A stretch of 64,000 nt of DNA from NCBI RefSeq assembly GCF_001941505.1, contig NZ_CP009248.1, positions 124,001 to 188,000 of the forward strand, given 5' to 3'. This document shows positions 1-64,000 of this stretch, in pieces. Made by a program: the position numbers and the translations under genes. Within the stretch, counting starts at the first letter, position 1; every line of letters starts with the position of its first letter. The notes under the pieces are model-generated. The model ran no database searches, was not told where the DNA came from, and saw nothing but the letters and a program-made list of their open reading frames with translations. The stretch comes from Corynebacterium sphenisci DSM 44792 (GTDB lineage Bacteria > Actinomycetota > Actinomycetes > Mycobacteriales > Mycobacteriaceae).

Positions 1-237
1 GACTGCGCGGAGGTCCGCCGGGGCCTGCCCTTCGGCTACTGGATCCGCGGTGGCCAGGACACCACCGGCGCCGAACGGGCCATGGAGGCGATCACCACCG
101 GCTTCGGCTGGCGGGCCGCGGCGGAGCCGGTGTGCTTCACCGGCGGACTGGACGGGGCGCGCCGGGCGGCGCTGGCGGAGCTCGGCGGCACCCTCGCCGC
201 GCACGCCCTGGCCGGGGGCATGGGGATCCGGCAGTGA
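1..237 (+). CDS. Flavodoxin-like NAD(P)H-dependent oxidoreductase, C-terminal part only
   Basis: Open from the first base of the window and ending in TGA at 235-237; 78 residues are visible and the N-terminus lies outside. The motif DTTGAERAMEAITTGFGWR resembles the C-terminal part of flavodoxin-fold NAD(P)H-dependent FMN reductases, where a similar TGA-R-IxSI segment precedes the last strand and helix. The expected role would be flavin-dependent electron transfer, but the FMN-binding loops are not in view, so this is a family-level guess. Its stop overlaps the GTG start of the AMP nucleosidase gene by a GTGA junction, so the two are probably cotranscribed and translationally coupled. Confidence 0.5.
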   Translation, partial: DCAEVRRGLPFGYWIRGGQDTTGAERAMEAITTGFGWRAAAEPVCFTGGLDGARRAALAELGGTLAAHALAGGMGIRQ

Positions 238-1676
238 GCCGGCACGCGGATCCGGACGCGGCGGTCGCCGAGCTCATCGAACGCCATGATGCGGCGGTGG
301 CGGATCTGCTCGCCGGCTACCGGACGGCGGTGGCGGCGGTCGCCGCCGGCGGGGAGCCGGCGCCGGTGGTGCGGCACTACCCGGAGCTGCGCTTCACCGT
401 GGACCGGCTCGGCGAGGTCGACCCGGCGCTCTCCCACGGGTTCGTGGACCGGCCGGGCCGCTTCGCCGCCGCCATCGCCCGGCCCCGGCTGTTCCGCCGC
501 TACCTGGTGGCGCAGGTCTCCGATCTGCTGGCCAACCACGGCGGCGAGGTGGAGATCGGGGAATCCGCGACCCCGATCCCGGTGCGCCTGGCCCCGGGGT
601 TCGACGATATCGACCTCTCCGGGCTGGACCGGGGGCAGCTCGCCGCGGTGGACGCCGCCTTCACCCCGGTGGACTCGGCCTTCATCGACGACGCGGTCGC
701 CGACGGGGACTGCGACTACCTCTCCCTGGAGGTCAAGCCGCTGAGCCTGTTCTCCGCCCCGCGGGTGGATCTGGCGCTGCAGCGCCTGGAGCACTACACC
801 GGCTCGGCGGCCGGGCACATCCAGCGCTTCGTGCTGTTCACCAACTACCGGCTGCACGTGGACGTGTTCCTCGAGCACGCCCGCTCGCTGCGCCCCGGCG
901 CGGCCCCCGGCTACACGCACCTGGTCGCCCCGGGTGGCCGGGAGTACCCCATCGGGGAGGTGCCGGAGACCATCCCGGCGGAGGCCTGCCAGATGCCGGC
1001 GCATCATCTGGTGCGCCCCGATGGGCTGGGGGTGAGCATCATCGACATCGGGGTGGGGCCCTCCAACGCGAAGACGATCACCGACTGCCTGGCGGTGCTG
1101 CGCCCGCACTGCTGGCTGATGGTCGGCCACTGCGCGGGCCTGGACGGCCGGATGCGGGTGGGCGACATGATCCTGGCCAACGGCTACGACCGGGCCGACG
1201 GGGTGCTCGACGCCCTGGTGCCCCCGGAGAAGCCGATTCCGCCGATCGCGGAGGTGCAGCAGGCCGTCACCGCCGCCTTCGCGGAGGTCACCGGGCTCAC
1301 CGGGGAGGCGCTGCGCAAGCGGCTGCGCACCGGCACGGTGCTGTCCACCTCGGACCGGAACTGGGAGTGGCGGCCGCAGCAGGAGATCTACCGGGAGCTG
1401 CTCAAGTCCACCGCCATCGGGGTGGAGATGGAGTCGGCGACGATCGCCGCCAACGGCTACCGCTTCCGGGTGCCCTACGGGGCGCTGCTCGGGGTCTCCG
1501 ATATGCCGCTGCACGACCAGCCGAAGCTGCCGCGCTCGGCGCGCCGCTTCTACCGGGAGTCCAAGCGGGAGCACCTGCTCACCGCGGTGCGCGCCTGCGA
1601 GGCGATGGCCGCGGATCCGGCCCGGCTGCACTCCCGGAAGCTGCGCCGGCCGGTGGGCGAACCGGCCTTCCGCTAG
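234..1676 (+). CDS. amn: AMP nucleosidase
   Basis: Hydrolyses AMP to adenine and ribose 5-phosphate in the cytoplasm, a way of tuning adenylate pools. The product is 480 residues, close to the roughly 480 of E. coli Amn. It has an N-terminal Amn-specific domain (to about residue 180) and a C-terminal nucleoside phosphorylase-like domain. The latter contains GDMILANGYDRADGVLD and the GVEMESATIAANGYRFRVPYG segment, which carries the substrate-binding Met-Glu-Ser typical of the family. GTG at 234 is chosen as start because it overlaps the preceding stop (GTGA) and gives the family length. An in-frame ATG at 132 would add 34 residues of out-of-family, Arg/Gly-rich sequence that overlaps the upstream gene. 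Recognition is confident; the start is inferred. Confidence 0.9.
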   Translation: MSRHADPDAAVAELIERHDAAVADLLAGYRTAVAAVAAGGEPAPVVRHYPELRFTVDRLGEVDPALSHGFVDRPGRFAAAIARPRLFRRYLVAQVSDLLANHGGEVEIGESATPIPVRLAPGFDDIDLSGLDRGQLAAVDAAFTPVDSAFIDDAVADGDCDYLSLEVKPLSLFSAPRVDLALQRLEHYTGSAAGHIQRFVLFTNYRLHVDVFLEHARSLRPGAAPGYTHLVAPGGREYPIGEVPETIPAEACQMPAHHLVRPDGLGVSIIDIGVGPSNAKTITDCLAVLRPHCWLMVGHCAGLDGRMRVGDMILANGYDRADGVLDALVPPEKPIPPIAEVQQAVTAAFAEVTGLTGEALRKRLRTGTVLSTSDRNWEWRPQQEIYRELLKSTAIGVEMESATIAANGYRFRVPYGALLGVSDMPLHDQPKLPRSARRFYRESKREHLLTAVRACEAMAADPARLHSRKLRRPVGEPAFR

Positions 1677-1680
1677 CGCC

Positions 1681-1707
1681 TTGCCGCATAGGGGGAGGGG
1701 GTATAGC
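1681..1707 (+). promoter_or_regulatory. Candidate copper-responsive promoter/operator upstream of copZ
   Basis: A TTGCCG box at 1681 and a TATAGC box at 1702 flank a G-rich tract, ATAGGGGGAGGGGGTAT, giving a short 15-16 bp spacing. CsoR operators are G/C-tract palindromes ending in ATAC/GTAT that overlap the core promoter. The right half here (GGGGGTAT) fits, but the left half is not its inverted partner, so the operator is imperfect. Placement just before a copZ-copA-csoR operon is the main support. Confidence 0.35.
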
Positions 1708-1740
1708 CTGGCGGGCGCAACCGAGCGAAAGGGAACCATC

Positions 1741-1956
1741 ATGTCCGTCACCGCCAATTTCACCGTCACCGGGATGACCTGCGGGCACTGCGAGGCCAGC
1801 GTCCGCGAGGAGGTCTCCGAGATCCCCGGCGTGGAGGCCGTCGACGTCGACCGGGAGCGCGAGCACCTCGCGGTGACCTCCGCCGACGCCATCGACCCCG
1901 CGCTCGTCGTGGCCGCCGTCGAGGAGGCCGGCTACGAGGCCACGCCCGCGGTCTAG
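1741..1956 (+). CDS. copZ: Copper chaperone, CopZ-like heavy-metal-associated domain protein
   Basis: A 71-residue single HMA (ferredoxin-like beta-alpha-beta-beta-alpha-beta) domain, the usual length for CopZ. The metal site GMTCGHC lies at residues 11-17 (C14 and C17), and the C-terminal half ends in [12 protein letters not shown], as in this family. It should carry Cu(I) in the cytosol to the ATPase encoded 13 bp downstream. The start is ATG at 1741, preceded by a purine-rich GAAAGGG. It is probably the first gene of a copZ-copA-csoR operon repressed by the CsoR encoded at its end. Confidence 0.9.
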
Positions 1957-1969
1957 GGGAGGGGCGACG

Positions 1970-4186
1970 ATGGCGGTGAAGGAGATCGATCTCGACATCG
2001 GCGGGATGACCTGCGCCTCCTGCGCGAACCGGGTGCAGCGCAAGCTCGGCAAAATCGACGGGGTCACCGCCAGCGTCAACTACGCCACCGAACGGGCCCA
2101 CGTGCAGGCCGACGGCGTCGACGTCGCCGAGCTGGTCGCCGCCGTGGAGGCCGCCGGCTACCAGGCCTTCCCCGTCGAGGAGGACCCGGAGCCGGCCGGG
2201 GAGGAGGCGCCGGCCCCGGCCGCGGAGCGCCGCGACGCGGAACTGGAGGGCCTGCGCCGGCGCTTCATCGGCGCCGCCTGGCTGACCATCCCCGTGATCG
2301 CGCTGTCCATGGTGCCGGCGCTGCAGTTCACCCACTGGCAGTGGCTCTGCCTGACCCTCACCGCCCCCGTGGTGGTCTGGTGCGGCTGGCCCTTCCACCG
2401 CGCCACCTGGGCGAACCTCAAGCATGGCGCGGCGACCATGGACACCCTGATCACGGTGGGCACCTCGGCGGCCTTCGCCTGGTCGCTCTACGCCCTCTTC
2501 CTCGGCCACGCCGGGGAGCCGGGGATGACCCACGAGTTCACCCTCACCGCCGCCCCCGGCGACGGCGGCGGCAATATCTACCTGGAGACCGCCGCCGGGG
2601 TGATCCTCTTCGTGCTCGGCGGCCGCTACTACGAGCGCCGCGCCAAGCACCGCGCCGCCGACGCCATCACCGAGCTCTTCGACCTCGGGGTGAAGCGGGT
2701 GGCGGTGCTGCGCGGGGACCGGGAGGAGCGCATCGACGTCGACCGGCTCGCCGTCGGCGACCGGTTCATCGTCCGCCCCGGGGAGGCCGTGGCCACCGAC
2801 GGGGTGGTCCTGGAGGGCCGCAGCGCCATCGACGAGTCCATGCTCACCGGGGAATCCGCCCCCGTGGAGGTCGGCCCCGGCGACCGGGTCACCGGCGCCA
2901 CCGTCAACGCCTCCGGGCGGCTGGTGGTGGAGGCCGCCGCGGTGGGCTCCGACACCCGGCTGGCCCGGATGGCGAAGATGGTCGCCGACGCCCAGTCCGG
3001 CAAGGCCGGGGTGGAGCGCCTCGCCGACCGGGTCGCCGGGGTGTTCGTGCCCGCGGTGATCCTCATCGCCGCGGCCACCCTGGTCGCCTGGCTGGTGCTC
3101 GGCGACTCCGTCGAGCACGCCTTCACCGCCGCGGTGGCGGTGCTGATCATCGCCTGCCCCTGCGCCCTGGGCCTGGCCACCCCCACCGCGCTGCTCGTCG
3201 GCACCGGCCGCGGCGCCGAATTCGGGGTGCTGCTCTCCGGCCCGGAGGTGCTCGAATCCACCCGCCGGGTGGACACCGTGGTGCTGGACAAGACCGGCAC
3301 CGTCACCCACGGGGAGATGACCCTGACCGCGGTGCACCCCGCCGCCGGGGTCGACCCCGCGGAGCTGCTCGCCCGCGCCGCCGCGGTGGAGGCCGGCAGC
3401 GAGCACCCGATCGCCCGCGCCATCGTCGACGCCGCCGGGGAGGTCGCCGCCGCCGAGGAGATCACCGCGCTGCCCGGGCACGGGGTGCGCGGCCTGGTCG
3501 ACGGCGAGGAGGTCGTGGTCGGCAAACTGCCCGCCGGCGTCCCCGCCGCCGCCGGCCCGGCCGAGGCCGGCGCCGGCACCGCGGTGCACGTCAGCTGGGG
3601 CGGGGCCGACCGGGGCGTGCTGCTCATCGCCGACGGGATCAAGGACACCTCCGCGGAGGCGGTGCGGATGCTGCGCGGACTCGGCCTGGAGCCGATGCTG
3701 CTCACCGGGGACCGGGAGGCCGTCGCCCGGGACATCGCCGACCAGGCCGGGATCGACCGGGTGATCGCCGGGGTGCTGCCCGAGGACAAGGCCGCGGTGG
3801 TGCGCGAACTGCAGGACTCCGGCCGGGTGGTGGCCATGGTCGGCGACGGGGTCAACGACGCCGCCGCCCTGGCCACCGCGGACCTGGGCATGGCGATGGG
3901 CACCGGCACCGACGCCGCGATCGCCGCGGCGGACATCACCCTGGTGCGCGGGGACCTGCGCGCCGCCGCGGACGCGGTGCGGCTGGCCCGGCGCACCCTG
4001 GGCACCATCAAGGGCAACCTGTTCTGGGCCTTCGCCTACAACGTCGCCGCCATCCCGCTGGCCGCCCTCGGCCTGCTCAACCCGATGCTCGCCGGTGCCG
4101 CGATGGCCCTGTCCAGCGTGTTCGTGGTGTCCAACAGCCTGCGCCTGCGCGGTTTCCGCTCCGCCATCGCCGGGGACCCGGCATGA
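1970..4186 (+). CDS. copA: Copper-translocating P1B-type ATPase
   Basis: Exports Cu(I) across the cytoplasmic membrane at the expense of ATP. The protein has 738 residues. One N-terminal HMA domain carries GMTCASC (C15, C18), followed by an acidic/proline linker and membrane helices. The actuator has TGES at about 293-296, and the intramembrane metal site CPC is at 396-398. DKTGT, with phosphorylated D440, comes next, then SEHPIARA in the nucleotide domain and GDGVND near 625-630. CPC plus the HMA domain marks the P1B-1 copper class; silver may also be carried. The ATG at 1970 follows GGGAGGGGCGACG. The stop overlaps the csoR start (ATGA), so the two are translationally coupled. The chaperone and repressor neighbours agree with a copper-resistance operon. 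Confidence 0.95.
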
Positions 4187-4488
4187 GCGGTGGACCGGAC
4201 TGCGCCCACCACGGCTACCTGGGCGACAAGAAGGCCTACCTGGACCGGCTCGCCCGGATCGAGGGCCAGGTGCGCGGACTGCACCGGATGGTCGACGAGG
4301 AGCGCTACTGCATCGACATCCTCACCCAGGTCAGCGCCGCCCAGTCCGCGCTGCGCGCCCTGGCCATGGGGCTGCTCGACGATCACCTGCACCACTGCGT
4401 GCTCGGCGCCGCCGCCGGCGGGGAGGCGGAGCTGGACGCGAAGCTGGCGGAGGCCTCCACCGCGATCGCCCGGCTGCTGCGCTCCTAG
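4183..4488 (+). CDS. csoR: Copper-sensing transcriptional repressor, CsoR family
   Basis: A 101-residue all-helical repressor of the CsoR/RcnR family. Numbering from ATG 4183, the three Cu(I) ligands expected from Mycobacterium CsoR (C36, H61, C65) align exactly as C43, H68 and C72 with a constant +7 offset. This supports copper rather than nickel, formaldehyde or persulfide sensing. The motif [16 protein letters not shown] is the family signature helix. The N-terminus carries an extra CAHH that could also touch metal. The start overlaps the copA stop by four bases. It probably represses its own operon and is released from DNA by Cu(I). Confidence 0.93.
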
Positions 4489-4512
4489 GGCCGGCGGGGC
4501 TACCCTGTGCCC

Positions 4513-4884
4513 ATGGCCATGACCCCCGACACCACCGCGAAGGCGCTGGCCGGACTGCTGCTCGGCGCCGGCGCACTGCACATGCTCCGCCCGGAGCCCT
4601 TCGACTCCATCGTCCCGGACTGGGCGCCGGGCACCGCCCGGCAGGCCACCATCGTCTCCGGCGCCGCCGAACTCGCCGTGGGCAGCATGCTCGCCCGCCC
4701 GGCGACCCGCCGGGCCGGCGGCTGGGCCACCGCCGCGCTGATGGCCGCGGTGTTCCCCGGCAACATCGAGATGGCCCGCCAGTGGCGGCACCGGGACTGG
4801 CCGCAGCGGGCCATCGCCTACGGCCGGCTGCCGCTGCAGCTGCCGCTCATCCTCGGCGGGCTGCGGGTCGCCCGCGCCGGCTGA
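4513..4884 (+). CDS. Small DoxX-like membrane protein
   Basis: A 123-residue hydrophobic protein with three to four predicted membrane helices: residues about 8-25, 48-65, 74-90 and near the C-terminus. GNIEMARQWR between helices resembles the loop of DoxX/DUF4267-type proteins. Function is unknown; DoxX relatives have been linked to redox or thiosulfate-related complexes. Several starts are close together (GTG 4507, ATG 4513, ATG 4519), and 4513 is a compromise without a clear ribosome binding site. It follows the copper operon by 24 bp and may be read through from it, but nothing in the protein points to copper. Confidence 0.6.
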   Translation: MAMTPDTTAKALAGLLLGAGALHMLRPEPFDSIVPDWAPGTARQATIVSGAAELAVGSMLARPATRRAGGWATAALMAAVFPGNIEMARQWRHRDWPQRAIAYGRLPLQLPLILGGLRVARAG

Positions 4885-4928
4885 GCGGGGATTTTGCCAA
4901 GCGGGCGCTCTTCGGTAACCTAGCCCCC

Positions 4929-5016
4929 GGAGGATTCGCCTAGCGGCCTATGGCGCTCGCCTGGAACGCGAGTTGGGAGCAATCCCTCAGGGGTTCAAAT
5001 CCCCTATCCTCCGCCA
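4929..5016 (+). tRNA. tRNA-Ser, anticodon GGA
   Basis: An 88-nt class II tRNA. Acceptor strands GGAGGAT (4929-4935) and ATCCTCC (5006-5012) pair perfectly, followed by discriminator G and an encoded CCA. The anticodon stem CTCGC/GCGAG encloses a loop with GGA, reading UCC/UCU serine codons. A long variable arm and the GGTTCAAATCC T-arm are present. A strong terminator follows at once. Confidence 0.95.
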
Positions 5017-5021
5017 GAGGG

Positions 5022-5056
5022 AGAACCCCCAGGTCACCACCGACCTGGGGGTTCTT
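5022..5056 (+). terminator. Intrinsic terminator after tRNA-Ser
   Basis: A perfect 14-bp stem (AGAACCCCCAGGTC, 5022-5035, against 5042-5055) with a 6-nt loop sits six bases after the tRNA CCA end. The 3' arm ends in TTCTT rather than a long T run. Confidence 0.8.
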
Positions 5057-5209
5057 CCGATCCCCGGTCCCGCCACCAGGGGTTTCGGGATGTCCGCGCA
5101 GGTGCCGGCCCGACCGCCCCGGAGCATGGCCGGATCCCCGATCCCGTCCCCGGTCGGGGTGGGCGCGGCGGCGTGTTTGAAGGCCGCCGCGGGCCCGGGT
5201 ATGGTGAGC

Positions 5210-7331
<2,122 letters not shown>

Positions 7332-7340
7332 GCTGGCCGC

Positions 7341-9794
7341 GTGGCTCTGTACAGGAAGTATCGTCCGGCAACCTTCGGCGAGGTCGTGGGCCAGGAGCAC
7401 GTCACCCGGCCCCTGTCCGCGGCCCTGGACTCGCGCGGCGCCGACGGGCGCCCGGACCGGATCAACCACGCCTACCTGTTCTCCGGGCCGCGGGGCTGCG
7501 GGAAGACCTCCTCGGCGCGGATCCTGGCGCGCAGCCTGAACTGCGTGCAGGGGCCCACCTCCACCCCCTGCGGGGAATGCGGCTTCTGCGTGGCGCTGGG
7601 CCCCGACGGGGCGGGCACCCTGGACGTGGTGGAGCTCGACGCGGCCTCGCACAACTCCGTGGACAATATGCGGGATCTGCGGGACAAGGCCGGCTACGCC
7701 CCGGCGGACGCGCGCTACCGGATCTTCATCATCGACGAGGCGCACATGGTCACCACCGCGGGGTTCAACGCCCTGCTGAAGATCGTGGAGGAGCCGCCGG
7801 AGCACGTCATCTTCGTCTTCGCCACCACCGAGCCGGAGAAGGTGATCCCCACCATCCGCTCGCGCACCCACCACTACCCCTTCCGGCTGCTGCCGCCCTC
7901 GGTGATGCGGGGGCTGCTGCAGCGGATCATCGACGAGGAGGGGGTGCCGGTCGAGCCCTCGGTGCTGCCGCTGGTGATCCGGGCCGGGGCGGGGTCGCCC
8001 CGGGACTGCCTCTCGGTGCTGGACCAGCTGCTCGCCGGGGCGGGCCCGGAGGGGGTGGACCACCGCCTGGCCGCGGGCCTGCTGGGGGTCACCGACGAGA
8101 CGCTCATCGACGATGCGGTGACCGCCCTGGCCGGGATGGACCGGGCGGGCCTGTTCGACTGCGTGGACCGGGTGGTGGAGTCCGGCCAGGATCCGCGGCG
8201 CTTCGCCGAGGATCTGCTCACCCGGATGCGGGATCTGATCATGGTGCAGGCGGTGCCGGACGCGGTGCAGCGCGGCCTGGTGGACGCGATGGGGGAGCGC
8301 GCCCCGCTGCTGGCGCAGCAGGCGCAGGCGATGCCCCCGGCCGCGGCGACCCGCTTCGCCCAGGTGCTGGTGGCCGGCCTGTCCGAGATGTCCGGGGCGA
8401 CCGCGCCGCGGCTGCTGCTGGAGGTGGTCTGCGCCCGGATGCTGCTGCCCGGCGCCAGCGGGGACCCGGAGGCGCTGCTGCAGCGGGTGGAGGCCCTGGA
8501 GCGCGGCGGCGTCGCCGCCCCGGCGCCGGCCGCCGCCCCCGCCGCGCCCGCGGCCGAGGCCCCGGCGCCGACCCCGGCGCCGCCGGGGGCGGATGCGGCC
8601 GGGCGCACCGGCGCGGAGCTGGCGCTGGCCAAGCTCAAGGCGATGCGCGGGGAGGAGCCCGCCTCCGCCCCGGCCGCCGAGTCCGCGCCGGCCGCGCCGG
8701 AGGCGGGGCCGGCCGAGGGCCCGGATCCGGAGGAGCGCGCCCGCCGCGCCCGGGAGGCCCGGGAGGCCGCGCGCCGGCTGCAGGAGGCCGCCCGGGAGCA
8801 GGAGCGCCAGGAGCGGCACCGGGAGGCGATGGCCCGCGAGGCCGCCGCCCGCCGCGCCGAGTCCGACGCGGCCCCGGAACCCGACCCGGCATCCGAACCC
8901 GACCCGTCACCCGAGCCCGAGCCGGACCCGGCGCCCGAGCCCACGGCCGAGCCCGAGCCCAAGCCGGAGCCGGCGGCCGAGACCATGGCCGAATCCACGT
9001 CGGACCCGGCGCCCGAGCCCGCGGCCGAACCCATGTCGGAGCCGGAGGCCGAGTCGGCCACCGAATCCGCGCCGGGGCCGGTGGCCGATTCCGGGCCGGG
9101 GTCCGGTGAACTGGACGTGGCCGCCCTGCGGCGCAGCTGGCCGGAGGTGATGGCCGCGGTGGCCGGGGACGCGCTGCCGGTGCGGGTGATGGCCTCCGCG
9201 GCGACGCCGCTGGAGTTCACCGGGGAGGAGCTGGTGATCGGCCACCACACCGGGGCGCTGGCGAACCGGCTGAACGCCGAGGACAACGCCGCCGCCCTGG
9301 GCGAGGCGATCCACCGGGTGCACGGGGTGCGGCCGCGGGTGCGCGCCGTGGTGGGCCAGGCCCGCCCCGCGGCCCGGCCGCGGCAGCGCAACGCCGACCC
9401 CGCCGAGGCCGGGGAGGCGCCCGCCGACTCCGACGGCGGCCCGGAACCGGCCTACCGCCGGCTGCTGGAGCGCCGCCGCGCCCGCGCCCGCTCCGCGGAT
9501 CCGGCCCCGACCGCCCCGGCCGAGCCCGCGGCCTCCCCGATCGAGGAGCTGCGCCGGCGCTACCGGCCGGCCGGGGCCGCCCCGGCGCCCGCCCCGGCGC
9601 CGGATGAGCCGCCGCCCCCGCCGGAGCCCTTCGACCCGGGCATGGAGGAGGCGCCGCCGCCCCCGGAGGAGCCGGCCGACCCCGCGGAGATCGACGCGAT
9701 GCTCGACGACGCCCCCGGGGAGCGGGATCACCGGGATCTGCGCCAGGTGGTGATGGACTTCCTGGCCAAGGAGCTCGGCGCCCGCCCGCTGTAG
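7341..9794 (+). CDS. dnaX: DNA polymerase III subunit gamma/tau
   Basis: The ATPase of the replicative clamp loader. The 817-residue protein starts at GTG 7341 with ALYRKYRPATFGEVVGQEHV, the conserved DnaX N-terminus. Walker A GPRGCGKT is at 49-56, zinc ligands C68, C77, C80 and C83 follow, and Walker B IFIIDEAH ends near 135. The sensor region TIRSRTHHYPFRL comes next. Beyond about residue 370 the protein becomes an Ala/Pro/Glu-rich linker with a long E-P repeat tract (about 512-600), then a tau-type C-terminal domain. I saw no convincing slippery A-run for programmed frameshifting, so only the long form is supported. It is followed by ybaB and recR, the classic dnaX-ybaB-recR order. Confidence 0.96.
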   Translation: MALYRKYRPATFGEVVGQEHVTRPLSAALDSRGADGRPDRINHAYLFSGPRGCGKTSSARILARSLNCVQGPTSTPCGECGFCVALGPDGAGTLDVVELDAASHNSVDNMRDLRDKAGYAPADARYRIFIIDEAHMVTTAGFNALLKIVEEPPEHVIFVFATTEPEKVIPTIRSRTHHYPFRLLPPSVMRGLLQRIIDEEGVPVEPSVLPLVIRAGAGSPRDCLSVLDQLLAGAGPEGVDHRLAAGLLGVTDETLIDDAVTALAGMDRAGLFDCVDRVVESGQDPRRFAEDLLTRMRDLIMVQAVPDAVQRGLVDAMGERAPLLAQQAQAMPPAAATRFAQVLVAGLSEMSGATAPRLLLEVVCARMLLPGASGDPEALLQRVEALERGGVAAPAPAAAPAAPAAEAPAPTPAPPGADAAGRTGAELALAKLKAMRGEEPASAPAAESAPAAPEAGPAEGPDPEERARRAREAREAARRLQEAAREQERQERHREAMAREAAARRAESDAAPEPDPASEPDPSPEPEPDPAPEPTAEPEPKPEPAAETMAESTSDPAPEPAAEPMSEPEAESATESAPGPVADSGPGSGELDVAALRRSWPEVMAAVAGDALPVRVMASAATPLEFTGEELVIGHHTGALANRLNAEDNAAALGEAIHRVHGVRPRVRAVVGQARPAARPRQRNADPAEAGEAPADSDGGPEPAYRRLLERRRARARSADPAPTAPAEPAASPIEELRRRYRPAGAAPAPAPAPDEPPPPPEPFDPGMEEAPPPPEEPADPAEIDAMLDDAPGERDHRDLRQVVMDFLAKELGARPL

Positions 9795-9866
9795 CCCCCG
9801 GGCGGTACACTGCGACGCGAACCCGGCGGGGCGCCCGCCGGGTCGCCGACGACGAAAGGATCCACC

Positions 9867-10202
9867 GTGACCCAGCCCGACATGAACGCCATCCTGGCCC
9901 AGGCCCAGCAGATGCAGTCCCAGCTGGAGGCCGCCCAGCAGGAGATCATCGCCTCCACCGTGGAGGGCGTCGCCGGCGGCGGGCTGGTGAAGCTCACCAT
10001 GACCGGCGCCGGGGAGGTCACCGATATCGCGATCGACCCGAAGGTGGTCGACCCGGAGGACGTGGAGACCCTGCAGGACCTGGTGGTGGGCGCCTTCGGC
10101 GACGCCACCGGCAAGGTCGCGGAGCTGGCGGAGCAGAAGATGGGCCCGCTGTCCCAGGGCTTCGGCGGCCTCGGCGACGCGCTGCCCGGGATGGGGCTGT
10201 AA
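9867..10202 (+). CDS. ybaB: Nucleoid-associated protein, YbaB/EbfC family
   Basis: A 111-residue DNA-binding protein that forms dimers with a tweezer shape and coats the nucleoid. It starts at ATG 9867 after GACGAAAGGATCCACC. The N-terminal helix [20 protein letters not shown] and the central [20 protein letters not shown] with [15 protein letters not shown] match the family closely. The C-terminal tail is Gly-rich. It sits between dnaX and recR with 72 bp upstream and 7 bp downstream, as in most bacteria. Confidence 0.95.
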
Positions 10203-10209
10203 GCGCCCG

Positions 10210-10860
10210 GTGTTCGAGGGACCGCTCCAGGATCTGATCGACGAGCTCGCCCGGCTGCCCGGGGTGGGCCCGAAGTCCGCGCAGCGGATCGCCTTCCACC
10301 TGCTGAAGGTGGAGCCGGAGGACATCTCCCGGCTGCAGGCGGCGCTGGGCGCGGTGCGCGGCGGGATCCGCTTCTGCCGGATCTGCGGCAACATCGCCGA
10401 GGAGGAGGTGTGCCGCTACTGCGCGGACCGGCGCCGCGACGCCGGCCTCATCTGCGTGGTGGAGGAGGCCCGGGACATCCAGGCGCTGGAGCGCACCGGG
10501 GAGTTCCGGGGCCGCTACCACGTGCTCGGCGGCGCCCTGGATCCGCTCGGCGGGGTGGGGCCCAATGAGCTGAACATCCGCACCCTGCTGCAGCGGATCG
10601 GCGGGGTGCTGCCGGACATCCCCACCGTCGACGACCCGGCGGCGACGGAGCCGGCGCCGGAGATCCACGAGGTGATCATCGCCACCGACCCGAACACCGA
10701 GGGGGAGGCGACCTCGACCTACCTGGCGAAGCTGCTCCGGGACTTCCCCGGGCTGCGGGTGACCCGGCTGGCCTCGGGGATGCCCCTGGGCGGGGATCTG
10801 GAGTTCGTCGACGAGCTGACCCTGTCCCGGGCGCTCACCGGCCGGCTCTCGGTGCTCTGA
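10210..10860 (+). CDS. recR: Recombination mediator protein RecR
   Basis: Acts with RecO (and RecF) to load RecA at gaps. The 216-residue protein starts at GTG 10210, seven bases after ybaB. The N-terminal helix-hairpin-helix [20 protein letters not shown] is followed by a four-cysteine zinc finger, [17 protein letters not shown] (residues about 56-72). A Toprim domain ([20 protein letters not shown]) and the C-terminal [16 protein letters not shown] motif complete it. All key family residues are present. It is the last plus-strand gene before a convergent minus-strand block. Confidence 0.96.
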
Positions 10861-10878
10861 GCCCGGCCCCGGCCGGCC

Positions 10879-11517
10879 TCACCACCACAGGCCGGCGCCG
10901 ATCCGCCAGGCCAGCAGCAGCATCACCGCCCCGGTGAGCGCGTCCACCGCCACCCAGGCCCGGGGCCGGGCCAGCCACGGCGCCGCCGCCCGGGCGCCGG
11001 CGGCCAGGGCGGTGAACCAGGTCGCCGAGGCGGCCACCGCCCCGGCGGTGAAGACCCACCGGTCCGGTCCCTGGGCGGCGGCCACGGAGCCGACGAAGAC
11101 CACCGTGTCCAGGTAGGCGTGCGGGTTCAGCCAGGTCACCGCCGCCGCCCCGGCCAGCGCCGCGCCGAGCCCGCCGGCCCCGGCGCCGGCGTCGGCGGCC
11201 AGCCCGGCGGCGGCCCCCGCGCGCAGCGCCCGGATCCCGCGTACCGCCCCGCGCAGGGCCAGCGCCCCGTAGCCGATCAGGAAGGCCACGCCCACCGCGG
11301 TGACCGCGGCGAGCAGCCCGGGCCGGGCGGTGACCAGGGCGCCGAAGCCGGCGGTGCCCGCCGACATGAGCACCGCATCGGAGGCGATGCACAGCGCCGC
11401 CACCGCCCCGACATGGCGGCGGGCCACCCCGGCGCGCAGCACGTAGGCGTTCTGCGCGCCGATGGCGGCGATGAGGGAGAGCGCGAGGACGAAGCCGTGC
11501 AGCCCCGGTGCGCTCAA
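10879..11517 (-). CDS. LysE/ArgO-type amino-acid exporter
   Basis: A membrane protein of about 212 residues with five to six helices, of the LysE superfamily that exports basic amino acids. Family motifs are AAIGAQNAYVLRAG near the N-terminus and TWLNPHAYLDTVVFVG in the middle, both close to C. glutamicum LysE. The central loop is shorter than in LysE itself, so substrate specificity (lysine, arginine or other) is not assigned. The best start is TTG at 11517, which overlaps the gatD stop (TTGA). No ATG lies nearby in frame. Placement behind murT-gatD suggests cotranscription but no obvious functional link. Confidence 0.8.
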   Translation of the reverse strand: MSAPGLHGFVLALSLIAAIGAQNAYVLRAGVARRHVGAVAALCIASDAVLMSAGTAGFGALVTARPGLLAAVTAVGVAFLIGYGALALRGAVRGIRALRAGAAAGLAADAGAGAGGLGAALAGAAAVTWLNPHAYLDTVVFVGSVAAAQGPDRWVFTAGAVAASATWFTALAAGARAAAPWLARPRAWVAVDALTGAVMLLLAWRIGAGLWW

Positions 11518-12266
11518 CGGCGCTCGCTGTCCGGCCGCGGCCGGGAGTGGATCCGCTCGCTGCGCAGCCGGTCGATGACCGGCAGCTCCAGCGGCGGCAG
11601 CGACCCCGGGGCCCGGCCCAGCGCCCGGGTGAGCAGCAGGTCCGCCAGCTCCGGGTTCCGGGCCAGCGCGGGGCCGTGCATGTAGGTGCAGATCACCGAG
11701 CCCTGCACCGCCCCGTCCCGGGCCTCGCCCGGCGCCACGGCCGCGCCGGGGTTGCCCGCCCCGCGGGTGACCCGGCCCAGCGGGGCGGCGTCCGCGCCCA
11801 GGGTGGTGCCGCCGAGGTGGTTCTCGAAGCCGGTGAGCGGCTCGGCGAGATCCGCCACCAGCGGGGTGGACACCAGCTCCCCGATGCTGCGGCTGGCCCG
11901 CGGCTCGGTGACCGCGTCCACCAGGCCGAGCCCGGCGACCCGCTCCCCGCCGGCGTGGAAGGATTCGCCGAGGATCTGGAAGCCGGCGCAGATCGCCAGC
12001 ACCGGCCGGCCCGCGGCCACCGCCCGGGCCAGGCCCCCGTCGGCGGCGAGATGGCGCACCGCCAGCTTCTGGGCGACGTCCTCGCCGCCGCCGATGCAGT
12101 ACAGGTCCAGTGACTCCGGTACCGGCTCGCCCAGGTGCAGCGGGCGGATCTCCGCGGCCAGGCCGCGCATCCGGGCGCGCTGCCGCAGCACCAGGGCGTT
12201 GCCGTCGTCGCCGTAGGTGCCCAGCACATCCGGCAGCACCAGGCCGATGGTCAGGGTGTCGCTCAT
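11514..12266 (-). CDS. gatD: Lipid II isoglutaminyl synthase, glutaminase subunit GatD
   Basis: A class I glutamine amidotransferase of CobB/CobQ type. It supplies ammonia to MurT to convert the D-Glu of lipid II to D-isoglutamine, a cytoplasmic step of cell-wall synthesis. The 250-residue protein has the nucleophile in AICAGFQILG (C about 94), an oxyanion region YCIGGGEDVAQKL, and the catalytic His in YMHGPALARNPELAD (about 196). ATG 12266 overlaps the murT stop (ATGA), implying stoichiometric coupling as expected for the MurT/GatD complex. It is essential or near-essential in relatives. Confidence 0.93.
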   Translation of the reverse strand: MSDTLTIGLVLPDVLGTYGDDGNALVLRQRARMRGLAAEIRPLHLGEPVPESLDLYCIGGGEDVAQKLAVRHLAADGGLARAVAAGRPVLAICAGFQILGESFHAGGERVAGLGLVDAVTEPRASRSIGELVSTPLVADLAEPLTGFENHLGGTTLGADAAPLGRVTRGAGNPGAAVAPGEARDGAVQGSVICTYMHGPALARNPELADLLLTRALGRAPGSLPPLELPVIDRLRSERIHSRPRPDSERR

Positions 12267-13534
12267 CGCGCGGCCTCCTCGGCGCGTCGGTCCAGGACCC
12301 GGCGCAGGTCCCGGAAGGCGGTGTAGTTGGCCAGCACCTCCACCCTCCCCGGCGGCAGCTGGTCGATCGCGGCGGCCGGGTCGGCGACCAGCTCATGGTC
12401 GATGCCCGCGTAGAGCAGCCGCACCGCCAGGTCGGTGGCCCGCTCCCCGCTGGCGCGCACCCGCATGTCCCCGAAGTCCTCGAAGCGGACGTCCCACAGC
12501 CAGGACAGGTCCTCCCCGTCGGCGACGTGGCCGTTGACCGCGATCACCACCGCATCGGCGTCCCGGTCCACCATGGACAGCGCCTCCTGCCAGCCGGCCG
12601 GGTTCTTCGCCAGCAGCATCCGCACCCGGTGCGCGCCCAGGTCCAGGGTGGAGTAGCGCCCGGCCACCGAATCCACCCGGCCCACCGCGGCCACCGCCGC
12701 GGCCGGGTCCGCGCCGAGGGCCACCGCCGCGGCGACCGCCTGGGCGGCGTTGCCCCGGTTCGCCGCCCCGGGCAGGCGCAGCCGCAGCGGCCGGCTCACC
12801 CCGTCCGGGCCGCGCAGCCCGGTGGCGTCGACCGTCCAGTCCGGCTCCGGGCGGCGGAACTCGCCGCCGTCGGGCAGCGGTTCGCTGGCCCGCCAGCCGT
12901 CCGGGCCGTGCACGATCGCGCCCCCGGTGCGCGGGCAGCTGGTCGCGTCATTGGTCCAGCCCCCGCCGGCGGCGACCCAGACCACCCGCGGATGATCCCA
13001 GCAGGCCGCCGTGACCAGGGGGTCATCGCAGTTGGCGATCACGGTGGCCCCCGGGTGCGCCGCCACCGCGGCGCGTAGCGAGCGCTCGATGGAGTTGATC
13101 TCGCCCACCCGGTCCAGCTGGTCCCGGGAGAGGTTGAGCAGCACCAGCACCGCCGGGTCGAGATCCGCGGCGATATGCGCCACGTGCAGCTCGTCGACCT
13201 CCAGCACCAGCCGCTCGGCGTCCCGGCCGGCGAGCAGGGCGGAGATCACCCCGGCGTCCATGTTGTCCCCGCCGTCGTTGGTGGCCACCGGCCCCAGCTC
13301 CCGCACCGCCGCGGCGAGCATCCGGGTGGTGGTGGATTTGCCGTTGGTGCCGGTGACGATGGCCGCCGGCCGGCCGCCGCCCAGGGCGCCGAGGATCGAC
13401 GGATCCAGCTTCTGGGCGACGAGGCCGCCGATCATGCCGCCGGCGCCGCGGCCGGTGGCCCGGGAGGCCCAGGTCGCCGCCCGCGCCGCCGCGGCGGCGA
13501 GCCGCGATCGGGGGCCCATGCTGCGCTTGGTCAT
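12263..13534 (-). CDS. murT: Lipid II isoglutaminyl synthase, Mur-ligase-like subunit MurT
   Basis: The ATP-dependent amidotransferase partner of GatD. The 423-residue product starts at ATG 13534. It contains a Mur ligase central domain with P-loop VTGTNGKSTTTRML (about 57-70), LNLSRDQLDRVGEINSIER, and the C-terminal DUF1727 domain (about 320-420) that docks GatD. One oddity is the segment equivalent to the four-cysteine zinc ribbon of MurT (around SCPRTGGAIVHG). It keeps only one cysteine, so the ribbon is probably metal-free here. It is first of a murT-gatD-lysE-like run on the minus strand, with the ABC exporter genes upstream. Confidence 0.92.
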   Translation of the reverse strand: MTKRSMGPRSRLAAAAARAATWASRATGRGAGGMIGGLVAQKLDPSILGALGGGRPAAIVTGTNGKSTTTRMLAAAVRELGPVATNDGGDNMDAGVISALLAGRDAERLVLEVDELHVAHIAADLDPAVLVLLNLSRDQLDRVGEINSIERSLRAAVAAHPGATVIANCDDPLVTAACWDHPRVVWVAAGGGWTNDATSCPRTGGAIVHGPDGWRASEPLPDGGEFRRPEPDWTVDATGLRGPDGVSRPLRLRLPGAANRGNAAQAVAAAVALGADPAAAVAAVGRVDSVAGRYSTLDLGAHRVRMLLAKNPAGWQEALSMVDRDADAVVIAVNGHVADGEDLSWLWDVRFEDFGDMRVRASGERATDLAVRLLYAGIDHELVADPAAAIDQLPPGRVEVLANYTAFRDLRRVLDRRAEEAAR

Positions 13535-13566
13535 GCCCCGGATCCTAGTCGCCCGGCGGGTGCGGC

Positions 13567-14340
13567 TCAGACCAGGCGGCGGCGCAGCGGCCGGATCGCG
13601 GCGATCGCCGCCACCGCGGTGAGCCCGCCCAGCCAGACCAGGGCGGTCCACGCCGGGGTCGCCGCGGCGGTGTCCGCCAGCGGGGAGCCGTTGAAGGCCA
13701 GGGCGGCGTCCACCAGGTGGTTCACCGGGTTGTTCCGGGCGATCGGCTGGGCCGCGGCGACGAAGCGCTCCGGGGGCACCATGCCGCCGTTGAGGAAGGT
13801 CACCGCCATCAGCAGCGGGGTGGCGGCCATGGTGGCCTCCGGGGTGGCCGCCAGGGCGCCGATGAGCATCGCCAGGGTGGCGGCGAACATCCCGCCGACC
13901 GCGATCACGACCGCCAGCCAGCCGGCGGCGGCCCAGGTGTGCACCCGCACGCCCAGGATGATGCCGACCACCAGGGCGGCGGTGCCGCTCATGGTGGTGC
14001 GCAGCCAGTCGAAGAGCCAGCGGCCGGCGATGAGCGGCCCGGCCCCGCCGGGGGTCACCGCCACCCGGGCGACCAGGCCGCGCTGGCGTTCGCGCACCCC
14101 GTGCGCGGCGGCCTCCACGGAGTTCATCGCCTGGGTGGCGAAGATCATCATCACGGTCAGCGGCAGCGGGTCCAGGGTCTCCGCGCCCTGGGCCAGGCGC
14201 ATCAGGTCGCCGAAGAGCAGCCGGACCACGACCAGCATGAGGATCGGGTTGAGGATGGTGTTCGCGATGGCCACCCGGTCCCGGGACCAGCCGGTGAGCA
14301 GGCGGCCCAGATGGGCGCGGGCGTGGGCGGGCTCAGGCAT
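13567..14340 (-). CDS. ABC-2 type transporter permease (second of pair)
   Basis: A 257-residue membrane protein with about six helices and the ABC-2 membrane fold, as in DrrB/NodJ-type exporters. GVRERQRGLVARVAVTPGGAG is the cytoplasmic coupling segment typical of the family (E-R-G-L...R-P.S). It starts at ATG 14340 and overlaps the preceding permease gene by 8 bp. With the ATPase and the other permease it should form one exporter. The substrate (drug, lipid or peptide) cannot be told from sequence. It ends 33 bp before the murT start on the same strand. Confidence 0.85.
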   Translation of the reverse strand: MPEPAHARAHLGRLLTGWSRDRVAIANTILNPILMLVVVRLLFGDLMRLAQGAETLDPLPLTVMMIFATQAMNSVEAAAHGVRERQRGLVARVAVTPGGAGPLIAGRWLFDWLRTTMSGTAALVVGIILGVRVHTWAAAGWLAVVIAVGGMFAATLAMLIGALAATPEATMAATPLLMAVTFLNGGMVPPERFVAAAQPIARNNPVNHLVDAALAFNGSPLADTAAATPAWTALVWLGGLTAVAAIAAIRPLRRRLV

Positions 14341-15085
14341 GGCTCCTCCTGGACAGGGCGTGCACGAAGCCCCAGCCGGCGGCGCCGGCGAGCGCGACCA
14401 GCCAGGCGGCGGCCTCCACCCCGGCGGCGCCGGCCGGATCGCCGGCCATCCGGGCCCGGATGGTCTCCAGGATGGGGGAGACCGGCACATGCCGGATCAC
14501 CGGGGCCAGGGCGTCGGGCAGGGCCTCCGCGGGCACGAAGGCGGTGGAGAACATCAGGATGATGATGGTCAGGGACTGGAAGAGCAGGGCGGTGGACACC
14601 GGTTTCGCGCTGAGCAGGCACAGCCCGTCCACCCCGGCCGCGATGATCGCGGTGACCAGGGCGAAGATCAGCAGCATGACGAGGATCCCGCCGATCCCGC
14701 CGCGGATCCGGGCGCCGAGGGCGAGGGAGAGCGCCAGCACGATCCCGCCGGACCAGGCCATCCGGGTGAGATCGGCGAGCACCCGGCCGGCGGCGACCGC
14801 CCACATCGGCGCGGGCATGGTGCGCAGCCGGGAGTGGATGCCCTCCTCGGCGTCGCGGGCCACCGCCAGGGCGGAGCCGCCGGCGGTGAAGATGATCGCC
14901 TGCATCATCGCGGTGGGCAGCAGGTAGTCGGCGTAGTCGATGCCCAGATCCGCCGCGGAGCGGGAGAAGGCGGCGTGGAAGGCGAGCAGGAACAGTCCCG
15001 GGATGAGCAGTGCGGAGACCATCACCGCCTTGTTGCGCAGGGTGCGCAGCACATCGCGGCGCCAGACCGCGGCGACGGCGTTCAT
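14333..15085 (-). CDS. ABC-2 type transporter permease (first of pair)
   Basis: A 250-residue ABC-2 permease starting at ATG 15085, which overlaps the ATPase stop by four bases. It has around six membrane helices. The family segment DAEEGIHSRLRTMPAPMWAVAAGRVLADL follows the second helix, and a conserved FVPAEALPDALAPVIRHVPVSP lies before the last ones. It resembles DrrB-like daunorubicin-resistance permeases. The two permeases are distinct in sequence, so the transporter is probably a heterodimer over a shared ATPase. Confidence 0.87.
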   Translation of the reverse strand: MNAVAAVWRRDVLRTLRNKAVMVSALLIPGLFLLAFHAAFSRSAADLGIDYADYLLPTAMMQAIIFTAGGSALAVARDAEEGIHSRLRTMPAPMWAVAAGRVLADLTRMAWSGGIVLALSLALGARIRGGIGGILVMLLIFALVTAIIAAGVDGLCLLSAKPVSTALLFQSLTIIILMFSTAFVPAEALPDALAPVIRHVPVSPILETIRARMAGDPAGAAGVEAAAWLVALAGAAGWGFVHALSRRSHA

Positions 15086-16059
15086 CGGCCGTCCCCCGGA
15101 TCCCGGGCGATGTCCCCGGAGTCGGCGAGCGCCAGGAAGACGTCGTCGAGGGTGGGCGGGGTCAGGCCCGCGTCGAGGACGTCGCCCTCGGCGCCGTCCC
15201 AGGCGGCCAGGGCGTCCACCAGGCTGCGGTAGCCGCGCGGGGCCTCGGCGCGCACCACCGGGCCCTCGGCGCGGCCGGCCAGGCCGGAGTCGGCCAGCCG
15301 GGCGGCGAAGCGGGCGGCGGCGTCGTCGTCGGCGAGGGTGACCTCCAGCACCGCGGTGCCGTAGCGCTCCTTCAGCTCCGCGGGGGTGCCCTCGTCGAGC
15401 ACCCGGCCGCCGGCGAGCACCGCCACCGAGTCGGCGAGGTGATCCGCCTCCTCCAGGTACTGGGTGGTGAGCAGGATGGAGGTGCCGGCCGCCGCGAGAT
15501 CCCGGATCAGCGCCCACACCGAGGACCGCGAGGCCGGGTCCAGGCCGGTGGTCGGCTCATCGAGGAAGAGCAGCTTCGGCGGCACGGTGAGCGAGGCGGC
15601 GATGTCCAGGCGCCGGCGCATCCCCCCGGAGTACTCGCTGACCAGGCTGTCCGCGGCGGCGACCAGGTCGAAGCGCTCCAGCAGGGCGGTGGCCCGGGCG
15701 CGGGCCTCGGCCTTGGCCAGACCGGCGAGCCGGCCGAAGTAGACCAGGTTCTCCCGGCCGGTGAGCTCCTCGTCCACGGCGGCGTACTGGCCGGTGAGCG
15801 CGATCGAGGAGCGCACCCCGCGGGGATCGGCGGCGAGATCGTGGCCGGCGACCACGGCGGTGCCGCCGGAGGCGGGCAGCAGCGTGGACAGCACGTTGAT
15901 CAGGGTGGTCTTGCCGGCCCCGTTGGCGCCGAGCACGGCGACGATCCCGCCGGCGGGGATGGTGAGATCCACCCCGCGGAGGATCTCCGCCCGCTTCTCG
16001 CCCCGGCCCAGCTCGCACCGCAGCCCCCGCACGTCGAGGACCGGCGCCCGGTCGGTCAT
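15082..16059 (-). CDS. ABC transporter ATP-binding protein, DrrA-like
   Basis: A 325-residue ATPase driving the two permeases encoded behind it. Walker A is GANGAGKTT (about 49-57), signature YSGGMRRRLDIAASL, Walker B LLFLDEPTTGLDP, and the H-loop follows in LLTTQYLEEAD. A C-terminal extension of about 90 residues is typical of DrrA-type drug-export ATPases. ATG 16059 is chosen because AAGGAGAAGG lies eight bases upstream; an earlier in-frame ATG at 16080 would swallow that site. The upstream 90 bp is relatively AT-rich and should hold the operon promoter. A partial DtxR-like box there was judged too weak to call. Confidence 0.92.
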   Translation of the reverse strand: MTDRAPVLDVRGLRCELGRGEKRAEILRGVDLTIPAGGIVAVLGANGAGKTTLINVLSTLLPASGGTAVVAGHDLAADPRGVRSSIALTGQYAAVDEELTGRENLVYFGRLAGLAKAEARARATALLERFDLVAAADSLVSEYSGGMRRRLDIAASLTVPPKLLFLDEPTTGLDPASRSSVWALIRDLAAAGTSILLTTQYLEEADHLADSVAVLAGGRVLDEGTPAELKERYGTAVLEVTLADDDAAARFAARLADSGLAGRAEGPVVRAEAPRGYRSLVDALAAWDGAEGDVLDAGLTPPTLDDVFLALADSGDIARDPGDGR

Positions 16060-16150
16060 GTCCTTCTCCTTCGGATACAATGCCTTAACGCCTTAGGGGT
16101 TACCCGAGGCAAGGCTAATGCACCGAGGGGGAGGTGTCCACGGGAACGGC

Positions 16151-17170
16151 TCAGGAACGCGCCGCGAGATCGGCGGCCAGGCGCAGGAAGGCGGCGTCGG
16201 CGACCAGCGGCACGCCCTTGCGGTGCGCGTGCATCGCCTTGCCGGTGAACTCCGCCGGCGGCAGATCCGCGGGCTGGTTGAACACCAGCACCGAGCAGGC
16301 CCGGGTGATCTTCTCCGAGTAGGCCAGGCCCGCGGCGACCCCGGCGGCGATGATCTCGTCCGCGGGCAGCTCCACCTCGTCGGCGACGGTGAACTCCATG
16401 CCGGGCGCCAGCGCCCCGCCATGGGCGTAGCGGCCCGGGTTGGGCGTGGGCCGGGGCGCCTCCATCGCGTCCACCCGCACCCGGGAGCGCTGCAGCCCCG
16501 CCGGGTCGGCGCGCAGCTCGCCCGGGGTCCAGGACATCACCGTCGCCGGGTCCGCGGCGACCTGGGCCAGGTGCAGCCGGCGCAGCGCCTCCAGTTCGGC
16601 GAGGGTGCGGTCGCGTTCGGCGAGGCCGATATTGTCCACGCTGGCCACCGGCGAGGGCGCCGGCACCCCATGCGCCCGGGCCACCCCGAGCAGCCGGGGA
16701 TCGGCCAGGCGGGCCCCGGTGCGGCGGGCGGTGGCCAGGGTGTCCACGATCCGGGCCGGGGCGGGGGTGCGGCCCACCCTCGCCCGGGGCCGGGGGCGGC
16801 CGCCGCGGCGGTTGCGCGAGCGGTTCGCCCGGTTCGCCCCCTGCCGGGCCCGCCGGGCCTCCTCCACGATGAAGCCCCAGGTCAGCGGGGCGTCATGGAC
16901 CACCAGGGTGCGGCCGTCGAGGATGTCCGACACCTCGTCGAGCACTTTGCCGAAGCGGCGGCCCCGGGCCAGCTCCGCGGCGTCGAGCCAGTGCAGGTGC
17001 TCCGGGCCGGGATCGGCGTCGATGCGCAGCACCGCATGCCAGGTGCGCCCGGGGGAGCCGTCCGCGGCGACCTCCAGCAGCCCCAGCGCGACCAGCCGCG
17101 CCGAGCGCGGGTGGATGCCGGTGGTGCGGGCGACCGCCGCGACGAAACCGCCGTCCGGATCCCCGGCCAC
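16151..17170 (-). CDS. DnaQ-like (epsilon-related) protein with degenerate exonuclease site and BRCT-like C-terminus
   Basis: A 339-residue protein that occupies the slot annotated as DNA polymerase III epsilon subunit in other corynebacteria. The N-terminal half has the DEDD exonuclease fold signature ARTTGIHPRSARLVALGL and later VVHDAPLTWGFIVEEAR. However, the catalytic D-x-E of motif I and the Asp of the H-N-A-x-F-D motif are replaced. Exonuclease activity is therefore doubtful. A basic Arg-rich linker follows (about 118-150). The C-terminal 80 residues (AYSEKITRACSVLVFNQP to FLRLAADL) look like a BRCT domain. GTG 17170 lies seven bases after the leuA stop, so expression is probably tied to leuA. 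The role could be structural or DNA-repair related; this is inference. Confidence 0.7.
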   Translation of the reverse strand: MAGDPDGGFVAAVARTTGIHPRSARLVALGLLEVAADGSPGRTWHAVLRIDADPGPEHLHWLDAAELARGRRFGKVLDEVSDILDGRTLVVHDAPLTWGFIVEEARRARQGANRANRSRNRRGGRPRPRARVGRTPAPARIVDTLATARRTGARLADPRLLGVARAHGVPAPSPVASVDNIGLAERDRTLAELEALRRLHLAQVAADPATVMSWTPGELRADPAGLQRSRVRVDAMEAPRPTPNPGRYAHGGALAPGMEFTVADEVELPADEIIAAGVAAGLAYSEKITRACSVLVFNQPADLPPAEFTGKAMHAHRKGVPLVADAAFLRLAADLAARS

Positions 17171-17176
17171 CGTGGG

Positions 17177-19168
<1,992 letters not shown>

Positions 19169-19261
19169 CACGGAGTGGGCCGCCGGGGGGTGCCGAAGGT
19201 GATCCCGGTCACGTCGATCGGCGGGGTTTTCCCCCGGGCGGGGTCCGCCGCGCGGGCGGGC

Positions 19262-20107
19262 TCACACCCCCCGGCGGGAGAGCTGCACGGTGGCCACCAC
19301 CATGGCGGCCAGGGCCACCGCCAGCGCCGCCCAGTTCCAGCCGGAGACCTGGAAGCGCTCGCCGAGCACCACGTAGCCCAGGGCGAAGGCGATGATCGGC
19401 TCCCCGCAGGTCATCGCGGGCAGGGAGTGCCGCAGCGCCCCGGCGTTGAAGGAGGCCTGCTGCACCCCGGTGCCCACCAGCGCCAGGGCGATGAGCAACC
19501 ACAGCTCCCAGGAGGCGGCCAGCGCCAGGGCGCCCTCGCGCACCCCGACGTCGACGACGGCCTTGCTGAGCACCGCGACGTAGCCGTAGAGCAGCCCGGT
19601 GGCCAGGCCGAGCAGCACCGCCTTCGGCCCGCGGCGCAGCCGGTCCGCGCCCCGGTACATGAGCAGGAACACCACCGCGCCCACGGCGAGCGCGGGCAGC
19701 CAGATCGCCAGCGGGGGCCGGGCCGCGCCGGGCAGCGGCCGGCCGAGGATGATGAGCACCGCCACCGCGATGGACAGCACCGTCGCCCAGGCGGTCTCGG
19801 TGCGGGAGATCCGGCGGCCGTTGACCCGGGCGGACAGCGGCAGGGTGAACATCAGCTTCATCACCAGCAGCGGCTGCACCAGCAGCAGGGAGCCGAAGGC
19901 GAGGGCGCCGATCTGCAGCCCGTAGCCGAGCATGGCCAGGCCCAGGCCGGCCCACCACAGCGGGCGGGCGACCACGCCGAGCACCCCGCGCAGGGTGCCG
20001 GTGCCGTCGGGCAGCACCCCGGAGAGCTGATGCCGGATGACGGTGCCCCAGGCGATGGACAGCGCCGAGGCGAGGCCCAGGGCGATGGCGAGCGGCGGTG
20101 AGTGCAC
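19262..20107 (-). CDS. DMT-superfamily transporter (EamA-like membrane protein)
   Basis: A 281-residue protein with about nine to ten hydrophobic helices and almost no soluble domains. It resembles the actinobacterial DMT-family proteins that sit next to lysC in corynebacteria. Internal repeat pattern: two sets of helices, each with a conserved Gly-rich segment (LAFGSLLLVQPLLVMKL in the first half, TCGEPIIAFALGYVVLGERF in the second). The latter is the typical late EamA motif with its E-x-x-x-A-x-x-x-G-x-x-x-L-x-E. The substrate is unknown. It starts at GTG 20107 and is divergent from lysC, with 154 bp between them. Confidence 0.8.
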   Translation of the reverse strand: MHSPPLAIALGLASALSIAWGTVIRHQLSGVLPDGTGTLRGVLGVVARPLWWAGLGLAMLGYGLQIGALAFGSLLLVQPLLVMKLMFTLPLSARVNGRRISRTETAWATVLSIAVAVLIILGRPLPGAARPPLAIWLPALAVGAVVFLLMYRGADRLRRGPKAVLLGLATGLLYGYVAVLSKAVVDVGVREGALALAASWELWLLIALALVGTGVQQASFNAGALRHSLPAMTCGEPIIAFALGYVVLGERFQVSGWNWAALAVALAAMVVATVQLSRRGV

Positions 20108-20261
20108 GCCGCCAGATTAGCGGCGATCACCGCCGGGGCGCTCCGCCGGCCTCGGACCGCGCGTCGGCGCTGTTGTATGTTGAACGGGACATATCGCCGG
20201 GTCCCGCCGGTTCGCGGCGGGCGCCCGGCGGGCACGGACGGACACGAGGAGCCCCGACACC

Positions 20262-21527
20262 ATGGCACTGGTCGTGCAGAAGTACGGCGGATCGTCGCTG
20301 GAGAGCGCCGAGCGCATCCGCCGCGTCGCCGAGCGGATCGTGGAATCGCGCAAGCAGGGCAATGACGTGGTGGTGGTCTGCTCCGCGATGGGCGACACCA
20401 CCGATGAGCTGCTGGACCTGGCCGCCCAGGTCAACCCGGTGCCGCCGGCGCGGGAGATGGACATGCTGCTCACCGCCGGGGAGCGGATCTCCAATTCCCT
20501 GGTGGCCATGGCGATCGCCAGCTTCGGGGCCTCGGCGCGCTCCTTCACCGGCTCCCAGGCCGGGGTGATCACCACCGAGCGGCACGGCAACGCCCGGATC
20601 CTGGAGGTCACCCCGGGCCGGGTCCGGGAGGCCCTGGACGAGGGGCATATCTGCCTGGTCGCCGGTTTCCAGGGGGTCAACCGGGAGACGAAGGACGTGA
20701 CCACCCTGGGTCGCGGCGGCTCGGACACCACCGCGGTGGCCCTGGCCGCGGCCCTGGACGCCGACGTGTGCGAGATCTACTCGGATGTCGACGGGGTCTA
20801 CACCGCGGATCCGCGGATCGTGCCCGATGCGCAGAAGCTGGAGACGATCTCCTTCGAGGAGATGCTCGAGCAGGCCGCGGTGGGCGCGAAGATCCTGCAG
20901 CTGCGCTGCGTGGAGTACGCCCGCGCGTTCAACGTTCCCCTCCGGGTTCGCTCGTCGTACAGCAACGAGCCCGGCACCCTCGTCAACGGATCAGTGGAGG
21001 ATATCCCCGTGGAAGAAGCAGTTCTCACCGGCGTCGCGCACGACGCCTCGGAGGCCAAGGTCACCGTGCTGGGCATCCCCGACGAGCCCGGGCACGCCGC
21101 GAAGATGTTCCGCGCCATCGCCGATGCGGAGATCAACATCGACATGGTGCTGCAGAACGTCTCCAAGCTGGCGGACAACCGCACCGACATCACCTTCACC
21201 TGCCCGCGCGCCGACGGCCCCCGGGCGATGGAGCTGCTGAAGAGGATGCAGGCCGAGGGGGAGTGGCAGGACGTCACCTACGACGATCACATCGGCAAGG
21301 TCTCCCTCATCGGCGCCGGGATGAAGTCCCATCCGGGGGTCACCGCCACCTTCTGCGAGGCGCTCAGCGAGGCGGGCATCAACATCGAGCTGATCTCCAC
21401 CTCCGAGATCCGGATTTCGGTGCTGGTGCGCGACACCGACCTGGAGGAGTCGGTGCGGGTGCTGCACCGCGCCTTCGAGCTCGGCGGGGAGGAGGAGGCG
21501 AAGGTCTACGCCGGCACCGGCCGCTAG
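20262..21527 (+). CDS. lysC: Aspartate kinase, alpha subunit
   Basis: Phosphorylates aspartate, the entry step to lysine, threonine, methionine and diaminopimelate. The 421-residue protein matches C. glutamicum LysC. It has the kinase domain with [12 protein letters not shown] at the start, [19 protein letters not shown], and [18 protein letters not shown]. Two ACT domains follow from about residue 260; these bind lysine plus threonine for concerted feedback inhibition. ATG 20262 is preceded by CGAGGAGCCC. A second, internal start gives the separate beta subunit, so the native enzyme should be alpha2beta2. The gene is followed by asd after 51 bp, forming the ask-asd operon. Confidence 0.97.
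21009..21527 (+). CDS. lysC: Aspartate kinase beta subunit from an internal in-frame start within lysC
   Basis: GTG 21009 (codon 250 of the alpha frame) is preceded by a clear GGAGG at 20996-21000 with an eight-base spacer. It would give a 172-residue protein, [17 protein letters not shown]..., consisting of the two ACT domains. This is the same arrangement as the known overlapping lysC-alpha/beta genes of C. glutamicum. Codons around the internal start (GTT, TCG, TCA, ATA-containing) are less GC-rich than the rest of the gene, as expected where the nucleotide sequence itself is constrained. Confidence 0.85.
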
Positions 21528-22613
<1,086 letters not shown>

Positions 22614-22627
22614 GGTCCACGCATCCG

Positions 22628-22670
22628 GCGCGGGGCGCCGGCGGCCGGGGCGGCCGCCGGCGCCCCGCGC
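22628..22670 (+). terminator. Perfect 19-bp hairpin after asd
   Basis: The arms 22628-22646 and 22652-22670 are exact inverted complements around a five-base loop (GGGGC), and the stem is nearly all G-C. It begins 15 bases after the asd stop. There is no U-tract, so it may block exonucleases or work with Rho rather than act as a classical intrinsic terminator. Confidence 0.65.
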
Positions 22671-22855
22671 GATCCTGCGGCGCATCCGGTGCGGGCCCGC
22701 CGGATCGGGGTCGCCGGCGCCGGCGGCGCACCGGGCCCCGCGCGGGGGTGCGGCGGGGAGGGCCGGCCGGTTCGCGGGGCCCCCGGCGGGCCGCACCCCC
22801 TCCCGCGCGGGCCCCCGGATCCGGGGGGGAATTCGGGGGTGCATCGATAGTCCAT

Positions 22856-22879
22856 GCAATGTGATCCATCCCACATTGC
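22856..22879. promoter_or_regulatory. Crp/GlxR-like operator upstream of pilus cluster 1
   Basis: TGTGATCCATCCCACA (22860-22875) differs by one base from the TGTGA-N6-TCACA consensus of Crp/GlxR. It lies inside a perfect 8-bp inverted repeat, GCAATGTG...CACATTGC (22856-22863 and 22872-22879). It is about 245 bp upstream of the -35 box, too far for classical activation, but a similar box sits at a similar distance in cluster 2. Confidence 0.6.
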
Positions 22880-23119
22880 GATTGGTAACGCCCCCGACGT
22901 TGGGGGGTCCCGCGGAGGCCCGGGCCGCAGCCAAGGCGTTTCCGAGTGAAGCTTGAGGTCAGCCTTATCTTTCCTGCGTGCGTGCGGAAGTTTCGAAGGT
23001 TTCGCAGGGCGGCCCGCGGAGAACCCGGCGATGGGCGTGCCCTATCGCGGTTGCGCCGGCGGCGGCGACCCCGGGGGCGGGGATTCCGGCATCGTCCCAG
23101 CGTGAACGTCATTTTCGTG

Positions 23120-23148
23120 TTGTTGGGGGCCCGGCTGCCCCATAGGTT
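23120..23148 (+). promoter_or_regulatory. Promoter of pilus cluster 1
   Basis: TTGTTG (23120-23125) and TAGGTT (23143-23148) are spaced by exactly 17 bp. The cluster 2 promoter has the same layout (TTGCTT, 17 bp, TAGATT), each with CCA directly before the -10. Expected transcription start is about 23155. Confidence 0.65.
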
Positions 23149-23273
23149 CAGTCTCAGGTGCCGTGTCGGAAACCCCGTGACCCGACCCGGCGCGATGCGC
23201 CGGCGAGGGAGCCGACCGTCACCCGACCTGCCCGTCCCCCGGGAAAACCCCGGCATAGGAAAGAGCCCCGTAC

Positions 23274-24887
23274 ATGCACGCACAGCAACGCACCCTCCGG
23301 TCCGTGACCCTGACCGCCGTCTTCGGCCTCGCCCTGGGCGCCGGCGTCTACGGCATCCCCGAGGCCCTCGATCTCACCCCGACCGCCGTCGCCCAGGAGG
23401 CCGATGGCGAGGAGGGCGGCGCCGCCGACTCCGGCGAGGGAGGGGGTGAGGGCGAGGGCTCCGGTGAGGGCGAGGGCTCCGGCGAGGGCGCCTCCGAGGA
23501 GCAGGCCTCCACCATCGACTTCAACCGCACCGGCTCCATCACCGTGCACAAGCGCGCCGGGGAGAAGTCCGCCGATCGCGCCGACGGCAATGAGCTCGCC
23601 GACCCGCCCGGCACCCCGCTGGAGGGCGCCGAGTTCCGGGTCATCCTGATCAAGGCCTACGAGACCGCCGCCGACGTCACCGAGGGCCAGCAGCTCACCC
23701 TCGACGAGGCCCTGGCGCAGAAGGCGGGCAAGCCGGTCACCGACATCATCACCGACGCCGACGGCGTCGCCTCCTTCGAGGGCCTGGCCCTGGGCCGCTA
23801 CCTGGTCGAGGAGCTCTCCGCCCCCGAGGGCCACGTCCCCGGCGGCCCCTTCCTGGTCTCGGTGCCGATGACCAACCCGGCCACCCAGTCCGGCTGGAAC
23901 TACGACGTGCAGGTGTACCCGAAGAACACCGAGAACGCCGCCGAGAAGGCCGTGGTCGATGCCGGGAAGCACACCGGCGACGAGATCACCTACACCATCA
24001 CCTCGGACATCCCCACCCCCTCCGAGAACGGGCTGAGCAAGTACGTGGTCACCGACGACTACGACGGGACCATGGTCGAGATCGACCCCGCCAAGGTCAC
24101 CGCGGCGCTCTCCGACGGCACCGCGCTGACCCCCGGCGAGGACTTCACCGCGGAGCTCATCGAGGGCGAGGTCCGGGTGGCCTTCACCAAGGCGGGTCTG
24201 GCCAAGCTCTCCGAGAACGCCGAGGAGAAGGTGGTCACCACCATCCCCGCCACGGTGCTGGAGATCGACGGCGACGAGACCGTGCCCGAGGGCGAGGCCA
24301 CCGGCGGCGTGGTCGTGCCGAACACCGCCACGGTGACCTCCAACGAGGGCTCCGGCGGCCCCGACGGCAGCACCGACACCAACGAGGTGCAGACATACTT
24401 CGGCAAGCTGCGCGTGGAGAAGGCCGACGAGGATGCCACCCCGCTGGCCGACGCGAAGTTCGAGTTGTACAACTGCGCCTCCAAGGATGAGCTCGGCGAG
24501 CAGATCACCGTCGACGGCGCCACCGACTGGACCACCGGCGAGGACGGGTCGCTGACCATCAACGCGCTGCACGTCACCGACTACGCCGATGATGCCCCGG
24601 CCGGCCCCGCCAAGTACTGCCTGGTCGAGGTGGCGGCCCCGGAGGGCTACGAGCTGCTCGCCGAGCCGGTGGAGGTCGACTTCACCCGCGAGGCGATCGG
24701 CTACTCGGAGGGCGAGGGCGCCGTCGATGACTCGGTGACCCTGGTCAAGGACATCACCAACGTGAAGTCCACCGCCCCCTCGCTGCCGCTGACCGGCGGC
24801 ATGGGCATCGGGATCATCGCCGCCCTGGGCGCGCTGATCGTCGGCGCCGGCGCCTGGCTCGCCAAGCGCAACAACGCCAAGGCCTAG
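23274..24887 (+). CDS. Major pilin 1, SpaA-type LPXTG backbone subunit
   Basis: Backbone subunit of a sortase-assembled pilus, secreted and cross-linked to itself outside the membrane. The 537-residue protein has a Sec signal peptide (1-40, cleavage near AVAQEA). A low-complexity Gly/Glu insertion follows (about 41-77). The pilin motif WNYDVQVYPK has its cross-linking lysine at K217, and CnaB-type isopeptide domains follow. The E-box is YCLVEVAAPEGYELL, the sorting signal LPLTG is at 504-508, and a membrane helix and basic tail end the protein. The ATG follows AGGAAAGAGCCCC. It heads a pilin-sortase-minor pilin-tip operon, the same order as C. diphtheriae spaA-srtA-spaB-spaC. Long segments are nearly identical to major pilin 2. 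Confidence 0.95.
   Translation: MHAQQRTLRSVTLTAVFGLALGAGVYGIPEALDLTPTAVAQEADGEEGGAADSGEGGGEGEGSGEGEGSGEGASEEQASTIDFNRTGSITVHKRAGEKSADRADGNELADPPGTPLEGAEFRVILIKAYETAADVTEGQQLTLDEALAQKAGKPVTDIITDADGVASFEGLALGRYLVEELSAPEGHVPGGPFLVSVPMTNPATQSGWNYDVQVYPKNTENAAEKAVVDAGKHTGDEITYTITSDIPTPSENGLSKYVVTDDYDGTMVEIDPAKVTAALSDGTALTPGEDFTAELIEGEVRVAFTKAGLAKLSENAEEKVVTTIPATVLEIDGDETVPEGEATGGVVVPNTATVTSNEGSGGPDGSTDTNEVQTYFGKLRVEKADEDATPLADAKFELYNCASKDELGEQITVDGATDWTTGEDGSLTINALHVTDYADDAPAGPAKYCLVEVAAPEGYELLAEPVEVDFTREAIGYSEGEGAVDDSVTLVKDITNVKSTAPSLPLTGGMGIGIIAALGALIVGAGAWLAKRNNAKA
23445..23480 (+). repeat. 18-bp tandem repeat in major pilin 1
   Basis: Two exact copies of GGTGAGGGCGAGGGCTCC (23445-23462, 23463-23480), with a partial third copy after, encode repeated GEGEGS in the mature N-terminus. 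The second pilin lacks this tract. Confidence 0.9.
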
Positions 24888-24922
24888 GCCGCGGCGACCG
24901 GCCCGGGCCCGCCCGGGTCACC

Positions 24923-24957
24923 GCCGGCCGGCCCCCGCAACCGCGGGGTCGGCCGGC
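24923..24957 (+). terminator. Intercistronic hairpin between major pilin 1 and sortase 1
   Basis: Arms 24923-24938 and 24943-24957 pair almost fully around AACC, with one internal bulge or mismatch. They lie 35 bases after the pilin stop and 75 before the sortase start. There is no T-run. It probably acts as a partial terminator or mRNA stabiliser, giving more pilin than sortase; cluster 2 has an equivalent. Confidence 0.6.
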
Positions 24958-25031
24958 AGCCCCCATCACCCCCTTCCGCCCACCGCGGGGCACCCGCCCC
25001 GCCACGGTCAGCCCCAGCATCGGAGCCATCC

Positions 25032-25985
25032 ATGGACGCCGCCGACACCGGAGTCATCGTCGAGGAGACCCGGGCCGAGCCGTCCCGGCGCCAGGCCCGC
25101 ACGGTCCTCGCGCCGGCGCTGCTGGTGCTGCTCGGGCTGCTGGTGCTGCTCTACCCGGTGGTCGCCACCCAGTGGAACAACGCCAAGCAGCTCCGCGCCG
25201 CCCAGGAGTACTCCCGGATCGAGCAGAACATCGACCCGGCCAAGCTGTCCGCGGCCTGGGAGAGCGCCCAGCGCTACAACGCCGAGCGCGCCTCCGGGCC
25301 GATCCTGGACCCCTGGCTCTCCCGGGTCAGCGAGGACAACGCGGACTACCAGGCCTACCTCGCGGAGCTGAACCAGCAGGAGGCGATGGCCCGCCTGGTG
25401 GTGCCCGCGGCCATGGTGGACCTGCCGGTCTACCACGGTTCCACGGAGAAGGTGCTGCAGCGCGGGGTGGGCCACCTCTACGGCACGGATCTCCCGGTCG
25501 GCGGCCCGGACACGCACGCGGTGCTCACCGCGCACACCGGGCTGACCAACGCCACCCTCTTCGACAACCTCAAGGACGTCCACACCGGCGACGCCATCTA
25601 CGTCGCGGTGGCCGGGCAGCGCCTCAAGTACGAGGTGGAGTCCACCGAGGTGGTGCTGCCCGAGGAGACCGAGGGACTCGTGGTGCAGCCCGGCCGGGAC
25701 CTGATCACCCTGGTGACCTGCACCCCCTACGGGATCAACACGCACCGGCTGCTGGTCACCGGGCACCGGGTGCCGATGGACCCGGCCGATGAGGCGGGCT
25801 TCGCCGACTCCGGCCTGCACTGGCAGTGGTGGATGTGGGCGATCCTCGCCGCCGCCCTGCTGATCCTCGCCTGGTTGACCTGGTGGCTCATCCGGGCGCT
25901 GCGCGGCCGGCGCGCCGAAGCCGGCACCGACCCCGACCGGGTCCCCGACGGCGATTCCGCCGCGACCGAGGAGCACGACCGATGA
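25032..25985 (+). CDS. Class C sortase 1 (pilin polymerase)
   Basis: Membrane transpeptidase that joins the pilin LPLTG threonine to the pilin-motif lysine of the next subunit. The 317-residue protein has an N-terminal helix (about 25-46). The lid motif DPW (93-95) characteristic of class C pilus sortases is present. Catalytic H168 is in LTAHTG, C230 in TCTPYGINTHR, and R239 follows. A second membrane helix at about 265-290 and a charged tail complete it. ATG 25032 is preceded by CATCGGAGCC, conserved in front of sortase 2. The stop overlaps the minor pilin start (ATGA). Close paralogue of the sortase at 31823. Confidence 0.95.
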   Translation: MDAADTGVIVEETRAEPSRRQARTVLAPALLVLLGLLVLLYPVVATQWNNAKQLRAAQEYSRIEQNIDPAKLSAAWESAQRYNAERASGPILDPWLSRVSEDNADYQAYLAELNQQEAMARLVVPAAMVDLPVYHGSTEKVLQRGVGHLYGTDLPVGGPDTHAVLTAHTGLTNATLFDNLKDVHTGDAIYVAVAGQRLKYEVESTEVVLPEETEGLVVQPGRDLITLVTCTPYGINTHRLLVTGHRVPMDPADEAGFADSGLHWQWWMWAILAAALLILAWLTWWLIRALRGRRAEAGTDPDRVPDGDSAATEEHDR

Positions 25986-26803
25986 ACCAGCTGAACCTAT
26001 TCCGCCGTGTCACCGCCGCCGGGGCGGTGGCGGTGCTGGGCACGCTCGGCATGGCCGCCGGCGCGGCCGCGGACACCGTCACCGGCGAGGTCACCGGCCT
26101 CGACGCGGCGCAGGTCTCCGCGACCTGCCCCACCGTGGCGCTGACCATCCAGACCCCGATCCCGAACCCCTATGACGAGGTGCCCGCCGGCGAGAAGCCC
26201 CGTGGTCCGCTGTCCGGGACCGAGTTCACCGCGGAGCGCGTCGAGGGCATCGACCTGGACACCTCCGCCGGCTGGGTCGCCGCCCGGAAGATGACCGTCG
26301 GGGAGGCCGAGGCCGCGCCCAAGGACGCCACCGGCACCGCGACCACCGATGAGACCGGCGCCGCCCGCTTCGCGGCCCTGCCGCCGGGCCTCTACCTGGT
26401 CACCGTCACCACCCCCGAGGACCCCGCCTACTCCTACCCCGAGTACGCGCCCTTCCTGCTCACCCTGCCCACCGGGGCGGACGGCGAGTGGAACTGCGAG
26501 CCGGTGGTCTTCGCGAAGACCGAACCGGAGGAGGACCCGGGGGAGCCCGGTGAGCCGGGGGAGCCCGGTGAGCCGGGTGATCCGGGGAAGCCCGGTGACC
26601 CGGGTGATCCCGGCACGCCCGGTAAGCCCGGCACGCCGGGCAAGCCCGGCTCCCCGGGTGGCTCCGGCAAGCCCGGCTCCCCGGGCAGTCGGCTGCCCGT
26701 GACGGGCGCGCAGGTCACCGGGATCGCCGGGGCCGCGATCGTGCTCGTCGGCGCGGGCCTGCTCTTCATGCGGGTCGGCCGAAGGGACGCCGACGATGCG
26801 TAG
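25982..26803 (+). CDS. Minor pilin 1, SpaB-type, with collagen-like stalk
   Basis: A 273-residue LPXTG protein expected at the pilus base, ending polymerisation and anchoring the fibre to the wall. The signal peptide (1-30, cleaved near GAAADTV) is followed by one SpaB-like domain. Typical elements are [41 protein letters not shown] and a degenerate pilin motif [11 protein letters not shown], where K179 could be the acceptor lysine. Residues 186-235 are a Gly-X-Y repeat rich in E, K, D and P, not seen in the paralogue. The sorting signal is LPVTG (238-242), then a helix and an RVGRRD tail. ATG 25982 overlaps the sortase stop. Confidence 0.9.
26537..26686 (+). repeat. Collagen-like Gly-X-Y tract in minor pilin 1
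   Basis: About 16 consecutive Gly-X-Pro-type triplets ([15 protein letters not shown]) with one GGS interruption, built from 9-bp units such as GAGCCCGGT. Proline is in the Y position, which is unusual for bacterial collagens. A stiff proline-rich spacer is as likely as a triple helix. Confidence 0.85.
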
Positions 26804-26867
26804 GCGCGAGGACAGCAGCAGCGGACGCGGCGCCGAGGGCGCCGGCCGAGGAAAGGACGACGCCGCC

Positions 26868-29561
26868 ATGGCGACCCCCCGAAACGGATCCATCCGGCGG
26901 GCCCTGCCCCGCCGCGCCATCGCGCTGGTCTCGGTGAGTGCGATGCTCCTGCTGGGCGGCAACGCCGCCGGCGCGCAGGAGGCCATCCCCGCCGAGGAGA
27001 CCTCGACGACCACCGCGGAGCAGACCACCACCGCGGAGCCGACCACCGCGGAGACCACCACCGCCGACGTGCCGACCGCGGAGCCGAGCGCCGATCCGGC
27101 CCCCGCCGAGGATCCGGCCCCCGCGCCGGAGCCGGCCACCACCGAGCCCGCCCCGAGCACCGCCGAGGAGACCCCCGGGACCGGGGAGGGCGATGAGGCC
27201 ATCGCGGAGGAGGAACCGGAGGCCACCGAGGGGGACGACGGCGAGGCCGCCGAGGACGGGGGCTTCATCGAATCCGGGGAGCCGGTGGAGCTCCCCGGTC
27301 AGCTGAGCCCCGGCGCCGACCGGCCGACCCCCCGGATGGGCCGAGCCGGCGGCTATCCCGACTGGTTCACCGAGAACCCGGCACCGAACCCGTCGGCGCC
27401 GGTGCGCTGCGGGCTGCGGGTGGCCCTGGTCTTCGACCTCTCCGGCTCCATCGGGGCGGCGGGCGAGCAGGGGTCCCAGGACGCCGCCAACGGCGTGATC
27501 GACGAACTGGCCGGCACCCCCGCCGAGATCGGGATCTACAACTTCGCCTACGAGGGCGGCCAGGTCCCCCAGGCCACCGGCGGCCCCTACTCGATGCTCG
27601 ATGACGCCGATGTGGCCGCGGCCCGGAACAACGCCCAGAACCTGCGGCGGCCGAGCAACGCCTGGACCAACACCGAGGCCGGGGTCAAGGAGGTGCCGCT
27701 CGGGCTCTACGACATCGTCTACTTCGTCACCGACGGCAAACCGACCACGAACGACGCCCGCACCGGCGGCTACCCGATGGGCGCGCACGCCGCCGACGTC
27801 ACCGACGCCATCATCGCCGCCAACCGGCTCAAGGAGTCCGGCACCCGGATCGTGCCGATCGGGGTGGGGCTCGGCAACACCAAGTTCTTCCCCTACCGCA
27901 ATGACATCGAGGTCGGCTACCGCGCGACGAAGGTGCGGGATCGGCTCTACATCATCTACCAGGGCGGCGAAACCGTCGCCCGGTGGACCGGGAGCAGGTA
28001 CAAGGACTACTACCGGAAGAACGGCCGCAAGGAGTACTACCGGGATCATCCGGAGCTGTGGTCGGTGGAGGAGACCAACCCCTACAGCGGCCGCCGGCTG
28101 CTGCGCGACCTCTCCTCCCGGGACGCCCCCATCGAGGTGGACACCTACCAGGAGGTGCCGGTCCGGCTGGTCGAGCAGATCCTGGCCGGCTGCCGCGGCC
28201 GCGTCGACGTGACCAAGCGGATCGTCGACGACCAGGGCAATGAGCTCTCCCGCGGCGAAGGCTGGGAGTTCACCGCCAGCACCGCCGATCCGGTGCTGGA
28301 GGACGGCTCGGAGCGGGTCGACAGCCTCGCCCGGGTCACCGACGCCGAGGGCCGCACCGGTTTCCGGGTCGATGCCAAGAAGCCCCTGGAGGTGACGCTC
28401 ACCGAGACCGCCCAGGAGGGCTTCGCGCTCTCCCCGCAGGAGGGCAAGAACGCCCGCTGCTTCACCTCCAAGAACGGCAAGCGGGTGCCGGTCGAGGTGC
28501 GCGACAAGGGGGAGAACGGGTTCGCGGTGACCATGCCGGAGCTGAAGAACCGGCTCGGCGCGGTGGACTGCATCGTGGACAACCGCGAGGTGCCCACGGC
28601 GGCGGCCCGCAAGGAGCCCGTGCTCGGCGAACCGGTGCAGGTCAACCCGGACGGCACCGCGGAGCTGAGCTACACGGTCACCGTGGCGAACCCCTCCACC
28701 GCCAACGAGGCCGCCGCCGGCGAGCTCTTCGACATCATCCGCCTGCCCGCCGATGTGGTCGCCGCCGGTGACGCCACCGTCGCCTTCGCCGAGGTCGACG
28801 GGGTGGAGGTGACCGGGCCAACGGCCACCATCGCCCAGGCGGAGCTGACCCGGGACAGCCGGGTGCGCCTGGCCGAGTCGGCCACCCTGGCCCCGGGCAA
28901 GGAGCTGCCGGTGACGGTGACCATCCCGGTGCAGGTCGAGGACATCGCCGGCGCGGACTGGGATCGGCTGGGCCGCTGCGAGGGCGACGGGTCGACCGTC
29001 TCCCCGGTGGGCGTGCCGAACTCGGTGGAGCTGGCCGGCGACGAGGATCCGGCCGATGACAACGCCTGCATCCCGCTGACCCCGCCGCGGGAGGCGGTGG
29101 TGAACATCGCCAAGGTGGACAACGAGGACACGCTCACGCCGCTCGACGGCTCCGAGTTCGCCCTCTACGGCTCCACCCCGGACGGGTCCATCGACTGGGA
29201 TGACCGGATCACCGGCGGGCCGGGCAACGATCGCCTCGCCGAGGGCGTGCGCGAGGGCCGCTACCACCTGGTGGAGACCAAGGCCCCGGAGGGCTACGCC
29301 CTGCTGGCCAGCCCGGTGGCGGTCGAGGTCACCGGCCACGCCGAGGGCTACACCATCGCCCTGGCCGATGACGCCGACGGCGGCCTGGTCGCGGTCGGCC
29401 CGGGTGAGGAGGACGCCGCCGCCGATGAGCTGTGGGTGCGGGTCGCCGACCTGACCACCGGCACCCTGCCCAAGACCGGCGGCACCGGGCCGGCGCCCTT
29501 CGCGCTGGCCGCGCTGCTGGCCTTCGCCGCGGCCCTGGCCGCCCGGCGGCGGCTGAGCTAG
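26868..29561 (+). CDS. Tip adhesin 1, SpaC-type vWA-domain LPXTG protein
   Basis: A large (897-residue) adhesin expected at the pilus tip. It has a signal peptide (to about residue 36) and a Thr/Glu/Pro-rich low-complexity region (about 40-160). A vWA domain follows with MIDAS DLSGS at 190-194 and TDGKPT. CnaB-type domains ([20 protein letters not shown] and [17 protein letters not shown]) come next. An E-box, [15 protein letters not shown], precedes LPKTG at 867-871, a helix and RRRLS. ATG 26868 is chosen because GGAAAGGACG precedes it. An upstream in-frame ATG at 26796 overlaps the minor pilin stop and would add 24 polar residues before the signal peptide. Ligand unknown. Confidence 0.92.
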
Positions 29562-29580
29562 CCGCCCGCGCGACCCCGTG

Positions 29581-29614
29581 ACCGGGGCCGGTCCCCTGGA
29601 CCGGCCCCGGTTCT
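29581..29614 (+). terminator. Terminator of pilus cluster 1
   Basis: A perfect 14-bp stem (29581-29594 against 29598-29611) with a CCT loop, 20 bases after the tip adhesin stop and followed by TCT. It separates the two clusters. Confidence 0.8.
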
Positions 29615-29671
29615 CGCGTGTCCGGCCCCGGCCACCGGCGATAGGGGGTGCGAATGGGGGTGATTTGTGAT

Positions 29672-29687
29672 TGTGGCGCAGCCCACA
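29672..29687. promoter_or_regulatory. Crp/GlxR-like operator upstream of pilus cluster 2
   Basis: TGTGGCGCAGCCCACA is a perfect TGTGG-N6-CCACA palindrome, one base per half-site from TGTGA-N6-TCACA. It lies about 260 bp upstream of the cluster 2 -35 box, close to the distance seen in cluster 1. Confidence 0.5.
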
Positions 29688-29948
29688 GCAATCATGAAAA
29701 GCGCAATCTCATATGGGAAACGGTATTTCTCCGCCGGGGGTGACCCGCATGCCCCCCGCGTGGGTTGACCGTGATTCGCCCCTTTGCGTCGATGCAGCTC
29801 ATATCGGGTGGGCGGGCCGGGCGCACCCCCGCATGCGCGGATCGGTGGGGTCCGCCAGGTCCGGGAAGGGGGTGGGCGGCGGTCGCCCAGTCGTAGCGCG
29901 GTGCTGCATCGTCCCAGTTCAACGGCGTTGTCTTCGCTCATCGGGGAA

Positions 29949-29977
29949 TTGCTTGCGGGGCGGGTGAACCATAGATT
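29949..29977 (+). promoter_or_regulatory. Promoter of pilus cluster 2
   Basis: TTGCTT (29949-29954), a 17-bp spacer ending in ACCA, and TAGATT (29972-29977). Expected start of transcription is about 29984. Confidence 0.65.
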
Positions 29978-30154
29978 CGGAGTAGGTGTCGTCCCGGGTG
30001 ACCCGGACGATCCGGTGCCCGGCCGGGCACCCGGCGCCCCCCTGGGGCAGGCCGGAGGCGGCGGCCGGCGAGGGCGGATGTCCCCATTCGCCGGTCGACC
30101 ACCCCAGAATCTCATCACCCCGGGGTTCGCCCCCATCCAGAGAGAGTGACCCAT

Positions 30155-31666
30155 ATGCACACTGACCGTCGTTTCACCCGGCCCGCGGCCAGCGCCGCGA
30201 TCCTCGGCCTCGCGCTGACCACCGGCGTCTTCGCCGCCCCGGCGAGCCTCGACCTGGCCCCCGCCGCCGTGGCCGTGGAGCCGCCGAGCGCCTCCGACCA
30301 GGCCGCCACCATCGACTTCGACAAGCCCGGCTCCATCACCATCCACAAGCGCGCCGGCGAGAAGACCGACAACGGCGCCGACGGCAATGAGCTCGCCGAC
30401 CCGCCCGGTACCCCGCTCAATGGCGTGGAGTACAAGATCACCCTGATCCGGGCCTACGACTCCGCCGAGGATGTCGTCGCGGGCCAGCAGCTCACCCTGG
30501 AGAAGGCCCTGGCGCAGAAGGAGGGCAAGCAGCCCCGGACGGGTACCACGGAGGGCGATGGCGTCGTCTCCTTCGAGGGTCTGAAGGTGGGCCGCTACCT
30601 CGTCGAGGAGATCTCCGCCCCCGCCGGCCACGTCCCCGGCGGCCCCTTCCTGGTCTCGGTGCCGATGACCAACCCGGCCACCCAGTCCGGCTGGAACTAT
30701 GACGTGCAGGTGTACCCGAAGAACACGGAGAACAAGGCCGAGAAGGCCGTGGTCGACGCCGGGAAGCACACCGGCGACGAGATCACCTACACCATCACCT
30801 CGGACATCCCCACCCCGGCGACGGGCGGCCTGGCGAAGTACGAGATCGTCGACGACTACGACGAGAACATGGTCGAGATCGACCCCGCCAAGATCACCGC
30901 GGCGCTGGACAACGGCACCGCGCTGACCCCCGGCGAGGACTTCACCGCGGCGGAATCGGGCGGCACGGTCACGGTCACCTTCACCGAGGCGGGCCTGAAG
31001 AAGCTCAGCAAGGGCCACGAGGCCCGGGTGGTCACCACCATCCCGGCGACCGTCAAGGAGATTCCGGAGGGCGCCGAATCGAACGTCGGCGAAGGCCTCG
31101 GCGGGGTCGCGGTGACCAACACCGCCACGGTGACCTCCAACGAGGGCTCCGGCGGCCCCGACGGCAGCACCGACACCAACGAGGTGCAGACCATCTTCGG
31201 CAAGCTGCGCGTGGAGAAGGTCGGCGAGGGGGACAAGCCCCTGAACGGCGCGGTCTTCGAGCTCTACAACTGCTCCACCAAGGACGATCTCGGCGACAGG
31301 ATCAGCGTCGCCGGGGAGAACACCTGGACCACCGTGGACGGGCAGGCGACCATCAACGCGCTGCACATCACCGACTTCGCCGATGACAAGGAGGGCGATT
31401 CGGGCAAGTACTGCCTCGTCGAGGTCGAGGCCCCCGCCGGCTACGAGCTGCTCGCCGAGCCGGTGGAGGTCGACTTCAGCCGCACCGCCCTCGGCGAGGA
31501 GGGCGGCGACGGGGTGACGCTCACCAAGAAAATCACCAACGTGGAGTCCACCGCCCCCTCGCTGCCGCTGACCGGCGGCATGGGCATCGGGATCATCGCC
31601 GCCCTCGGCGCGCTCATCATCGGCGCCGGCGTGTGGCTCGCCAAGCGCAACGGCACCAAGGCCTAA
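30155..31666 (+). CDS. Major pilin 2, SpaA-type LPXTG backbone subunit
   Basis: A 503-residue paralogue of major pilin 1. It has a signal peptide (1-40), the pilin motif WNYDVQVYPK with K189, CnaB-type domains, an E-box YCLVEVEAPAGYELL, LPLTG at 470-474, and a helix and tail almost identical to pilin 1. The acidic Gly/Glu insertion of pilin 1 is absent. ATG 30155 lies eight bases after AGAGAGAG; a GTG at 30146 in the same frame is less well placed. DNA identity to pilin 1 is very high around the pilin motif (about 30625-30815), the NEGSGGPDGSTDTNEVQT segment and the 3' end, and lower elsewhere. This suggests duplication followed by selection for variation or gene conversion. Confidence 0.95.
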   Translation: MHTDRRFTRPAASAAILGLALTTGVFAAPASLDLAPAAVAVEPPSASDQAATIDFDKPGSITIHKRAGEKTDNGADGNELADPPGTPLNGVEYKITLIRAYDSAEDVVAGQQLTLEKALAQKEGKQPRTGTTEGDGVVSFEGLKVGRYLVEEISAPAGHVPGGPFLVSVPMTNPATQSGWNYDVQVYPKNTENKAEKAVVDAGKHTGDEITYTITSDIPTPATGGLAKYEIVDDYDENMVEIDPAKITAALDNGTALTPGEDFTAAESGGTVTVTFTEAGLKKLSKGHEARVVTTIPATVKEIPEGAESNVGEGLGGVAVTNTATVTSNEGSGGPDGSTDTNEVQTIFGKLRVEKVGEGDKPLNGAVFELYNCSTKDDLGDRISVAGENTWTTVDGQATINALHITDFADDKEGDSGKYCLVEVEAPAGYELLAEPVEVDFSRTALGEEGGDGVTLTKKITNVESTAPSLPLTGGMGIGIIAALGALIIGAGVWLAKRNGTKA

Positions 31667-31724
31667 GGCGCCCGCCATGCCGCCGGCCGAGGCCCCCGGG
31701 GTATCCCGGGCGCCCCGGTCAACC

Positions 31725-31755
31725 CCCGCCGGCGGCGGCATTCGCCGCCGGCGGG
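31725..31755 (+). terminator. Intercistronic hairpin between major pilin 2 and sortase 2
   Basis: A perfect 13-bp stem (CCCGCCGGCGGCG, 31725-31737, against 31743-31755) with loop GCATT, 59 bases after the pilin stop. No T-run. Same position as the hairpin of cluster 1 but different sequence, which argues for a conserved role in setting pilin-to-sortase ratio. Confidence 0.65.
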
Positions 31756-31822
31756 TAATCCCCATATGACATCCCCAAAGCGCGGGCGCCCGCCCGCGCG
31801 AACCCCAGCATCGGAGCCGTCC

Positions 31823-32803
31823 ATGACCATGGACAACGCCAGCGTCGCCGTCGACCACGCCGCGCCGGATGAGCCCAAGCGCGATCTCAAGCGCGTCCTG
31901 GCGCCGGTGGCCCTGGTGCTGCTGGGCCTGGTCATCCTGCTCTACCCGGTCATCGCGACCCAGTGGAACAACGCCAAGCAGGTCCGGGCCGCCCAGGAGT
32001 ACTCGAAAATCGAGCAGAACACCGATCCGGCGAAGCTCTCCGCGGCGTGGGAGAGCGCCCACCGCTACAACGCCGAACGCGCCTCCGGGCCGATCCTGGA
32101 TCCCTGGCTGGCGCGGATCAGCGAGGACAACACCGACTACCGGGCCTACCTCGCGGAACTGGACCAGCAGGAGGCGATGGCCCGCCTGGTGGTGCCCGCG
32201 GCGAAGGTGGACCTGCCGGTCTACCACGGCACCTCCGAGAAGACGCTGCAGCGCGGGGTCGGCCACCTCTACGGCACCGATCTCCCCGTCGGCGGGGAGG
32301 GCACCCACGCGGTGCTCACCGCGCACACCGGGCTGGCCAACGCCACCCTCTTCGACAACCTCAAGGACGTCCGGGAGGGCGACGCCATCTACGTCGCGGT
32401 GGCCGGGCAGCGCCTCAAGTACGAGGTGCACGCCACCGAGGTGGTGCTTCCCGAGGAGACCGACGCCCTCGCCGCCGTCGCGGACGAGGACCTGATCACC
32501 CTGGTCACCTGCACCCCCTACGGGATCAACACGCACCGGCTGCTGGTCACCGGGCACCGGGTGCCGATGGACCCGGCCGATGAGGCTGATCTCGCCGACT
32601 CCGGCCCGGCCTGGCAGTGGTGGATGTGGGCCATCCTCGCCGGGGCGGCGCTCATCATCGCCTGGCTGGTGTGGTGGCTGCGCCGGATGCTCCGCGCCGG
32701 CGGTCCCGGGGAGGCCGGCGGGGACGACCCCGCGGACGCCCCGGAGGACCCGGGGGCCGGGCCCGCCGGGGACGCGGCCGGGCCGACGGGGGACCCGCGA
32801 TGA
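31823..32803 (+). CDS. Class C sortase 2 (pilin polymerase)
   Basis: A 326-residue paralogue of sortase 1. With ATG 31823 as start, the lid DPW (93-95), H168, C230 and R239 fall at the same residue numbers as in sortase 1. Two membrane helices flank the catalytic domain, and the C-terminal tail is longer and Gly/Asp/Pro-rich. The sequence CATCGGAGCC before the start is conserved with sortase 1. The region from about residue 215 to 258, including TCTPYGINTHRLLVTGHRVP, is nearly unchanged at DNA level. It should polymerise pilin 2, but the near-identical active sites make cross-use of pilins plausible. It overlaps the next gene by ATGA. Confidence 0.95.
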   Translation: MTMDNASVAVDHAAPDEPKRDLKRVLAPVALVLLGLVILLYPVIATQWNNAKQVRAAQEYSKIEQNTDPAKLSAAWESAHRYNAERASGPILDPWLARISEDNTDYRAYLAELDQQEAMARLVVPAAKVDLPVYHGTSEKTLQRGVGHLYGTDLPVGGEGTHAVLTAHTGLANATLFDNLKDVREGDAIYVAVAGQRLKYEVHATEVVLPEETDALAAVADEDLITLVTCTPYGINTHRLLVTGHRVPMDPADEADLADSGPAWQWWMWAILAGAALIIAWLVWWLRRMLRAGGPGEAGGDDPADAPEDPGAGPAGDAAGPTGDPR

Positions 32804-33660
32804 CCGCCCGGATCCGCCGCCGCGCCGCCGCCGCGGCGATCGCCGCACTCGGCCTCGCCGCCGCACCGGCGGCCGCCGCCACCGCGGCGATCGCCGCACT
32901 CGGCCTCGCCGCCGCACCGGCGGCCGCCGCCACCGTCACCGGCGAGGTCACCGGCCTCGACGCCGCCGACATCGCCGGGGCCTGCCCCAGCGCGGGCCTC
33001 ACCATCCGGCTGCCGGAGCCGAACCCCTACGATGACGTCCCCGCCGGCGAACTGCCCCCCGGGCCGCTCGCCGGGGTGGAGTTCACCCTCCGGCCCGTCG
33101 AGGGCGTGGACCTGACCACCGCGGCCGGCTGGGTCGCCGCCCGCGGGATGAGCGTCGCCGCCGCCGAGGCCGCCGCCGGCGACGTCGCCGCGGCCGCGGT
33201 CACCGACGAGGGCGGCGCCGCGGCGTTCCCGGGACTGCGCCCCGGCCTGTACCTGGTCACCGTGCGCGCCCCCGAGGACCCGGGGCACTCCTACCCGGAC
33301 CTCCGGCCCCTGCTCATCACCGTGCCGGTCGGCGCCGACGGCGCCTGGGACTGCCATCCGGTGGTCTTCGCCAAGGCCGACCCCGGCGAGGGGCCCGGCC
33401 CCGATCCGGAGCGCCCGCCGTGGCCCACCCCCTGGCCCGGGGAACCCGACCCCGGGACCCCGCCGCCGAGCACCCCGGCGGCGCCCGGGGACCCCGGCGG
33501 AACCGACGCCCCCGGCGCACCCGGCGCCCCCGGGTCCCCGGGCAGCCCGCTGCCGGTCACCGGCGCCGCGGTCGCCGGCATCGCCGGCGCCGCCCTGCTG
33601 CTGCTCGGCGCGGGCCTGCTGGCCATGCGCCTCGGCCGGCGGGGGGATCGGGATGACTGA
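32800..33660 (+). CDS. Minor pilin 2, SpaB-type, with duplicated signal peptide segment
   Basis: A 286-residue paralogue of minor pilin 1. The SpaB-like domain has [39 protein letters not shown] and a degenerate pilin motif ending VVFAK (K192). A Pro-rich, non-collagen linker (about 196-248) leads to LPVTG at 251-255, a helix and a basic tail. The signal peptide region is unusual. AAIAALGLAAAPAAAAT occurs twice in tandem, so the hydrophobic stretch is about double length with two possible cleavage sites. ATG 32800 overlaps the sortase 2 stop. Likely role: base anchor of pilus 2. Confidence 0.88.
   Translation: MTARIRRRAAAAAIAALGLAAAPAAAATAAIAALGLAAAPAAAATVTGEVTGLDAADIAGACPSAGLTIRLPEPNPYDDVPAGELPPGPLAGVEFTLRPVEGVDLTTAAGWVAARGMSVAAAEAAAGDVAAAAVTDEGGAAAFPGLRPGLYLVTVRAPEDPGHSYPDLRPLLITVPVGADGAWDCHPVVFAKADPGEGPGPDPERPPWPTPWPGEPDPGTPPPSTPAAPGDPGGTDAPGAPGAPGSPGSPLPVTGAAVAGIAGAALLLLGAGLLAMRLGRRGDRDD
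32833..32934 (+). repeat. 51-bp perfect tandem duplication in the signal peptide of minor pilin 2
   Basis: Copies at 32833-32883 and 32884-32934 are identical base for base and keep the frame, each encoding 17 residues of hydrophobic core plus an AAAAT cleavage-like end. Absence of any difference suggests a recent event or ongoing slippage. Confidence 0.95.
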
Positions 33661-33720
33661 CCCGACCGCCGCCGGCACCCCGCCCACCGCCCGCCCCACC
33701 ACGACAAGGACGGTCGCCCC

Positions 33721-36474
33721 ATGGTGAACCCCTTCGATCTGCCCGGCCTCCGCCCGGCCCGCCGCCTGCTGGCGGTGATCGCCGCCTCGGCCCTGCTGTG
33801 CGGCGGCGGCGGGGCGGCCCTCGCGCAGGAGACCATCCCGCCGGAGGACGCGGCCACGACCACCACGACCACCGAGACCACCGAGACCACCGGGACCACG
33901 ACGACCCCGGAACCGGACCCGCCGGCGACGACCCCGTCGACGACCCGGGAGCCGATCCCCGACGCCGCGGACCCGGCGCCGCCCGCCGACCCGGACCCCG
34001 CCCCCGCGGAGGAGCCCACCGAACCCCCGGCGGAGGGGATCCCCGCCGAGGACGCCCCGGCCGGGGAGCCCGATCCGGGGGCGGGGGACGTCCCCGAGGA
34101 CGCCGTCGTCGGCGAGCTGGCCCCGGTCTCCGAGGCCGAGGCCCAGGACGGGCTGCAGCCGCGCACCCGCTCCCGCGCCGCGCGCACCCGGCGCGCCGGC
34201 TACTCCCCGCCGCCGTGGCTGAACCCCAAGCCCGCGGCGAACCCGCAGGTGCCGGCCCGGTGCGGGCTGCGCATCGCGCTGGTCTTCGACCTCTCCGGCT
34301 CCATCGGCGATGAGGGGGTGCGCGAATCCCGCCGCGCCGGCGACGCCGTCGTCGACGCCCTCGCGGGCAGCCCCACCGAGATCGGCGTGTACAACTTCGC
34401 CACGAAGGCCCCGGCGATCCCGGGGGCCGTCACCGACGGGGCGGTGCCCGTCGCCGACGCCGCCGGGGTGGCCACGGTCAAGCGCGCCATCTCCCGGATG
34501 GCGAAGGCGCCGAAGGACCTCGACGGCACGAACTGGGACGGGGGCCTGCGGCAGGTGCCCACCGGCGCCTACGACATCGTCTACTTCATCACCGACGGGG
34601 TGCCCACCGCCGATGACGCCGGCACCGGCCTGGACTACAACGGCTCCGTGCCGCACGCCTCCGATCTGGGGCACGCGGTCGGCCAGGCGAACCGGCTCAA
34701 GGCCGGCGGCACCAGGATCGTGCCGCTGCTGGTGGGAAACCCCTCGCGCGGCTACCACCTCTTCCGCGATGACGTGCTGCGCGCCGACATCGTGGAGAAC
34801 GACCCCGACCTGGAGTACGTCAAGAACGAGTTCTACTTCGGCCTGGCCAAGCCCAACAGCTGGGGCGCCGACGCCACCGGGCTCTTCGTCGCCCGCTGGG
34901 GCGGGCTGATGCTGCGCAAGAAGGAGGGGATCCGGGATTACGTGAACCTTCCGGAGCGCTGGTCCATCAACCCCGAGACCCGGCACAGCGCCGGGGACAT
35001 GACCCGGGACATCTCCTCCCCGGAGGCCCCGGTGTCGGTGGCGTCCTACGCCAGCCTCGCGACGGACCTGCGCGCGCAGGTCACCGGGCCCTGCAACGGC
35101 CGGGTGAACATCACCAAGCGGATCGTCGACGACGAGGGCAATGAGCTCTCCCGCGGCAAGGGCTGGGAGTTCACCGCCACCACCGCCGACCCGGTGCTGG
35201 AGGAGGGCTCCGGCACCGCCGCCGAGGTGCGCGGGCGCACCGACGCCGAGGGCGCCGTGGGCTTCCGCGTCATCTCCGATCGGGCGCAGCAGGTCACCGT
35301 GCGGGAGACCGCCCGGCCCGGGTTCGCGCTGCGGCCCCGCGACGGCCGCAACGCGGTGTGCACCACCTTCGACGGCGGCAAGCGCATCCCGGTGCCGGTG
35401 ACCGACGTCGGCGAGGACGGGTTCCGGGTGCGGTTGACCGCCGACGGCGGGGTCCTGGCCTCCGTCGACTGCGTGGTGGACAACCGCAAGACCGCCGCCG
35501 CGCAGGCGGCGAAGACCCCGGTCGCCGGGGAGCCGGTGCGGGTCAACCCGGACGGCACCGCCGACCTGGAGTACACGATCACCGTCTCCAACCCGGAGGC
35601 CGCGGCGGAGGCCCGCGGTGCCGACCTCGGCGACGTGCCGCGGCTACCGGAGGGCGTCGTCGCCGACGGCGACGCCGTGATCGAGGCCCCCGACACCCCC
35701 GGCGTGGTCATCGAGGGCCTCCGGGACCGGATCCCCAGGGCCGAGGTCGACGCCGGCCGGCGCGCCCCGATCGCCGACGCGATCACGCTGCCCGGCGGCG
35801 CCGTGCAGAGGTTCACGGTGACCCTGCCGGTGAAGGTGGTCGAACCGGCCACCGCGGACTGGGATCGGCTGGGCCGCTGCGACGGCGACGCCTCGGTGAC
35901 CTCCCGCACCGGGGTGCCGAACGGGGTGCGCCTGGTCGGGGACCTCGACGCCGGCGACGACAACGCCTGCATCCCGCTGGCCCCCGCCGAGGAGGCCACG
36001 GTGCGGATCACCAAGGTTGACGCCGATGACGAGGAGGCGCCGCTCGGCGGATCCGAGTTCGCGCTCTACGGGTCCACCCCGGACGGGTCCATCGACTGGG
36101 ATGAGCGGATCACCGGCGGCGCCGGCAACGCCACCCTCGCCGAAGGGGTGCGGCAGGGCCGCTACCACCTGGTGGAGACCAGGGCCCCGGAGGGCTACGC
36201 CCTGCTGGCCAGCCCAGTGGGGGTCGACGTCACCGGCCACGCCGAGGGCTACACCATCGCCCTGGCGGATCCGGCGGATGGCGCATTGGTGCAGGTCGGG
36301 CCGGGTAATCCGGCGCAGGCGGACCGGACGCTGACGGTGCGGGTCGCCGACATCGCCAGCGGCGCGCTGCCCAAGACCGGTGGCGCCGGGGTGGCGCCGC
36401 ATGCCGCGGCGGCCGCGTTGGCGCTGCTCGCGGGGCTGGTCCTGGCGCACCGGGCACGACGCAGAATGGGGTAG
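33721..36474 (+). CDS. Tip adhesin 2, SpaC-type vWA-domain LPXTG protein
   Basis: A 917-residue paralogue of tip adhesin 1. It has a signal peptide (to about residue 36, ALAQE) and a Thr/Pro/Glu-rich region. A vWA domain with MIDAS DLSGS at 190-194 and ITDGVPT follows. CnaB-like domains ([37 protein letters not shown]) and the E-box [15 protein letters not shown] come next. LPKTG is at 883-887, then a helix and RARRRMG. The middle of the vWA domain (about 230-400) differs greatly from tip 1, while the C-terminal stalk is nearly the same, so binding specificity has probably diverged. ATG 33721 follows ACAAGGACGGTCGCCCC. It ends cluster 2. Confidence 0.92.
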   Translation: MVNPFDLPGLRPARRLLAVIAASALLCGGGGAALAQETIPPEDAATTTTTTETTETTGTTTTPEPDPPATTPSTTREPIPDAADPAPPADPDPAPAEEPTEPPAEGIPAEDAPAGEPDPGAGDVPEDAVVGELAPVSEAEAQDGLQPRTRSRAARTRRAGYSPPPWLNPKPAANPQVPARCGLRIALVFDLSGSIGDEGVRESRRAGDAVVDALAGSPTEIGVYNFATKAPAIPGAVTDGAVPVADAAGVATVKRAISRMAKAPKDLDGTNWDGGLRQVPTGAYDIVYFITDGVPTADDAGTGLDYNGSVPHASDLGHAVGQANRLKAGGTRIVPLLVGNPSRGYHLFRDDVLRADIVENDPDLEYVKNEFYFGLAKPNSWGADATGLFVARWGGLMLRKKEGIRDYVNLPERWSINPETRHSAGDMTRDISSPEAPVSVASYASLATDLRAQVTGPCNGRVNITKRIVDDEGNELSRGKGWEFTATTADPVLEEGSGTAAEVRGRTDAEGAVGFRVISDRAQQVTVRETARPGFALRPRDGRNAVCTTFDGGKRIPVPVTDVGEDGFRVRLTADGGVLASVDCVVDNRKTAAAQAAKTPVAGEPVRVNPDGTADLEYTITVSNPEAAAEARGADLGDVPRLPEGVVADGDAVIEAPDTPGVVIEGLRDRIPRAEVDAGRRAPIADAITLPGGAVQRFTVTLPVKVVEPATADWDRLGRCDGDASVTSRTGVPNGVRLVGDLDAGDDNACIPLAPAEEATVRITKVDADDEEAPLGGSEFALYGSTPDGSIDWDERITGGAGNATLAEGVRQGRYHLVETRAPEGYALLASPVGVDVTGHAEGYTIALADPADGALVQVGPGNPAQADRTLTVRVADIASGALPKTGGAGVAPHAAAAALALLAGLVLAHRARRRMG

Positions 36475-36483
36475 CGGCTGTGC

Positions 36484-36531
36484 AAACGGCACCGGGGCCG
36501 GTAATATCCGGCCCCGGTTCCACACCGTTTT
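36484..36531 (+). terminator. Terminator of pilus cluster 2
   Basis: Core stem ACCGGGGCCGG (36491-36501) against 36508-36518 with loop TAATAT. AAACGG (36484-36489) and CCGTTT (36525-36530) extend the pairing, so the 3' side ends in CCGTTTT, a usable U-tract. Confidence 0.8.
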
Positions 36532-36594
36532 CGGCTGGCGCGACGTCCGCGGGGAGCGGCTCCCCATGGCAGCAGACGCAAGGACGTACCACCG

Positions 36595-38301
36595 ATGACC
36601 CCCAGCACGGGAACCCCCCGCCCCCGGCTCGCCGCCGCCGCCACGGCACTGCTCCTGGCCCTGGCCGCCCCGCCGCCGGCGCAGGCCCAGCCGCCCGCCG
36701 ATGATCCGGAGGCGACGACCTCCCCGACGCCGACCGAGGATCCGATCCCCCCGACGGAGGATCCCGAGGACGGGACGCCGACGGAGGATCCCGGGGACGG
36801 GACGCCGACGGAGGATCCCGGGGACGGGACGCCGACGGAGGATCCCGGGGCCGGGGCCCCGGGGGAGGACGACGAGGACCCCGGCGACCCCGGCGGCACG
36901 ATCGGCTGGGACAACGGGACCGGGGACGACCCGGGGGACCAGGACCCGCCGCCGCGGCCGGCCCCACCGCGCCCCGGGCCCGCCCCGCAGCCCGCGCTGC
37001 CGATCCCCGATGGTCCCGGCGGCTACGCCCCGGACGTGCCCGCGCCCGGCCCCGGGGACGTCCTGCCCCCGGTGAACCAGGAGGTCGTCGACGGGGTGGT
37101 GGTCACCGAGGAGCGGGACCCGGAGGTGCCCGATGACGCCGACCTGGGCACCGTGTACGGCCCCCGGCCGGACATGGGCGGTCCGCTGCCCGCGGAGATC
37201 CCGAGGAACCCGGACCGGCAGGCGGACAAGGTCCCGCCGGAGTGGTTCGGCGAGGCCCCGGAGGGCAACCCGAAACCGCACTCGACCTGCGGGGGCTCGG
37301 TGGCGCTGGTGCTCGACGTGTCCGACTCCGCCGGGGAGCGCGGCATCGAGGCCTTCAAACGGGCCGCGAAGGCGGCCGTGGACGTCCTCGCCGGGACCTC
37401 CGCGAGCGTCGGCGTCTACGATTTCGGCACGAAGGCCCCGGCGAACCCGAAGGTCGCCGGCGGCCCCTTCCCGGTCGCCGATGAGGGGGACGTGGCGAAG
37501 CTGAAGGACCGGATCGACCGGATCGGGGCCGGCGAACCCGGCGGCACGAATTGGGAGGGCGGCCTGGCGCAGGTGCCCGCCCAGACGTACGACGTGCTCT
37601 ACCTGCTCACCGATGGTGCGCCGACCACCAACAACGTGCGCACCGGCGGCGATTTCGGGGTGGCCCCGCATGCCGCGGACCTCTCCGCCGCGGTGGCCGC
37701 GGCGAATGTGCTCAAATCCACCGGCACCCGAATCGTGCCCGTGCTGGTGGACGCCGACGAGGACCCGGTGTACTTCGTCAACGACGACATCCCGCTGTTC
37801 AGCGCGAAGGTCAGGGAACCCGAGGTGGAGGGGATCTACCTGGCCCAGCAGGGCGAGGGCCCGGCCTTCATCGGCCGCCATGACGGGACGGCGCCGAACC
37901 CCTACCCCGGCGGGGTCGGCCCGGGGCCGGCCCCGGTGGACCCGGTGACCGGGGAGATCCTCGGGGAGGCGGCGGAGCCGCCGCGCTACGACGATGAGCC
38001 GGAGGCCTGGTCGGTGAACCCGGAGGCGCCGCGCTACCCGCTGCAGATGGCCCGGGACGTGTCCTCCTACGGGGCGCCGGTGGCGGTGCAGTCCTACGCC
38101 GAGGTCGCCACGGCGCTGCGCGAGGAGATCGACGCGGGCTGCACCGGGGCCGCCGCGGCGGCGGTGGACGCCACCGCGACGAGCTCCCCGACGCGCCGGG
38201 CGCTGCCCTGGATCGCCGGTGGCGTGGCGGCGGTCCTGGTGGCCGCGGCGACCGCGGTGGCGCTGATTCGCCGGCGGCGGCGCAGGGAGCTCATGGGCTA
38301 G
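36595..38301 (+). CDS. Secreted, membrane-anchored vWA-domain protein without a clear LPXTG signal
   Basis: A 568-residue relative of the two tip adhesins. It has a signal peptide (1-32, AQAQPP), a Pro/Asp/Glu-rich region with nine-residue repeats, and a vWA domain. The MIDAS is intact (DVSDS at 241-245, TNWEGG, LLTDGAPTTN). The protein ends soon after the vWA domain, with no CnaB stalk. The C-terminus has a helix (about 535-557) and an Arg-rich tail. The expected sorting signal is replaced by ALPWIAGG, so it is probably held in the membrane rather than wall-linked. ATG 36595 follows CAAGGACGTACC. It lies behind cluster 2 after a terminator, so it has its own or a read-through transcript. Possible cell-proximal adhesin; function inferred. 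Confidence 0.8.
   Translation: MTPSTGTPRPRLAAAATALLLALAAPPPAQAQPPADDPEATTSPTPTEDPIPPTEDPEDGTPTEDPGDGTPTEDPGDGTPTEDPGAGAPGEDDEDPGDPGGTIGWDNGTGDDPGDQDPPPRPAPPRPGPAPQPALPIPDGPGGYAPDVPAPGPGDVLPPVNQEVVDGVVVTEERDPEVPDDADLGTVYGPRPDMGGPLPAEIPRNPDRQADKVPPEWFGEAPEGNPKPHSTCGGSVALVLDVSDSAGERGIEAFKRAAKAAVDVLAGTSASVGVYDFGTKAPANPKVAGGPFPVADEGDVAKLKDRIDRIGAGEPGGTNWEGGLAQVPAQTYDVLYLLTDGAPTTNNVRTGGDFGVAPHAADLSAAVAAANVLKSTGTRIVPVLVDADEDPVYFVNDDIPLFSAKVREPEVEGIYLAQQGEGPAFIGRHDGTAPNPYPGGVGPGPAPVDPVTGEILGEAAEPPRYDDEPEAWSVNPEAPRYPLQMARDVSSYGAPVAVQSYAEVATALREEIDAGCTGAAAAAVDATATSSPTRRALPWIAGGVAAVLVAAATAVALIRRRRRRELMG
36754..36861 (+). repeat. 27-bp in-frame tandem repeats in the vWA protein
   Basis: Four units start at 36754, 36781, 36808 and 36835. 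Units 2 and 3 are identical, unit 1 differs at one base and unit 4 has diverged. They encode TEDPGDGTP repeats in the extracellular linker. Confidence 0.9.
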
Positions 38302-38317
38302 CCCCCCGAACGGGGGC
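38301..38317. terminator. Short hairpin between convergent vWA gene and sigC
   Basis: GCCCCC and GGGGGC arms around CGAAC-type loop bases lie directly after the vWA stop and 15 bp before the sigC stop. Short and without a T-run; it may serve both directions. Confidence 0.4.
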
Positions 38318-38331
38318 GGCGCCGGGGTCGC

Positions 38332-38889
38332 CTAGGCGGTGGCCCCGGCGTCCTGGGCGCGGGTCGCGGCGACCAGATCCTTGCGCGCCCGGGCCACCCG
38401 GGAGCGGATGGTGCCGATCCGGCAGCCCGCGATCTCGGCGGCCTCGGCATAGGAGTAGCCGAGCACCTGGGTGAGGATGAGCGCCTCCCGGCGGTCCGGA
38501 TCGAGGTCCTCCAGGAGCACCCGGACGTCCACCAGCTCCGCCCAGGAGGTGCCGGTGGAGGAGGCCACGCCGGCCTCCTCCCAGTTCACCCCGGAGGAGC
38601 GCGGCCGGGCCATGTCATGGCGCACCGAATCCACCCACACCCGCCTGGCCAGGGACAACAGCCAGGTGCGGGCGGAGGATCGGGCCGCGAAGCGCGGTAG
38701 CGCGCCCATCACCCGCAGGTAGGTCTCCTGGGTGAGATCATCGGCCACGTCCGGGTTGGCCAGGTGCGCGAGCAGCCGCCACACGTCCTGCTGGGTGGCC
38801 CGGATGAACTCGGACAGCGCGGCGCGATCGCCGCGCCCGGCGCGCAGCGCCAGGGCGGTGACCTGGTCCGCCTCATGCCCCTTCGACAT
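38332..38889 (-). CDS. sigC: ECF RNA polymerase sigma factor SigC
   Basis: A 185-residue extracytoplasmic-function sigma factor. The sigma-2 region is ISEFIRATQQDVWRLLAHL with DDLTQETYLRVMGALPRF (the -10 binding part), and sigma-4 contains LILTQVLGYSYAEAAEIAG and GTIRSRVARARKDL (the helix-turn-helix for -35 binding). There is no linked anti-sigma gene. In C. glutamicum a gene of this type, sigC, lies next to katA, and SigC is linked to respiratory-chain status and cydAB control. The divergent arrangement with catalase is the same here. ATG 38889 is chosen at the family start; longer in-frame extension to 39018 covers the katA promoter and is not credible. Confidence 0.85.
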   Translation of the reverse strand: MSKGHEADQVTALALRAGRGDRAALSEFIRATQQDVWRLLAHLANPDVADDLTQETYLRVMGALPRFAARSSARTWLLSLARRVWVDSVRHDMARPRSSGVNWEEAGVASSTGTSWAELVDVRVLLEDLDPDRREALILTQVLGYSYAEAAEIAGCRIGTIRSRVARARKDLVAATRAQDAGATA

Positions 38890-38895
38890 GGCACA

Positions 38896-38901
38896 ACCAT
38901 A
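38896..38901 (-). promoter_or_regulatory. Possible extended -10 element giving a leaderless sigC mRNA
   Basis: On the minus strand TGCTATGGT ends six bases before the sigC ATG, giving TGN plus TATGGT. No matching -35 is present 16-18 bp upstream. If used, transcription would start at or beside the ATG. Confidence 0.35.
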
Positions 38902-38980
38902 GCAGGAGCCACCCATCGGCGGGCCGGAACATGCCGTGCCCTGCGATGATTGAGTAAGGCTGTCAAAAGAACGGCACCGA

Positions 38981-39009
38981 TTGCGGAAGCCTGGGGGCCG
39001 GGGTATGGT
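38981..39009 (+). promoter_or_regulatory. katA promoter
   Basis: TTGCGG (38981-38986), a 17-bp spacer and TATGGT (39004-39009), with an expected start near 39016 and a leader of about 33 bases that ends in GAAAGGGG. Confidence 0.65.
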
Positions 39010-39048
39010 CGATGCCAATCAGCCATCCGAAATTGAAAGGGGTTACCC

Positions 39049-40557
39049 ATGACCTCCGCCAAGGACATCGCCGAGGACGGCCTGGATCCCAGGACCTCCA
39101 CCGGCGGCACCACCCGCCTCAACGGCGCCCCGGTCGCCTCCGAGCAGCACTCCGTGACCACCGGCCCGGAGGGCGGCATCCAGCTGCACGACCTGCACCT
39201 GGTCGAGAAGCTCTCCCACTTCAACCGGGAGCGGATCCCGGAGCGCGTGGTGCACGCCAAGGGCGGCGGCGCCTTCGGCGAGTTCACCGTCACCGGCGAC
39301 GTGTCCGCCTACACCAAGGCCGCGGTGTTCCAGCCCGGGACGACCACCCCGATGCTGGCCCGGTTCTCCACCGTCGCCGGGGAGCAGGGCTCCCCGGACG
39401 GCTGGCGCGACGTGCGCGGGTTCGCGCTGCGCTTCTACACCGAGGAGGGCAACTACGACATCGTCGGCAACAACACGCCCATCTTCTTCATCCGCGACGG
39501 GATCAAGTTCCCCGATTTCATCCACTCGCAGAAGCGGCTGCCGGACACCGGCCTGCGCGACGCGAACATGCAGTGGGACTTCTGGACCAACTCCCCGGAG
39601 TCCGCGCACCAGGTGACCTACCTGATGGGCGACCGGGGCATCCCGCGCGACTGGCGGCACATGGACGGCTTCGGCAGCCACACCTACCAGTGGATCAACG
39701 CCGAGGGCGAGCGCTTCTGGGTGAAGTACCACTTCAAGACCCGCCAGGGCTGGGAGTTCCTCACCGACGCCGAGGCCGCCGAACTGGTCGGCCAGGACGC
39801 CGACCACTCCCGCAAGGACCTCTTCGAGGCGATTGAGCGCGGCGACTACCCGACCTGGGACGTCAAGGTGCAGATCATGCCCATGGCGGAGGCCGAGGGC
39901 TACCGGTACAACCCCTTCGACCTGACCAAGACCTGGTCCCAGCACGACTACCCGCTGATCGAGGTGGGCCACTTCACCCTCAACGAGAACCCGCGCAACT
40001 TCTTCGCCCAGATCGAGCAGGCCGCCTTCGCGCCCTCGAACCTGGTGCCCGGGGTGGGCTTCTCCCCGGACAAGATGCTGCTGGCCCGGGCCTTCTCCTA
40101 CGCGGACGCGCACCGCTACCGGCTCGGCGCCAACTCCGACCAGCTGCCGGTGAACCGCCCGGTCGCCCCGGTGAACTCCTTCGCCCAGGACGGGCCGGCG
40201 ACCTACCGCTTCGCCAACCCGGAGCTGCCGGTGCACGGCTCGAACTCCGCCGGCCGGGGCGGCCAGGAGATGCCCGACGCCGGGGATCTGGGCTTGTGGG
40301 CCGCGCAGGGCGAGGAGCCCTTCCGCGGCGCCTACGTCACCCACGCCGCCGACGATGACTTCTCCCAGGCCGGGGATCTGGTCCGCAACGTGATGGACGA
40401 CGCCGAGCGGGATCGCCTCGCCGGCAACATCGCCCGCGCCATGGACGGGGTCAGCCCCGAGGTGGAGCAGCGCTGCTACGAGTACTGGGGCAAGGTCGAC
40501 GCCTGGCTGGGCGAGGAGGTCCGCCGCCGCTTCACCGCGGCGCACGCCGACGCCTGA
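39049..40557 (+). CDS. katA: Monofunctional haem catalase
   Basis: Converts hydrogen peroxide to water and oxygen in the cytoplasm. At 502 residues it is a small-subunit catalase. The distal His is H69 in [14 protein letters not shown], the distal Asn is N142 in [11 protein letters not shown], and the proximal haem ligand is Y351 in [17 protein letters not shown] 39049 follows GAAAGGGGTTACCC. It is divergent from sigC, sharing a 159-bp intergenic region, and convergent with the small minus-strand gene behind it. All catalytic positions are intact. Confidence 0.97.
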
Positions 40558-40655
40558 TCGAGCCGACCCCGGCCGCCGCGCACCCTCGGCGACCGGGGTC
40601 CGGTGAACCCGGTGGGCCGGCGGGGGGAGGGGCGCCCCCTGCCCGGGGCAAGCGG

Positions 40656-40691
40656 AAACCCCGCCGCCCGGCCATGCGGCCGGGGACGGGG
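40656..40691 (-). terminator. Terminator after the 92-residue protein gene
   Basis: Read on the minus strand, CCCCGTCCCCGGCC (40691-40678), loop GCAT, and GGCCGGGCGGCGGGG (40673-40659) form a strong stem with one bulge, followed by TTT. It lies 21 bases after the stop. Confidence 0.65.
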
Positions 40692-40711
40692 CTCTGCGCT
40701 GGTTCTGGGGG

Positions 40712-40990
40712 CTAATTCCCCTGGGAGGCGTCCAAGCCCTGGCCGGCGTGGATCTCCGGGTTGAGGAAGTCGTACGAGTCGGTGTCCTCGGTGTGGATGT
40801 CGAAGGCATCCTCGCCGAAGGGCATGTTGGCGTCCCGACCGAAGGGCATGTTGATGTCGCCGGTCTGGATGAAGTTCACGTCGCCGTTGATCGTCTCGAC
40901 GTTGGCGAACGGAAGGTCGGGGAAGGTCACCTCGACGCTGTCCGGGGCGAACTGGGCCAGGGCCTCGATGATCTCGGGGGCGTTTTCCAT
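40712..40990 (-). CDS. Unrecognised 92-residue acidic protein
   Basis: I do not recognise this protein. It begins MENAPEIIEALAQFAPDSVE and is strongly acidic (many D/E, few K/R), without cysteine, signal peptide or membrane helix. Residues about 47-60 hold a short repeat, NMPFGRDA-NMPFGEDA, and the C-terminus is rich in D, E and aromatic residues. ATG 40990 has an excellent AGGAG seven bases upstream. A promoter lies about 100 bp before it and a terminator follows, so it looks like a complete, single-gene transcription unit. Small acidic corynebacterial cell-wall channel proteins (PorA/PorH) came to mind, but the sequence does not match what I know of them. Confidence 0.7.
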   Translation of the reverse strand: MENAPEIIEALAQFAPDSVEVTFPDLPFANVETINGDVNFIQTGDINMPFGRDANMPFGEDAFDIHTEDTDSYDFLNPEIHAGQGLDASQGN

Positions 40991-41095
40991 GTGGGACTCC
41001 TAGTGGAAGAAACTGACTGAGGACGAGCCTCGCTGGGGCGGGCGGGCGAGTGGGGTCCCGGTGGAACCCCAGGCTCACCAGCGCGTTCGGTCCAT

Positions 41096-41124
41096 ACGTT
41101 AGGTCCGCCTGCCCCGTGCCGCAA
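41096..41124 (-). promoter_or_regulatory. Promoter of the 92-residue protein gene
   Basis: On the minus strand TTGCGG (41119-41124) and TAACGT (41096-41101) are 17 bp apart. The -35 box and spacing match the katA promoter next door. Confidence 0.55.
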
Positions 41125-41221
41125 TCGGCGTCCCCGACCACTGTCCCAGGTAAAGGCGAACAACGTGAACCCCCTGTAATATGAACGGAGTTTCCGCAGG
41201 TCAGGAGTTTATTCATTGTTA

Positions 41222-41268
41222 CGCACGCTTTTGCGTGCGCAAGTAGGCCCACCCTCTTTCGGGGGTGG
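41222..41268 (-). terminator. Paired hairpins downstream of the mrp operon
   Basis: On the minus strand, CCACCCCCGAAAGAGGGTGG (41268-41249) and then GCACGC-AAAA-GCGTGC (within 41239-41222) form two adjacent stem-loops, 35-80 bases after the mrpG stop. No long U-tract. Confidence 0.5.
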
Positions 41269-41302
41269 TGTTAGGCCCTCCTGATGTAACGCCGCCGGTG
41301 GC

Positions 41303-41731
41303 TCAGCGGTCGGCCCGATAACCACGTTCACCGTCGGTGGGCGCGTCCCGCCCCGCCGGCGGGGCGTCCGGCTCCCCGTCCCCGATATGCGGCACCTGCC
41401 GGTCATGATCCTCGGCGGTGCCGTCGCGCACCCCCAGCACCGAGCGCCCCAGCACCTCCGAGGCCACCGCCGCGACCACGAGCATCGCCACGATCGCGGC
41501 CAGCGCGGTGAGCGCCTTGCCCCAGGTCATGGTGCCGTGGCTGAACTCCAGCAGCACATTGGCCAGCACCAGCGCCGGCAGGCCGAAGGCGATGCCCGCG
41601 GAGAGCTGGTTCAACCGGGTCAGCGCATCCGGGCTGCGCCACATCGCGATCGCCGAACCCAGCAGGTACACCGAGCCGAGCAGCACCAGGGCGGCGAACA
41701 CCGCCGTGTACAGCACCTGCACGATCCCCAT
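41303..41731 (-). CDS. mrpG: Na+/H+ antiporter subunit MrpG/MnhG
   Basis: A 142-residue membrane protein with three helices (about 4-30, 42-62, 67-90) and a hydrophilic tail. SAIAMWRSPDALTRLNQLSAGIAFGLPALVLAN contains the family pattern R-x-P-D...R-x-x...G. It is the last subunit of the Mrp complex, which exchanges Na+ (or other monovalent cations) for protons. ATG 41731 is two bases after the mrpF stop. A GTG at 41734 is also possible. Confidence 0.88.
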   Translation of the reverse strand: MGIVQVLYTAVFAALVLLGSVYLLGSAIAMWRSPDALTRLNQLSAGIAFGLPALVLANVLLEFSHGTMTWGKALTALAAIVAMLVVAAVASEVLGRSVLGVRDGTAEDHDRQVPHIGDGEPDAPPAGRDAPTDGERGYRADR

Positions 41732-41733
41732 CA

Positions 41734-42024
41734 CTACCTCCTGCCCCGGGACAGCACCCGCGCCAGGCCCACCGTGGACAGGATGCCCATCAGGCCCGCC
41801 AGCATGGCGATGTCGAATCGGATCGCGGTCTCCCGCAGCAGCGCCGTGGTGAGGAACACCCCCACCATCGGGAAGAACACCGCATCGGCGAGCACCGCCC
41901 GGGAGACGTTGTCGCGCACCCGGTAGGCCGCCACCGCCCCCAGCACGAAGGCCACCGCGCACAGCGCCACGCCGATCCCGGCGACCCAGTTCACCACCGT
42001 CGGATCCAGCAACCGCCCGCTCAT
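41734..42024 (-). CDS. mrpF: Na+/H+ antiporter subunit MrpF/MnhF
   Basis: A 96-residue subunit with three membrane helices. YRVRDNVSRAVLADAVFFPMVG corresponds to the conserved G-P-x-x-x-D-R-x-x-A-x-D motif of MrpF, here in a divergent form. ATG 42024 overlaps the mrpE stop by four bases. Length is normal for the family. Confidence 0.88.
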   Translation of the reverse strand: MSGRLLDPTVVNWVAGIGVALCAVAFVLGAVAAYRVRDNVSRAVLADAVFFPMVGVFLTTALLRETAIRFDIAMLAGLMGILSTVGLARVLSRGRR

Positions 42025-42488
42025 CGGGGCTCCTCTCCGGCAGCCGGCTCCGCGGGCCGGGGCTCGTCCACCTCATGCTGGGTGCCGGTCACCGCCCGCG
42101 GATCCGGGTGCACATCCGGGTCGTAGTCGTCGATCACGGCGACCGGCGGCCGCCGCAGCCCGCGCACCCGCGGGCTCATCCGCTCCTCCATCTCGTGGAA
42201 GCTGGCCGCCAGGGCGGGTATGTCCGCGCCGAAGACGCAGTGCACCAGCAGGGAGCGCGCGCCCCCGCCGGCGTCCCGGATCCCGCACACCAGGGTGCCC
42301 GGGGTCATCGTGATGGAGGCGGCCAGGCCCGCGATCTCGGCGTCCCGGTCCACCCGCAGCGGCACCTCCAGCAGCACCGGGGCCTGCCGGGGGCGCACCC
42401 GCAGATTGTCCGCGATCACCTCCGTGGCCGCGGTGATGACCTGGCCGACCAGCCAGATCGCGTAGCCGAGCAACTGGATGACGCGCAT
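42021..42488 (-). CDS. mrpE: Na+/H+ antiporter subunit MrpE/MnhE
   Basis: A 155-residue subunit with hydrophobic N-terminus (LLGYAIWLVGQVITAATEVIADNL) and a soluble C-terminal half. SITMTPGTLVCGIRD matches the MrpE signature T-x-T-P-G-T. It is needed for assembly rather than ion movement in better-studied Mrp systems. ATG 42488 shares one base with the mrpD stop (TGATG). Confidence 0.9.
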   Translation of the reverse strand: MRVIQLLGYAIWLVGQVITAATEVIADNLRVRPRQAPVLLEVPLRVDRDAEIAGLAASITMTPGTLVCGIRDAGGGARSLLVHCVFGADIPALAASFHEMEERMSPRVRGLRRPPVAVIDDYDPDVHPDPRAVTGTQHEVDEPRPAEPAAGEEPR

Positions 42489-44020
42489 CAGGGGACCCCC
42501 TTCGTGATCGTGCCGATGGCCGCGGCCGGGTCGCCCAGCGCCGCGGCGACGTAGCCGGGCACGTCCAGCAGCGCCTCGGCGGCCGCCCCGGTCCAGGACG
42601 ACACCCAGGCCGCGCCGAGGAACAGGGCCACGCCCACCAGGGCCAGGGCCGCGGCGGGCGCCGCCTTCGCGGCGGTGACGTGCAGGGAATCGGGCACCCC
42701 CTGCATCGGCCGGCCCCAGAACACCCCGCGCCACAGCCGGGCCATGGACAGCAGGGCGCCGATGCTGGCGATGATGATCGCGGCGATCACCACCACCGAG
42801 CGGGCCCCGCCGCCGGCGGCGGCGGTGAACACCACCGCCACCTTGCCGAACATGCCGGAGAAGGGCGGGAAGCCCACGATGGACAGGCTCATCGCGGCCA
42901 TCACCCAGGCCACCAGCGGATCCCGGCGGGCCAGCCCGGACAGCCGGGACAGCCGGCCGGTGCCGTAGGTCTCCTCCACCGCCCCGGCGCCCATGATGAG
43001 GGAGCCCACGGTGACCATGTGGTGCACCGCGTAGAACACGCCCGCGGCCAGCGCCGCCCGGGCGTCGCCGTCGGTGAAGGCCAGGGTGACCAGGATGAAG
43101 GGCATCCCGTTGACCATCTGGTAGGCCAGGATCTCGCGCATCGTGCGCTCCGCGAGGCCCGCGAAGCCGCCCACCAGCATGGAGGCCACCATGACCAGGA
43201 TCAGCGGCCAGTGCCAGGCCGGGTTCATGCCCACGATGACCACGTAGATCCGGAAGAGCATGTACACCGCGACCTTGGTGTGGATCGCGGAGAACAGCGC
43301 CATCACCGCCGGGGAGGTGCCCGGGTAGGTCCGCGGCAGCCAGGTGTGCACCGGCACCAGGCCCGCCTTCACGCACAGCGCCAGCACCACCAGGCCCAGG
43401 GCCACCGCCCCGGCCCCGCCCTCGGCGGCCATCCCGGCGAGCAGGGCGATGTTCACCGCGCCCACCGCGCCGTAGGTCAGGGCCACCCCGATGAGCAGCA
43501 CCGTGGAGGTGAGCAGGTTCACCAGCACGAAGGCCCGGCCCGCGGCGAGCCGGCGCCAGGTGCCGGTCACCGCGATCATCCCGTAGGAGGGCAGCAGCAT
43601 GACCTCCATGAAGACGAAGAAGTTGAACAGGTCCGCGGTGAGGAAGGCCCCCGCCGCCCCGGCGAGCATCATCAGGGTCAGCGCCCCGAAGAAGCGGGAG
43701 GAGTTCTCGCCCACCGCCTGCGCGAACCAGGAGCCGACGGTGACCACCGCCGCGGCCACGGCGAGCATCAGCATGCTCATCGGGTCCGCGACGAAGGGGA
43801 TCGCCACCCCGCCGGGGAAGGCGCCCACCCCATGGCCCACCGGGCCATGGGCCGCGGTCCAGCCCAGCAGCGCGAAGGCGCAGGCGGACACCCCCGCCGG
43901 CACCACCAGGGACAGCGCCACCCGGGCGCGGTGCGAGGGCAGCACCGCGGAGACCGCGGCGAGCATCAGCGGCACCGCCACGAACAGCGGCAGCGCCGCG
44001 GAAATGGTCTCGGGGCTCAT
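42488..44020 (-). CDS. mrpD: Na+/H+ antiporter subunit MrpD/MnhD
   Basis: A 510-residue polytopic protein homologous to the NuoN/NuoM family of complex I. About 13-14 helices are expected. LCVKAGLVPVHTWLPRTYPGTSPAVMALFSAIHTKVAVYML holds the conserved lysines and His of the antiporter core, and the N-terminal half includes the Glu of FFVFMEVMLLPSY. ATG 44020 overlaps the mrpC stop by four bases. With MrpA it forms the cation/proton translocation unit. Confidence 0.93.
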   Translation of the reverse strand: MSPETISAALPLFVAVPLMLAAVSAVLPSHRARVALSLVVPAGVSACAFALLGWTAAHGPVGHGVGAFPGGVAIPFVADPMSMLMLAVAAAVVTVGSWFAQAVGENSSRFFGALTLMMLAGAAGAFLTADLFNFFVFMEVMLLPSYGMIAVTGTWRRLAAGRAFVLVNLLTSTVLLIGVALTYGAVGAVNIALLAGMAAEGGAGAVALGLVVLALCVKAGLVPVHTWLPRTYPGTSPAVMALFSAIHTKVAVYMLFRIYVVIVGMNPAWHWPLILVMVASMLVGGFAGLAERTMREILAYQMVNGMPFILVTLAFTDGDARAALAAGVFYAVHHMVTVGSLIMGAGAVEETYGTGRLSRLSGLARRDPLVAWVMAAMSLSIVGFPPFSGMFGKVAVVFTAAAGGGARSVVVIAAIIIASIGALLSMARLWRGVFWGRPMQGVPDSLHVTAAKAAPAAALALVGVALFLGAAWVSSWTGAAAEALLDVPGYVAAALGDPAAAIGTITKGVP

Positions 44021-44487
44021 CGGTCCTCCCCCGGGTCGTCGTCGTCCGGTGCGGCATCCTCGCCGGCGGCGCGGCCCTCGGCGCGCGCCGAGGAGCGCCG
44101 GCCCTGGCGCAGCCCCTCATCGGGCATGGAGTCCCCGGCGCGGCGGCCGGCGGTGGACAGCAGCAGGTTCGCCTCGTGATCCTCCACCACCCGGGTGTCG
44201 TCGTCCCGGCCCAGCCCGGCCAGGGCGAGCATGAACGCGGTCACCGCCATGGTGATCACGATCGCGGTGAGCACGAAGGCCTGGGGCAGGGGATCGGCCG
44301 CCCCGGCCGGGGTGGCCCGGGCCATCAGCGGCTCCTCCCGCCACCGGCCCACCCCGGTGGCCAGGATGATCAGGTTCGCGGCATGGGAGATGAGCGTCAT
44401 GCCGATGATGAGGCGGACCATGCCGCGCTGGAGCACCAGGTAGGCGCCCCCGCCGGCGAGGACCGCGGCAATCAGCGCGATGATCAT
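44017..44487 (-). CDS. mrpC: Na+/H+ antiporter subunit MrpC/MnhC
   Basis: A 156-residue NuoK-like subunit with three helices. RGMVRLIIGMTLISHAANLIIL and PLPQAFVLTAIVITMAVTAFML are the family segments, with the P-x-x-Q-A-L/F-x-L-T-A-I-V-I motif intact. The C-terminal 50 residues are a charged tail longer than usual. ATG 44487 overlaps the mrpA stop by four bases. Confidence 0.92.
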   Translation of the reverse strand: MIIALIAAVLAGGGAYLVLQRGMVRLIIGMTLISHAANLIILATGVGRWREEPLMARATPAGAADPLPQAFVLTAIVITMAVTAFMLALAGLGRDDDTRVVEDHEANLLLSTAGRRAGDSMPDEGLRQGRRSSARAEGRAAGEDAAPDDDDPGEDR

Positions 44488-47396
44488 CGCAGGGCCTCCT
44501 TCCCCGGGGCCCCGGCCCCGGCCGCCGCCGACTCCGGCGGCGCATGGTAGCTGCCGTACTGCTCCGGCGGCACCCGGATCCCGGTGCGCGCCACCACCCC
44601 GGCCTCCAGCTGCTCCGGGGACTTCGGCGACCCGGGCCGGGTCGGCCCGCCCAGGTGGTTCAGGGCCCCGGCGACGATGCCGAGCACCGCCAGGTACACG
44701 CCCACGTCGAAGATCAGGGCGGTGGTCAGGTGCTGGCCGGCGAGATGGCCGTAGAGGGGGGCCAGGAAGGACCCGCCCGCGTAGCCGGCGAAGCCGGTGA
44801 CGATGGCCACGATCACCCCGAACCCGGACAGGGCGTAGGGCAGATCCCGGGGGAACAGCCGGCGGTCGTCCGGCTGCGCCAGGTACATCAGCATCAGCGC
44901 CGCGGCGCCGATCAGGGCGGCGTTGAAGCCGCCGCCGGGCTCCTCGCCGCCGCGCCAGAGCACCACCACGGAGATGGCGAACAGCAGCGGGGCCAGCCAG
45001 CGCACCAGCAGCCGCAGGGACAGCGAGTTCAGCCGCGCCTCGGGCAGCGGGCCCGGCATGATCCGGTGATGCGGCCAGCGCGGCATGGAGGCCACCACCG
45101 CGGCCATCGCGATCCCGGCCATGCCCAGCACCGCCAGCTCGCCCATGGTGTCGAAGGCGCGGAACTCCACCAGGATGGTGTTCACCACGTTGCCCTCCCC
45201 GGTGACCTCCGGGCCGTGCTCCAGGTACCAGGCGGCCAGCTCCGGTTTCGGCCGGCGCCCGGTGAGGCTCCACACCGCCCCGAAGGTGGCCACGCCCACG
45301 CCCAGGCCGACCAGCGTCCCGGCGGCCCGGCGGGCCCCGGAGGTGCCGGTGAAGGCCCGCGGCTGGTGCCGCAGCACCAGCATCATCAGCACCACGGTGA
45401 GGATCTCCACCATGAACTGGGTCAGCGCCACGTCCGGGGCGCCGAGCAGCAGCACCTGCAGGGTCACCCCGGTGCCGGTGACCCCGAGCAGCACCGCGGC
45501 CTGCAGCCGGTTGCGCGCCCGGATCGTGGCCAGGGTGCCGATCACCACCACGGACAGCGGGATCAGGTCGGTGAGGTGGTCGATCCCGGCGAGCTTCGGC
45601 GCCGCCGGCGCCCCGCCCAGGCCCGGGGCCACGGTCACCGCGGCGGCGTAGCCCACCACCAGCACCAGCAGCGGGGCCAGGTGCCGGCTGGGCGCATGGG
45701 ACAGCGCCGGGGCGCCGAGGGCCCGGCCCACCCGGGCCGCGGCGGTGGTGCCGGCGTGGATCGCCTGCACCCCGGTGAAGGGCGCCAGGGTGCGCTCCAG
45801 CAGCGCCTCGTGCAGGGCGCGGCGGCCGATCACGACCACCACCCCGGCGGCGAGCACCGCCGCCGAGATCATCAGCGGCACCCCCACCCCGTGCCACAGC
45901 GCCAGGTGGGTGCCGGCGTAGTCCCCGCCGCGCACGGTGCGCGCCACCGCGTCCAGGGGCCGGTCCAGCGCCCCGGCGGCGAAGGCCGCGGGCAGCGAGG
46001 CCACCCCGGGCAGCGCCGCGGGCAGCCACAGCGCCACCGGGGCCTCCCGCACCTCGGAGACGTCCCGGGGGCCATCGAAGAACACGCCCAGCACCAGCCG
46101 GGCGGAGTAGGTGAAGGTGGCCAGGGCGCCGAAGGCGGCGCACAGCAGCAGCGCCACGGTGCCGCCGGCGCCCAGCGGGGCCTCGGTGAAGGCCTCCAGC
46201 ATGCCCTCCTTGGACAGGAAGCCCAGCATCGGCGGCACCGCCGCCATGGAGGCCGCGCCCAGGGCCATCGAGCCGAAGGTCCACGGCATCCGCCGCCACA
46301 GCGGGCCCAGCCGGCTCATCGAGCGGGTGCCGGTCTGGTGGTCCACCACCCCGGCGAGCATGAACAGGGAGGACTTGAACATGGCGTGCGCGATGGTGTG
46401 CACCACCGCCGCGACGATCGCGAAATGGGTGCCCACCCCGATGGTGGCCACGATCCAGCCCAGCTGGGAGACCGTGGAGTAGGCGGTGAGCCGCTTGATG
46501 TCGTCCTGCTGGATGGCGAACACCGCGGTGGCCACCGCGGTGCCCATGCCCACCACGATCAGGGTCACCTGCCAGGCCGGGGTGGCGTGGAAGGCGGTGG
46601 CGAAGCGCAGCAGCAGGTAGACGCCGGCCTTGACCACCGCCGCGGCGTGCAGGAAGGCCGACACCGGGGTGGCCGCGGCCATCGCCTCCGGCAGCCAGGG
46701 GTGGAAGGGGAACTGGGCGGCCTTGGAGAAGCCGGCGAAGGCCACCAGCAGCGCCACCGCCGCGGTGAACCCGGGACGGTCCCGCCACACCGGGTCGGCC
46801 AGCAGCGCGCCCAGGTCGGTGGTGCCGGTGGCCCACACCGCCGCGCCCAGGCCGGCGAGCAGCAGCAGCCCGCCGGTGAAGGTGAGCAGCAGGGTGCGCA
46901 TCGCCCCATCCTCGCCGCCCGGCCCGGAGCGGGCGATCAGCATGAAGGAGGCCAGGGAGACCAGCTCCCAGCCGACGAAGAGCAGCACCACGTCATCGGC
47001 GAGCACCAGCAGCAGCACCGCCAGCATGAACCCGGTCATCAGCACGTAGAAGCTCATCGTGCCGGAGCGGGCCGGCAGGTAGGCGGTGGAGTAGATGAAC
47101 ACCACCGAGCCGATCACCAGCGCCAGCATGGCGAAGACGAAGGACAGCGGATCGAGCCGCAGGGCGAAGTCGACGCCCGCGCCGCCGGGCAGCATGCCGC
47201 CGGCCCACTCCGCCCGCCAGGCCGGGTGCGCGCCGGCGAAGACGTCCGGGGCGAGCCGGGCCAGCTGCACCGCGGCGACGGCGAAGAACGCGGTCAGCGG
47301 CCAGCCGGCGTGCCGGTCCAGGACCCGGACGAGCAGCGGGGTGAGGAGGAGGGCGCAGGCGACCAGGGCGGGGACGCTGAGGAGGGTCAGGGCCAT
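44484..47396 (-). CDS. mrpA: Na+/H+ antiporter subunit MrpA fused to MrpB
   Basis: A 970-residue fusion typical of actinobacterial Mrp systems. The first about 500 residues are NuoL-like (GWELVSLASFMLIARS, FSKAAQFPFHPWLPEAMAAATPVSAFLHAAAVVKAG). A middle region carries the MrpA-specific C-terminal part (DVALTQFMVEILTVVLMMLVL). The last about 150 residues match MrpB (LLVRWLAPLLFAISVVVLWRGGEEPGGGFNAALIGAAALM). It drives Na+/H+ exchange and supports pH and salt tolerance. ATG 47396 follows CTGGAAAGCGAACC. It is first of six overlapping genes A(B)-C-D-E-F-G. Confidence 0.95.
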   Translation of the reverse strand: MALTLLSVPALVACALLLTPLLVRVLDRHAGWPLTAFFAVAAVQLARLAPDVFAGAHPAWRAEWAGGMLPGGAGVDFALRLDPLSFVFAMLALVIGSVVFIYSTAYLPARSGTMSFYVLMTGFMLAVLLLVLADDVVLLFVGWELVSLASFMLIARSGPGGEDGAMRTLLLTFTGGLLLLAGLGAAVWATGTTDLGALLADPVWRDRPGFTAAVALLVAFAGFSKAAQFPFHPWLPEAMAAATPVSAFLHAAAVVKAGVYLLLRFATAFHATPAWQVTLIVVGMGTAVATAVFAIQQDDIKRLTAYSTVSQLGWIVATIGVGTHFAIVAAVVHTIAHAMFKSSLFMLAGVVDHQTGTRSMSRLGPLWRRMPWTFGSMALGAASMAAVPPMLGFLSKEGMLEAFTEAPLGAGGTVALLLCAAFGALATFTYSARLVLGVFFDGPRDVSEVREAPVALWLPAALPGVASLPAAFAAGALDRPLDAVARTVRGGDYAGTHLALWHGVGVPLMISAAVLAAGVVVVIGRRALHEALLERTLAPFTGVQAIHAGTTAAARVGRALGAPALSHAPSRHLAPLLVLVVGYAAAVTVAPGLGGAPAAPKLAGIDHLTDLIPLSVVVIGTLATIRARNRLQAAVLLGVTGTGVTLQVLLLGAPDVALTQFMVEILTVVLMMLVLRHQPRAFTGTSGARRAAGTLVGLGVGVATFGAVWSLTGRRPKPELAAWYLEHGPEVTGEGNVVNTILVEFRAFDTMGELAVLGMAGIAMAAVVASMPRWPHHRIMPGPLPEARLNSLSLRLLVRWLAPLLFAISVVVLWRGGEEPGGGFNAALIGAAALMLMYLAQPDDRRLFPRDLPYALSGFGVIVAIVTGFAGYAGGSFLAPLYGHLAGQHLTTALIFDVGVYLAVLGIVAGALNHLGGPTRPGSPKSPEQLEAGVVARTGIRVPPEQYGSYHAPPESAAAGAGAPGKEALR

Positions 47397-47670
47397 GGTT
47401 CGCTTTCCAGGGCGAGCGGGCGTGTTCGGCGAACAAGGGGGTCCTTCCCCGGCCGCGCGCCCACCGGCCAAGCGCGGTCCGCGGCCCGGGGTGGGCGCGG
47501 TCCCCCGCGGAGCCCGGGGACGCGGGCCCCGCACTTCGGTTCCCACAGTAGCAATCGGGCATCCGCTCACCGACGCTCACCCGGTGCCTGGCGCGGGAGG
47601 CCGGATTCGCGCGGCCGGGACGCGGCGGGGCACCCCATTGCGCGGGTGGGCGCGGGCTAGCCTGGGCGCC

Positions 47671-49326
47671 ATGAGCCCGCGCGCCCGGACCCCCGCATCC
47701 CCCGCCCGCCGCAGCGCCCCGGGGGCGCTGCCGCGGCTCATCGCCGTGCTGCTGGTGGCGCTGCCGCTGGCCCTGGCCGGGGTGCTCGCCGCCGGCGGGG
47801 CCCGCCCGCTGCACGTGCCCTGGCCGGCCGGATCGGCCGCCGAGGCCGCCCCGCCGCCGATCGACGTCGCCCGGGTGCAGGAGGCGCGCCGGGCGCTGGC
47901 CGAGGCCGCCGCCGCGGCCGGGTTCCTCGACGCCGCCCTCGTCGAGGCCGGCGAGGGGGTCGGCGAACTCGACGACGGCGCCGGCCGGCTCGCCGACGGG
48001 ATGGGCGCGATCCGCGCCGGCACCGCGGAGATCGGGGAGGGCGCCCGGGGCCTGGCCGATGGCCTGGACGCGGCCACCGGGGGGCTGAGCCTGGCGGCGG
48101 TGGCCGCCGGGCAGGTGCAGGTCGCCGCGGCCCGGGCCCGGGAGTCCCTGGAGGGGGTCGACGACCCGGCGGCCGAGGACGCGCTGGCCGATATCGAGTC
48201 CCTGGAGCGCCAGCTCTCCGCGGTGGACTTCGCCGCCCTGGACGGTGAACTGGGCCGGGCCCGGGACGGGGCCCGGTCCATGGCCGACGAGGTCGCCGGG
48301 CCCTACGCCTCCGGGGTGGCCGAGGCCGCCGACGGCTCCCGGCGGCTGGCCGACGGGATCGCGCAGCTGCGCGGCGGCCAGGAGCGGCTGGCCGGCATGT
48401 CCGGCAACATCGGCGCCGCCCTGGACAAGGCGCAGCGCACCATGCCGGCGCCCACCGCGGAGCAGATGCGCGCCGCCGGGATGGGCGGCGCCGGCGACCC
48501 CGCCCCGGAGCCGGCCGCCCCGGCCACCCCGGACTGGGCGGTGCCCTACCTCGCCGCGCTGCTGGCCGGCGCCGTCGCCGCGGTGCCCTGGCTGTGGGCC
48601 GGCGCCCCCGGCCGGCCCGGCCCCGGCGCCGGCCGCGGGCTGCTCGCCTGGGCGGCGGCCACCGCCCTCGGCGCCGTGGCGCTGCTCGCCCCGGCCGCGC
48701 CGGGCAGCACCCCGGCGGCGATCCTCGCCGTGGGCGTGCTCGCCCTCGCCGCGGCCGCCTCCGCCGTGGTCGCCGGGGTGCTGGTGCGCGCCCTGGGCGC
48801 CCTCGCCGGGCGGGCGGCGCTGCTGGCCGGGCTGCTCGCCCAGGCGGTGGTGGTCGCGGTGGTCTGGCGCGGCGGCCCCGACCAGGTCTACGCCGCGGCC
48901 GCCGACGCCGGCGGGGCGGTGGCCGCGCAGCCGGCCGGGACCGTCTGGCGGGTGGCCGCCGCGGCCGGGCCGCTGCAGCATGCGGTGGCCGCGCTGGCCG
49001 CGATCACCGGCTCCGGGCCGGACGCGGTGTGGCTGGCCGGGGCGGCGGTGACCGCCGCGGTGGCCGCCCTCGGCGCCGTGGGGCTGCGCCTGCTGCGCAC
49101 CCCGGTCGAGCCCGCCGGCGCTCCCGCGGCGCCCGCGCCGGAGCCCGCGCCGACGGTGGCGATGCCGGCCGCGGCGCCCGCCGCGGGGGAGCCCGCCGCG
49201 GCGGGGGAGGGCGATCCGGATCCGGCCGGGACCGACGCTGACGCGCCCACCACCGAGCTGCCCGCCATCGCCGACCCGGAGCCGGAATCCGGGGGTGCGG
49301 ACCCGGGCCGGCACCGGCGCGGCTGA
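47671..49326 (+). CDS. Membrane protein with LADG-type heptad repeats, YhgE/Pip-like
   Basis: A 552-residue protein with an N-terminal helix (about 21-43). A long extracytoplasmic helical region follows, built on repeats such as GVGELDDGAGRLADGMGAIRAG and ADGSRRLADGIAQLRGG. At least five C-terminal helices come next (from about 288), then an acidic/Pro-rich tail. The repeat pattern is that of YhgE/Pip proteins, some of which are phage-infection or export-related, but this is only a family resemblance. ATG 47671 is the first Met after a divergent 274-bp gap from mrpA. A terminator follows the gene. Confidence 0.65.
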   Translation: MSPRARTPASPARRSAPGALPRLIAVLLVALPLALAGVLAAGGARPLHVPWPAGSAAEAAPPPIDVARVQEARRALAEAAAAAGFLDAALVEAGEGVGELDDGAGRLADGMGAIRAGTAEIGEGARGLADGLDAATGGLSLAAVAAGQVQVAAARARESLEGVDDPAAEDALADIESLERQLSAVDFAALDGELGRARDGARSMADEVAGPYASGVAEAADGSRRLADGIAQLRGGQERLAGMSGNIGAALDKAQRTMPAPTAEQMRAAGMGGAGDPAPEPAAPATPDWAVPYLAALLAGAVAAVPWLWAGAPGRPGPGAGRGLLAWAAATALGAVALLAPAAPGSTPAAILAVGVLALAAAASAVVAGVLVRALGALAGRAALLAGLLAQAVVVAVVWRGGPDQVYAAAADAGGAVAAQPAGTVWRVAAAAGPLQHAVAALAAITGSGPDAVWLAGAAVTAAVAALGAVGLRLLRTPVEPAGAPAAPAPEPAPTVAMPAAAPAAGEPAAAGEGDPDPAGTDADAPTTELPAIADPEPESGGADPGRHRRG

Positions 49327-49344
49327 GGGGGCGGGGGACGCGGA

Positions 49345-49374
49345 AACGCCGCCGACCTGATGGTCGGCGGCGTT
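49345..49374. terminator. Bidirectional terminator between membrane protein gene and tRNA-Pro
   Basis: A perfect 13-bp stem (AACGCCGCCGACC against GGTCGGCGGCGTT) with loop TGAT. A/T-ending arms make it usable from both sides. Confidence 0.75.
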
Positions 49375-49378
49375 CTCG

Positions 49379-49455
<77 letters not shown>

Positions 49456-49560
49456 GTGCGACTCGCCGCGGCACGGGGCCGCGTCGCGTCTCGGCAACGT
49501 TGAACACATTAGACCTCCGCCGCCGGGAAAGGCAAAACCCCAGGGTGCGCCGGGGCGGGC

Positions 49561-50478
49561 CTAGACCACCTCGAGCAGGGTGGCGCTGGGCGGGCAGAAC
49601 AGCCGCACCGGGGCGTAGGGGGAGGTGCCCAGCCCGTTGGAGACGTGCAGCGCCATCGACTCGGTCCACCGGGACAGCCCCGCCACCCGGGAGGCGTCCA
49701 GGCCGCAGTTGGTGACCAGGGCCCGGCCGCCGGGCAGGCACACCTGCCCGCCGTGGGTGTGCCCGGCCATCGCCAGCCGGTAGCCGTCCGCGGCGAAGGC
49801 GTCGAGCACATGCGGCTCCGGGGAGTGGGTCAGCGCGATCGCCAGATCCGCGTCCGGGTTCGGCGGCCCCGCCACCGCCGCATGATCATCGAGCCCGTGA
49901 TGCGGATCATCGACCCCGGTGACCGCCAGCCGCCAGTCCCCGGCGGTGAACTCCAGGCGCCGGTGGGTGGCGTCGCGCCAGCCGTGCTCGATGAACGCCG
50001 CCCGCATGCCCCGCCAGGGCAGCTCCACCTCGGAGGGCCGCCGTTTGCGCCCGGTGAGGTAGGTCAGCGGGTTCACCGGCCGCGGCGCGAAGTAGTCGTT
50101 GGTGCCGAAGACGAACACCCCCGGGAACTCCAGCAGCGGGCCCAGGGCGCGCAGCACCGCCGGCACCGCGTCCATCGCGCCGAGGTTGTCCCCGGTGTTG
50201 ACCACCAGGTCCGGGCGCAGCCGGGCCAGATCCGCCACCCAGCGCTGCTTGCGCCGCTGCCCGGGGGTCATGTGCAGATCCGAGATGTGCAGGATCCGCA
50301 GCGGCCTGCCCGGGCCCGGCGCGGCCCCGGCCCCGCCGGGCAGCCGGGGCAGGCGCACCCGGTGCAGCCGGAAGCTGTTCAGCTCCACCCGGTTGGCGTA
50401 GACGGCGGTGGCCGCCCCCAGCCCGGCGGCCGCGGCGGTGGCGCGGCCGATGGTGCGCGGCAGGCTCGATTCGCTCAT
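49561..50478 (-). CDS. Metallophosphoesterase, membrane-tethered YkuE-like
   Basis: A 305-residue calcineurin-like phosphoesterase. An N-terminal hydrophobic segment (about 12-28) suggests a signal anchor. Metal-binding motifs are HISDLHM (about 64-70), NTGDN, GTNDYF in place of the usual GNHD, and AGHTHGGQ near residue 240. The TND change is also seen in actinobacterial relatives. Substrate unknown. ATG 50478 is divergent from the YqeY gene by 36 bp. The same gene pair lies beside ponA in mycobacteria. Confidence 0.87.
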   Translation of the reverse strand: MSESSLPRTIGRATAAAAGLGAATAVYANRVELNSFRLHRVRLPRLPGGAGAAPGPGRPLRILHISDLHMTPGQRRKQRWVADLARLRPDLVVNTGDNLGAMDAVPAVLRALGPLLEFPGVFVFGTNDYFAPRPVNPLTYLTGRKRRPSEVELPWRGMRAAFIEHGWRDATHRRLEFTAGDWRLAVTGVDDPHHGLDDHAAVAGPPNPDADLAIALTHSPEPHVLDAFAADGYRLAMAGHTHGGQVCLPGGRALVTNCGLDASRVAGLSRWTESMALHVSNGLGTSPYAPVRLFCPPSATLLEVV

Positions 50479-50514
50479 GCCCGTCAACGTAGCGCACCGC
50501 GTACCCTGTCCGGC

Positions 50515-50976
50515 ATGAGCGCACTCAAGGATCAGATCCTCGCCGACATGAAGGGGGCCATGAAGGCCCGCGACAAGGGGACCCTCTCCGCGTTGCGGAT
50601 GCTCAAGGCCGCCATCCAGACCGAGGAGGTCTCCGGCGCCAAGCATGAGCTCGACGACGCGGAGGTGCTCCGGGTCATCGAGCGGGAGGTCAAGCGGCGC
50701 CGCGAATCCGCCGCCACCTACCGCGACGCCGGCCGCCCGGAGCTGGCGGAGCGGGAGGAGGCCGAGGCGGCGGTGTTCGCCCGCTACCAGCCGGCGCAGC
50801 TGGACGACGCCGAGCTGGCCGAGCTGGTCGACGCGGTGGTCGCCGAGGTCTGCGGCGGGGAGCCGACCATGAAGGACATGGGCCCGGTGATGCGGGAGGC
50901 CAAGGACCGCGCCGGCGGGGCGGTGGAGGGCCGGCGGCTCTCCGAGGCGGTCAAGGCCCGCCTGGCCCGCGGCTAG
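50515..50976 (+). CDS. GatB/YqeY domain protein
   Basis: A 153-residue protein related to the C-terminal tRNA-binding tail of GatB. The segments MKARDKGTLSALRMLKAAI, REVKRRRESAATYRDAGRPELAEREEAEAAV and GPTMKDMGPVMREAK-like C-terminus are the family signature. Proposed roles involve tRNA-dependent amidation, but stand-alone YqeY function is not established. The stop codon shares CTA/TAG bases with the convergent ponA stop (CTAG at 50973-50976). Confidence 0.9.
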   Translation: MSALKDQILADMKGAMKARDKGTLSALRMLKAAIQTEEVSGAKHELDDAEVLRVIEREVKRRRESAATYRDAGRPELAEREEAEAAVFARYQPAQLDDAELAELVDAVVAEVCGGEPTMKDMGPVMREAKDRAGGAVEGRRLSEAVKARLARG

Positions 50977-53336
50977 CCCGGCAGCGGCACCCGGCCCAGG
51001 CCGGGCACGTCGATGAAGTTCGGCGCCCGCCCGCGGTCGTCCCGGCGGTCCCGCTCCGGGGGCTTCGGCCGCGGCCGCGGCCGGGAGCCGTCGGAGATCT
51101 CCAGATCCACCAGGCCACCCTCGAGCACGCTGTCCCGGTTGGCGATCCCGGTGACCCGGCCGCGGGGTTTGCCGGTGCCCGCCGCCCAGCGGGAGGTCAC
51201 CCGGAACCCGGCCTCCTCCAGGATCCGGCGGGCGTCGCCCTCGGTGCGCCCGATCACGTCCGGCACCTCGGCGGTGTTGCCCTTGTAGCGCGGATCCATC
51301 TCCGGCAGGCCCGGCCCGCCGAAGCGGTCGATGACCGGGCCGATCGCGGCGAACCAGGTCCGGGCCGGCTCCTTGCCGCCGTAGAGATCGCCGTCGCCGC
51401 ACTGGCGCAGCGGGGAGGTGCACAGGCCCGCGGTGGTGGTGGAGTCGTTGTAGACGTAGGTGGCCGCGGACAGGCCCCGGGTGAAGCCGAGGAAGGCCGC
51501 GGACTGGTGGGATTCGGTGGTGCCGGTCTTGGCGGCCATGTCCCCGGACCAGCCCGCCGCCGCCGCGGCCTCCTTGGCGGTGCCCTCCACGGTGTCCCGG
51601 CTCAGCGCCCGCGCCATCGCCCGGGCCACCCCCGGTTCCACCGCGTCCTCGCAGGGCACCGTGTCCAGGGGCACCTCGGCCCCGGCGCGGTCCACGATGG
51701 ACTCCACCGGGCTGGGCTCGCACCAGCGGCCGTCGCTGGCCAGGGTGGCGCCGACATTGGCCAGCTCCAGGTCGCTGGCCGGGGTGGGGCCGAGCACGAA
51801 GGAGCCCAGGGTGTTGTCGGAGACGTAGTCGGCGACGCTGGCGTCGCCGTCGAAGCTGCCCGGCTCCGCGTAGTAGCGCATGCCCAGCCGCACCGCGGCA
51901 TCGACCACCGCGGGCACCCCGACCTGCTCGGCGAGCATCACGAAGGCGGTGTTCGGGGAATGCGCCAGGGCCTCGGTGAGGCTCATCTGCGGCCGGTACT
52001 CCCCGGAGTTCTCCACGCAGTACTTGCCCGGCGGGCAGTCCTCGGCGCCGCCCTCGCCGAGCCCGGAGGCCTCGTAGCGCCGGGGCACCGCCATCTTCGC
52101 CTCGGTGCCCATGCCGCGTTCGATGGCGGCGGTGGCGGCGAAGATCTTGTGGATGGACCCGGCGCCGTTGCCGAGCATCGCCCAGGGCTGCGGCTGCACG
52201 GTCTGCGCCGCCCCCGCGTCCAGGCCGTAGTCCCGGGAGGAGGCCATCGCCAGCACCCGGCGGCTGTCCGCGCCGGGCTCGACGACGTTGAGCACCTCCG
52301 CCACCCCGGGCGCGGCCGGGTCCGCCTGGGCGGTCAGCGCCGCCCGGGCGGCGTCCTGCACCCCGGGGTCGAGGGTGGTGCGCACCGTGTAGCCGCCGCG
52401 GGCCAGGCGCTGCGCGTCCACCCCGTGCCGGCCCAGCCAGTCCACCACGTAATCGCAGAAGAAGCCCCGGTCGCCGGCGGCGATGCAGCCCTGCGGCAGC
52501 CGGGCCGGCTCCGGCAGGATGCCCAGGGGCGCGTCCTTCGCCGCGGCGGCGGCGGCCGGGTCGGCCACCCCGACGTCCACCATCGCGTCGAGCACCGCGG
52601 TGCGCCGGGCCAGGGCGCCGTCCGGGTTGGCGTAGGGGTCCAGGCCGGAGGACTGCTGCACCATCCCGGCGAGCAGCGCCGCCTGGGCCAGGTCCAGCTC
52701 GGCGGCGCCGATCCCGAAGTAGGTGCGGGCGGCGGCCTCCACCCCGAAGGCGCCGTTGCCGAAGGGCACCAGGTTGAGGTAGCCGGTGAGCACCTCGTCC
52801 TTGGTCATGGTCTCGTCGAGGTCCTGGGCGATCCGGATCTCGCGCAGTTTGCGGCCGTAGTCGGTGGCCACCGCCTGGCGGCGCTCCGCGTCGGTGCGCG
52901 CCTCCACCAGCAGGGCGTGGTTCTTCACGAACTGCTGCTCGATGGTGGAGGCGCCCTGGCGCACCGCGCCGGCGGTGAGGTTGGCCAGGGCGGCGCGGGC
53001 GGTGCCCTGCCAGTCCACCCCGGAATGCTCCCAGAAGCGGCGATCCTCGATGGCGACGATGGCGTCCTTCATCGGGGCGCTGATCTCCTCCGGGGGCACC
53101 GGGTGCCGGCGCTGCTCGTAGAGCCAGGCGATCGGCTCCCCGGCGGCGTCCAGGATGGTGCTCACCTGGGGGGCGTCCCCGGAGCTCAGGGAGCGGGAGG
53201 AGTCGGCCATCGCATCGGCGGTGCGGGTCAGCAGATGCCCGGCCAGGCCGGCCACCGGGAACAAGGCGCTGGCCATGAGGAGGCCCGCCAGGGCGGTGGC
53301 GGCGAGCAGCGCCATGAGATGCCGTACCTGATTCAC
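50973..53336 (-). CDS. ponA: Class A penicillin-binding protein with PASTA domain
   Basis: A bifunctional peptidoglycan glycosyltransferase/transpeptidase of 787 residues, corresponding by context to PonA2 of mycobacteria and a PBP1 of corynebacteria. One N-terminal membrane helix (about 8-32) is followed by a GT51 domain with E97 in AIEDRRFWEHSGVDW and QGASTIEQQFVKN. The transpeptidase domain has S394-I-H-K397, S459-P-N461 and K602-T-G604. One PASTA domain is at about 690-757, and the C-terminus is Arg/Pro-rich. GTG 53336 is chosen because it begins just before the membrane helix. The longer frame upstream is Pro/Arg-rich GC noise. Confidence 0.95.
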   Translation of the reverse strand: MNQVRHLMALLAATALAGLLMASALFPVAGLAGHLLTRTADAMADSSRSLSSGDAPQVSTILDAAGEPIAWLYEQRRHPVPPEEISAPMKDAIVAIEDRRFWEHSGVDWQGTARAALANLTAGAVRQGASTIEQQFVKNHALLVEARTDAERRQAVATDYGRKLREIRIAQDLDETMTKDEVLTGYLNLVPFGNGAFGVEAAARTYFGIGAAELDLAQAALLAGMVQQSSGLDPYANPDGALARRTAVLDAMVDVGVADPAAAAAAKDAPLGILPEPARLPQGCIAAGDRGFFCDYVVDWLGRHGVDAQRLARGGYTVRTTLDPGVQDAARAALTAQADPAAPGVAEVLNVVEPGADSRRVLAMASSRDYGLDAGAAQTVQPQPWAMLGNGAGSIHKIFAATAAIERGMGTEAKMAVPRRYEASGLGEGGAEDCPPGKYCVENSGEYRPQMSLTEALAHSPNTAFVMLAEQVGVPAVVDAAVRLGMRYYAEPGSFDGDASVADYVSDNTLGSFVLGPTPASDLELANVGATLASDGRWCEPSPVESIVDRAGAEVPLDTVPCEDAVEPGVARAMARALSRDTVEGTAKEAAAAAGWSGDMAAKTGTTESHQSAAFLGFTRGLSAATYVYNDSTTTAGLCTSPLRQCGDGDLYGGKEPARTWFAAIGPVIDRFGGPGLPEMDPRYKGNTAEVPDVIGRTEGDARRILEEAGFRVTSRWAAGTGKPRGRVTGIANRDSVLEGGLVDLEISDGSRPRPRPKPPERDRRDDRGRAPNFIDVPGLGRVPLPG

Positions 53337-53789
53337 GGGCCTCAGCCTAGCGGGCGGGCCCGCGGCCGCCGGGGCGCGCGGGCGGCCGGGGCCCACCCCC
53401 GGCCCCGTCGGCCGCCCCCGGCCACCCCCGTCCGGGGCGGGCGGGGACGCCGCCCGGGGGAGCGGCGGGTGCGCCCGCCGGCGGGCGCGGATATGCCCAT
53501 GTCGCACCCGGCGGCGGCCCCCGGTGGCCTGCGGCGGGCGGCGCACCCGCCCGGATCCGGCCCCCTAGCCGGAGCGGGCGGTCCCGGGCATGCGTACCCC
53601 CAGAATGTGATGCAGTCGACAATGCTAAATTTGTGTGATTACACTTACAGCCATTGCCGTCGAGGACCGGCCGCCGGAAACCACGGCCACGGCCCCGCGG
53701 GTGCCCGATTCGGCGCCCCGGGGACGCGGTGCCGGGGGAGGCCCCCGCCCCGCGAGAACGATGACCACGGCTCCACAGGAGGAACGTCC
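53337..53789 (+). other. Divergent intergenic region between ponA and whcA
   Basis: About 450 bp. The half next to ponA is extremely GC-rich with nothing recognisable. The half from 53605 is AT-richer and holds an extended -10, a palindrome and a Crp-like box, then a leader of about 150 bases to whcA. No gene is supported in it. Confidence 0.5.
53626..53649 (+). promoter_or_regulatory. whcA promoter -10 with overlapping palindrome and Crp-like box
   Basis: TGCTAAATT gives an extended -10 (TAAATT, 53626-53631). Directly after it GTGTGATTACAC (53633-53644) is a perfect palindrome over the expected start site. TGTGATTACACTTACA (53634-53649) also reads as TGTGA-N6-TTACA, one base from the Crp/GlxR consensus. 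A repressor bound here would block initiation. Confidence 0.5.
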
Positions 53790-54170
53790 ATGACCGCCAC
53801 CCTCTCCCCGGACACCGTCGCGTCGGGGACGGCTCGCGAGCTCGGGCCGGAGAGCTTCCGGGACCGCCAGGAGTGGATCACCCACGCCAAATGCCGGGAC
53901 ATCGACCCCGATGAGCTCTTCGTGCGCGGCGCCGCGCAGCGGCAGGCCGCGGTGATCTGCCGGCACTGCCCGGTGGTGCTGCAGTGCCGGGCGGACGCCC
54001 TGGACAACCGGGTGGAGTTCGGGGTGTGGGGCGGGATGACCGAACGGCAGCGCCGCGCCCTGCTGCGCGAGCACCCCGAGATCACCAGCTGGGCGGACTT
54101 CTACGCCGCGCAGCACGCCCAGCAGGCCCGCCCCGCGGCCCCGCGCCGGCGCGCCGGCCGCGCCGGCTGA
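53790..54170 (+). CDS. whcA: WhiB-family iron-sulfur regulator WhcA/WhiB4
   Basis: A 126-residue WhiB-like protein that should hold a [4Fe-4S] cluster through C35, C57, C60 and C66 (AKCRDIDPDELF, ICRHCPVVLQC). The G-V-W-G-G turn (EFGVWGGMTERQRR) and a basic Arg/Ala tail for DNA contact follow. Its place beside ponA and the two ArsA-like ATPases is that of whcA in C. glutamicum and whiB4 in mycobacteria. Both are negative regulators of oxidative-stress genes. ATG 53790 follows CAGGAGGAACGTCC, a strong ribosome site. Confidence 0.93.
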   Translation: MTATLSPDTVASGTARELGPESFRDRQEWITHAKCRDIDPDELFVRGAAQRQAAVICRHCPVVLQCRADALDNRVEFGVWGGMTERQRRALLREHPEITSWADFYAAQHAQQARPAAPRRRAGRAG

Positions 54171-54186
54171 GGCCCCCTCCCGCCGC

Positions 54187-55203
54187 TCAGCCGGCGAGCA
54201 GCGGGGCCAGCCGGCCGGCGAGCAGCCGCAGCTCCGCGGCGCCGGCCACCCCGCCGCGCACCGAGGCCAGCTCCAGCAGCTCCGGCCCGGGCAGCCGGCG
54301 CCGCGCCCGCGCCACCTGCCGGGCCTCCGCCGCGGCCAGCGCCACCCGCGCCGCATGCACCTCCCGCAGCCCCGCCCACGCGACCGGGTCCGCCCCGGTG
54401 AGCCGCTCCGGCGGGCGCACCCCGGCCAGCGCCGCGGGCACCGGGTGGGTGCGGTTGACCACCAGCGCCCGCGGCGGCAGGCCCTGCTCGGCCAGGGCGG
54501 CGGCCATCCGGGCGGCGCTGCGCAGCGGCTCCGCGGCGGGGGCGGCCACCAGGGCCACCTCCCCGCGTTCGGCGAGGACCGCCCGCATCGCCCGGGAGCG
54601 GTCCAGCACCTCCTCGGTGACCGGGGACACCGCCCGGGCGAAGTCCGCGGCCTCGGCCAGGGTGCGCCCGCCCACCACCCGGCCGAGCAGCCCCACCCCG
54701 GCGCCGAGCACCGCGGAGGAGCCGGTGAGCAGCCGCATCAGCGGATGCCCGGTGAGCCGGGCCATCCGGTCCGCCGAATCCAGGAAGTCCAGGGCGGAGC
54801 CCGCCGGCGGGGTGTCCACCACGATCGCGTCATAGCCGCCGGCGGCGTGCAGTTCGCCGAGCAGATCCATCGCCAGGTACTCCTGCAGCCCGCCGAAGCC
54901 GCGGGCCACCGCCAGCGCCACCGGGTTGCCGGCCAGCTCCGCGGACCCGGAGCGGGCGAGCAGCTCCCGGAAGCGCTCGTCCTGGTCCAGCATCGCCGCG
55001 TCCAGCCCGGGCACCGCCGGCACCGGGGCGGGCCGGCCGCCCAGCCCGGCCACCCCCAGCGCCTGGGCGAGCCGGCGGGCCGGGTCCACGGTGAGCACCG
55101 CGGTGCGCGCCCCGGCATCGGCCAGGCCCACCGCGGCGGCCGCGGCGACGGTGGTCTTGCCCACCCCGCCGGCCCCGGCGAGGACCAGCACCCGGGCGCT
55201 CAT
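54187..55203 (-). CDS. Get3/ArsA-like ATPase, second of pair
   Basis: A 338-residue P-loop ATPase of the ArsA/Get3 group. The deviant Walker A is LAGAGGVGKTTVAAAAA (about 8-24), and switch regions are LTVDPARRLAQALG and VVDTPPAGSALDFLDS. Pairs of such genes next to whiB4 in mycobacteria (Rv3679/Rv3680) form a heteromeric complex. The role proposed there relates to metabolic or stress adaptation rather than arsenite export, since no arsB or arsenic genes are near. It starts at ATG 55203, overlapping its partner by four bases. It is convergent with whcA. Confidence 0.85.
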   Translation of the reverse strand: MSARVLVLAGAGGVGKTTVAAAAAVGLADAGARTAVLTVDPARRLAQALGVAGLGGRPAPVPAVPGLDAAMLDQDERFRELLARSGSAELAGNPVALAVARGFGGLQEYLAMDLLGELHAAGGYDAIVVDTPPAGSALDFLDSADRMARLTGHPLMRLLTGSSAVLGAGVGLLGRVVGGRTLAEAADFARAVSPVTEEVLDRSRAMRAVLAERGEVALVAAPAAEPLRSAARMAAALAEQGLPPRALVVNRTHPVPAALAGVRPPERLTGADPVAWAGLREVHAARVALAAAEARQVARARRRLPGPELLELASVRGGVAGAAELRLLAGRLAPLLAG

Positions 55204-56159
55204 CGGGCGGCCTCCGCCAGGGGCCCGGCCAGCTCGTAGAGCCCGGCCACGCGCACCCCGCCGGCCAGGGCGGGCAGCTCCACGATCTCCCCGGCGAAGC
55301 CCGCGGCCAGCTCCGCCCGGCCGGCCCGCTGCACCGCGGCCCGCGCGGCGACGTCGGCGAGCTCGCCGGCCAGCGCCTCCGCCGCCGGGGCGCCGAGGGC
55401 GTCGGCCGCGGCCGCGATGAGGTCCGGCCCGCCGCCGTCCGCGGCCGCCGCGGCGGCGACCAGATCCGCCGGCAGCATCCGGTTCAGCGCCACCATGCCC
55501 GGGGTCAGCCCGGCGGCGCGCAGCTCGGCCAGCGCCTCCAGGGACTCCGCCACCGGCAGCGGCTCGGCCAGGGCCACCAGGTGCACCCGGGTCGCCGGGG
55601 AGCGCAGGTAGCCGGCGGTGCCCGCGGCCTGCCGGTGCACCGGGCCGGCGGCGGCGATCCGGGACAGGGTGGCGGTGACGTCGAGGAAGCGGGCCACCCG
55701 GCCGGTGGGCGGGGCGTCGGCGACCACCGCGTGGTAGCCGCCGCCGCGGGCGTGCTCCACGAGCATCCCGGAGAGCAGCACATCGGCCAGGCCGGGGGCG
55801 ATGGAGGCGGCGAATTCGGCGACCCCCAGCCGGCGGGCGGCCGCCGCGGCGGCCCGCGGGGCGTTTACCGCGAGGTAGTCGGCCAGGGCGGCCTCGGCGG
55901 GGGTGGCGCAGCCGTGCACCTCCCCGCCGCCGGCGGCGCGGGCGATCCGCGCCGGGGACTCCGGCAGCCGGGCCAGGCCCAGCGGGGCCGCGGCGGAGTG
56001 CCGGGCCTCCACGTCGACCAGGAGCACCCGGCGGCCGCCGGCGGCCAGGCCCAGGGCCAGGGCGGCGGCGACGGTGGATTTGCCGGCCCCGCCCTTGCCG
56101 GTGACCACGTGCAGGACCGTCCCCGCGGCCGCCTCGCCCTCATCCTCCACGGCACCCAC
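55200..56159 (-). CDS. Get3/ArsA-like ATPase, first of pair
   Basis: A 319-residue partner of the gene behind it. The deviant Walker A is VTGKGGAGKSTVAAALALG with the extra signature lysine of the SIMIBI/MinD class. LLVDVEARHSAA and VVADAPPTGRVARFLDV form the switches. The two paralogues differ strongly, so a heterodimer is expected. Alternative GTG starts at 56159 and 56155 are both plausible; the difference is trivial. It is divergent from the DUF4177 gene by 58 bp. Confidence 0.85.
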   Translation of the reverse strand: MGAVEDEGEAAAGTVLHVVTGKGGAGKSTVAAALALGLAAGGRRVLLVDVEARHSAAAPLGLARLPESPARIARAAGGGEVHGCATPAEAALADYLAVNAPRAAAAAARRLGVAEFAASIAPGLADVLLSGMLVEHARGGGYHAVVADAPPTGRVARFLDVTATLSRIAAAGPVHRQAAGTAGYLRSPATRVHLVALAEPLPVAESLEALAELRAAGLTPGMVALNRMLPADLVAAAAAADGGGPDLIAAAADALGAPAAEALAGELADVAARAAVQRAGRAELAAGFAGEIVELPALAGGVRVAGLYELAGPLAEAAR

Positions 56160-56217
56160 CGTAGCCGCCCCGCGGCCACGCCGGACGGGATCCGCCGCGG
56201 GGCGTTATCGTGTGCCC

Positions 56218-56379
56218 ATGACCACCAAATGGGAGTACTCGACCGTGCCGCTGCTCACGCACGCGACCAAGCAGATCCTCGACAGCTGGGGCGTCGACGG
56301 CTGGGAGCTCGTCTCCGTGCTGCCCGGGCCCACCGGGGAGCAGCACGTCGCCTACCTCAAGCGCCCCCTGGAGGACTAG
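56218..56379 (+). CDS. DUF4177 small protein
   Basis: A 53-residue protein with TKWEYSTVPLLTHATKQILDSWG and GWELVSVLPG, the DUF4177 pattern, in which a W-E-Y strand pairs with a GWELV strand. Function unknown. It begins at ATG 56218 and is three bases upstream of the ridA start, so the two are cotranscribed. The same small gene precedes the RidA gene in related actinobacteria, which supports it despite its size. Confidence 0.85.
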   Translation: MTTKWEYSTVPLLTHATKQILDSWGVDGWELVSVLPGPTGEQHVAYLKRPLED

Positions 56380-56382
56380 CCC

Positions 56383-56844
56383 ATGGCCACCTGGACCGCC
56401 CGCCTCGCCGAACTGGGCATCGAGCTGCCCGCCGTCGCCGCCCCGGTCGCCGCCTACGTGCCGGCCATCGTCGACGGCGGCCTGGTGCACACCTCCGGGC
56501 AGCTGCCCTTCGTGGACGGGGCGCTGCCCGCCGTCGGCCACGTCGGCGCCGAGGTCGACCCCGCCGAGGCCTACGCCCTGGCGCGCACCGCCACCCTCAA
56601 CGCCCTGGCCGCCGTCGACGCCGCCGCGGGCCTGGACCGGATCGCCCGGGTGGTGCGGGTCACCGGCTTCGTCGCCTCCGCGCCGGGCTTCCACGCCCAG
56701 CCGGGCGTGGTCAACGGCGCCTCCGAGCTGCTCGGCGAGATCTTCGGCGAGGCCGGGGCGCACGCCCGCTCCGCGGTGGGCGTCGCCGAGCTGCCGCTGA
56801 ACTCCCCGGTGGAGATCGAGCTGGTGGTCCGGCTGCGGGACTGA
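56383..56844 (+). CDS. RidA/YjgF family protein
   Basis: A 153-residue member of the RidA (reactive enamine/imine deaminase) superfamily, of the subgroup YjgF/Rv3678c-like. GGLVHTSGQLPFVDG, ALNALAAVDAAAGLDRIARVVRVTGFV and GVAELPLNSPVEIELVVRL are the usual strands and helix. The conserved catalytic Arg of classic RidA (near IEIEAIA in others) is not clearly present, so the enzymatic role is uncertain. It starts at ATG 56383 directly behind DUF4177. Confidence 0.85.
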   Translation: MATWTARLAELGIELPAVAAPVAAYVPAIVDGGLVHTSGQLPFVDGALPAVGHVGAEVDPAEAYALARTATLNALAAVDAAAGLDRIARVVRVTGFVASAPGFHAQPGVVNGASELLGEIFGEAGAHARSAVGVAELPLNSPVEIELVVRLRD

Positions 56845-56942
56845 GCCGCCCCGGCGGCCCCACCCCCGGATGGGCGCGCGGGGCGGGCGGCGGCCCGGGT
56901 GGCCGGGGCCCGGTTCGGGTGCGGGGACGTAGGATGGGCCGC

Positions 56943-57776
56943 ATGGAGCATCCCGCCTACAGCCAGTTGCGTCCCATCAGCCCGTCGGTGGGCGTCGTCC
57001 TGTGCGCCAACCCGAGCTACAGCTCGCTGGAGGGCACCAATTCCTACATCATCCGGGCCGAGGGCGATTCCCGCAGCATCGTCGTCGACCCCGGCCCGGA
57101 GGACGAGGGCCACCTCAACGTGCTGCACCGCAACGCCGGGGAGGTGGCGGTGATCCTGCTCACCCACCGGCATGGCGACCACGCCGACGGGGCGCACCGG
57201 TTCCGGCAGATCACCGGCGCCCCGGTGCGCGCCTTCGACAAGACCTACTGCACCCTCGGCGCGGAGCCGCTGGCCGATGGCGAGCGGGTCATCGTCGACG
57301 GGGTCACCCCGCAGGTGGAGGTGGTGGCCACCCCCGGGCACACCGCGGACTCGGTGTGCTTCTTCGTGCACACCGGCGACGGCGGGGATGAGGACGTGGA
57401 GGGGATCCTGACCGGCGACACCATCGCCGGCCGGCACACCACCATGATCTCGGAGACCGACGGGGACCTGGGCAAGTACATGGCCACCCTGCGGCTGCTC
57501 GACGAGCGCGGCCGGGGGGTGCGGCTGCTGCCCGGCCACGGCGAGGACCTGCCGGACATCACGGTGATGACCCGCAAGTACATCGAGCGCCGGGAGCAGC
57601 GGCTGACCCAGGTGCGCGAGGCCCTGGCCACCCTCGGCCCGGACGCCTCGGTGAACCGGATCGTCGACGAGATCTACACCGACGTGGACCCGGCGCTGCG
57701 GCATGCCGCGGAGCAGTCCACCCGGGTGGCGTTGCGCTACCTGCGCGAGCACGGGGAGATCCCCGAGGCCGGCTGA
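56943..57776 (+). CDS. Metallo-beta-lactamase-fold hydrolase, LACTB2-like
   Basis: A 277-residue zinc hydrolase. THRHGDHADGA is the HxHxDH metal motif (about residues 76-81), VATPGHTADSVCFF gives the next His, GILTGDTIAG the bridging Asp and LLPGHGEDLPD the last His. A C-terminal helical winged domain (about 200-270) resembles LACTB2-type enzymes, some of which cleave RNA. The substrate is unknown. ATG 56943 lies a few bases after CGTAGGATGGGCCGC. It is convergent with glxR. Confidence 0.88.
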   Translation: MEHPAYSQLRPISPSVGVVLCANPSYSSLEGTNSYIIRAEGDSRSIVVDPGPEDEGHLNVLHRNAGEVAVILLTHRHGDHADGAHRFRQITGAPVRAFDKTYCTLGAEPLADGERVIVDGVTPQVEVVATPGHTADSVCFFVHTGDGGDEDVEGILTGDTIAGRHTTMISETDGDLGKYMATLRLLDERGRGVRLLPGHGEDLPDITVMTRKYIERREQRLTQVREALATLGPDASVNRIVDEIYTDVDPALRHAAEQSTRVALRYLREHGEIPEAG

Positions 57777-57816
57777 GCCGGGGCGGCCCGGGGCCGGCCC
57801 CGGCGGGGGCGGGGGC

Positions 57817-58500
57817 CTAGCGGGCGCGCTTGGCCAGGCGCTCGGCGTCGGTGATGAGCACCGACTTGCCCTCGATCCGGATCCAGCCGCGGTGCGCGAA
57901 CTCGGCCAGGGCCTTGTTCACCGTCTCCCGGGAGGCGCCCACCAGCTGGGCGATCTCCTCCTGGGTGAGATCGTGGGTGACCCGCAGATTGCCGCCCTCC
58001 TGCTGGCCGAAGCGGTTCGCCAGCCCGAGCAGCGCCTTGGCCACCCGGCCCGGCACATCGGTGAAGATCAGGTCCGCCAGGGAGTTGTTGGTGCGGCGCA
58101 GCCGGCGGGCGAGCATCCGCAGCAGCTGGGAGGAGATGCCCGGGTGCGCGTCCACCCACCGGTTGAGCAGATCCGAGTTCATGGAGGCGGCGTTGACCTC
58201 GGTGACGCACACCGCCGAGGAGGTGCGCGGGCCGGGATCGAAGATGGACAGCTCGCCGAACATGTCCGAGGGGCCCATGATGGTGAGCAGGTTCTCCCGG
58301 CCGTCGGCGGAGTGCCGGGCCAGCTTCACCTTGCCGTCGATGATGATGTAGAGGCGGTCGCCGGGCTCGCCCTCGTTGAAGATGGTGGTGCCGCGGGGGA
58401 AGCGGACCGTCTCCAACTCGCCGAGCAGATTGCTCACCGCGTCCGGGTCGATCCCCTGGAACACGCCTGCGCGAGAGAGAATCTCCTGTACATCGTCCAC
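57817..58500 (-). CDS. glxR: Crp/Fnr-type cAMP-responsive regulator GlxR
   Basis: A global transcription regulator, 227 residues, the same length as C. glutamicum GlxR and closely similar throughout. The cAMP-binding domain includes [20 protein letters not shown] and [18 protein letters not shown]. The long helix is followed by a helix-turn-helix, [24 protein letters not shown], for TGTGA-type half-sites. GTG 58500 is chosen because it gives the family N-terminus [16 protein letters not shown] and is preceded by GGAGCAGGACC. An in-frame ATG at 58548 would extend it by 16 Arg-rich residues. Matching boxes in this window lie before both pilus clusters and whcA. Confidence 0.96.
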
Positions 58501-58744
58501 TGGTCCTGCTCCAATTCTGCCTCTGCGGGTGCCTCGGTGGAACCGCATTCGTCGGGCCCCGTCGGTGGCGGGACCCGGCCACGACCTTAGCGGCTCACGG
58601 TGTTCGCCAACCGGGGGACCCGGCGTACGTCACCCTTGCAATGCTACAGAACCCACCCCCTCGGCGCGTTATTTGCGTCACTTTCCGGGCCCGCCGGGCC
58701 CCGGCCCGCGGCGGCGGTGCGCCGTCCCGGCGGGGCGCTACGAT

Positions 58745-59656
58745 ATGGCCATGCCCTCCTCCCCGGCCGACCCCGGCCAGCCGACCGCCGCGGCGGCGCC
58801 GCCGGCGCCGCCGGCGCCGCCGGCCGGCTCGCTCACCCCGCGGCGCCGCCGCCGGCCGGGCGCGCACCCGGCCCTGCACGGCCGGGAGACCCGGCTGGGC
58901 ATGGTGCGCCGGGCCCGGCGGATCAACCGCACCCTCGCCGCGGCCTACCCGGACGCGCACTGCGAACTGGACTTCCGGGATCCCTTCGAGCTGGCGGTGG
59001 CCACCATCCTCTCCGCCCAGTGCACCGACGCCCGGGTGAACATGGTCACCCCGGAGCTGTTCCGCCGCTGGCCCGATGCCGCCGCCCTCGCCGGGGCGGA
59101 GCGCGCCGAACTGGAGCAGGTGATCCGCTCCACCGGGTTCTACCGGGCCAAGGCGAACAACCTGCTCGGCTTCGCCCGCGGGGTGGTCGAGGACCACGGG
59201 GGGGAGGTGCCCGGCCGGCTGGAGGACCTGGTGGCCCTGCCCGGGGTGGGCCGCAAGACCGCGAACGTGGTGCTCGGCAACGCCTTCGGGGTGCCCGGGC
59301 TGACCGTGGACACCCACTTCGGCCGGCTGGTGCGCCGGCTGGGCCTGACCGAGCAGGAGGACCCGGTGCGGGTGGAGCGGGAGCTGATGGACATCATCGA
59401 GCGCCCCGAATGGACCTGGTTCTCGCACCGGCTGATCTTCCACGGCCGCCGGGTGTGCCATTCCCGCCGCGCGGCCTGCGGGGCCTGCTTCCTCGCCGGG
59501 GACTGCCCCGCCTTCGGGCTCGCCGGCCCGGAGGACCCGGAGGTCGCCGCGACACTGGTGAAATCCGCCGACCGGGCGCATCTGCTGGCCATGGCCGGCC
59601 TCGGCGAGGAGCCGGATGGGCCGGGGCACCCGGCCGCCGGGGAGGGGGCCCCATGA
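58745..59656 (+). CDS. nth: Endonuclease III
   Basis: A DNA glycosylase/AP lyase for oxidised pyrimidines. Of 303 residues, the first about 45 are a Pro/Arg-rich extension, and the catalytic core follows. The helix-hairpin-helix [14 protein letters not shown] holds catalytic K171. The active Asp is D189 in VDTHFGRL. A [4Fe-4S] cluster is bound by C238, C245, C248 and C254 in the usual C-x6-C-x2-C-x5-C spacing. Starts at ATG 58745 or 58751 are both possible. It is divergent from glxR and overlaps the next gene by ATGA, beginning a four-gene operon to marP. Confidence 0.93.
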
Positions 59657-60273
59657 GCGCCGACCGGGGCCCCGGCCGGGGCTGGCTCATCGCCGCCGCC
59701 GCGGTGGCGGTGCTCGGCACCATCGCGCTGATCTGGTTCGCCGTGGGCCGCACCGTGGTGCCCCCGGCCGAGCAGTCGGCCCCGCCGCCGGCGCAGCCGG
59801 TGGCCGAACGCCCGGACTGCCCCGCCCCGGACCCCGGCGCCGCCGCCCCGGCGGGGGCGGCCCTGGCCGGGGTGCGGCTGCCCTGCCTGGGCGCCGACCA
59901 GGGCGGGATCGACCTCGGCGCGGCCCTGGCCGGGGCGCCCGCGGTGCTGAACTTCTGGTCCCCCTCCTGCGCGCCCTGCCGGGAGGAGCTGCCGGTGTTC
60001 GACGCCTACGCCCGGGCGCATCCGGAGGTGACCGTGGTCGGGGTGCACCAGGCGGTCTCCGCCGCCCGCGGCGCCGCCCTGCTCCGCGACGCCGGGATCG
60101 CGCTGCCCTCCTACCACGACGGCGCCGACGTGGCCGGGCCCGCGCTCGGCCTGCCCCGGGTGCAGCCGGTGACCGTGGTGCTCGACGCCGACGGCGCGGT
60201 GCGCGCGGTGCTGCCCCGGGTCTTCGCCGACCCCGGCGAACTGGCGGCCGCGGTGGCGGGGGCCCTGGGATGA
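59653..60273 (+). CDS. Membrane-anchored TlpA/ResA-like thioredoxin
   Basis: A 206-residue exported thiol-disulfide protein. An uncleaved N-terminal helix (about 11-32) is followed by a Pro-rich spacer and a thioredoxin domain with the redox pair C106-x-x-C109 in [26 protein letters not shown] contains the cis-Pro loop. It probably reduces or isomerises disulfides of envelope or cytochrome c proteins. Two further cysteines, C56 and C78, lie before the domain. The start overlaps nth and the stop overlaps the Nudix gene, each by four bases. Confidence 0.88.
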
Positions 60274-60971
60274 GCGCCCCGCGCTGGCTGGCGCCGCTCA
60301 TCGACGCCCCCGGCGGGGACCCGGCGCAGCTGCGCCGGGACTCCTCCACCCTGCCCGGGCGCATCGCCAACCCCCGGGAATCGGCGGTGCTGGTGCTCCT
60401 CGGCGGGGACCCGGACGCGGCCACCCGGCCCGCGGACGCCTCCGTGGTGCTCACCCACCGCTCCCCGCGGCTGCGCCGGCACGCCGGGCAGATGGCCTTC
60501 CCCGGCGGCAAGGCCGACCCCGGCGACGAGGGCCCGGTGCACACCGCGCTGCGCGAGGCCGCCGAGGAGACCGGGCTGGACCCCTCCGGGGTGGACCCGC
60601 TGCGGGTGCTCGACCGGATCGGGATCCGGCGCACCGGTTTCGCGGTGCGCCCGGTGCTGGCCTACTGGCGCGTCCCCGGCCCGCTGCGCGCGGTGGACCC
60701 CGCGGAGACCGACGAGGTGCTCACCGTCGCCGTGGACGAGCTGGTCGAGCCCGCCAACCGGCTGCGGGTCGGCTTCGCCGGCTGGTCCGGGCCGGCCTTC
60801 CGGGTCGGCGACTACGTGGTGTGGGGCTTCACCGCCGGGGTGCTCGCGCATCTGCTCGACCACGCCGGCTGGGCCCGTCCGTGGGATGATGGCCCGGTGC
60901 ACGATCTGCGCCGCACCCTGGCGGCCTCCGCCAACCGGGAGTCCTTCGGCCTGGGGGGCCGGCTGCGATGA
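60270..60971 (+). CDS. Nudix hydrolase, CoA pyrophosphatase-like
   Basis: A 233-residue Nudix enzyme. The box GGKADPGDEGPVHTALREAAEETGL fits G-x5-E-x7-R-E-x-x-E-E-x-G with a two-residue length difference. The preceding MAFPGG and LTHRSPRLRRHAGQ segment match the CoA-diphosphatase subgroup (UPF0035). Likely substrate CoA or related nucleoside diphosphates; inference only. ATG 60270 and TGA 60969-60971 overlap both neighbours by four bases. Confidence 0.9.
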   Translation: MSAPRWLAPLIDAPGGDPAQLRRDSSTLPGRIANPRESAVLVLLGGDPDAATRPADASVVLTHRSPRLRRHAGQMAFPGGKADPGDEGPVHTALREAAEETGLDPSGVDPLRVLDRIGIRRTGFAVRPVLAYWRVPGPLRAVDPAETDEVLTVAVDELVEPANRLRVGFAGWSGPAFRVGDYVVWGFTAGVLAHLLDHAGWARPWDDGPVHDLRRTLAASANRESFGLGGRLR

Positions 60972-62161
60972 GCCCCGCGCTGTTGCTCGATCTCGCCCTG
61001 GGGCTCATCGCCCTCGCCGCGATGGCGGTGGGCTGGCGGCAGGGGGCGGTGGCCTCCGCGCTGTCCATCGTCGGCGTGGTCGCCGGCGGGGTGGTCGGCT
61101 TCGCCCTCGCCCCGGAGGCGATGGATCTCGCCGAACGCCAGGCGCTCAAGCTCACCGTGGGCCTGGCCCTCATCGTGCTCATGGTGGTGCTCGGCAACGC
61201 GGTGGGCTCCGTGGCCGGCCAATCCGCGCGCAACGCGATCCGCTCCCCGGTGGCGGTGGGCCTGGACTCCGGCTTCGGCGCCGTGCTGCAGGCGGTCACC
61301 GCCCTGCTGGTGGCCTGGATGATCGCCATCCCGATGGCCGCCACGGTGCCCGGGGCGGTGGGCGACGCGATCCGCGGCTCCCGGGTGCTCGGCGCCGTCG
61401 ACGAGGTCGCCCCGGCCCGGCTCACCGAGGTGCCCGCGCTGCTGGTGCGCCGCCTCGACGTGGCCGGGATGCGCCCGGCGGTGGTGCCCTTCCAGGACCC
61501 GGAGCCGGCCTCCGCCGGGCCCGCGGACCCGGCGGCGGTGGACCCGGCGGTGGTGGACCTGGTGCGGCATTCGGTGGTGCGGGTGCTCGGCGAGGCCCCC
61601 CAGTGCAGCCGGCTGCTGCAGGGCACCGGTTTCGTCGCCGCCCCCGGGCTGGTGGTCACCAACGCCCATGTCGTCGCCGGGGTGGACACGGTGCGCCTGG
61701 ACACCGTCGCCGGCACCTACGACGCGGCGGTGGTGCACTTCGACCCGGAGGAGGACGTCGCGGTGCTGCGCTCGACGGACCTGCCGCTGCCCGCGCTGCG
61801 CTGGGCCGCGGAGCCGGTGGGGCCGGGCGCGGACGCGGTGGTGCTCGGCTTCCCCGAATCCGGGCCCTTCACCGCCACCCCGGCCCGGGTGGAGGACCGG
61901 CTGCGGATCCGCGGCCCGGACATCTACTCCGCCGGCCGGATCGAGCGGGAGGCCTACGTGCTGCGCGCCGATGTGCGCCAGGGCAACTCCGGCGGGCCGC
62001 TGCTCGCCCCGGACGGCACCGTGCTCGGCGTGATCTTCGGCGCCGGGATCGGGGTCGCCGAACGCGGCTACGCGCTCACCGCCGCCGAGGCCACCGCCCA
62101 CCTCGGCGCCGCCGGCGGCGCGGTCGACCCGGTGGACACCATGGAGTGCGTGGCGCACTGA
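60968..62161 (+). CDS. marP: Membrane-anchored serine protease MarP
   Basis: A 397-residue acid-resistance protease. The N-terminal colicin V production-like domain has four helices (to about residue 125), and a periplasmic chymotrypsin-like domain follows. The catalytic triad H234 (VVTNAHVVAG), D263 (EEDVAVL) and S341 (GNSGGPLL) is close to the H235/D264/S343 known for M. tuberculosis MarP. C213 and C394 correspond to the redox-sensitive disulfide described there. It should protect the envelope in acid or oxidative stress. It is last of the nth-tlpA-nudix-marP operon. Confidence 0.94.
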   Translation: MSPALLLDLALGLIALAAMAVGWRQGAVASALSIVGVVAGGVVGFALAPEAMDLAERQALKLTVGLALIVLMVVLGNAVGSVAGQSARNAIRSPVAVGLDSGFGAVLQAVTALLVAWMIAIPMAATVPGAVGDAIRGSRVLGAVDEVAPARLTEVPALLVRRLDVAGMRPAVVPFQDPEPASAGPADPAAVDPAVVDLVRHSVVRVLGEAPQCSRLLQGTGFVAAPGLVVTNAHVVAGVDTVRLDTVAGTYDAAVVHFDPEEDVAVLRSTDLPLPALRWAAEPVGPGADAVVLGFPESGPFTATPARVEDRLRIRGPDIYSAGRIEREAYVLRADVRQGNSGGPLLAPDGTVLGVIFGAGIGVAERGYALTAAEATAHLGAAGGAVDPVDTMECVAH

Positions 62162-62242
62162 ACCGCCCCGGCGGGGGAGACTAGGCTGAACCCCGCCCCG
62201 GCGCGGCCCACGCACCGGGGGAGGCGAAGGAGGGCGGAGGCC

Positions 62243-63079
62243 ATGGCCGAGGCGGGACAGCGCGCCGGCACCTTCGGGGGCATCGATCCGGGGCCCCGCG
62301 GGGCGGCCGCCGCCGGGTACTGGGACGCCCGCGCCGAGGGCTTCGCCCGCTCCCAGGACGCCGATGACGGGGTGCTCGTCGGCTGCGTGCTCTCCCGGGT
62401 GGCCCGGCACGCCGATCTCGCCGGGGCCCGGGTGCTCGACGTCGGCGCCGGGGCGGGCCGCTACGGGCTGGCCATGGCGGCGGCCGCGGAGCACGTCACC
62501 CTCACCGACGTCTCCCCGGGGATGCTCGCCGCCGCCGCGGAGCGCGCCGCCGCCCGCGGCCTGGCCAACGTGGACCTGGTGCGGGCGGACTGGGCCGCCG
62601 CGGACCTCGCCGGGCTGGGCTGGGCGGGCGCCTTCGACCTGGTCTTCGCCTCCATGGTGCCGGCGCTGCGCGAGCCCGCCGCCCTGGACAAGCTCGCCGC
62701 CGCCTCCCGGGGCCTGGTCGCGGTCAACCAGATCACCCGCGACGGCGATGACGTCGCCGGGCACATCCGCGACGTGCTGGGCCTCGCCGACCACCCGGAC
62801 CCGCACAACGACCCCGCCTTCGTCTCCGACGTGGTGCGCCACCTCGCCGCCCGCGGGGTGGGCTGCGTGGTGGAGGAGCCGGAGACCATCGTGGAGCGCG
62901 GCTACGCCTTCGAGGACCTGCTGGCCCGCTACGCGGGCCGCTTCGAGGAGGCCGCCCGCCGGGCCGGGACCGGCCTGCGCGAGGTGCTGGAGCCGCTGCG
63001 CAGCCGGCATGGGGAGCTCATCCCGGTGCGCCGGCATACCCGCACCGGGCTCATCATCTTCCGCGGCGAGGCCGGCTGA
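62243..63079 (+). CDS. Class I SAM-dependent methyltransferase
   Basis: A 278-residue methyltransferase with Rossmann-fold motifs: RVLDVGAGAGRYGLAMA (SAM binding), VTLTDVSPGMLAAAAERA and FDLVFASMVPALREPAAL. The C-terminal half has a conserved-looking SRHGELIPVRRHTRTGLIIFR. Substrate unknown. ATG 62243 is preceded by GGAGGGCGGAGGCC, giving a good ribosome site. It stands between marP and the EphE-like gene and is not part of that neighbourhood in mycobacteria as I know it, so it may be a local addition. Confidence 0.85.
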   Translation: MAEAGQRAGTFGGIDPGPRGAAAAGYWDARAEGFARSQDADDGVLVGCVLSRVARHADLAGARVLDVGAGAGRYGLAMAAAAEHVTLTDVSPGMLAAAAERAAARGLANVDLVRADWAAADLAGLGWAGAFDLVFASMVPALREPAALDKLAAASRGLVAVNQITRDGDDVAGHIRDVLGLADHPDPHNDPAFVSDVVRHLAARGVGCVVEEPETIVERGYAFEDLLARYAGRFEEAARRAGTGLREVLEPLRSRHGELIPVRRHTRTGLIIFRGEAG

Positions 63080-63085
63080 GCCCCG

Positions 63086-64000
63086 CTAGCGGGGCCGGCG
63101 GCCGCATTCCGCGGCGAAGGCGAGCAGCTCCGCGGTGACCTCCGCGGGGGCCTCCAGCTGCGGGAAATGGCCCACCCCGGCGAGGATCGCCGGTTCCCGC
63201 ACGACACCGCCGTCATCGGCGGAGACCGCCAGCCGGGCCGCGGCGCGGAGCAGCGCCGGCGGGGCCACCGGGTCCACCGCCCCGCCGAGGATCCGGATCG
63301 GGGGCACCCCGCCGATGGAGCGGGCCACGTGCCCGGCCTCCTGCAGCCGGTGCACCCAGGCCCGCCGGCCCCCGGCGCGCAGGCCCACCAGCCAGGCGAT
63401 GTGCCGGGCGGCGGGGCGGCGGGCGCCCAGCGCCAGACTGGCCCGGTGCAGCCGGAGCGCCTCGGCGAACCCGGGGGAGGAGCGGAAGGCGGGCCCGGCC
63501 AGGGCCAGCGCCGCCGCCGCCGGATCCGCCGCCGCGCCGCGGGGCCGGGGGCCGGGCAGCGCCAGGATCCGGGCCAGGTGCAGCGCCCGGCGGGCGAAGC
63601 GGTGCCGGGGGGCCGCGGCGAGCAGCCGGGTGCCGGACCAGAGCAGCGGGTGCGGGGCGGCGAGGACGGCCACCCCGCGCAGCAGCCCGGGATGCCGGGC
63701 GGCCATGGTCCAGGCGAGCACCCCGCCCAGGCCATGCCCGATGACCAGGGCCCGGTCGTGGCCGAGGGCCCGGATCAGCCCGGCCATGTCATCGGCGGCG
63801 ACGTCGGCGCGGTAGCCGGAGGGGGTGCGGTCGGAGGTGCCCCAGCCGCGCAGCGAGGCGGCGACCGCATGATGGCCGGCGGCGGCGAGGGCGGGCAGCT
63901 GGGCCCGCCAGTCGAACCAGCCGCCGGTGGCGCCGTGCAACAGGAGGATCAGCGGATCGGCGGGATCCCCGCAGTCGGCGACGTGCAGGCGCTGGCCCCG
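63086..64000 (-). CDS. Alpha/beta hydrolase, EphE-like, N-terminus beyond the window
   Basis: 305 codons are visible and the start lies past base 64000. The oxyanion region LILLLHGATGGWFDWRAQLP, the nucleophile elbow VIGHGLGGVLAW and the late His in GVGHFPQLEAP are clear. The nucleophile position holds H-G-L-G rather than H-D-x-G or G-x-S-x-G, so the usual Asp or Ser appears replaced by Gly. Activity is therefore uncertain. By position it corresponds to the epoxide hydrolase EphE gene next to marP in mycobacteria. It is convergent with the methyltransferase, six bases apart. Confidence 0.75.
   Translation of the reverse strand, partial: RGQRLHVADCGDPADPLILLLHGATGGWFDWRAQLPALAAAGHHAVAASLRGWGTSDRTPSGYRADVAADDMAGLIRALGHDRALVIGHGLGGVLAWTMAARHPGLLRGVAVLAAPHPLLWSGTRLLAAAPRHRFARRALHLARILALPGPRPRGAAADPAAAALALAGPAFRSSPGFAEALRLHRASLALGARRPAARHIAWLVGLRAGGRRAWVHRLQEAGHVARSIGGVPPIRILGGAVDPVAPPALLRAAARLAVSADDGGVVREPAILAGVGHFPQLEAPAEVTAELLAFAAECGRRPR

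Follow-up and report, generated by a model that had tools for sequence, protein, structure and literature searches.

Tandem Spa-type pilus operons at a recurrently used asd-sigC junction in Corynebacterium

Genes and signals between asd and sigC

The interval described here belongs to a window of 64 kb, by which we mean the whole stretch of DNA analysed, and reaches from the end of asd at 22613 to the stop codon of sigC, which begins at 38332 on the minus strand (Table 1). Family models and motifs indicate that two complete pilus operons and an extra vWA gene fill this interval, as an earlier note on the sequence had claimed. Both operons follow the layout backbone, class C sortase, base and vWA tip, and with the chosen starts the nine genes are separated by two longer gaps of 660 and 593 bp and by five that do not exceed 144 bp; the open reading frame list gives GTG 30146 as an alternative start of backbone 2.

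Table 1. Genes and candidate signals of the asd-sigC interval, in window coordinates
Feature	Position	Strand	Evidence
asd, left flank	21579..22613	+	matched in 200/201 genus genomes; translation
20-bp GC hairpin right after asd, possible terminator without U-tail	22628..22670	+	77-nt fold -60.6 kcal/mol, z -2.85
DtxR-like palindrome upstream of operon 1	22954..22972	.	14/19 to consensus
Backbone pilin 1, 537 aa	23274..24887	+	NF033902 3.6e-105, 352.8 bits (cut-off 95); WNYDVQVYPK pilin motif, E-box, LPLTG
Class C sortase 1, 317 aa	25032..25985	+	NF033745 273.2 bits (cut-off 160)
Base pilin 1, 273 aa from chosen ATG	25982..26803	+	collagen-like stretch, LPVTG
Tip pilin 1, 921 aa	26796..29561	+	MIDAS DLSGS, LPKTG; SpaA domain PF17802 4.5e-10
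Hairpin behind tip 1, possible terminator	29580..29612	+	79-nt fold z -3.48
Backbone pilin 2, 503 aa	30155..31666	+	NF033902 1.9e-108, 363.6 bits; pilin motif and LPLTG as in copy 1
Class C sortase 2, 345 aa	31766..32803	+	NF033745 278.3 bits (cut-off 160)
Base pilin 2, 286 aa from chosen ATG	32800..33660	+	LPVTG
Tip pilin 2, 917 aa	33721..36474	+	MIDAS DLSGS, LPKTG; SpaA domain PF17802 1.1e-10
Hairpin behind tip 2, resembles the post-tip-1 hairpin by eye	36491..36518	+	120-nt gap fold z -2.59
Third vWA gene, 568 aa	36595..38301	+	Pro-rich stalk, vWA domain with MIDAS residues; no LPXTG
sigC, right flank	38332..38889	-	NCBIfam PRK12535 313.4 bits (cut-off 290)

The motif scan located WNYDVQVYPK, the E-box and LPLTG in both backbones, and the signal peptide of base pilin 2 contains a 51-bp direct repeat (32823-32924, 98%). 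Both tips carry a SpaA prealbumin domain and a MIDAS of the form DxSxS with invariant Thr and Asp columns in the alignment, while the Pfam VWA model PF00092 stays below its cut-off in tip 1 (E 0.042) and tip 2 (E 0.12). Three sortase-domain genes occur in the genome, the third being of class E (213.3 bits, cut-off 160). Judged by sequence, both operons are class C sortase (Spa-type) pilus operons in their sortase, backbone and tip. The flanking sigC reaches 193 bits with the SigC model PRK09649, under the cut-off of 219 of that model.

Hairpins follow asd and both tip genes, and a pattern scan for promoters and terminators gave no match. The DtxR-like palindrome, 302 bp from the operon 1 start codon, is the best match to the consensus in the 64-kb window (next 12/19), was spotted before testing, and its score was reached in 2 of 1000 mononucleotide shuffles of both upstream regions. 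In a C. diphtheriae dtxR mutant, srtC is described as the sole sortase/pilin gene with a change (PMC5784534), and DtxR control of operon 1 may serve as a lead. The upstream regions of operons 1 and 2 align poorly save one common 12-mer, and therefore the operons may be regulated separately.

Two copies of one unit and a third vWA gene

Operons 1 and 2 are one 6.8-kb unit duplicated in tandem, not two arrivals, with offsets of 6779-6901 bp and 71-89% identity in the two-copy blocks. The encoded proteins have diverged unequally, with identities between copies of 70% for the backbone, about 75-76% for the sortase, 63% for the base and 51% for the tip; the sortases agree at 75-93% in their six middle 40-residue blocks, and the pilin motifs and backbone sorting signals are nearly alike. 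The copies are each other's nearest kin: the sortase copies, at 76%, compare with at most 62% among the matches listed from 200 other genus genomes, and in the protein search P0127 reaches 69% over 77% of the query. Both copies form a clade with the protein filed as C. sphenisci in the sortase tree (99/98) and in the backbone tree (100/100), wherein P0125 joins sortase copy 1 (100/99) and P0002 joins backbone copy 2 (96/91). Because each of them groups with one copy, the unit was apparently duplicated before the lineage diverged from the C. sphenisci strain of P0125 and P0002. The dS between the copies is 0.24 for the backbone, 0.31 for the sortase, 0.59 for the base and 0.53 for the tip, and that between the window and L004 is 0.41-0.82 (three genes). 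The copy relation is absent from the earlier note.

At conserved residues, backbone and sortase show the greater codon identity (321/392, against 301/464 in base and tip; p 2.5e-8), which either conversion or constraint could explain. The indications of gene conversion between the operon copies are suggestive only. Over 103 informative sites, the agreement of backbone P0002 alternates in blocks between copy 1 and copy 2 (maximum chi-square p 0.0008, runs p 0.0008), but the signal disappears when the analysis is confined to the 20 sites that nine outgroups could polarise (p 0.24, 0.37). The sortase P0125 agrees with copy 2 at 12 of 67 sites, arranged in blocks with as few runs as in 0 of 10,000 shuffles, and only 2 of these sites look derived. 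Positive selection on the backbone was also considered and rejected, as dN (0.229) approximates dS (0.236) but GC3 near 0.96 compresses dS. Apart from this, P0124 is a sortase cluster with three members.

The nearest kin of the third vWA protein are the tips of the window itself, and its MIDAS residues D241, S243, S245, T318 and D340 are invariant in six aligned proteins; in the structure model, the predicted vWA fold lies in the confident part. The stalk is encoded by a region with 27-bp repeats (36724-36885), and the C-terminus, as read from the sequence, consists of a hydrophobic stretch and an Arg tail. The motif scan found no LPXTG in it, and NCBIfam anchor-like models remain below their cut-offs (E 0.013-0.04). 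At E <= 1e-35, no match was obtained in the other 241 genus genomes searched, and P0122 of C. sphenisci (463 aa) is identical at 391 of 461 aligned residues, with differing C-termini. Compared with the vWA tip adhesins Mfa5, SpaC (L. rhamnosus GG), RrgA and GBS104, the third vWA protein has no LPXTG and no SpaA domain was found in it, but it possesses a Pro-rich stalk and a hydrophobic C-terminus unlike theirs. The vWA fold alone is no proof of a pilus role, because non-pilus vWA proteins score about as high. We predict that this gene is a diverged, shortened tip paralogue whose product is membrane-held and not a pilus tip.

It is possible, albeit doubtful in our judgement, that the third vWA gene is instead the functionless and decaying debris of a third operon copy. 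Its position behind the operon 2 hairpin, its matches to the tips in blocks D3 and D15, the missing sorting signal and the shorter P0122 with a different C-terminus would all suit such an origin, as would the codon identity of 0.58 with tip 1 at conserved residues against a chance expectation of 0.51, a value so little above chance that the gene should be old. However, the frame is open over 568 codons with a GC3 of 0.944 and has retained its MIDAS residues, and the extent of the agreement with P0122 argues for selection on the vWA part.

Pilus genes at the junction across the genus

The flanking gene order is widespread: of the 140 stretches fetched from other Corynebacterium, some of them too short, 136 have sigC and 124 have katA downstream of asd, and a katA match lies ahead of sigC in L052 and L071. 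A sortase together with a backbone occupies the junction in 14/140, a lower bound for which relatives of the window proteins at E <= 1e-5 were counted, so that pilus genes were not found here in most corynebacteria, the case in which the earlier note would have called them ancestral; a giant adhesin alone occurs in 2/140. The asd-sigC gap is shorter than 200 bp in 24 of the 136 stretches with sigC located. The window's four nearest sampled relatives gave no pilus match at the junction, their gaps being 110 bp (L004), 1029 bp (L008), 101 bp (L010) and 2163 bp (L020), and in the next five relatives pilus genes are present. Support for the clade that unites the window with these four relatives is modest (SH-aLRT 83; FastTree 0.61), and rows L005, L007 and L012 occupy 33-43% of the columns in the species tree. 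On this tree, pilus genes must have been gained or lost at asd-sigC six times or more, and across the genus the place is taken by sortase pilus clusters that belong to several lineages and differ in gene order. The asd-sigC pilus is therefore neither ancestral in most species nor the result of one event; the site is used recurrently, and the window's pilus is of an ordinary type, in a place where other corynebacteria have other pilus genes, genes of another kind or none. Among the titles and abstract openings listed by searches of an open-licence library, made without the term asd, none mentions pilus genes between asd and sigC.

The interval resembles its flanks in base composition, as claimed earlier, with a GC of 0.739 against 0.745 on the left and 0.758 on the right and no clear break; the window has a GC of 74.9%, C. 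sphenisci is listed with 74.7 mol% (PMC8733736), and the nearest proteins filed as C. sphenisci are 69-90% identical to window proteins. A clear codon-usage shift, for which the earlier note had proposed to look, was not apparent: the distances to the eight flanking genes are 0.068-0.157 for the island genes (n=9) and 0.053-0.112 for the flank genes by leave-one-out, ranges that overlap with the island somewhat higher, the values being inflated by short genes. Family searches recognised no integrase or transposase among the nine coding genes of the interval, all of which are pilus or vWA genes, no tRNA gene lies within 8952-49379, and the edges (22561-22960 against 38241-38400) have no long repeat, with GC-rich exact matches of at most 11 bp; the earlier observation that such elements are missing from the edges thus holds. 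Of the island proposed there, the absence from the four nearest relatives and the lack of a mobile-element signature stand, whereas a single window-specific island is not supported, in view of the repeated gains or losses, the varied lineages and gene orders at the junction and the duplication of one unit. The genes may, as the earlier note suggested, be old or derive from another corynebacterium, the closest named-entry sortases and backbones being from Corynebacterium.

Vertical inheritance appears unlikely to us, namely that the ancestor of the ten-genome clade had an asd-sigC pilus which the window and its five neighbours kept and the other four lost. It accords with the pilus genes at the junction in five of the nine other clade members (SH-aLRT 100) and with the backbone-sortase-base-tip order in all three annotated neighbours (L005, L009 and L013). 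However, the window's pilus lineage appears to differ from that of the neighbouring clade, as the constraint costs 20.8 log units for the sortase and 40.7 for the backbone (AU p 0.022 and 0.0087, moderate tests whose groups were fixed after seeing a first tree), and the other-locus sortases L227, L231 and L233 fall within the neighbours' group (group 100/99; placement 91/80). The backbone test constrained the window with L007, L009, L012, L013, L095 and P0058, the L005 backbone being absent, and a narrower constraint, uniting the window with only the five neighbours (p 2.5e-5), was discarded as unfair, since other rows nest among them. The sortase tree, which included L041, L065, L078 and L095, omitted L079 (twin of L078) and the repeat rows L225 and L228; from the backbone tree, L228, L225, L079, one row of L065 and all rows not longer than 380 aa were omitted. 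Direct gain and a combination of loss in the four relatives with replacement in the window fit these data alike.

It is very improbable that both operons arrived together from a distant donor, in one recent horizontal island, since, although the four nearest relatives gave no pilus match here and the C. pseudotuberculosis pilus clusters are described as sitting in predicted islands (PMC3544762), the GC is close to that of the flanks, the copies diverge not far less than the window does from the nearest species, sortase 1, backbone 2 and the third vWA gene have kin among the C. sphenisci-filed proteins, and the nine genes come with no integrase, tRNA or long edge repeat.

Proposed history and relation to known pili

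Based on these results, we propose as the probable course of events that a corynebacterial pilus operon entered the junction and was duplicated in tandem, giving a common chassis with differing tips and, off the fibre, a third vWA protein. First, a Spa-type operon of a corynebacterial lineage would have reached asd-sigC in the lineage of this species, probably through recombination between the conserved flanks, because no mobile-element gene was found. The 6.8-kb unit was duplicated head to tail, as the in-register repeats show, and apparently with its hairpin, given the likeness of the hairpins by eye. By analogy with the family, the class C sortase could use the pilin-motif lysine and LPLTG to join the backbone subunits into a fibre and cap it with the vWA tip, and the LPVTG base pilin could be handed to the class E sortase of the genome for wall anchoring. 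The near-alike motifs and sortase blocks, together with tips only 51% identical, suggest that a common assembly chassis most likely serves both copies, the difference lying in the adhesive tip.

The survey turns a one-genome observation into a genus-level statement, that a housekeeping junction was filled several times by different pilus operons, here without recognisable mobility genes. If the flank recombination is true, it would explain adhesin swapping among corynebacteria. The two copies are also a natural example of how shaft and tip diversify, and the third gene is one of a vWA protein separated from the fibre. A bolder extension, to which we give little credence, is that asd-sigC is a genus-wide docking place for integrase-free operon exchange via the flanks, in which tandem cassettes generate mosaic shaft pilins and a membrane vWA paralogue is repurposed.

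The window pilus belongs to a known kind. The SpaA-type cluster of C. diphtheriae and C. pseudotuberculosis shares the order of backbone, class C sortase, base and tip, and its reference order spaA-srtA-spaB-spaX-spaC, as given in PMC3544762, equals that of the window except for spaX; the pilin motif, E-box, LPXTG signals and separate class E sortase gene are also alike. However, the window differs from this cluster in having two tandem copies, a third vWA gene and the asd-sigC site, and in lacking spaX. In the type 2 fimbriae of Actinomyces oris, one shaft is described with the alternate tips FimB and CafA, which have a common sorting signal (PMC11389406); tips 1 and 2 likewise both carry LPKTG-type signals, but here each tip has its own shaft gene and tip exchange would be inferred only. 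The pneumococcal rlrA islet, as presented in PMC2576445, has diverging exposed pilus subunits, more conserved sortases and operon recombination, a pattern that the window resembles; the evidence for the islet is population data, whereas ours comes from a pair of copies within a single genome and some proteins of a second strain. Among solved chains, the best sequence matches are 4hss and 3uxf for the backbone and 2xwg and 5k9a for the sortase.

Gene content of the asd-sigC interval

Nine coding genes, plus strand throughout, lie between asd and the convergent sigC in the window (bases 124001-188000 of a genome of 2,594,799 bp in one contig), in the order of backbone, class C sortase, base and tip, these four repeated, and then a third vWA gene. 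Genes and motifs thereby bear out the earlier note, which had placed two pilus operons and an extra vWA gene in this gap. With the ATG starts as chosen, each copy has a 4-bp overlap between its sortase and base genes, and copy 1 also has an 8-bp overlap between base and tip. The strong hairpins found 3′ of asd, of tip 1 and of tip 2 suggest three units, namely operon 1, operon 2 and the third vWA gene. Additionally, the DtxR-like palindrome (table) makes iron control of operon 1 alone possible, and the 51-bp repeat in base pilin 2 resembles the product of recent slippage.

Features of the interval, in window coordinates
Feature	Position	Strand	Remark
DtxR-like palindrome	22954-22972		5′ of operon 1; top scorer of its kind in the window
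51-bp direct repeat	32823-32924		98% identical; doubles part of the base pilin 2 signal peptide
Third vWA gene	36595-38301	+	
27-bp tandem repeats	36724-36885		in the third vWA gene; encode a Pro/Glu/Asp-rich stalk

Based on the gene content, duplication, site and motifs observed here, we propose that the locus most likely builds two covalent pili on one chassis with two adhesive tips. Wall anchoring would be performed by the class E sortase, the one more sortase that a sortase-domain search found elsewhere in the genome, and the third vWA protein is predicted to be held in the membrane.

Tandem duplication and the third vWA gene

The repeat search indicates that blocks running from backbone to tip recur at offsets of 6779-6901 bp with 71-89% identity, and at the protein level copies 1 and 2 share 70% identity in the backbone, 75% in the sortase, 63% in the base and 51% in the tip. 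The hairpins 3′ of the two tips are similar by eye, and the regions upstream of the two operons align poorly. Inter-copy dS is 0.24, 0.31, 0.59 and 0.53 for backbone, sortase, base and tip, as against 0.64 (asd), 0.41 (katA) and 0.82 (sigC) between the window and its near relative L004; this comparison, rough because GC3 is near 0.96, indicates that the duplication probably arose within the window's own lineage. When backbone 2 served as the protein query, backbone 1 of the same genome was absent among the best 120 of 774 matches; sortase 1, unlike backbone 1, did appear among the sortase matches listed.

A second strain bears on the age of the duplication. Three proteins filed as Corynebacterium sphenisci, the backbone P0002, the sortase P0125 and the third-vWA homologue P0122, presumably share one contig, since the longest contig for each is 44,640 bp. 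The trees place P0125 (90% identity to sortase 1) beside copy 1, and P0002 (72.5% identity to backbone 2, 69% to backbone 1) beside copy 2, which suggests, from one sortase and one backbone rather than two complete operons, that the duplication predates the strain split.

The tip repeat blocks D3 and D15 are matched a third time in the third vWA gene (60 and 70%). Its residues 71-568 score 177 and 157 bits against the window's own tips, versus 115 bits, in the vWA part, for the top hit among 200 other genomes of the genus. No homologue was found at 1e-35 in the other 241 genus genomes, and a search of 5.8 billion proteins left 7996 scored candidates, of which three passed 1e-3: the protein itself, P0122 and P0123. 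P0122 is identical at 391 of 461 aligned residues and differs in the stalk-repeat region. The structure model (six sequences, mean pLDDT 51.7) is poor overall with a confident vWA core; this core can be aligned to pilus tips and, about equally well, to other vWA proteins. The motif scan found no sorting signal. The preferred reading of the protein is a tip paralogue no longer joining a fibre.

The site across the genus and its history

Of 201 genomes, counting that of the window, 200 gave an asd match, and up to 20 kb 3′ of the gene was surveyed in 140 of 200 other genomes, the remaining 60 mostly having a less similar asd. SigC was located in 136 of the 140 stretches, with a median asd-sigC gap of 1945 bp; gaps below 200 bp occur in 24 of the 136. 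The earlier note had proposed comparing these intervals in search of an empty site. The most frequent contents are a membrane-protein gene, mostly on the minus strand (56 loci), and a ferrochelatase-like gene (31 loci), both named from sequence reading alone.

Sortase and backbone matches fall between asd and sigC in 14 of the 140 stretches, counted as genomes with near twins (L078/L079, L091/L141) included: L005, L007, L009, L012, L013, L041, L065, L078, L079, L091, L095, L109, L137 and L141, wherein L007 and L141 stop short of sigC. By ORF and motif scan, the order backbone-sortase-base-large adhesin is found in the window, L005, L009, L013, L091 and, with extra genes, L095, and adhesin-backbone-sortase in L041, L078, L109 and L137. 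The L092 and L123 intervals hold a giant LPKAG adhesin only (1835 and 1825 aa, DxSxS present), with no sortase or backbone match. In five genomes beyond the 140 (G149, G159, G040, G061, G114), the coordinates put a class C sortase on the asd strand, 5-7 kb 3′ of that gene.

Pilus presence at the site requires at least six changes on the asd, sigC and katA tree (139 rows, omitting L006 and L031, both adhesin-only rows uncounted), and the same with starred branches alone. The window's four nearest relatives (clade support 83; 0.61 in another tree) have no pilus there. In the class C sortase search, two of the four, G112 and G163, gave weak matches only (1.2e-6, 4.3e-7), and the other two, G174 and G079, are absent among genomes with a match. 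The next five relatives carry pilus genes at the site, and the window's pilus proteins stand apart from these relatives' group (AU test: sortase p 0.022; backbone p 0.0087, from a set without L005), the groups having been picked after viewing a first tree, though vertical inheritance predicts the same groups independently. Sortases from other loci nest inside the neighbours' group (91/80; 99/92 in an earlier tree), and therefore pilus operons seem to move between sites; arrival here was probably through recombination in the flanks.

At least seven more of the genomes listed (G113, G129, G031, G148, G011, G171, G052) carry class C sortases 4-12 kb apart on one strand, which argues that tandem pilus clusters as such, not necessarily duplicates, are not rare. 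G055, G068 and G098 have a second class C sortase on the strand opposite to asd, about 3 kb 5′ of it, placing pilus genes on the other side of asd there too.
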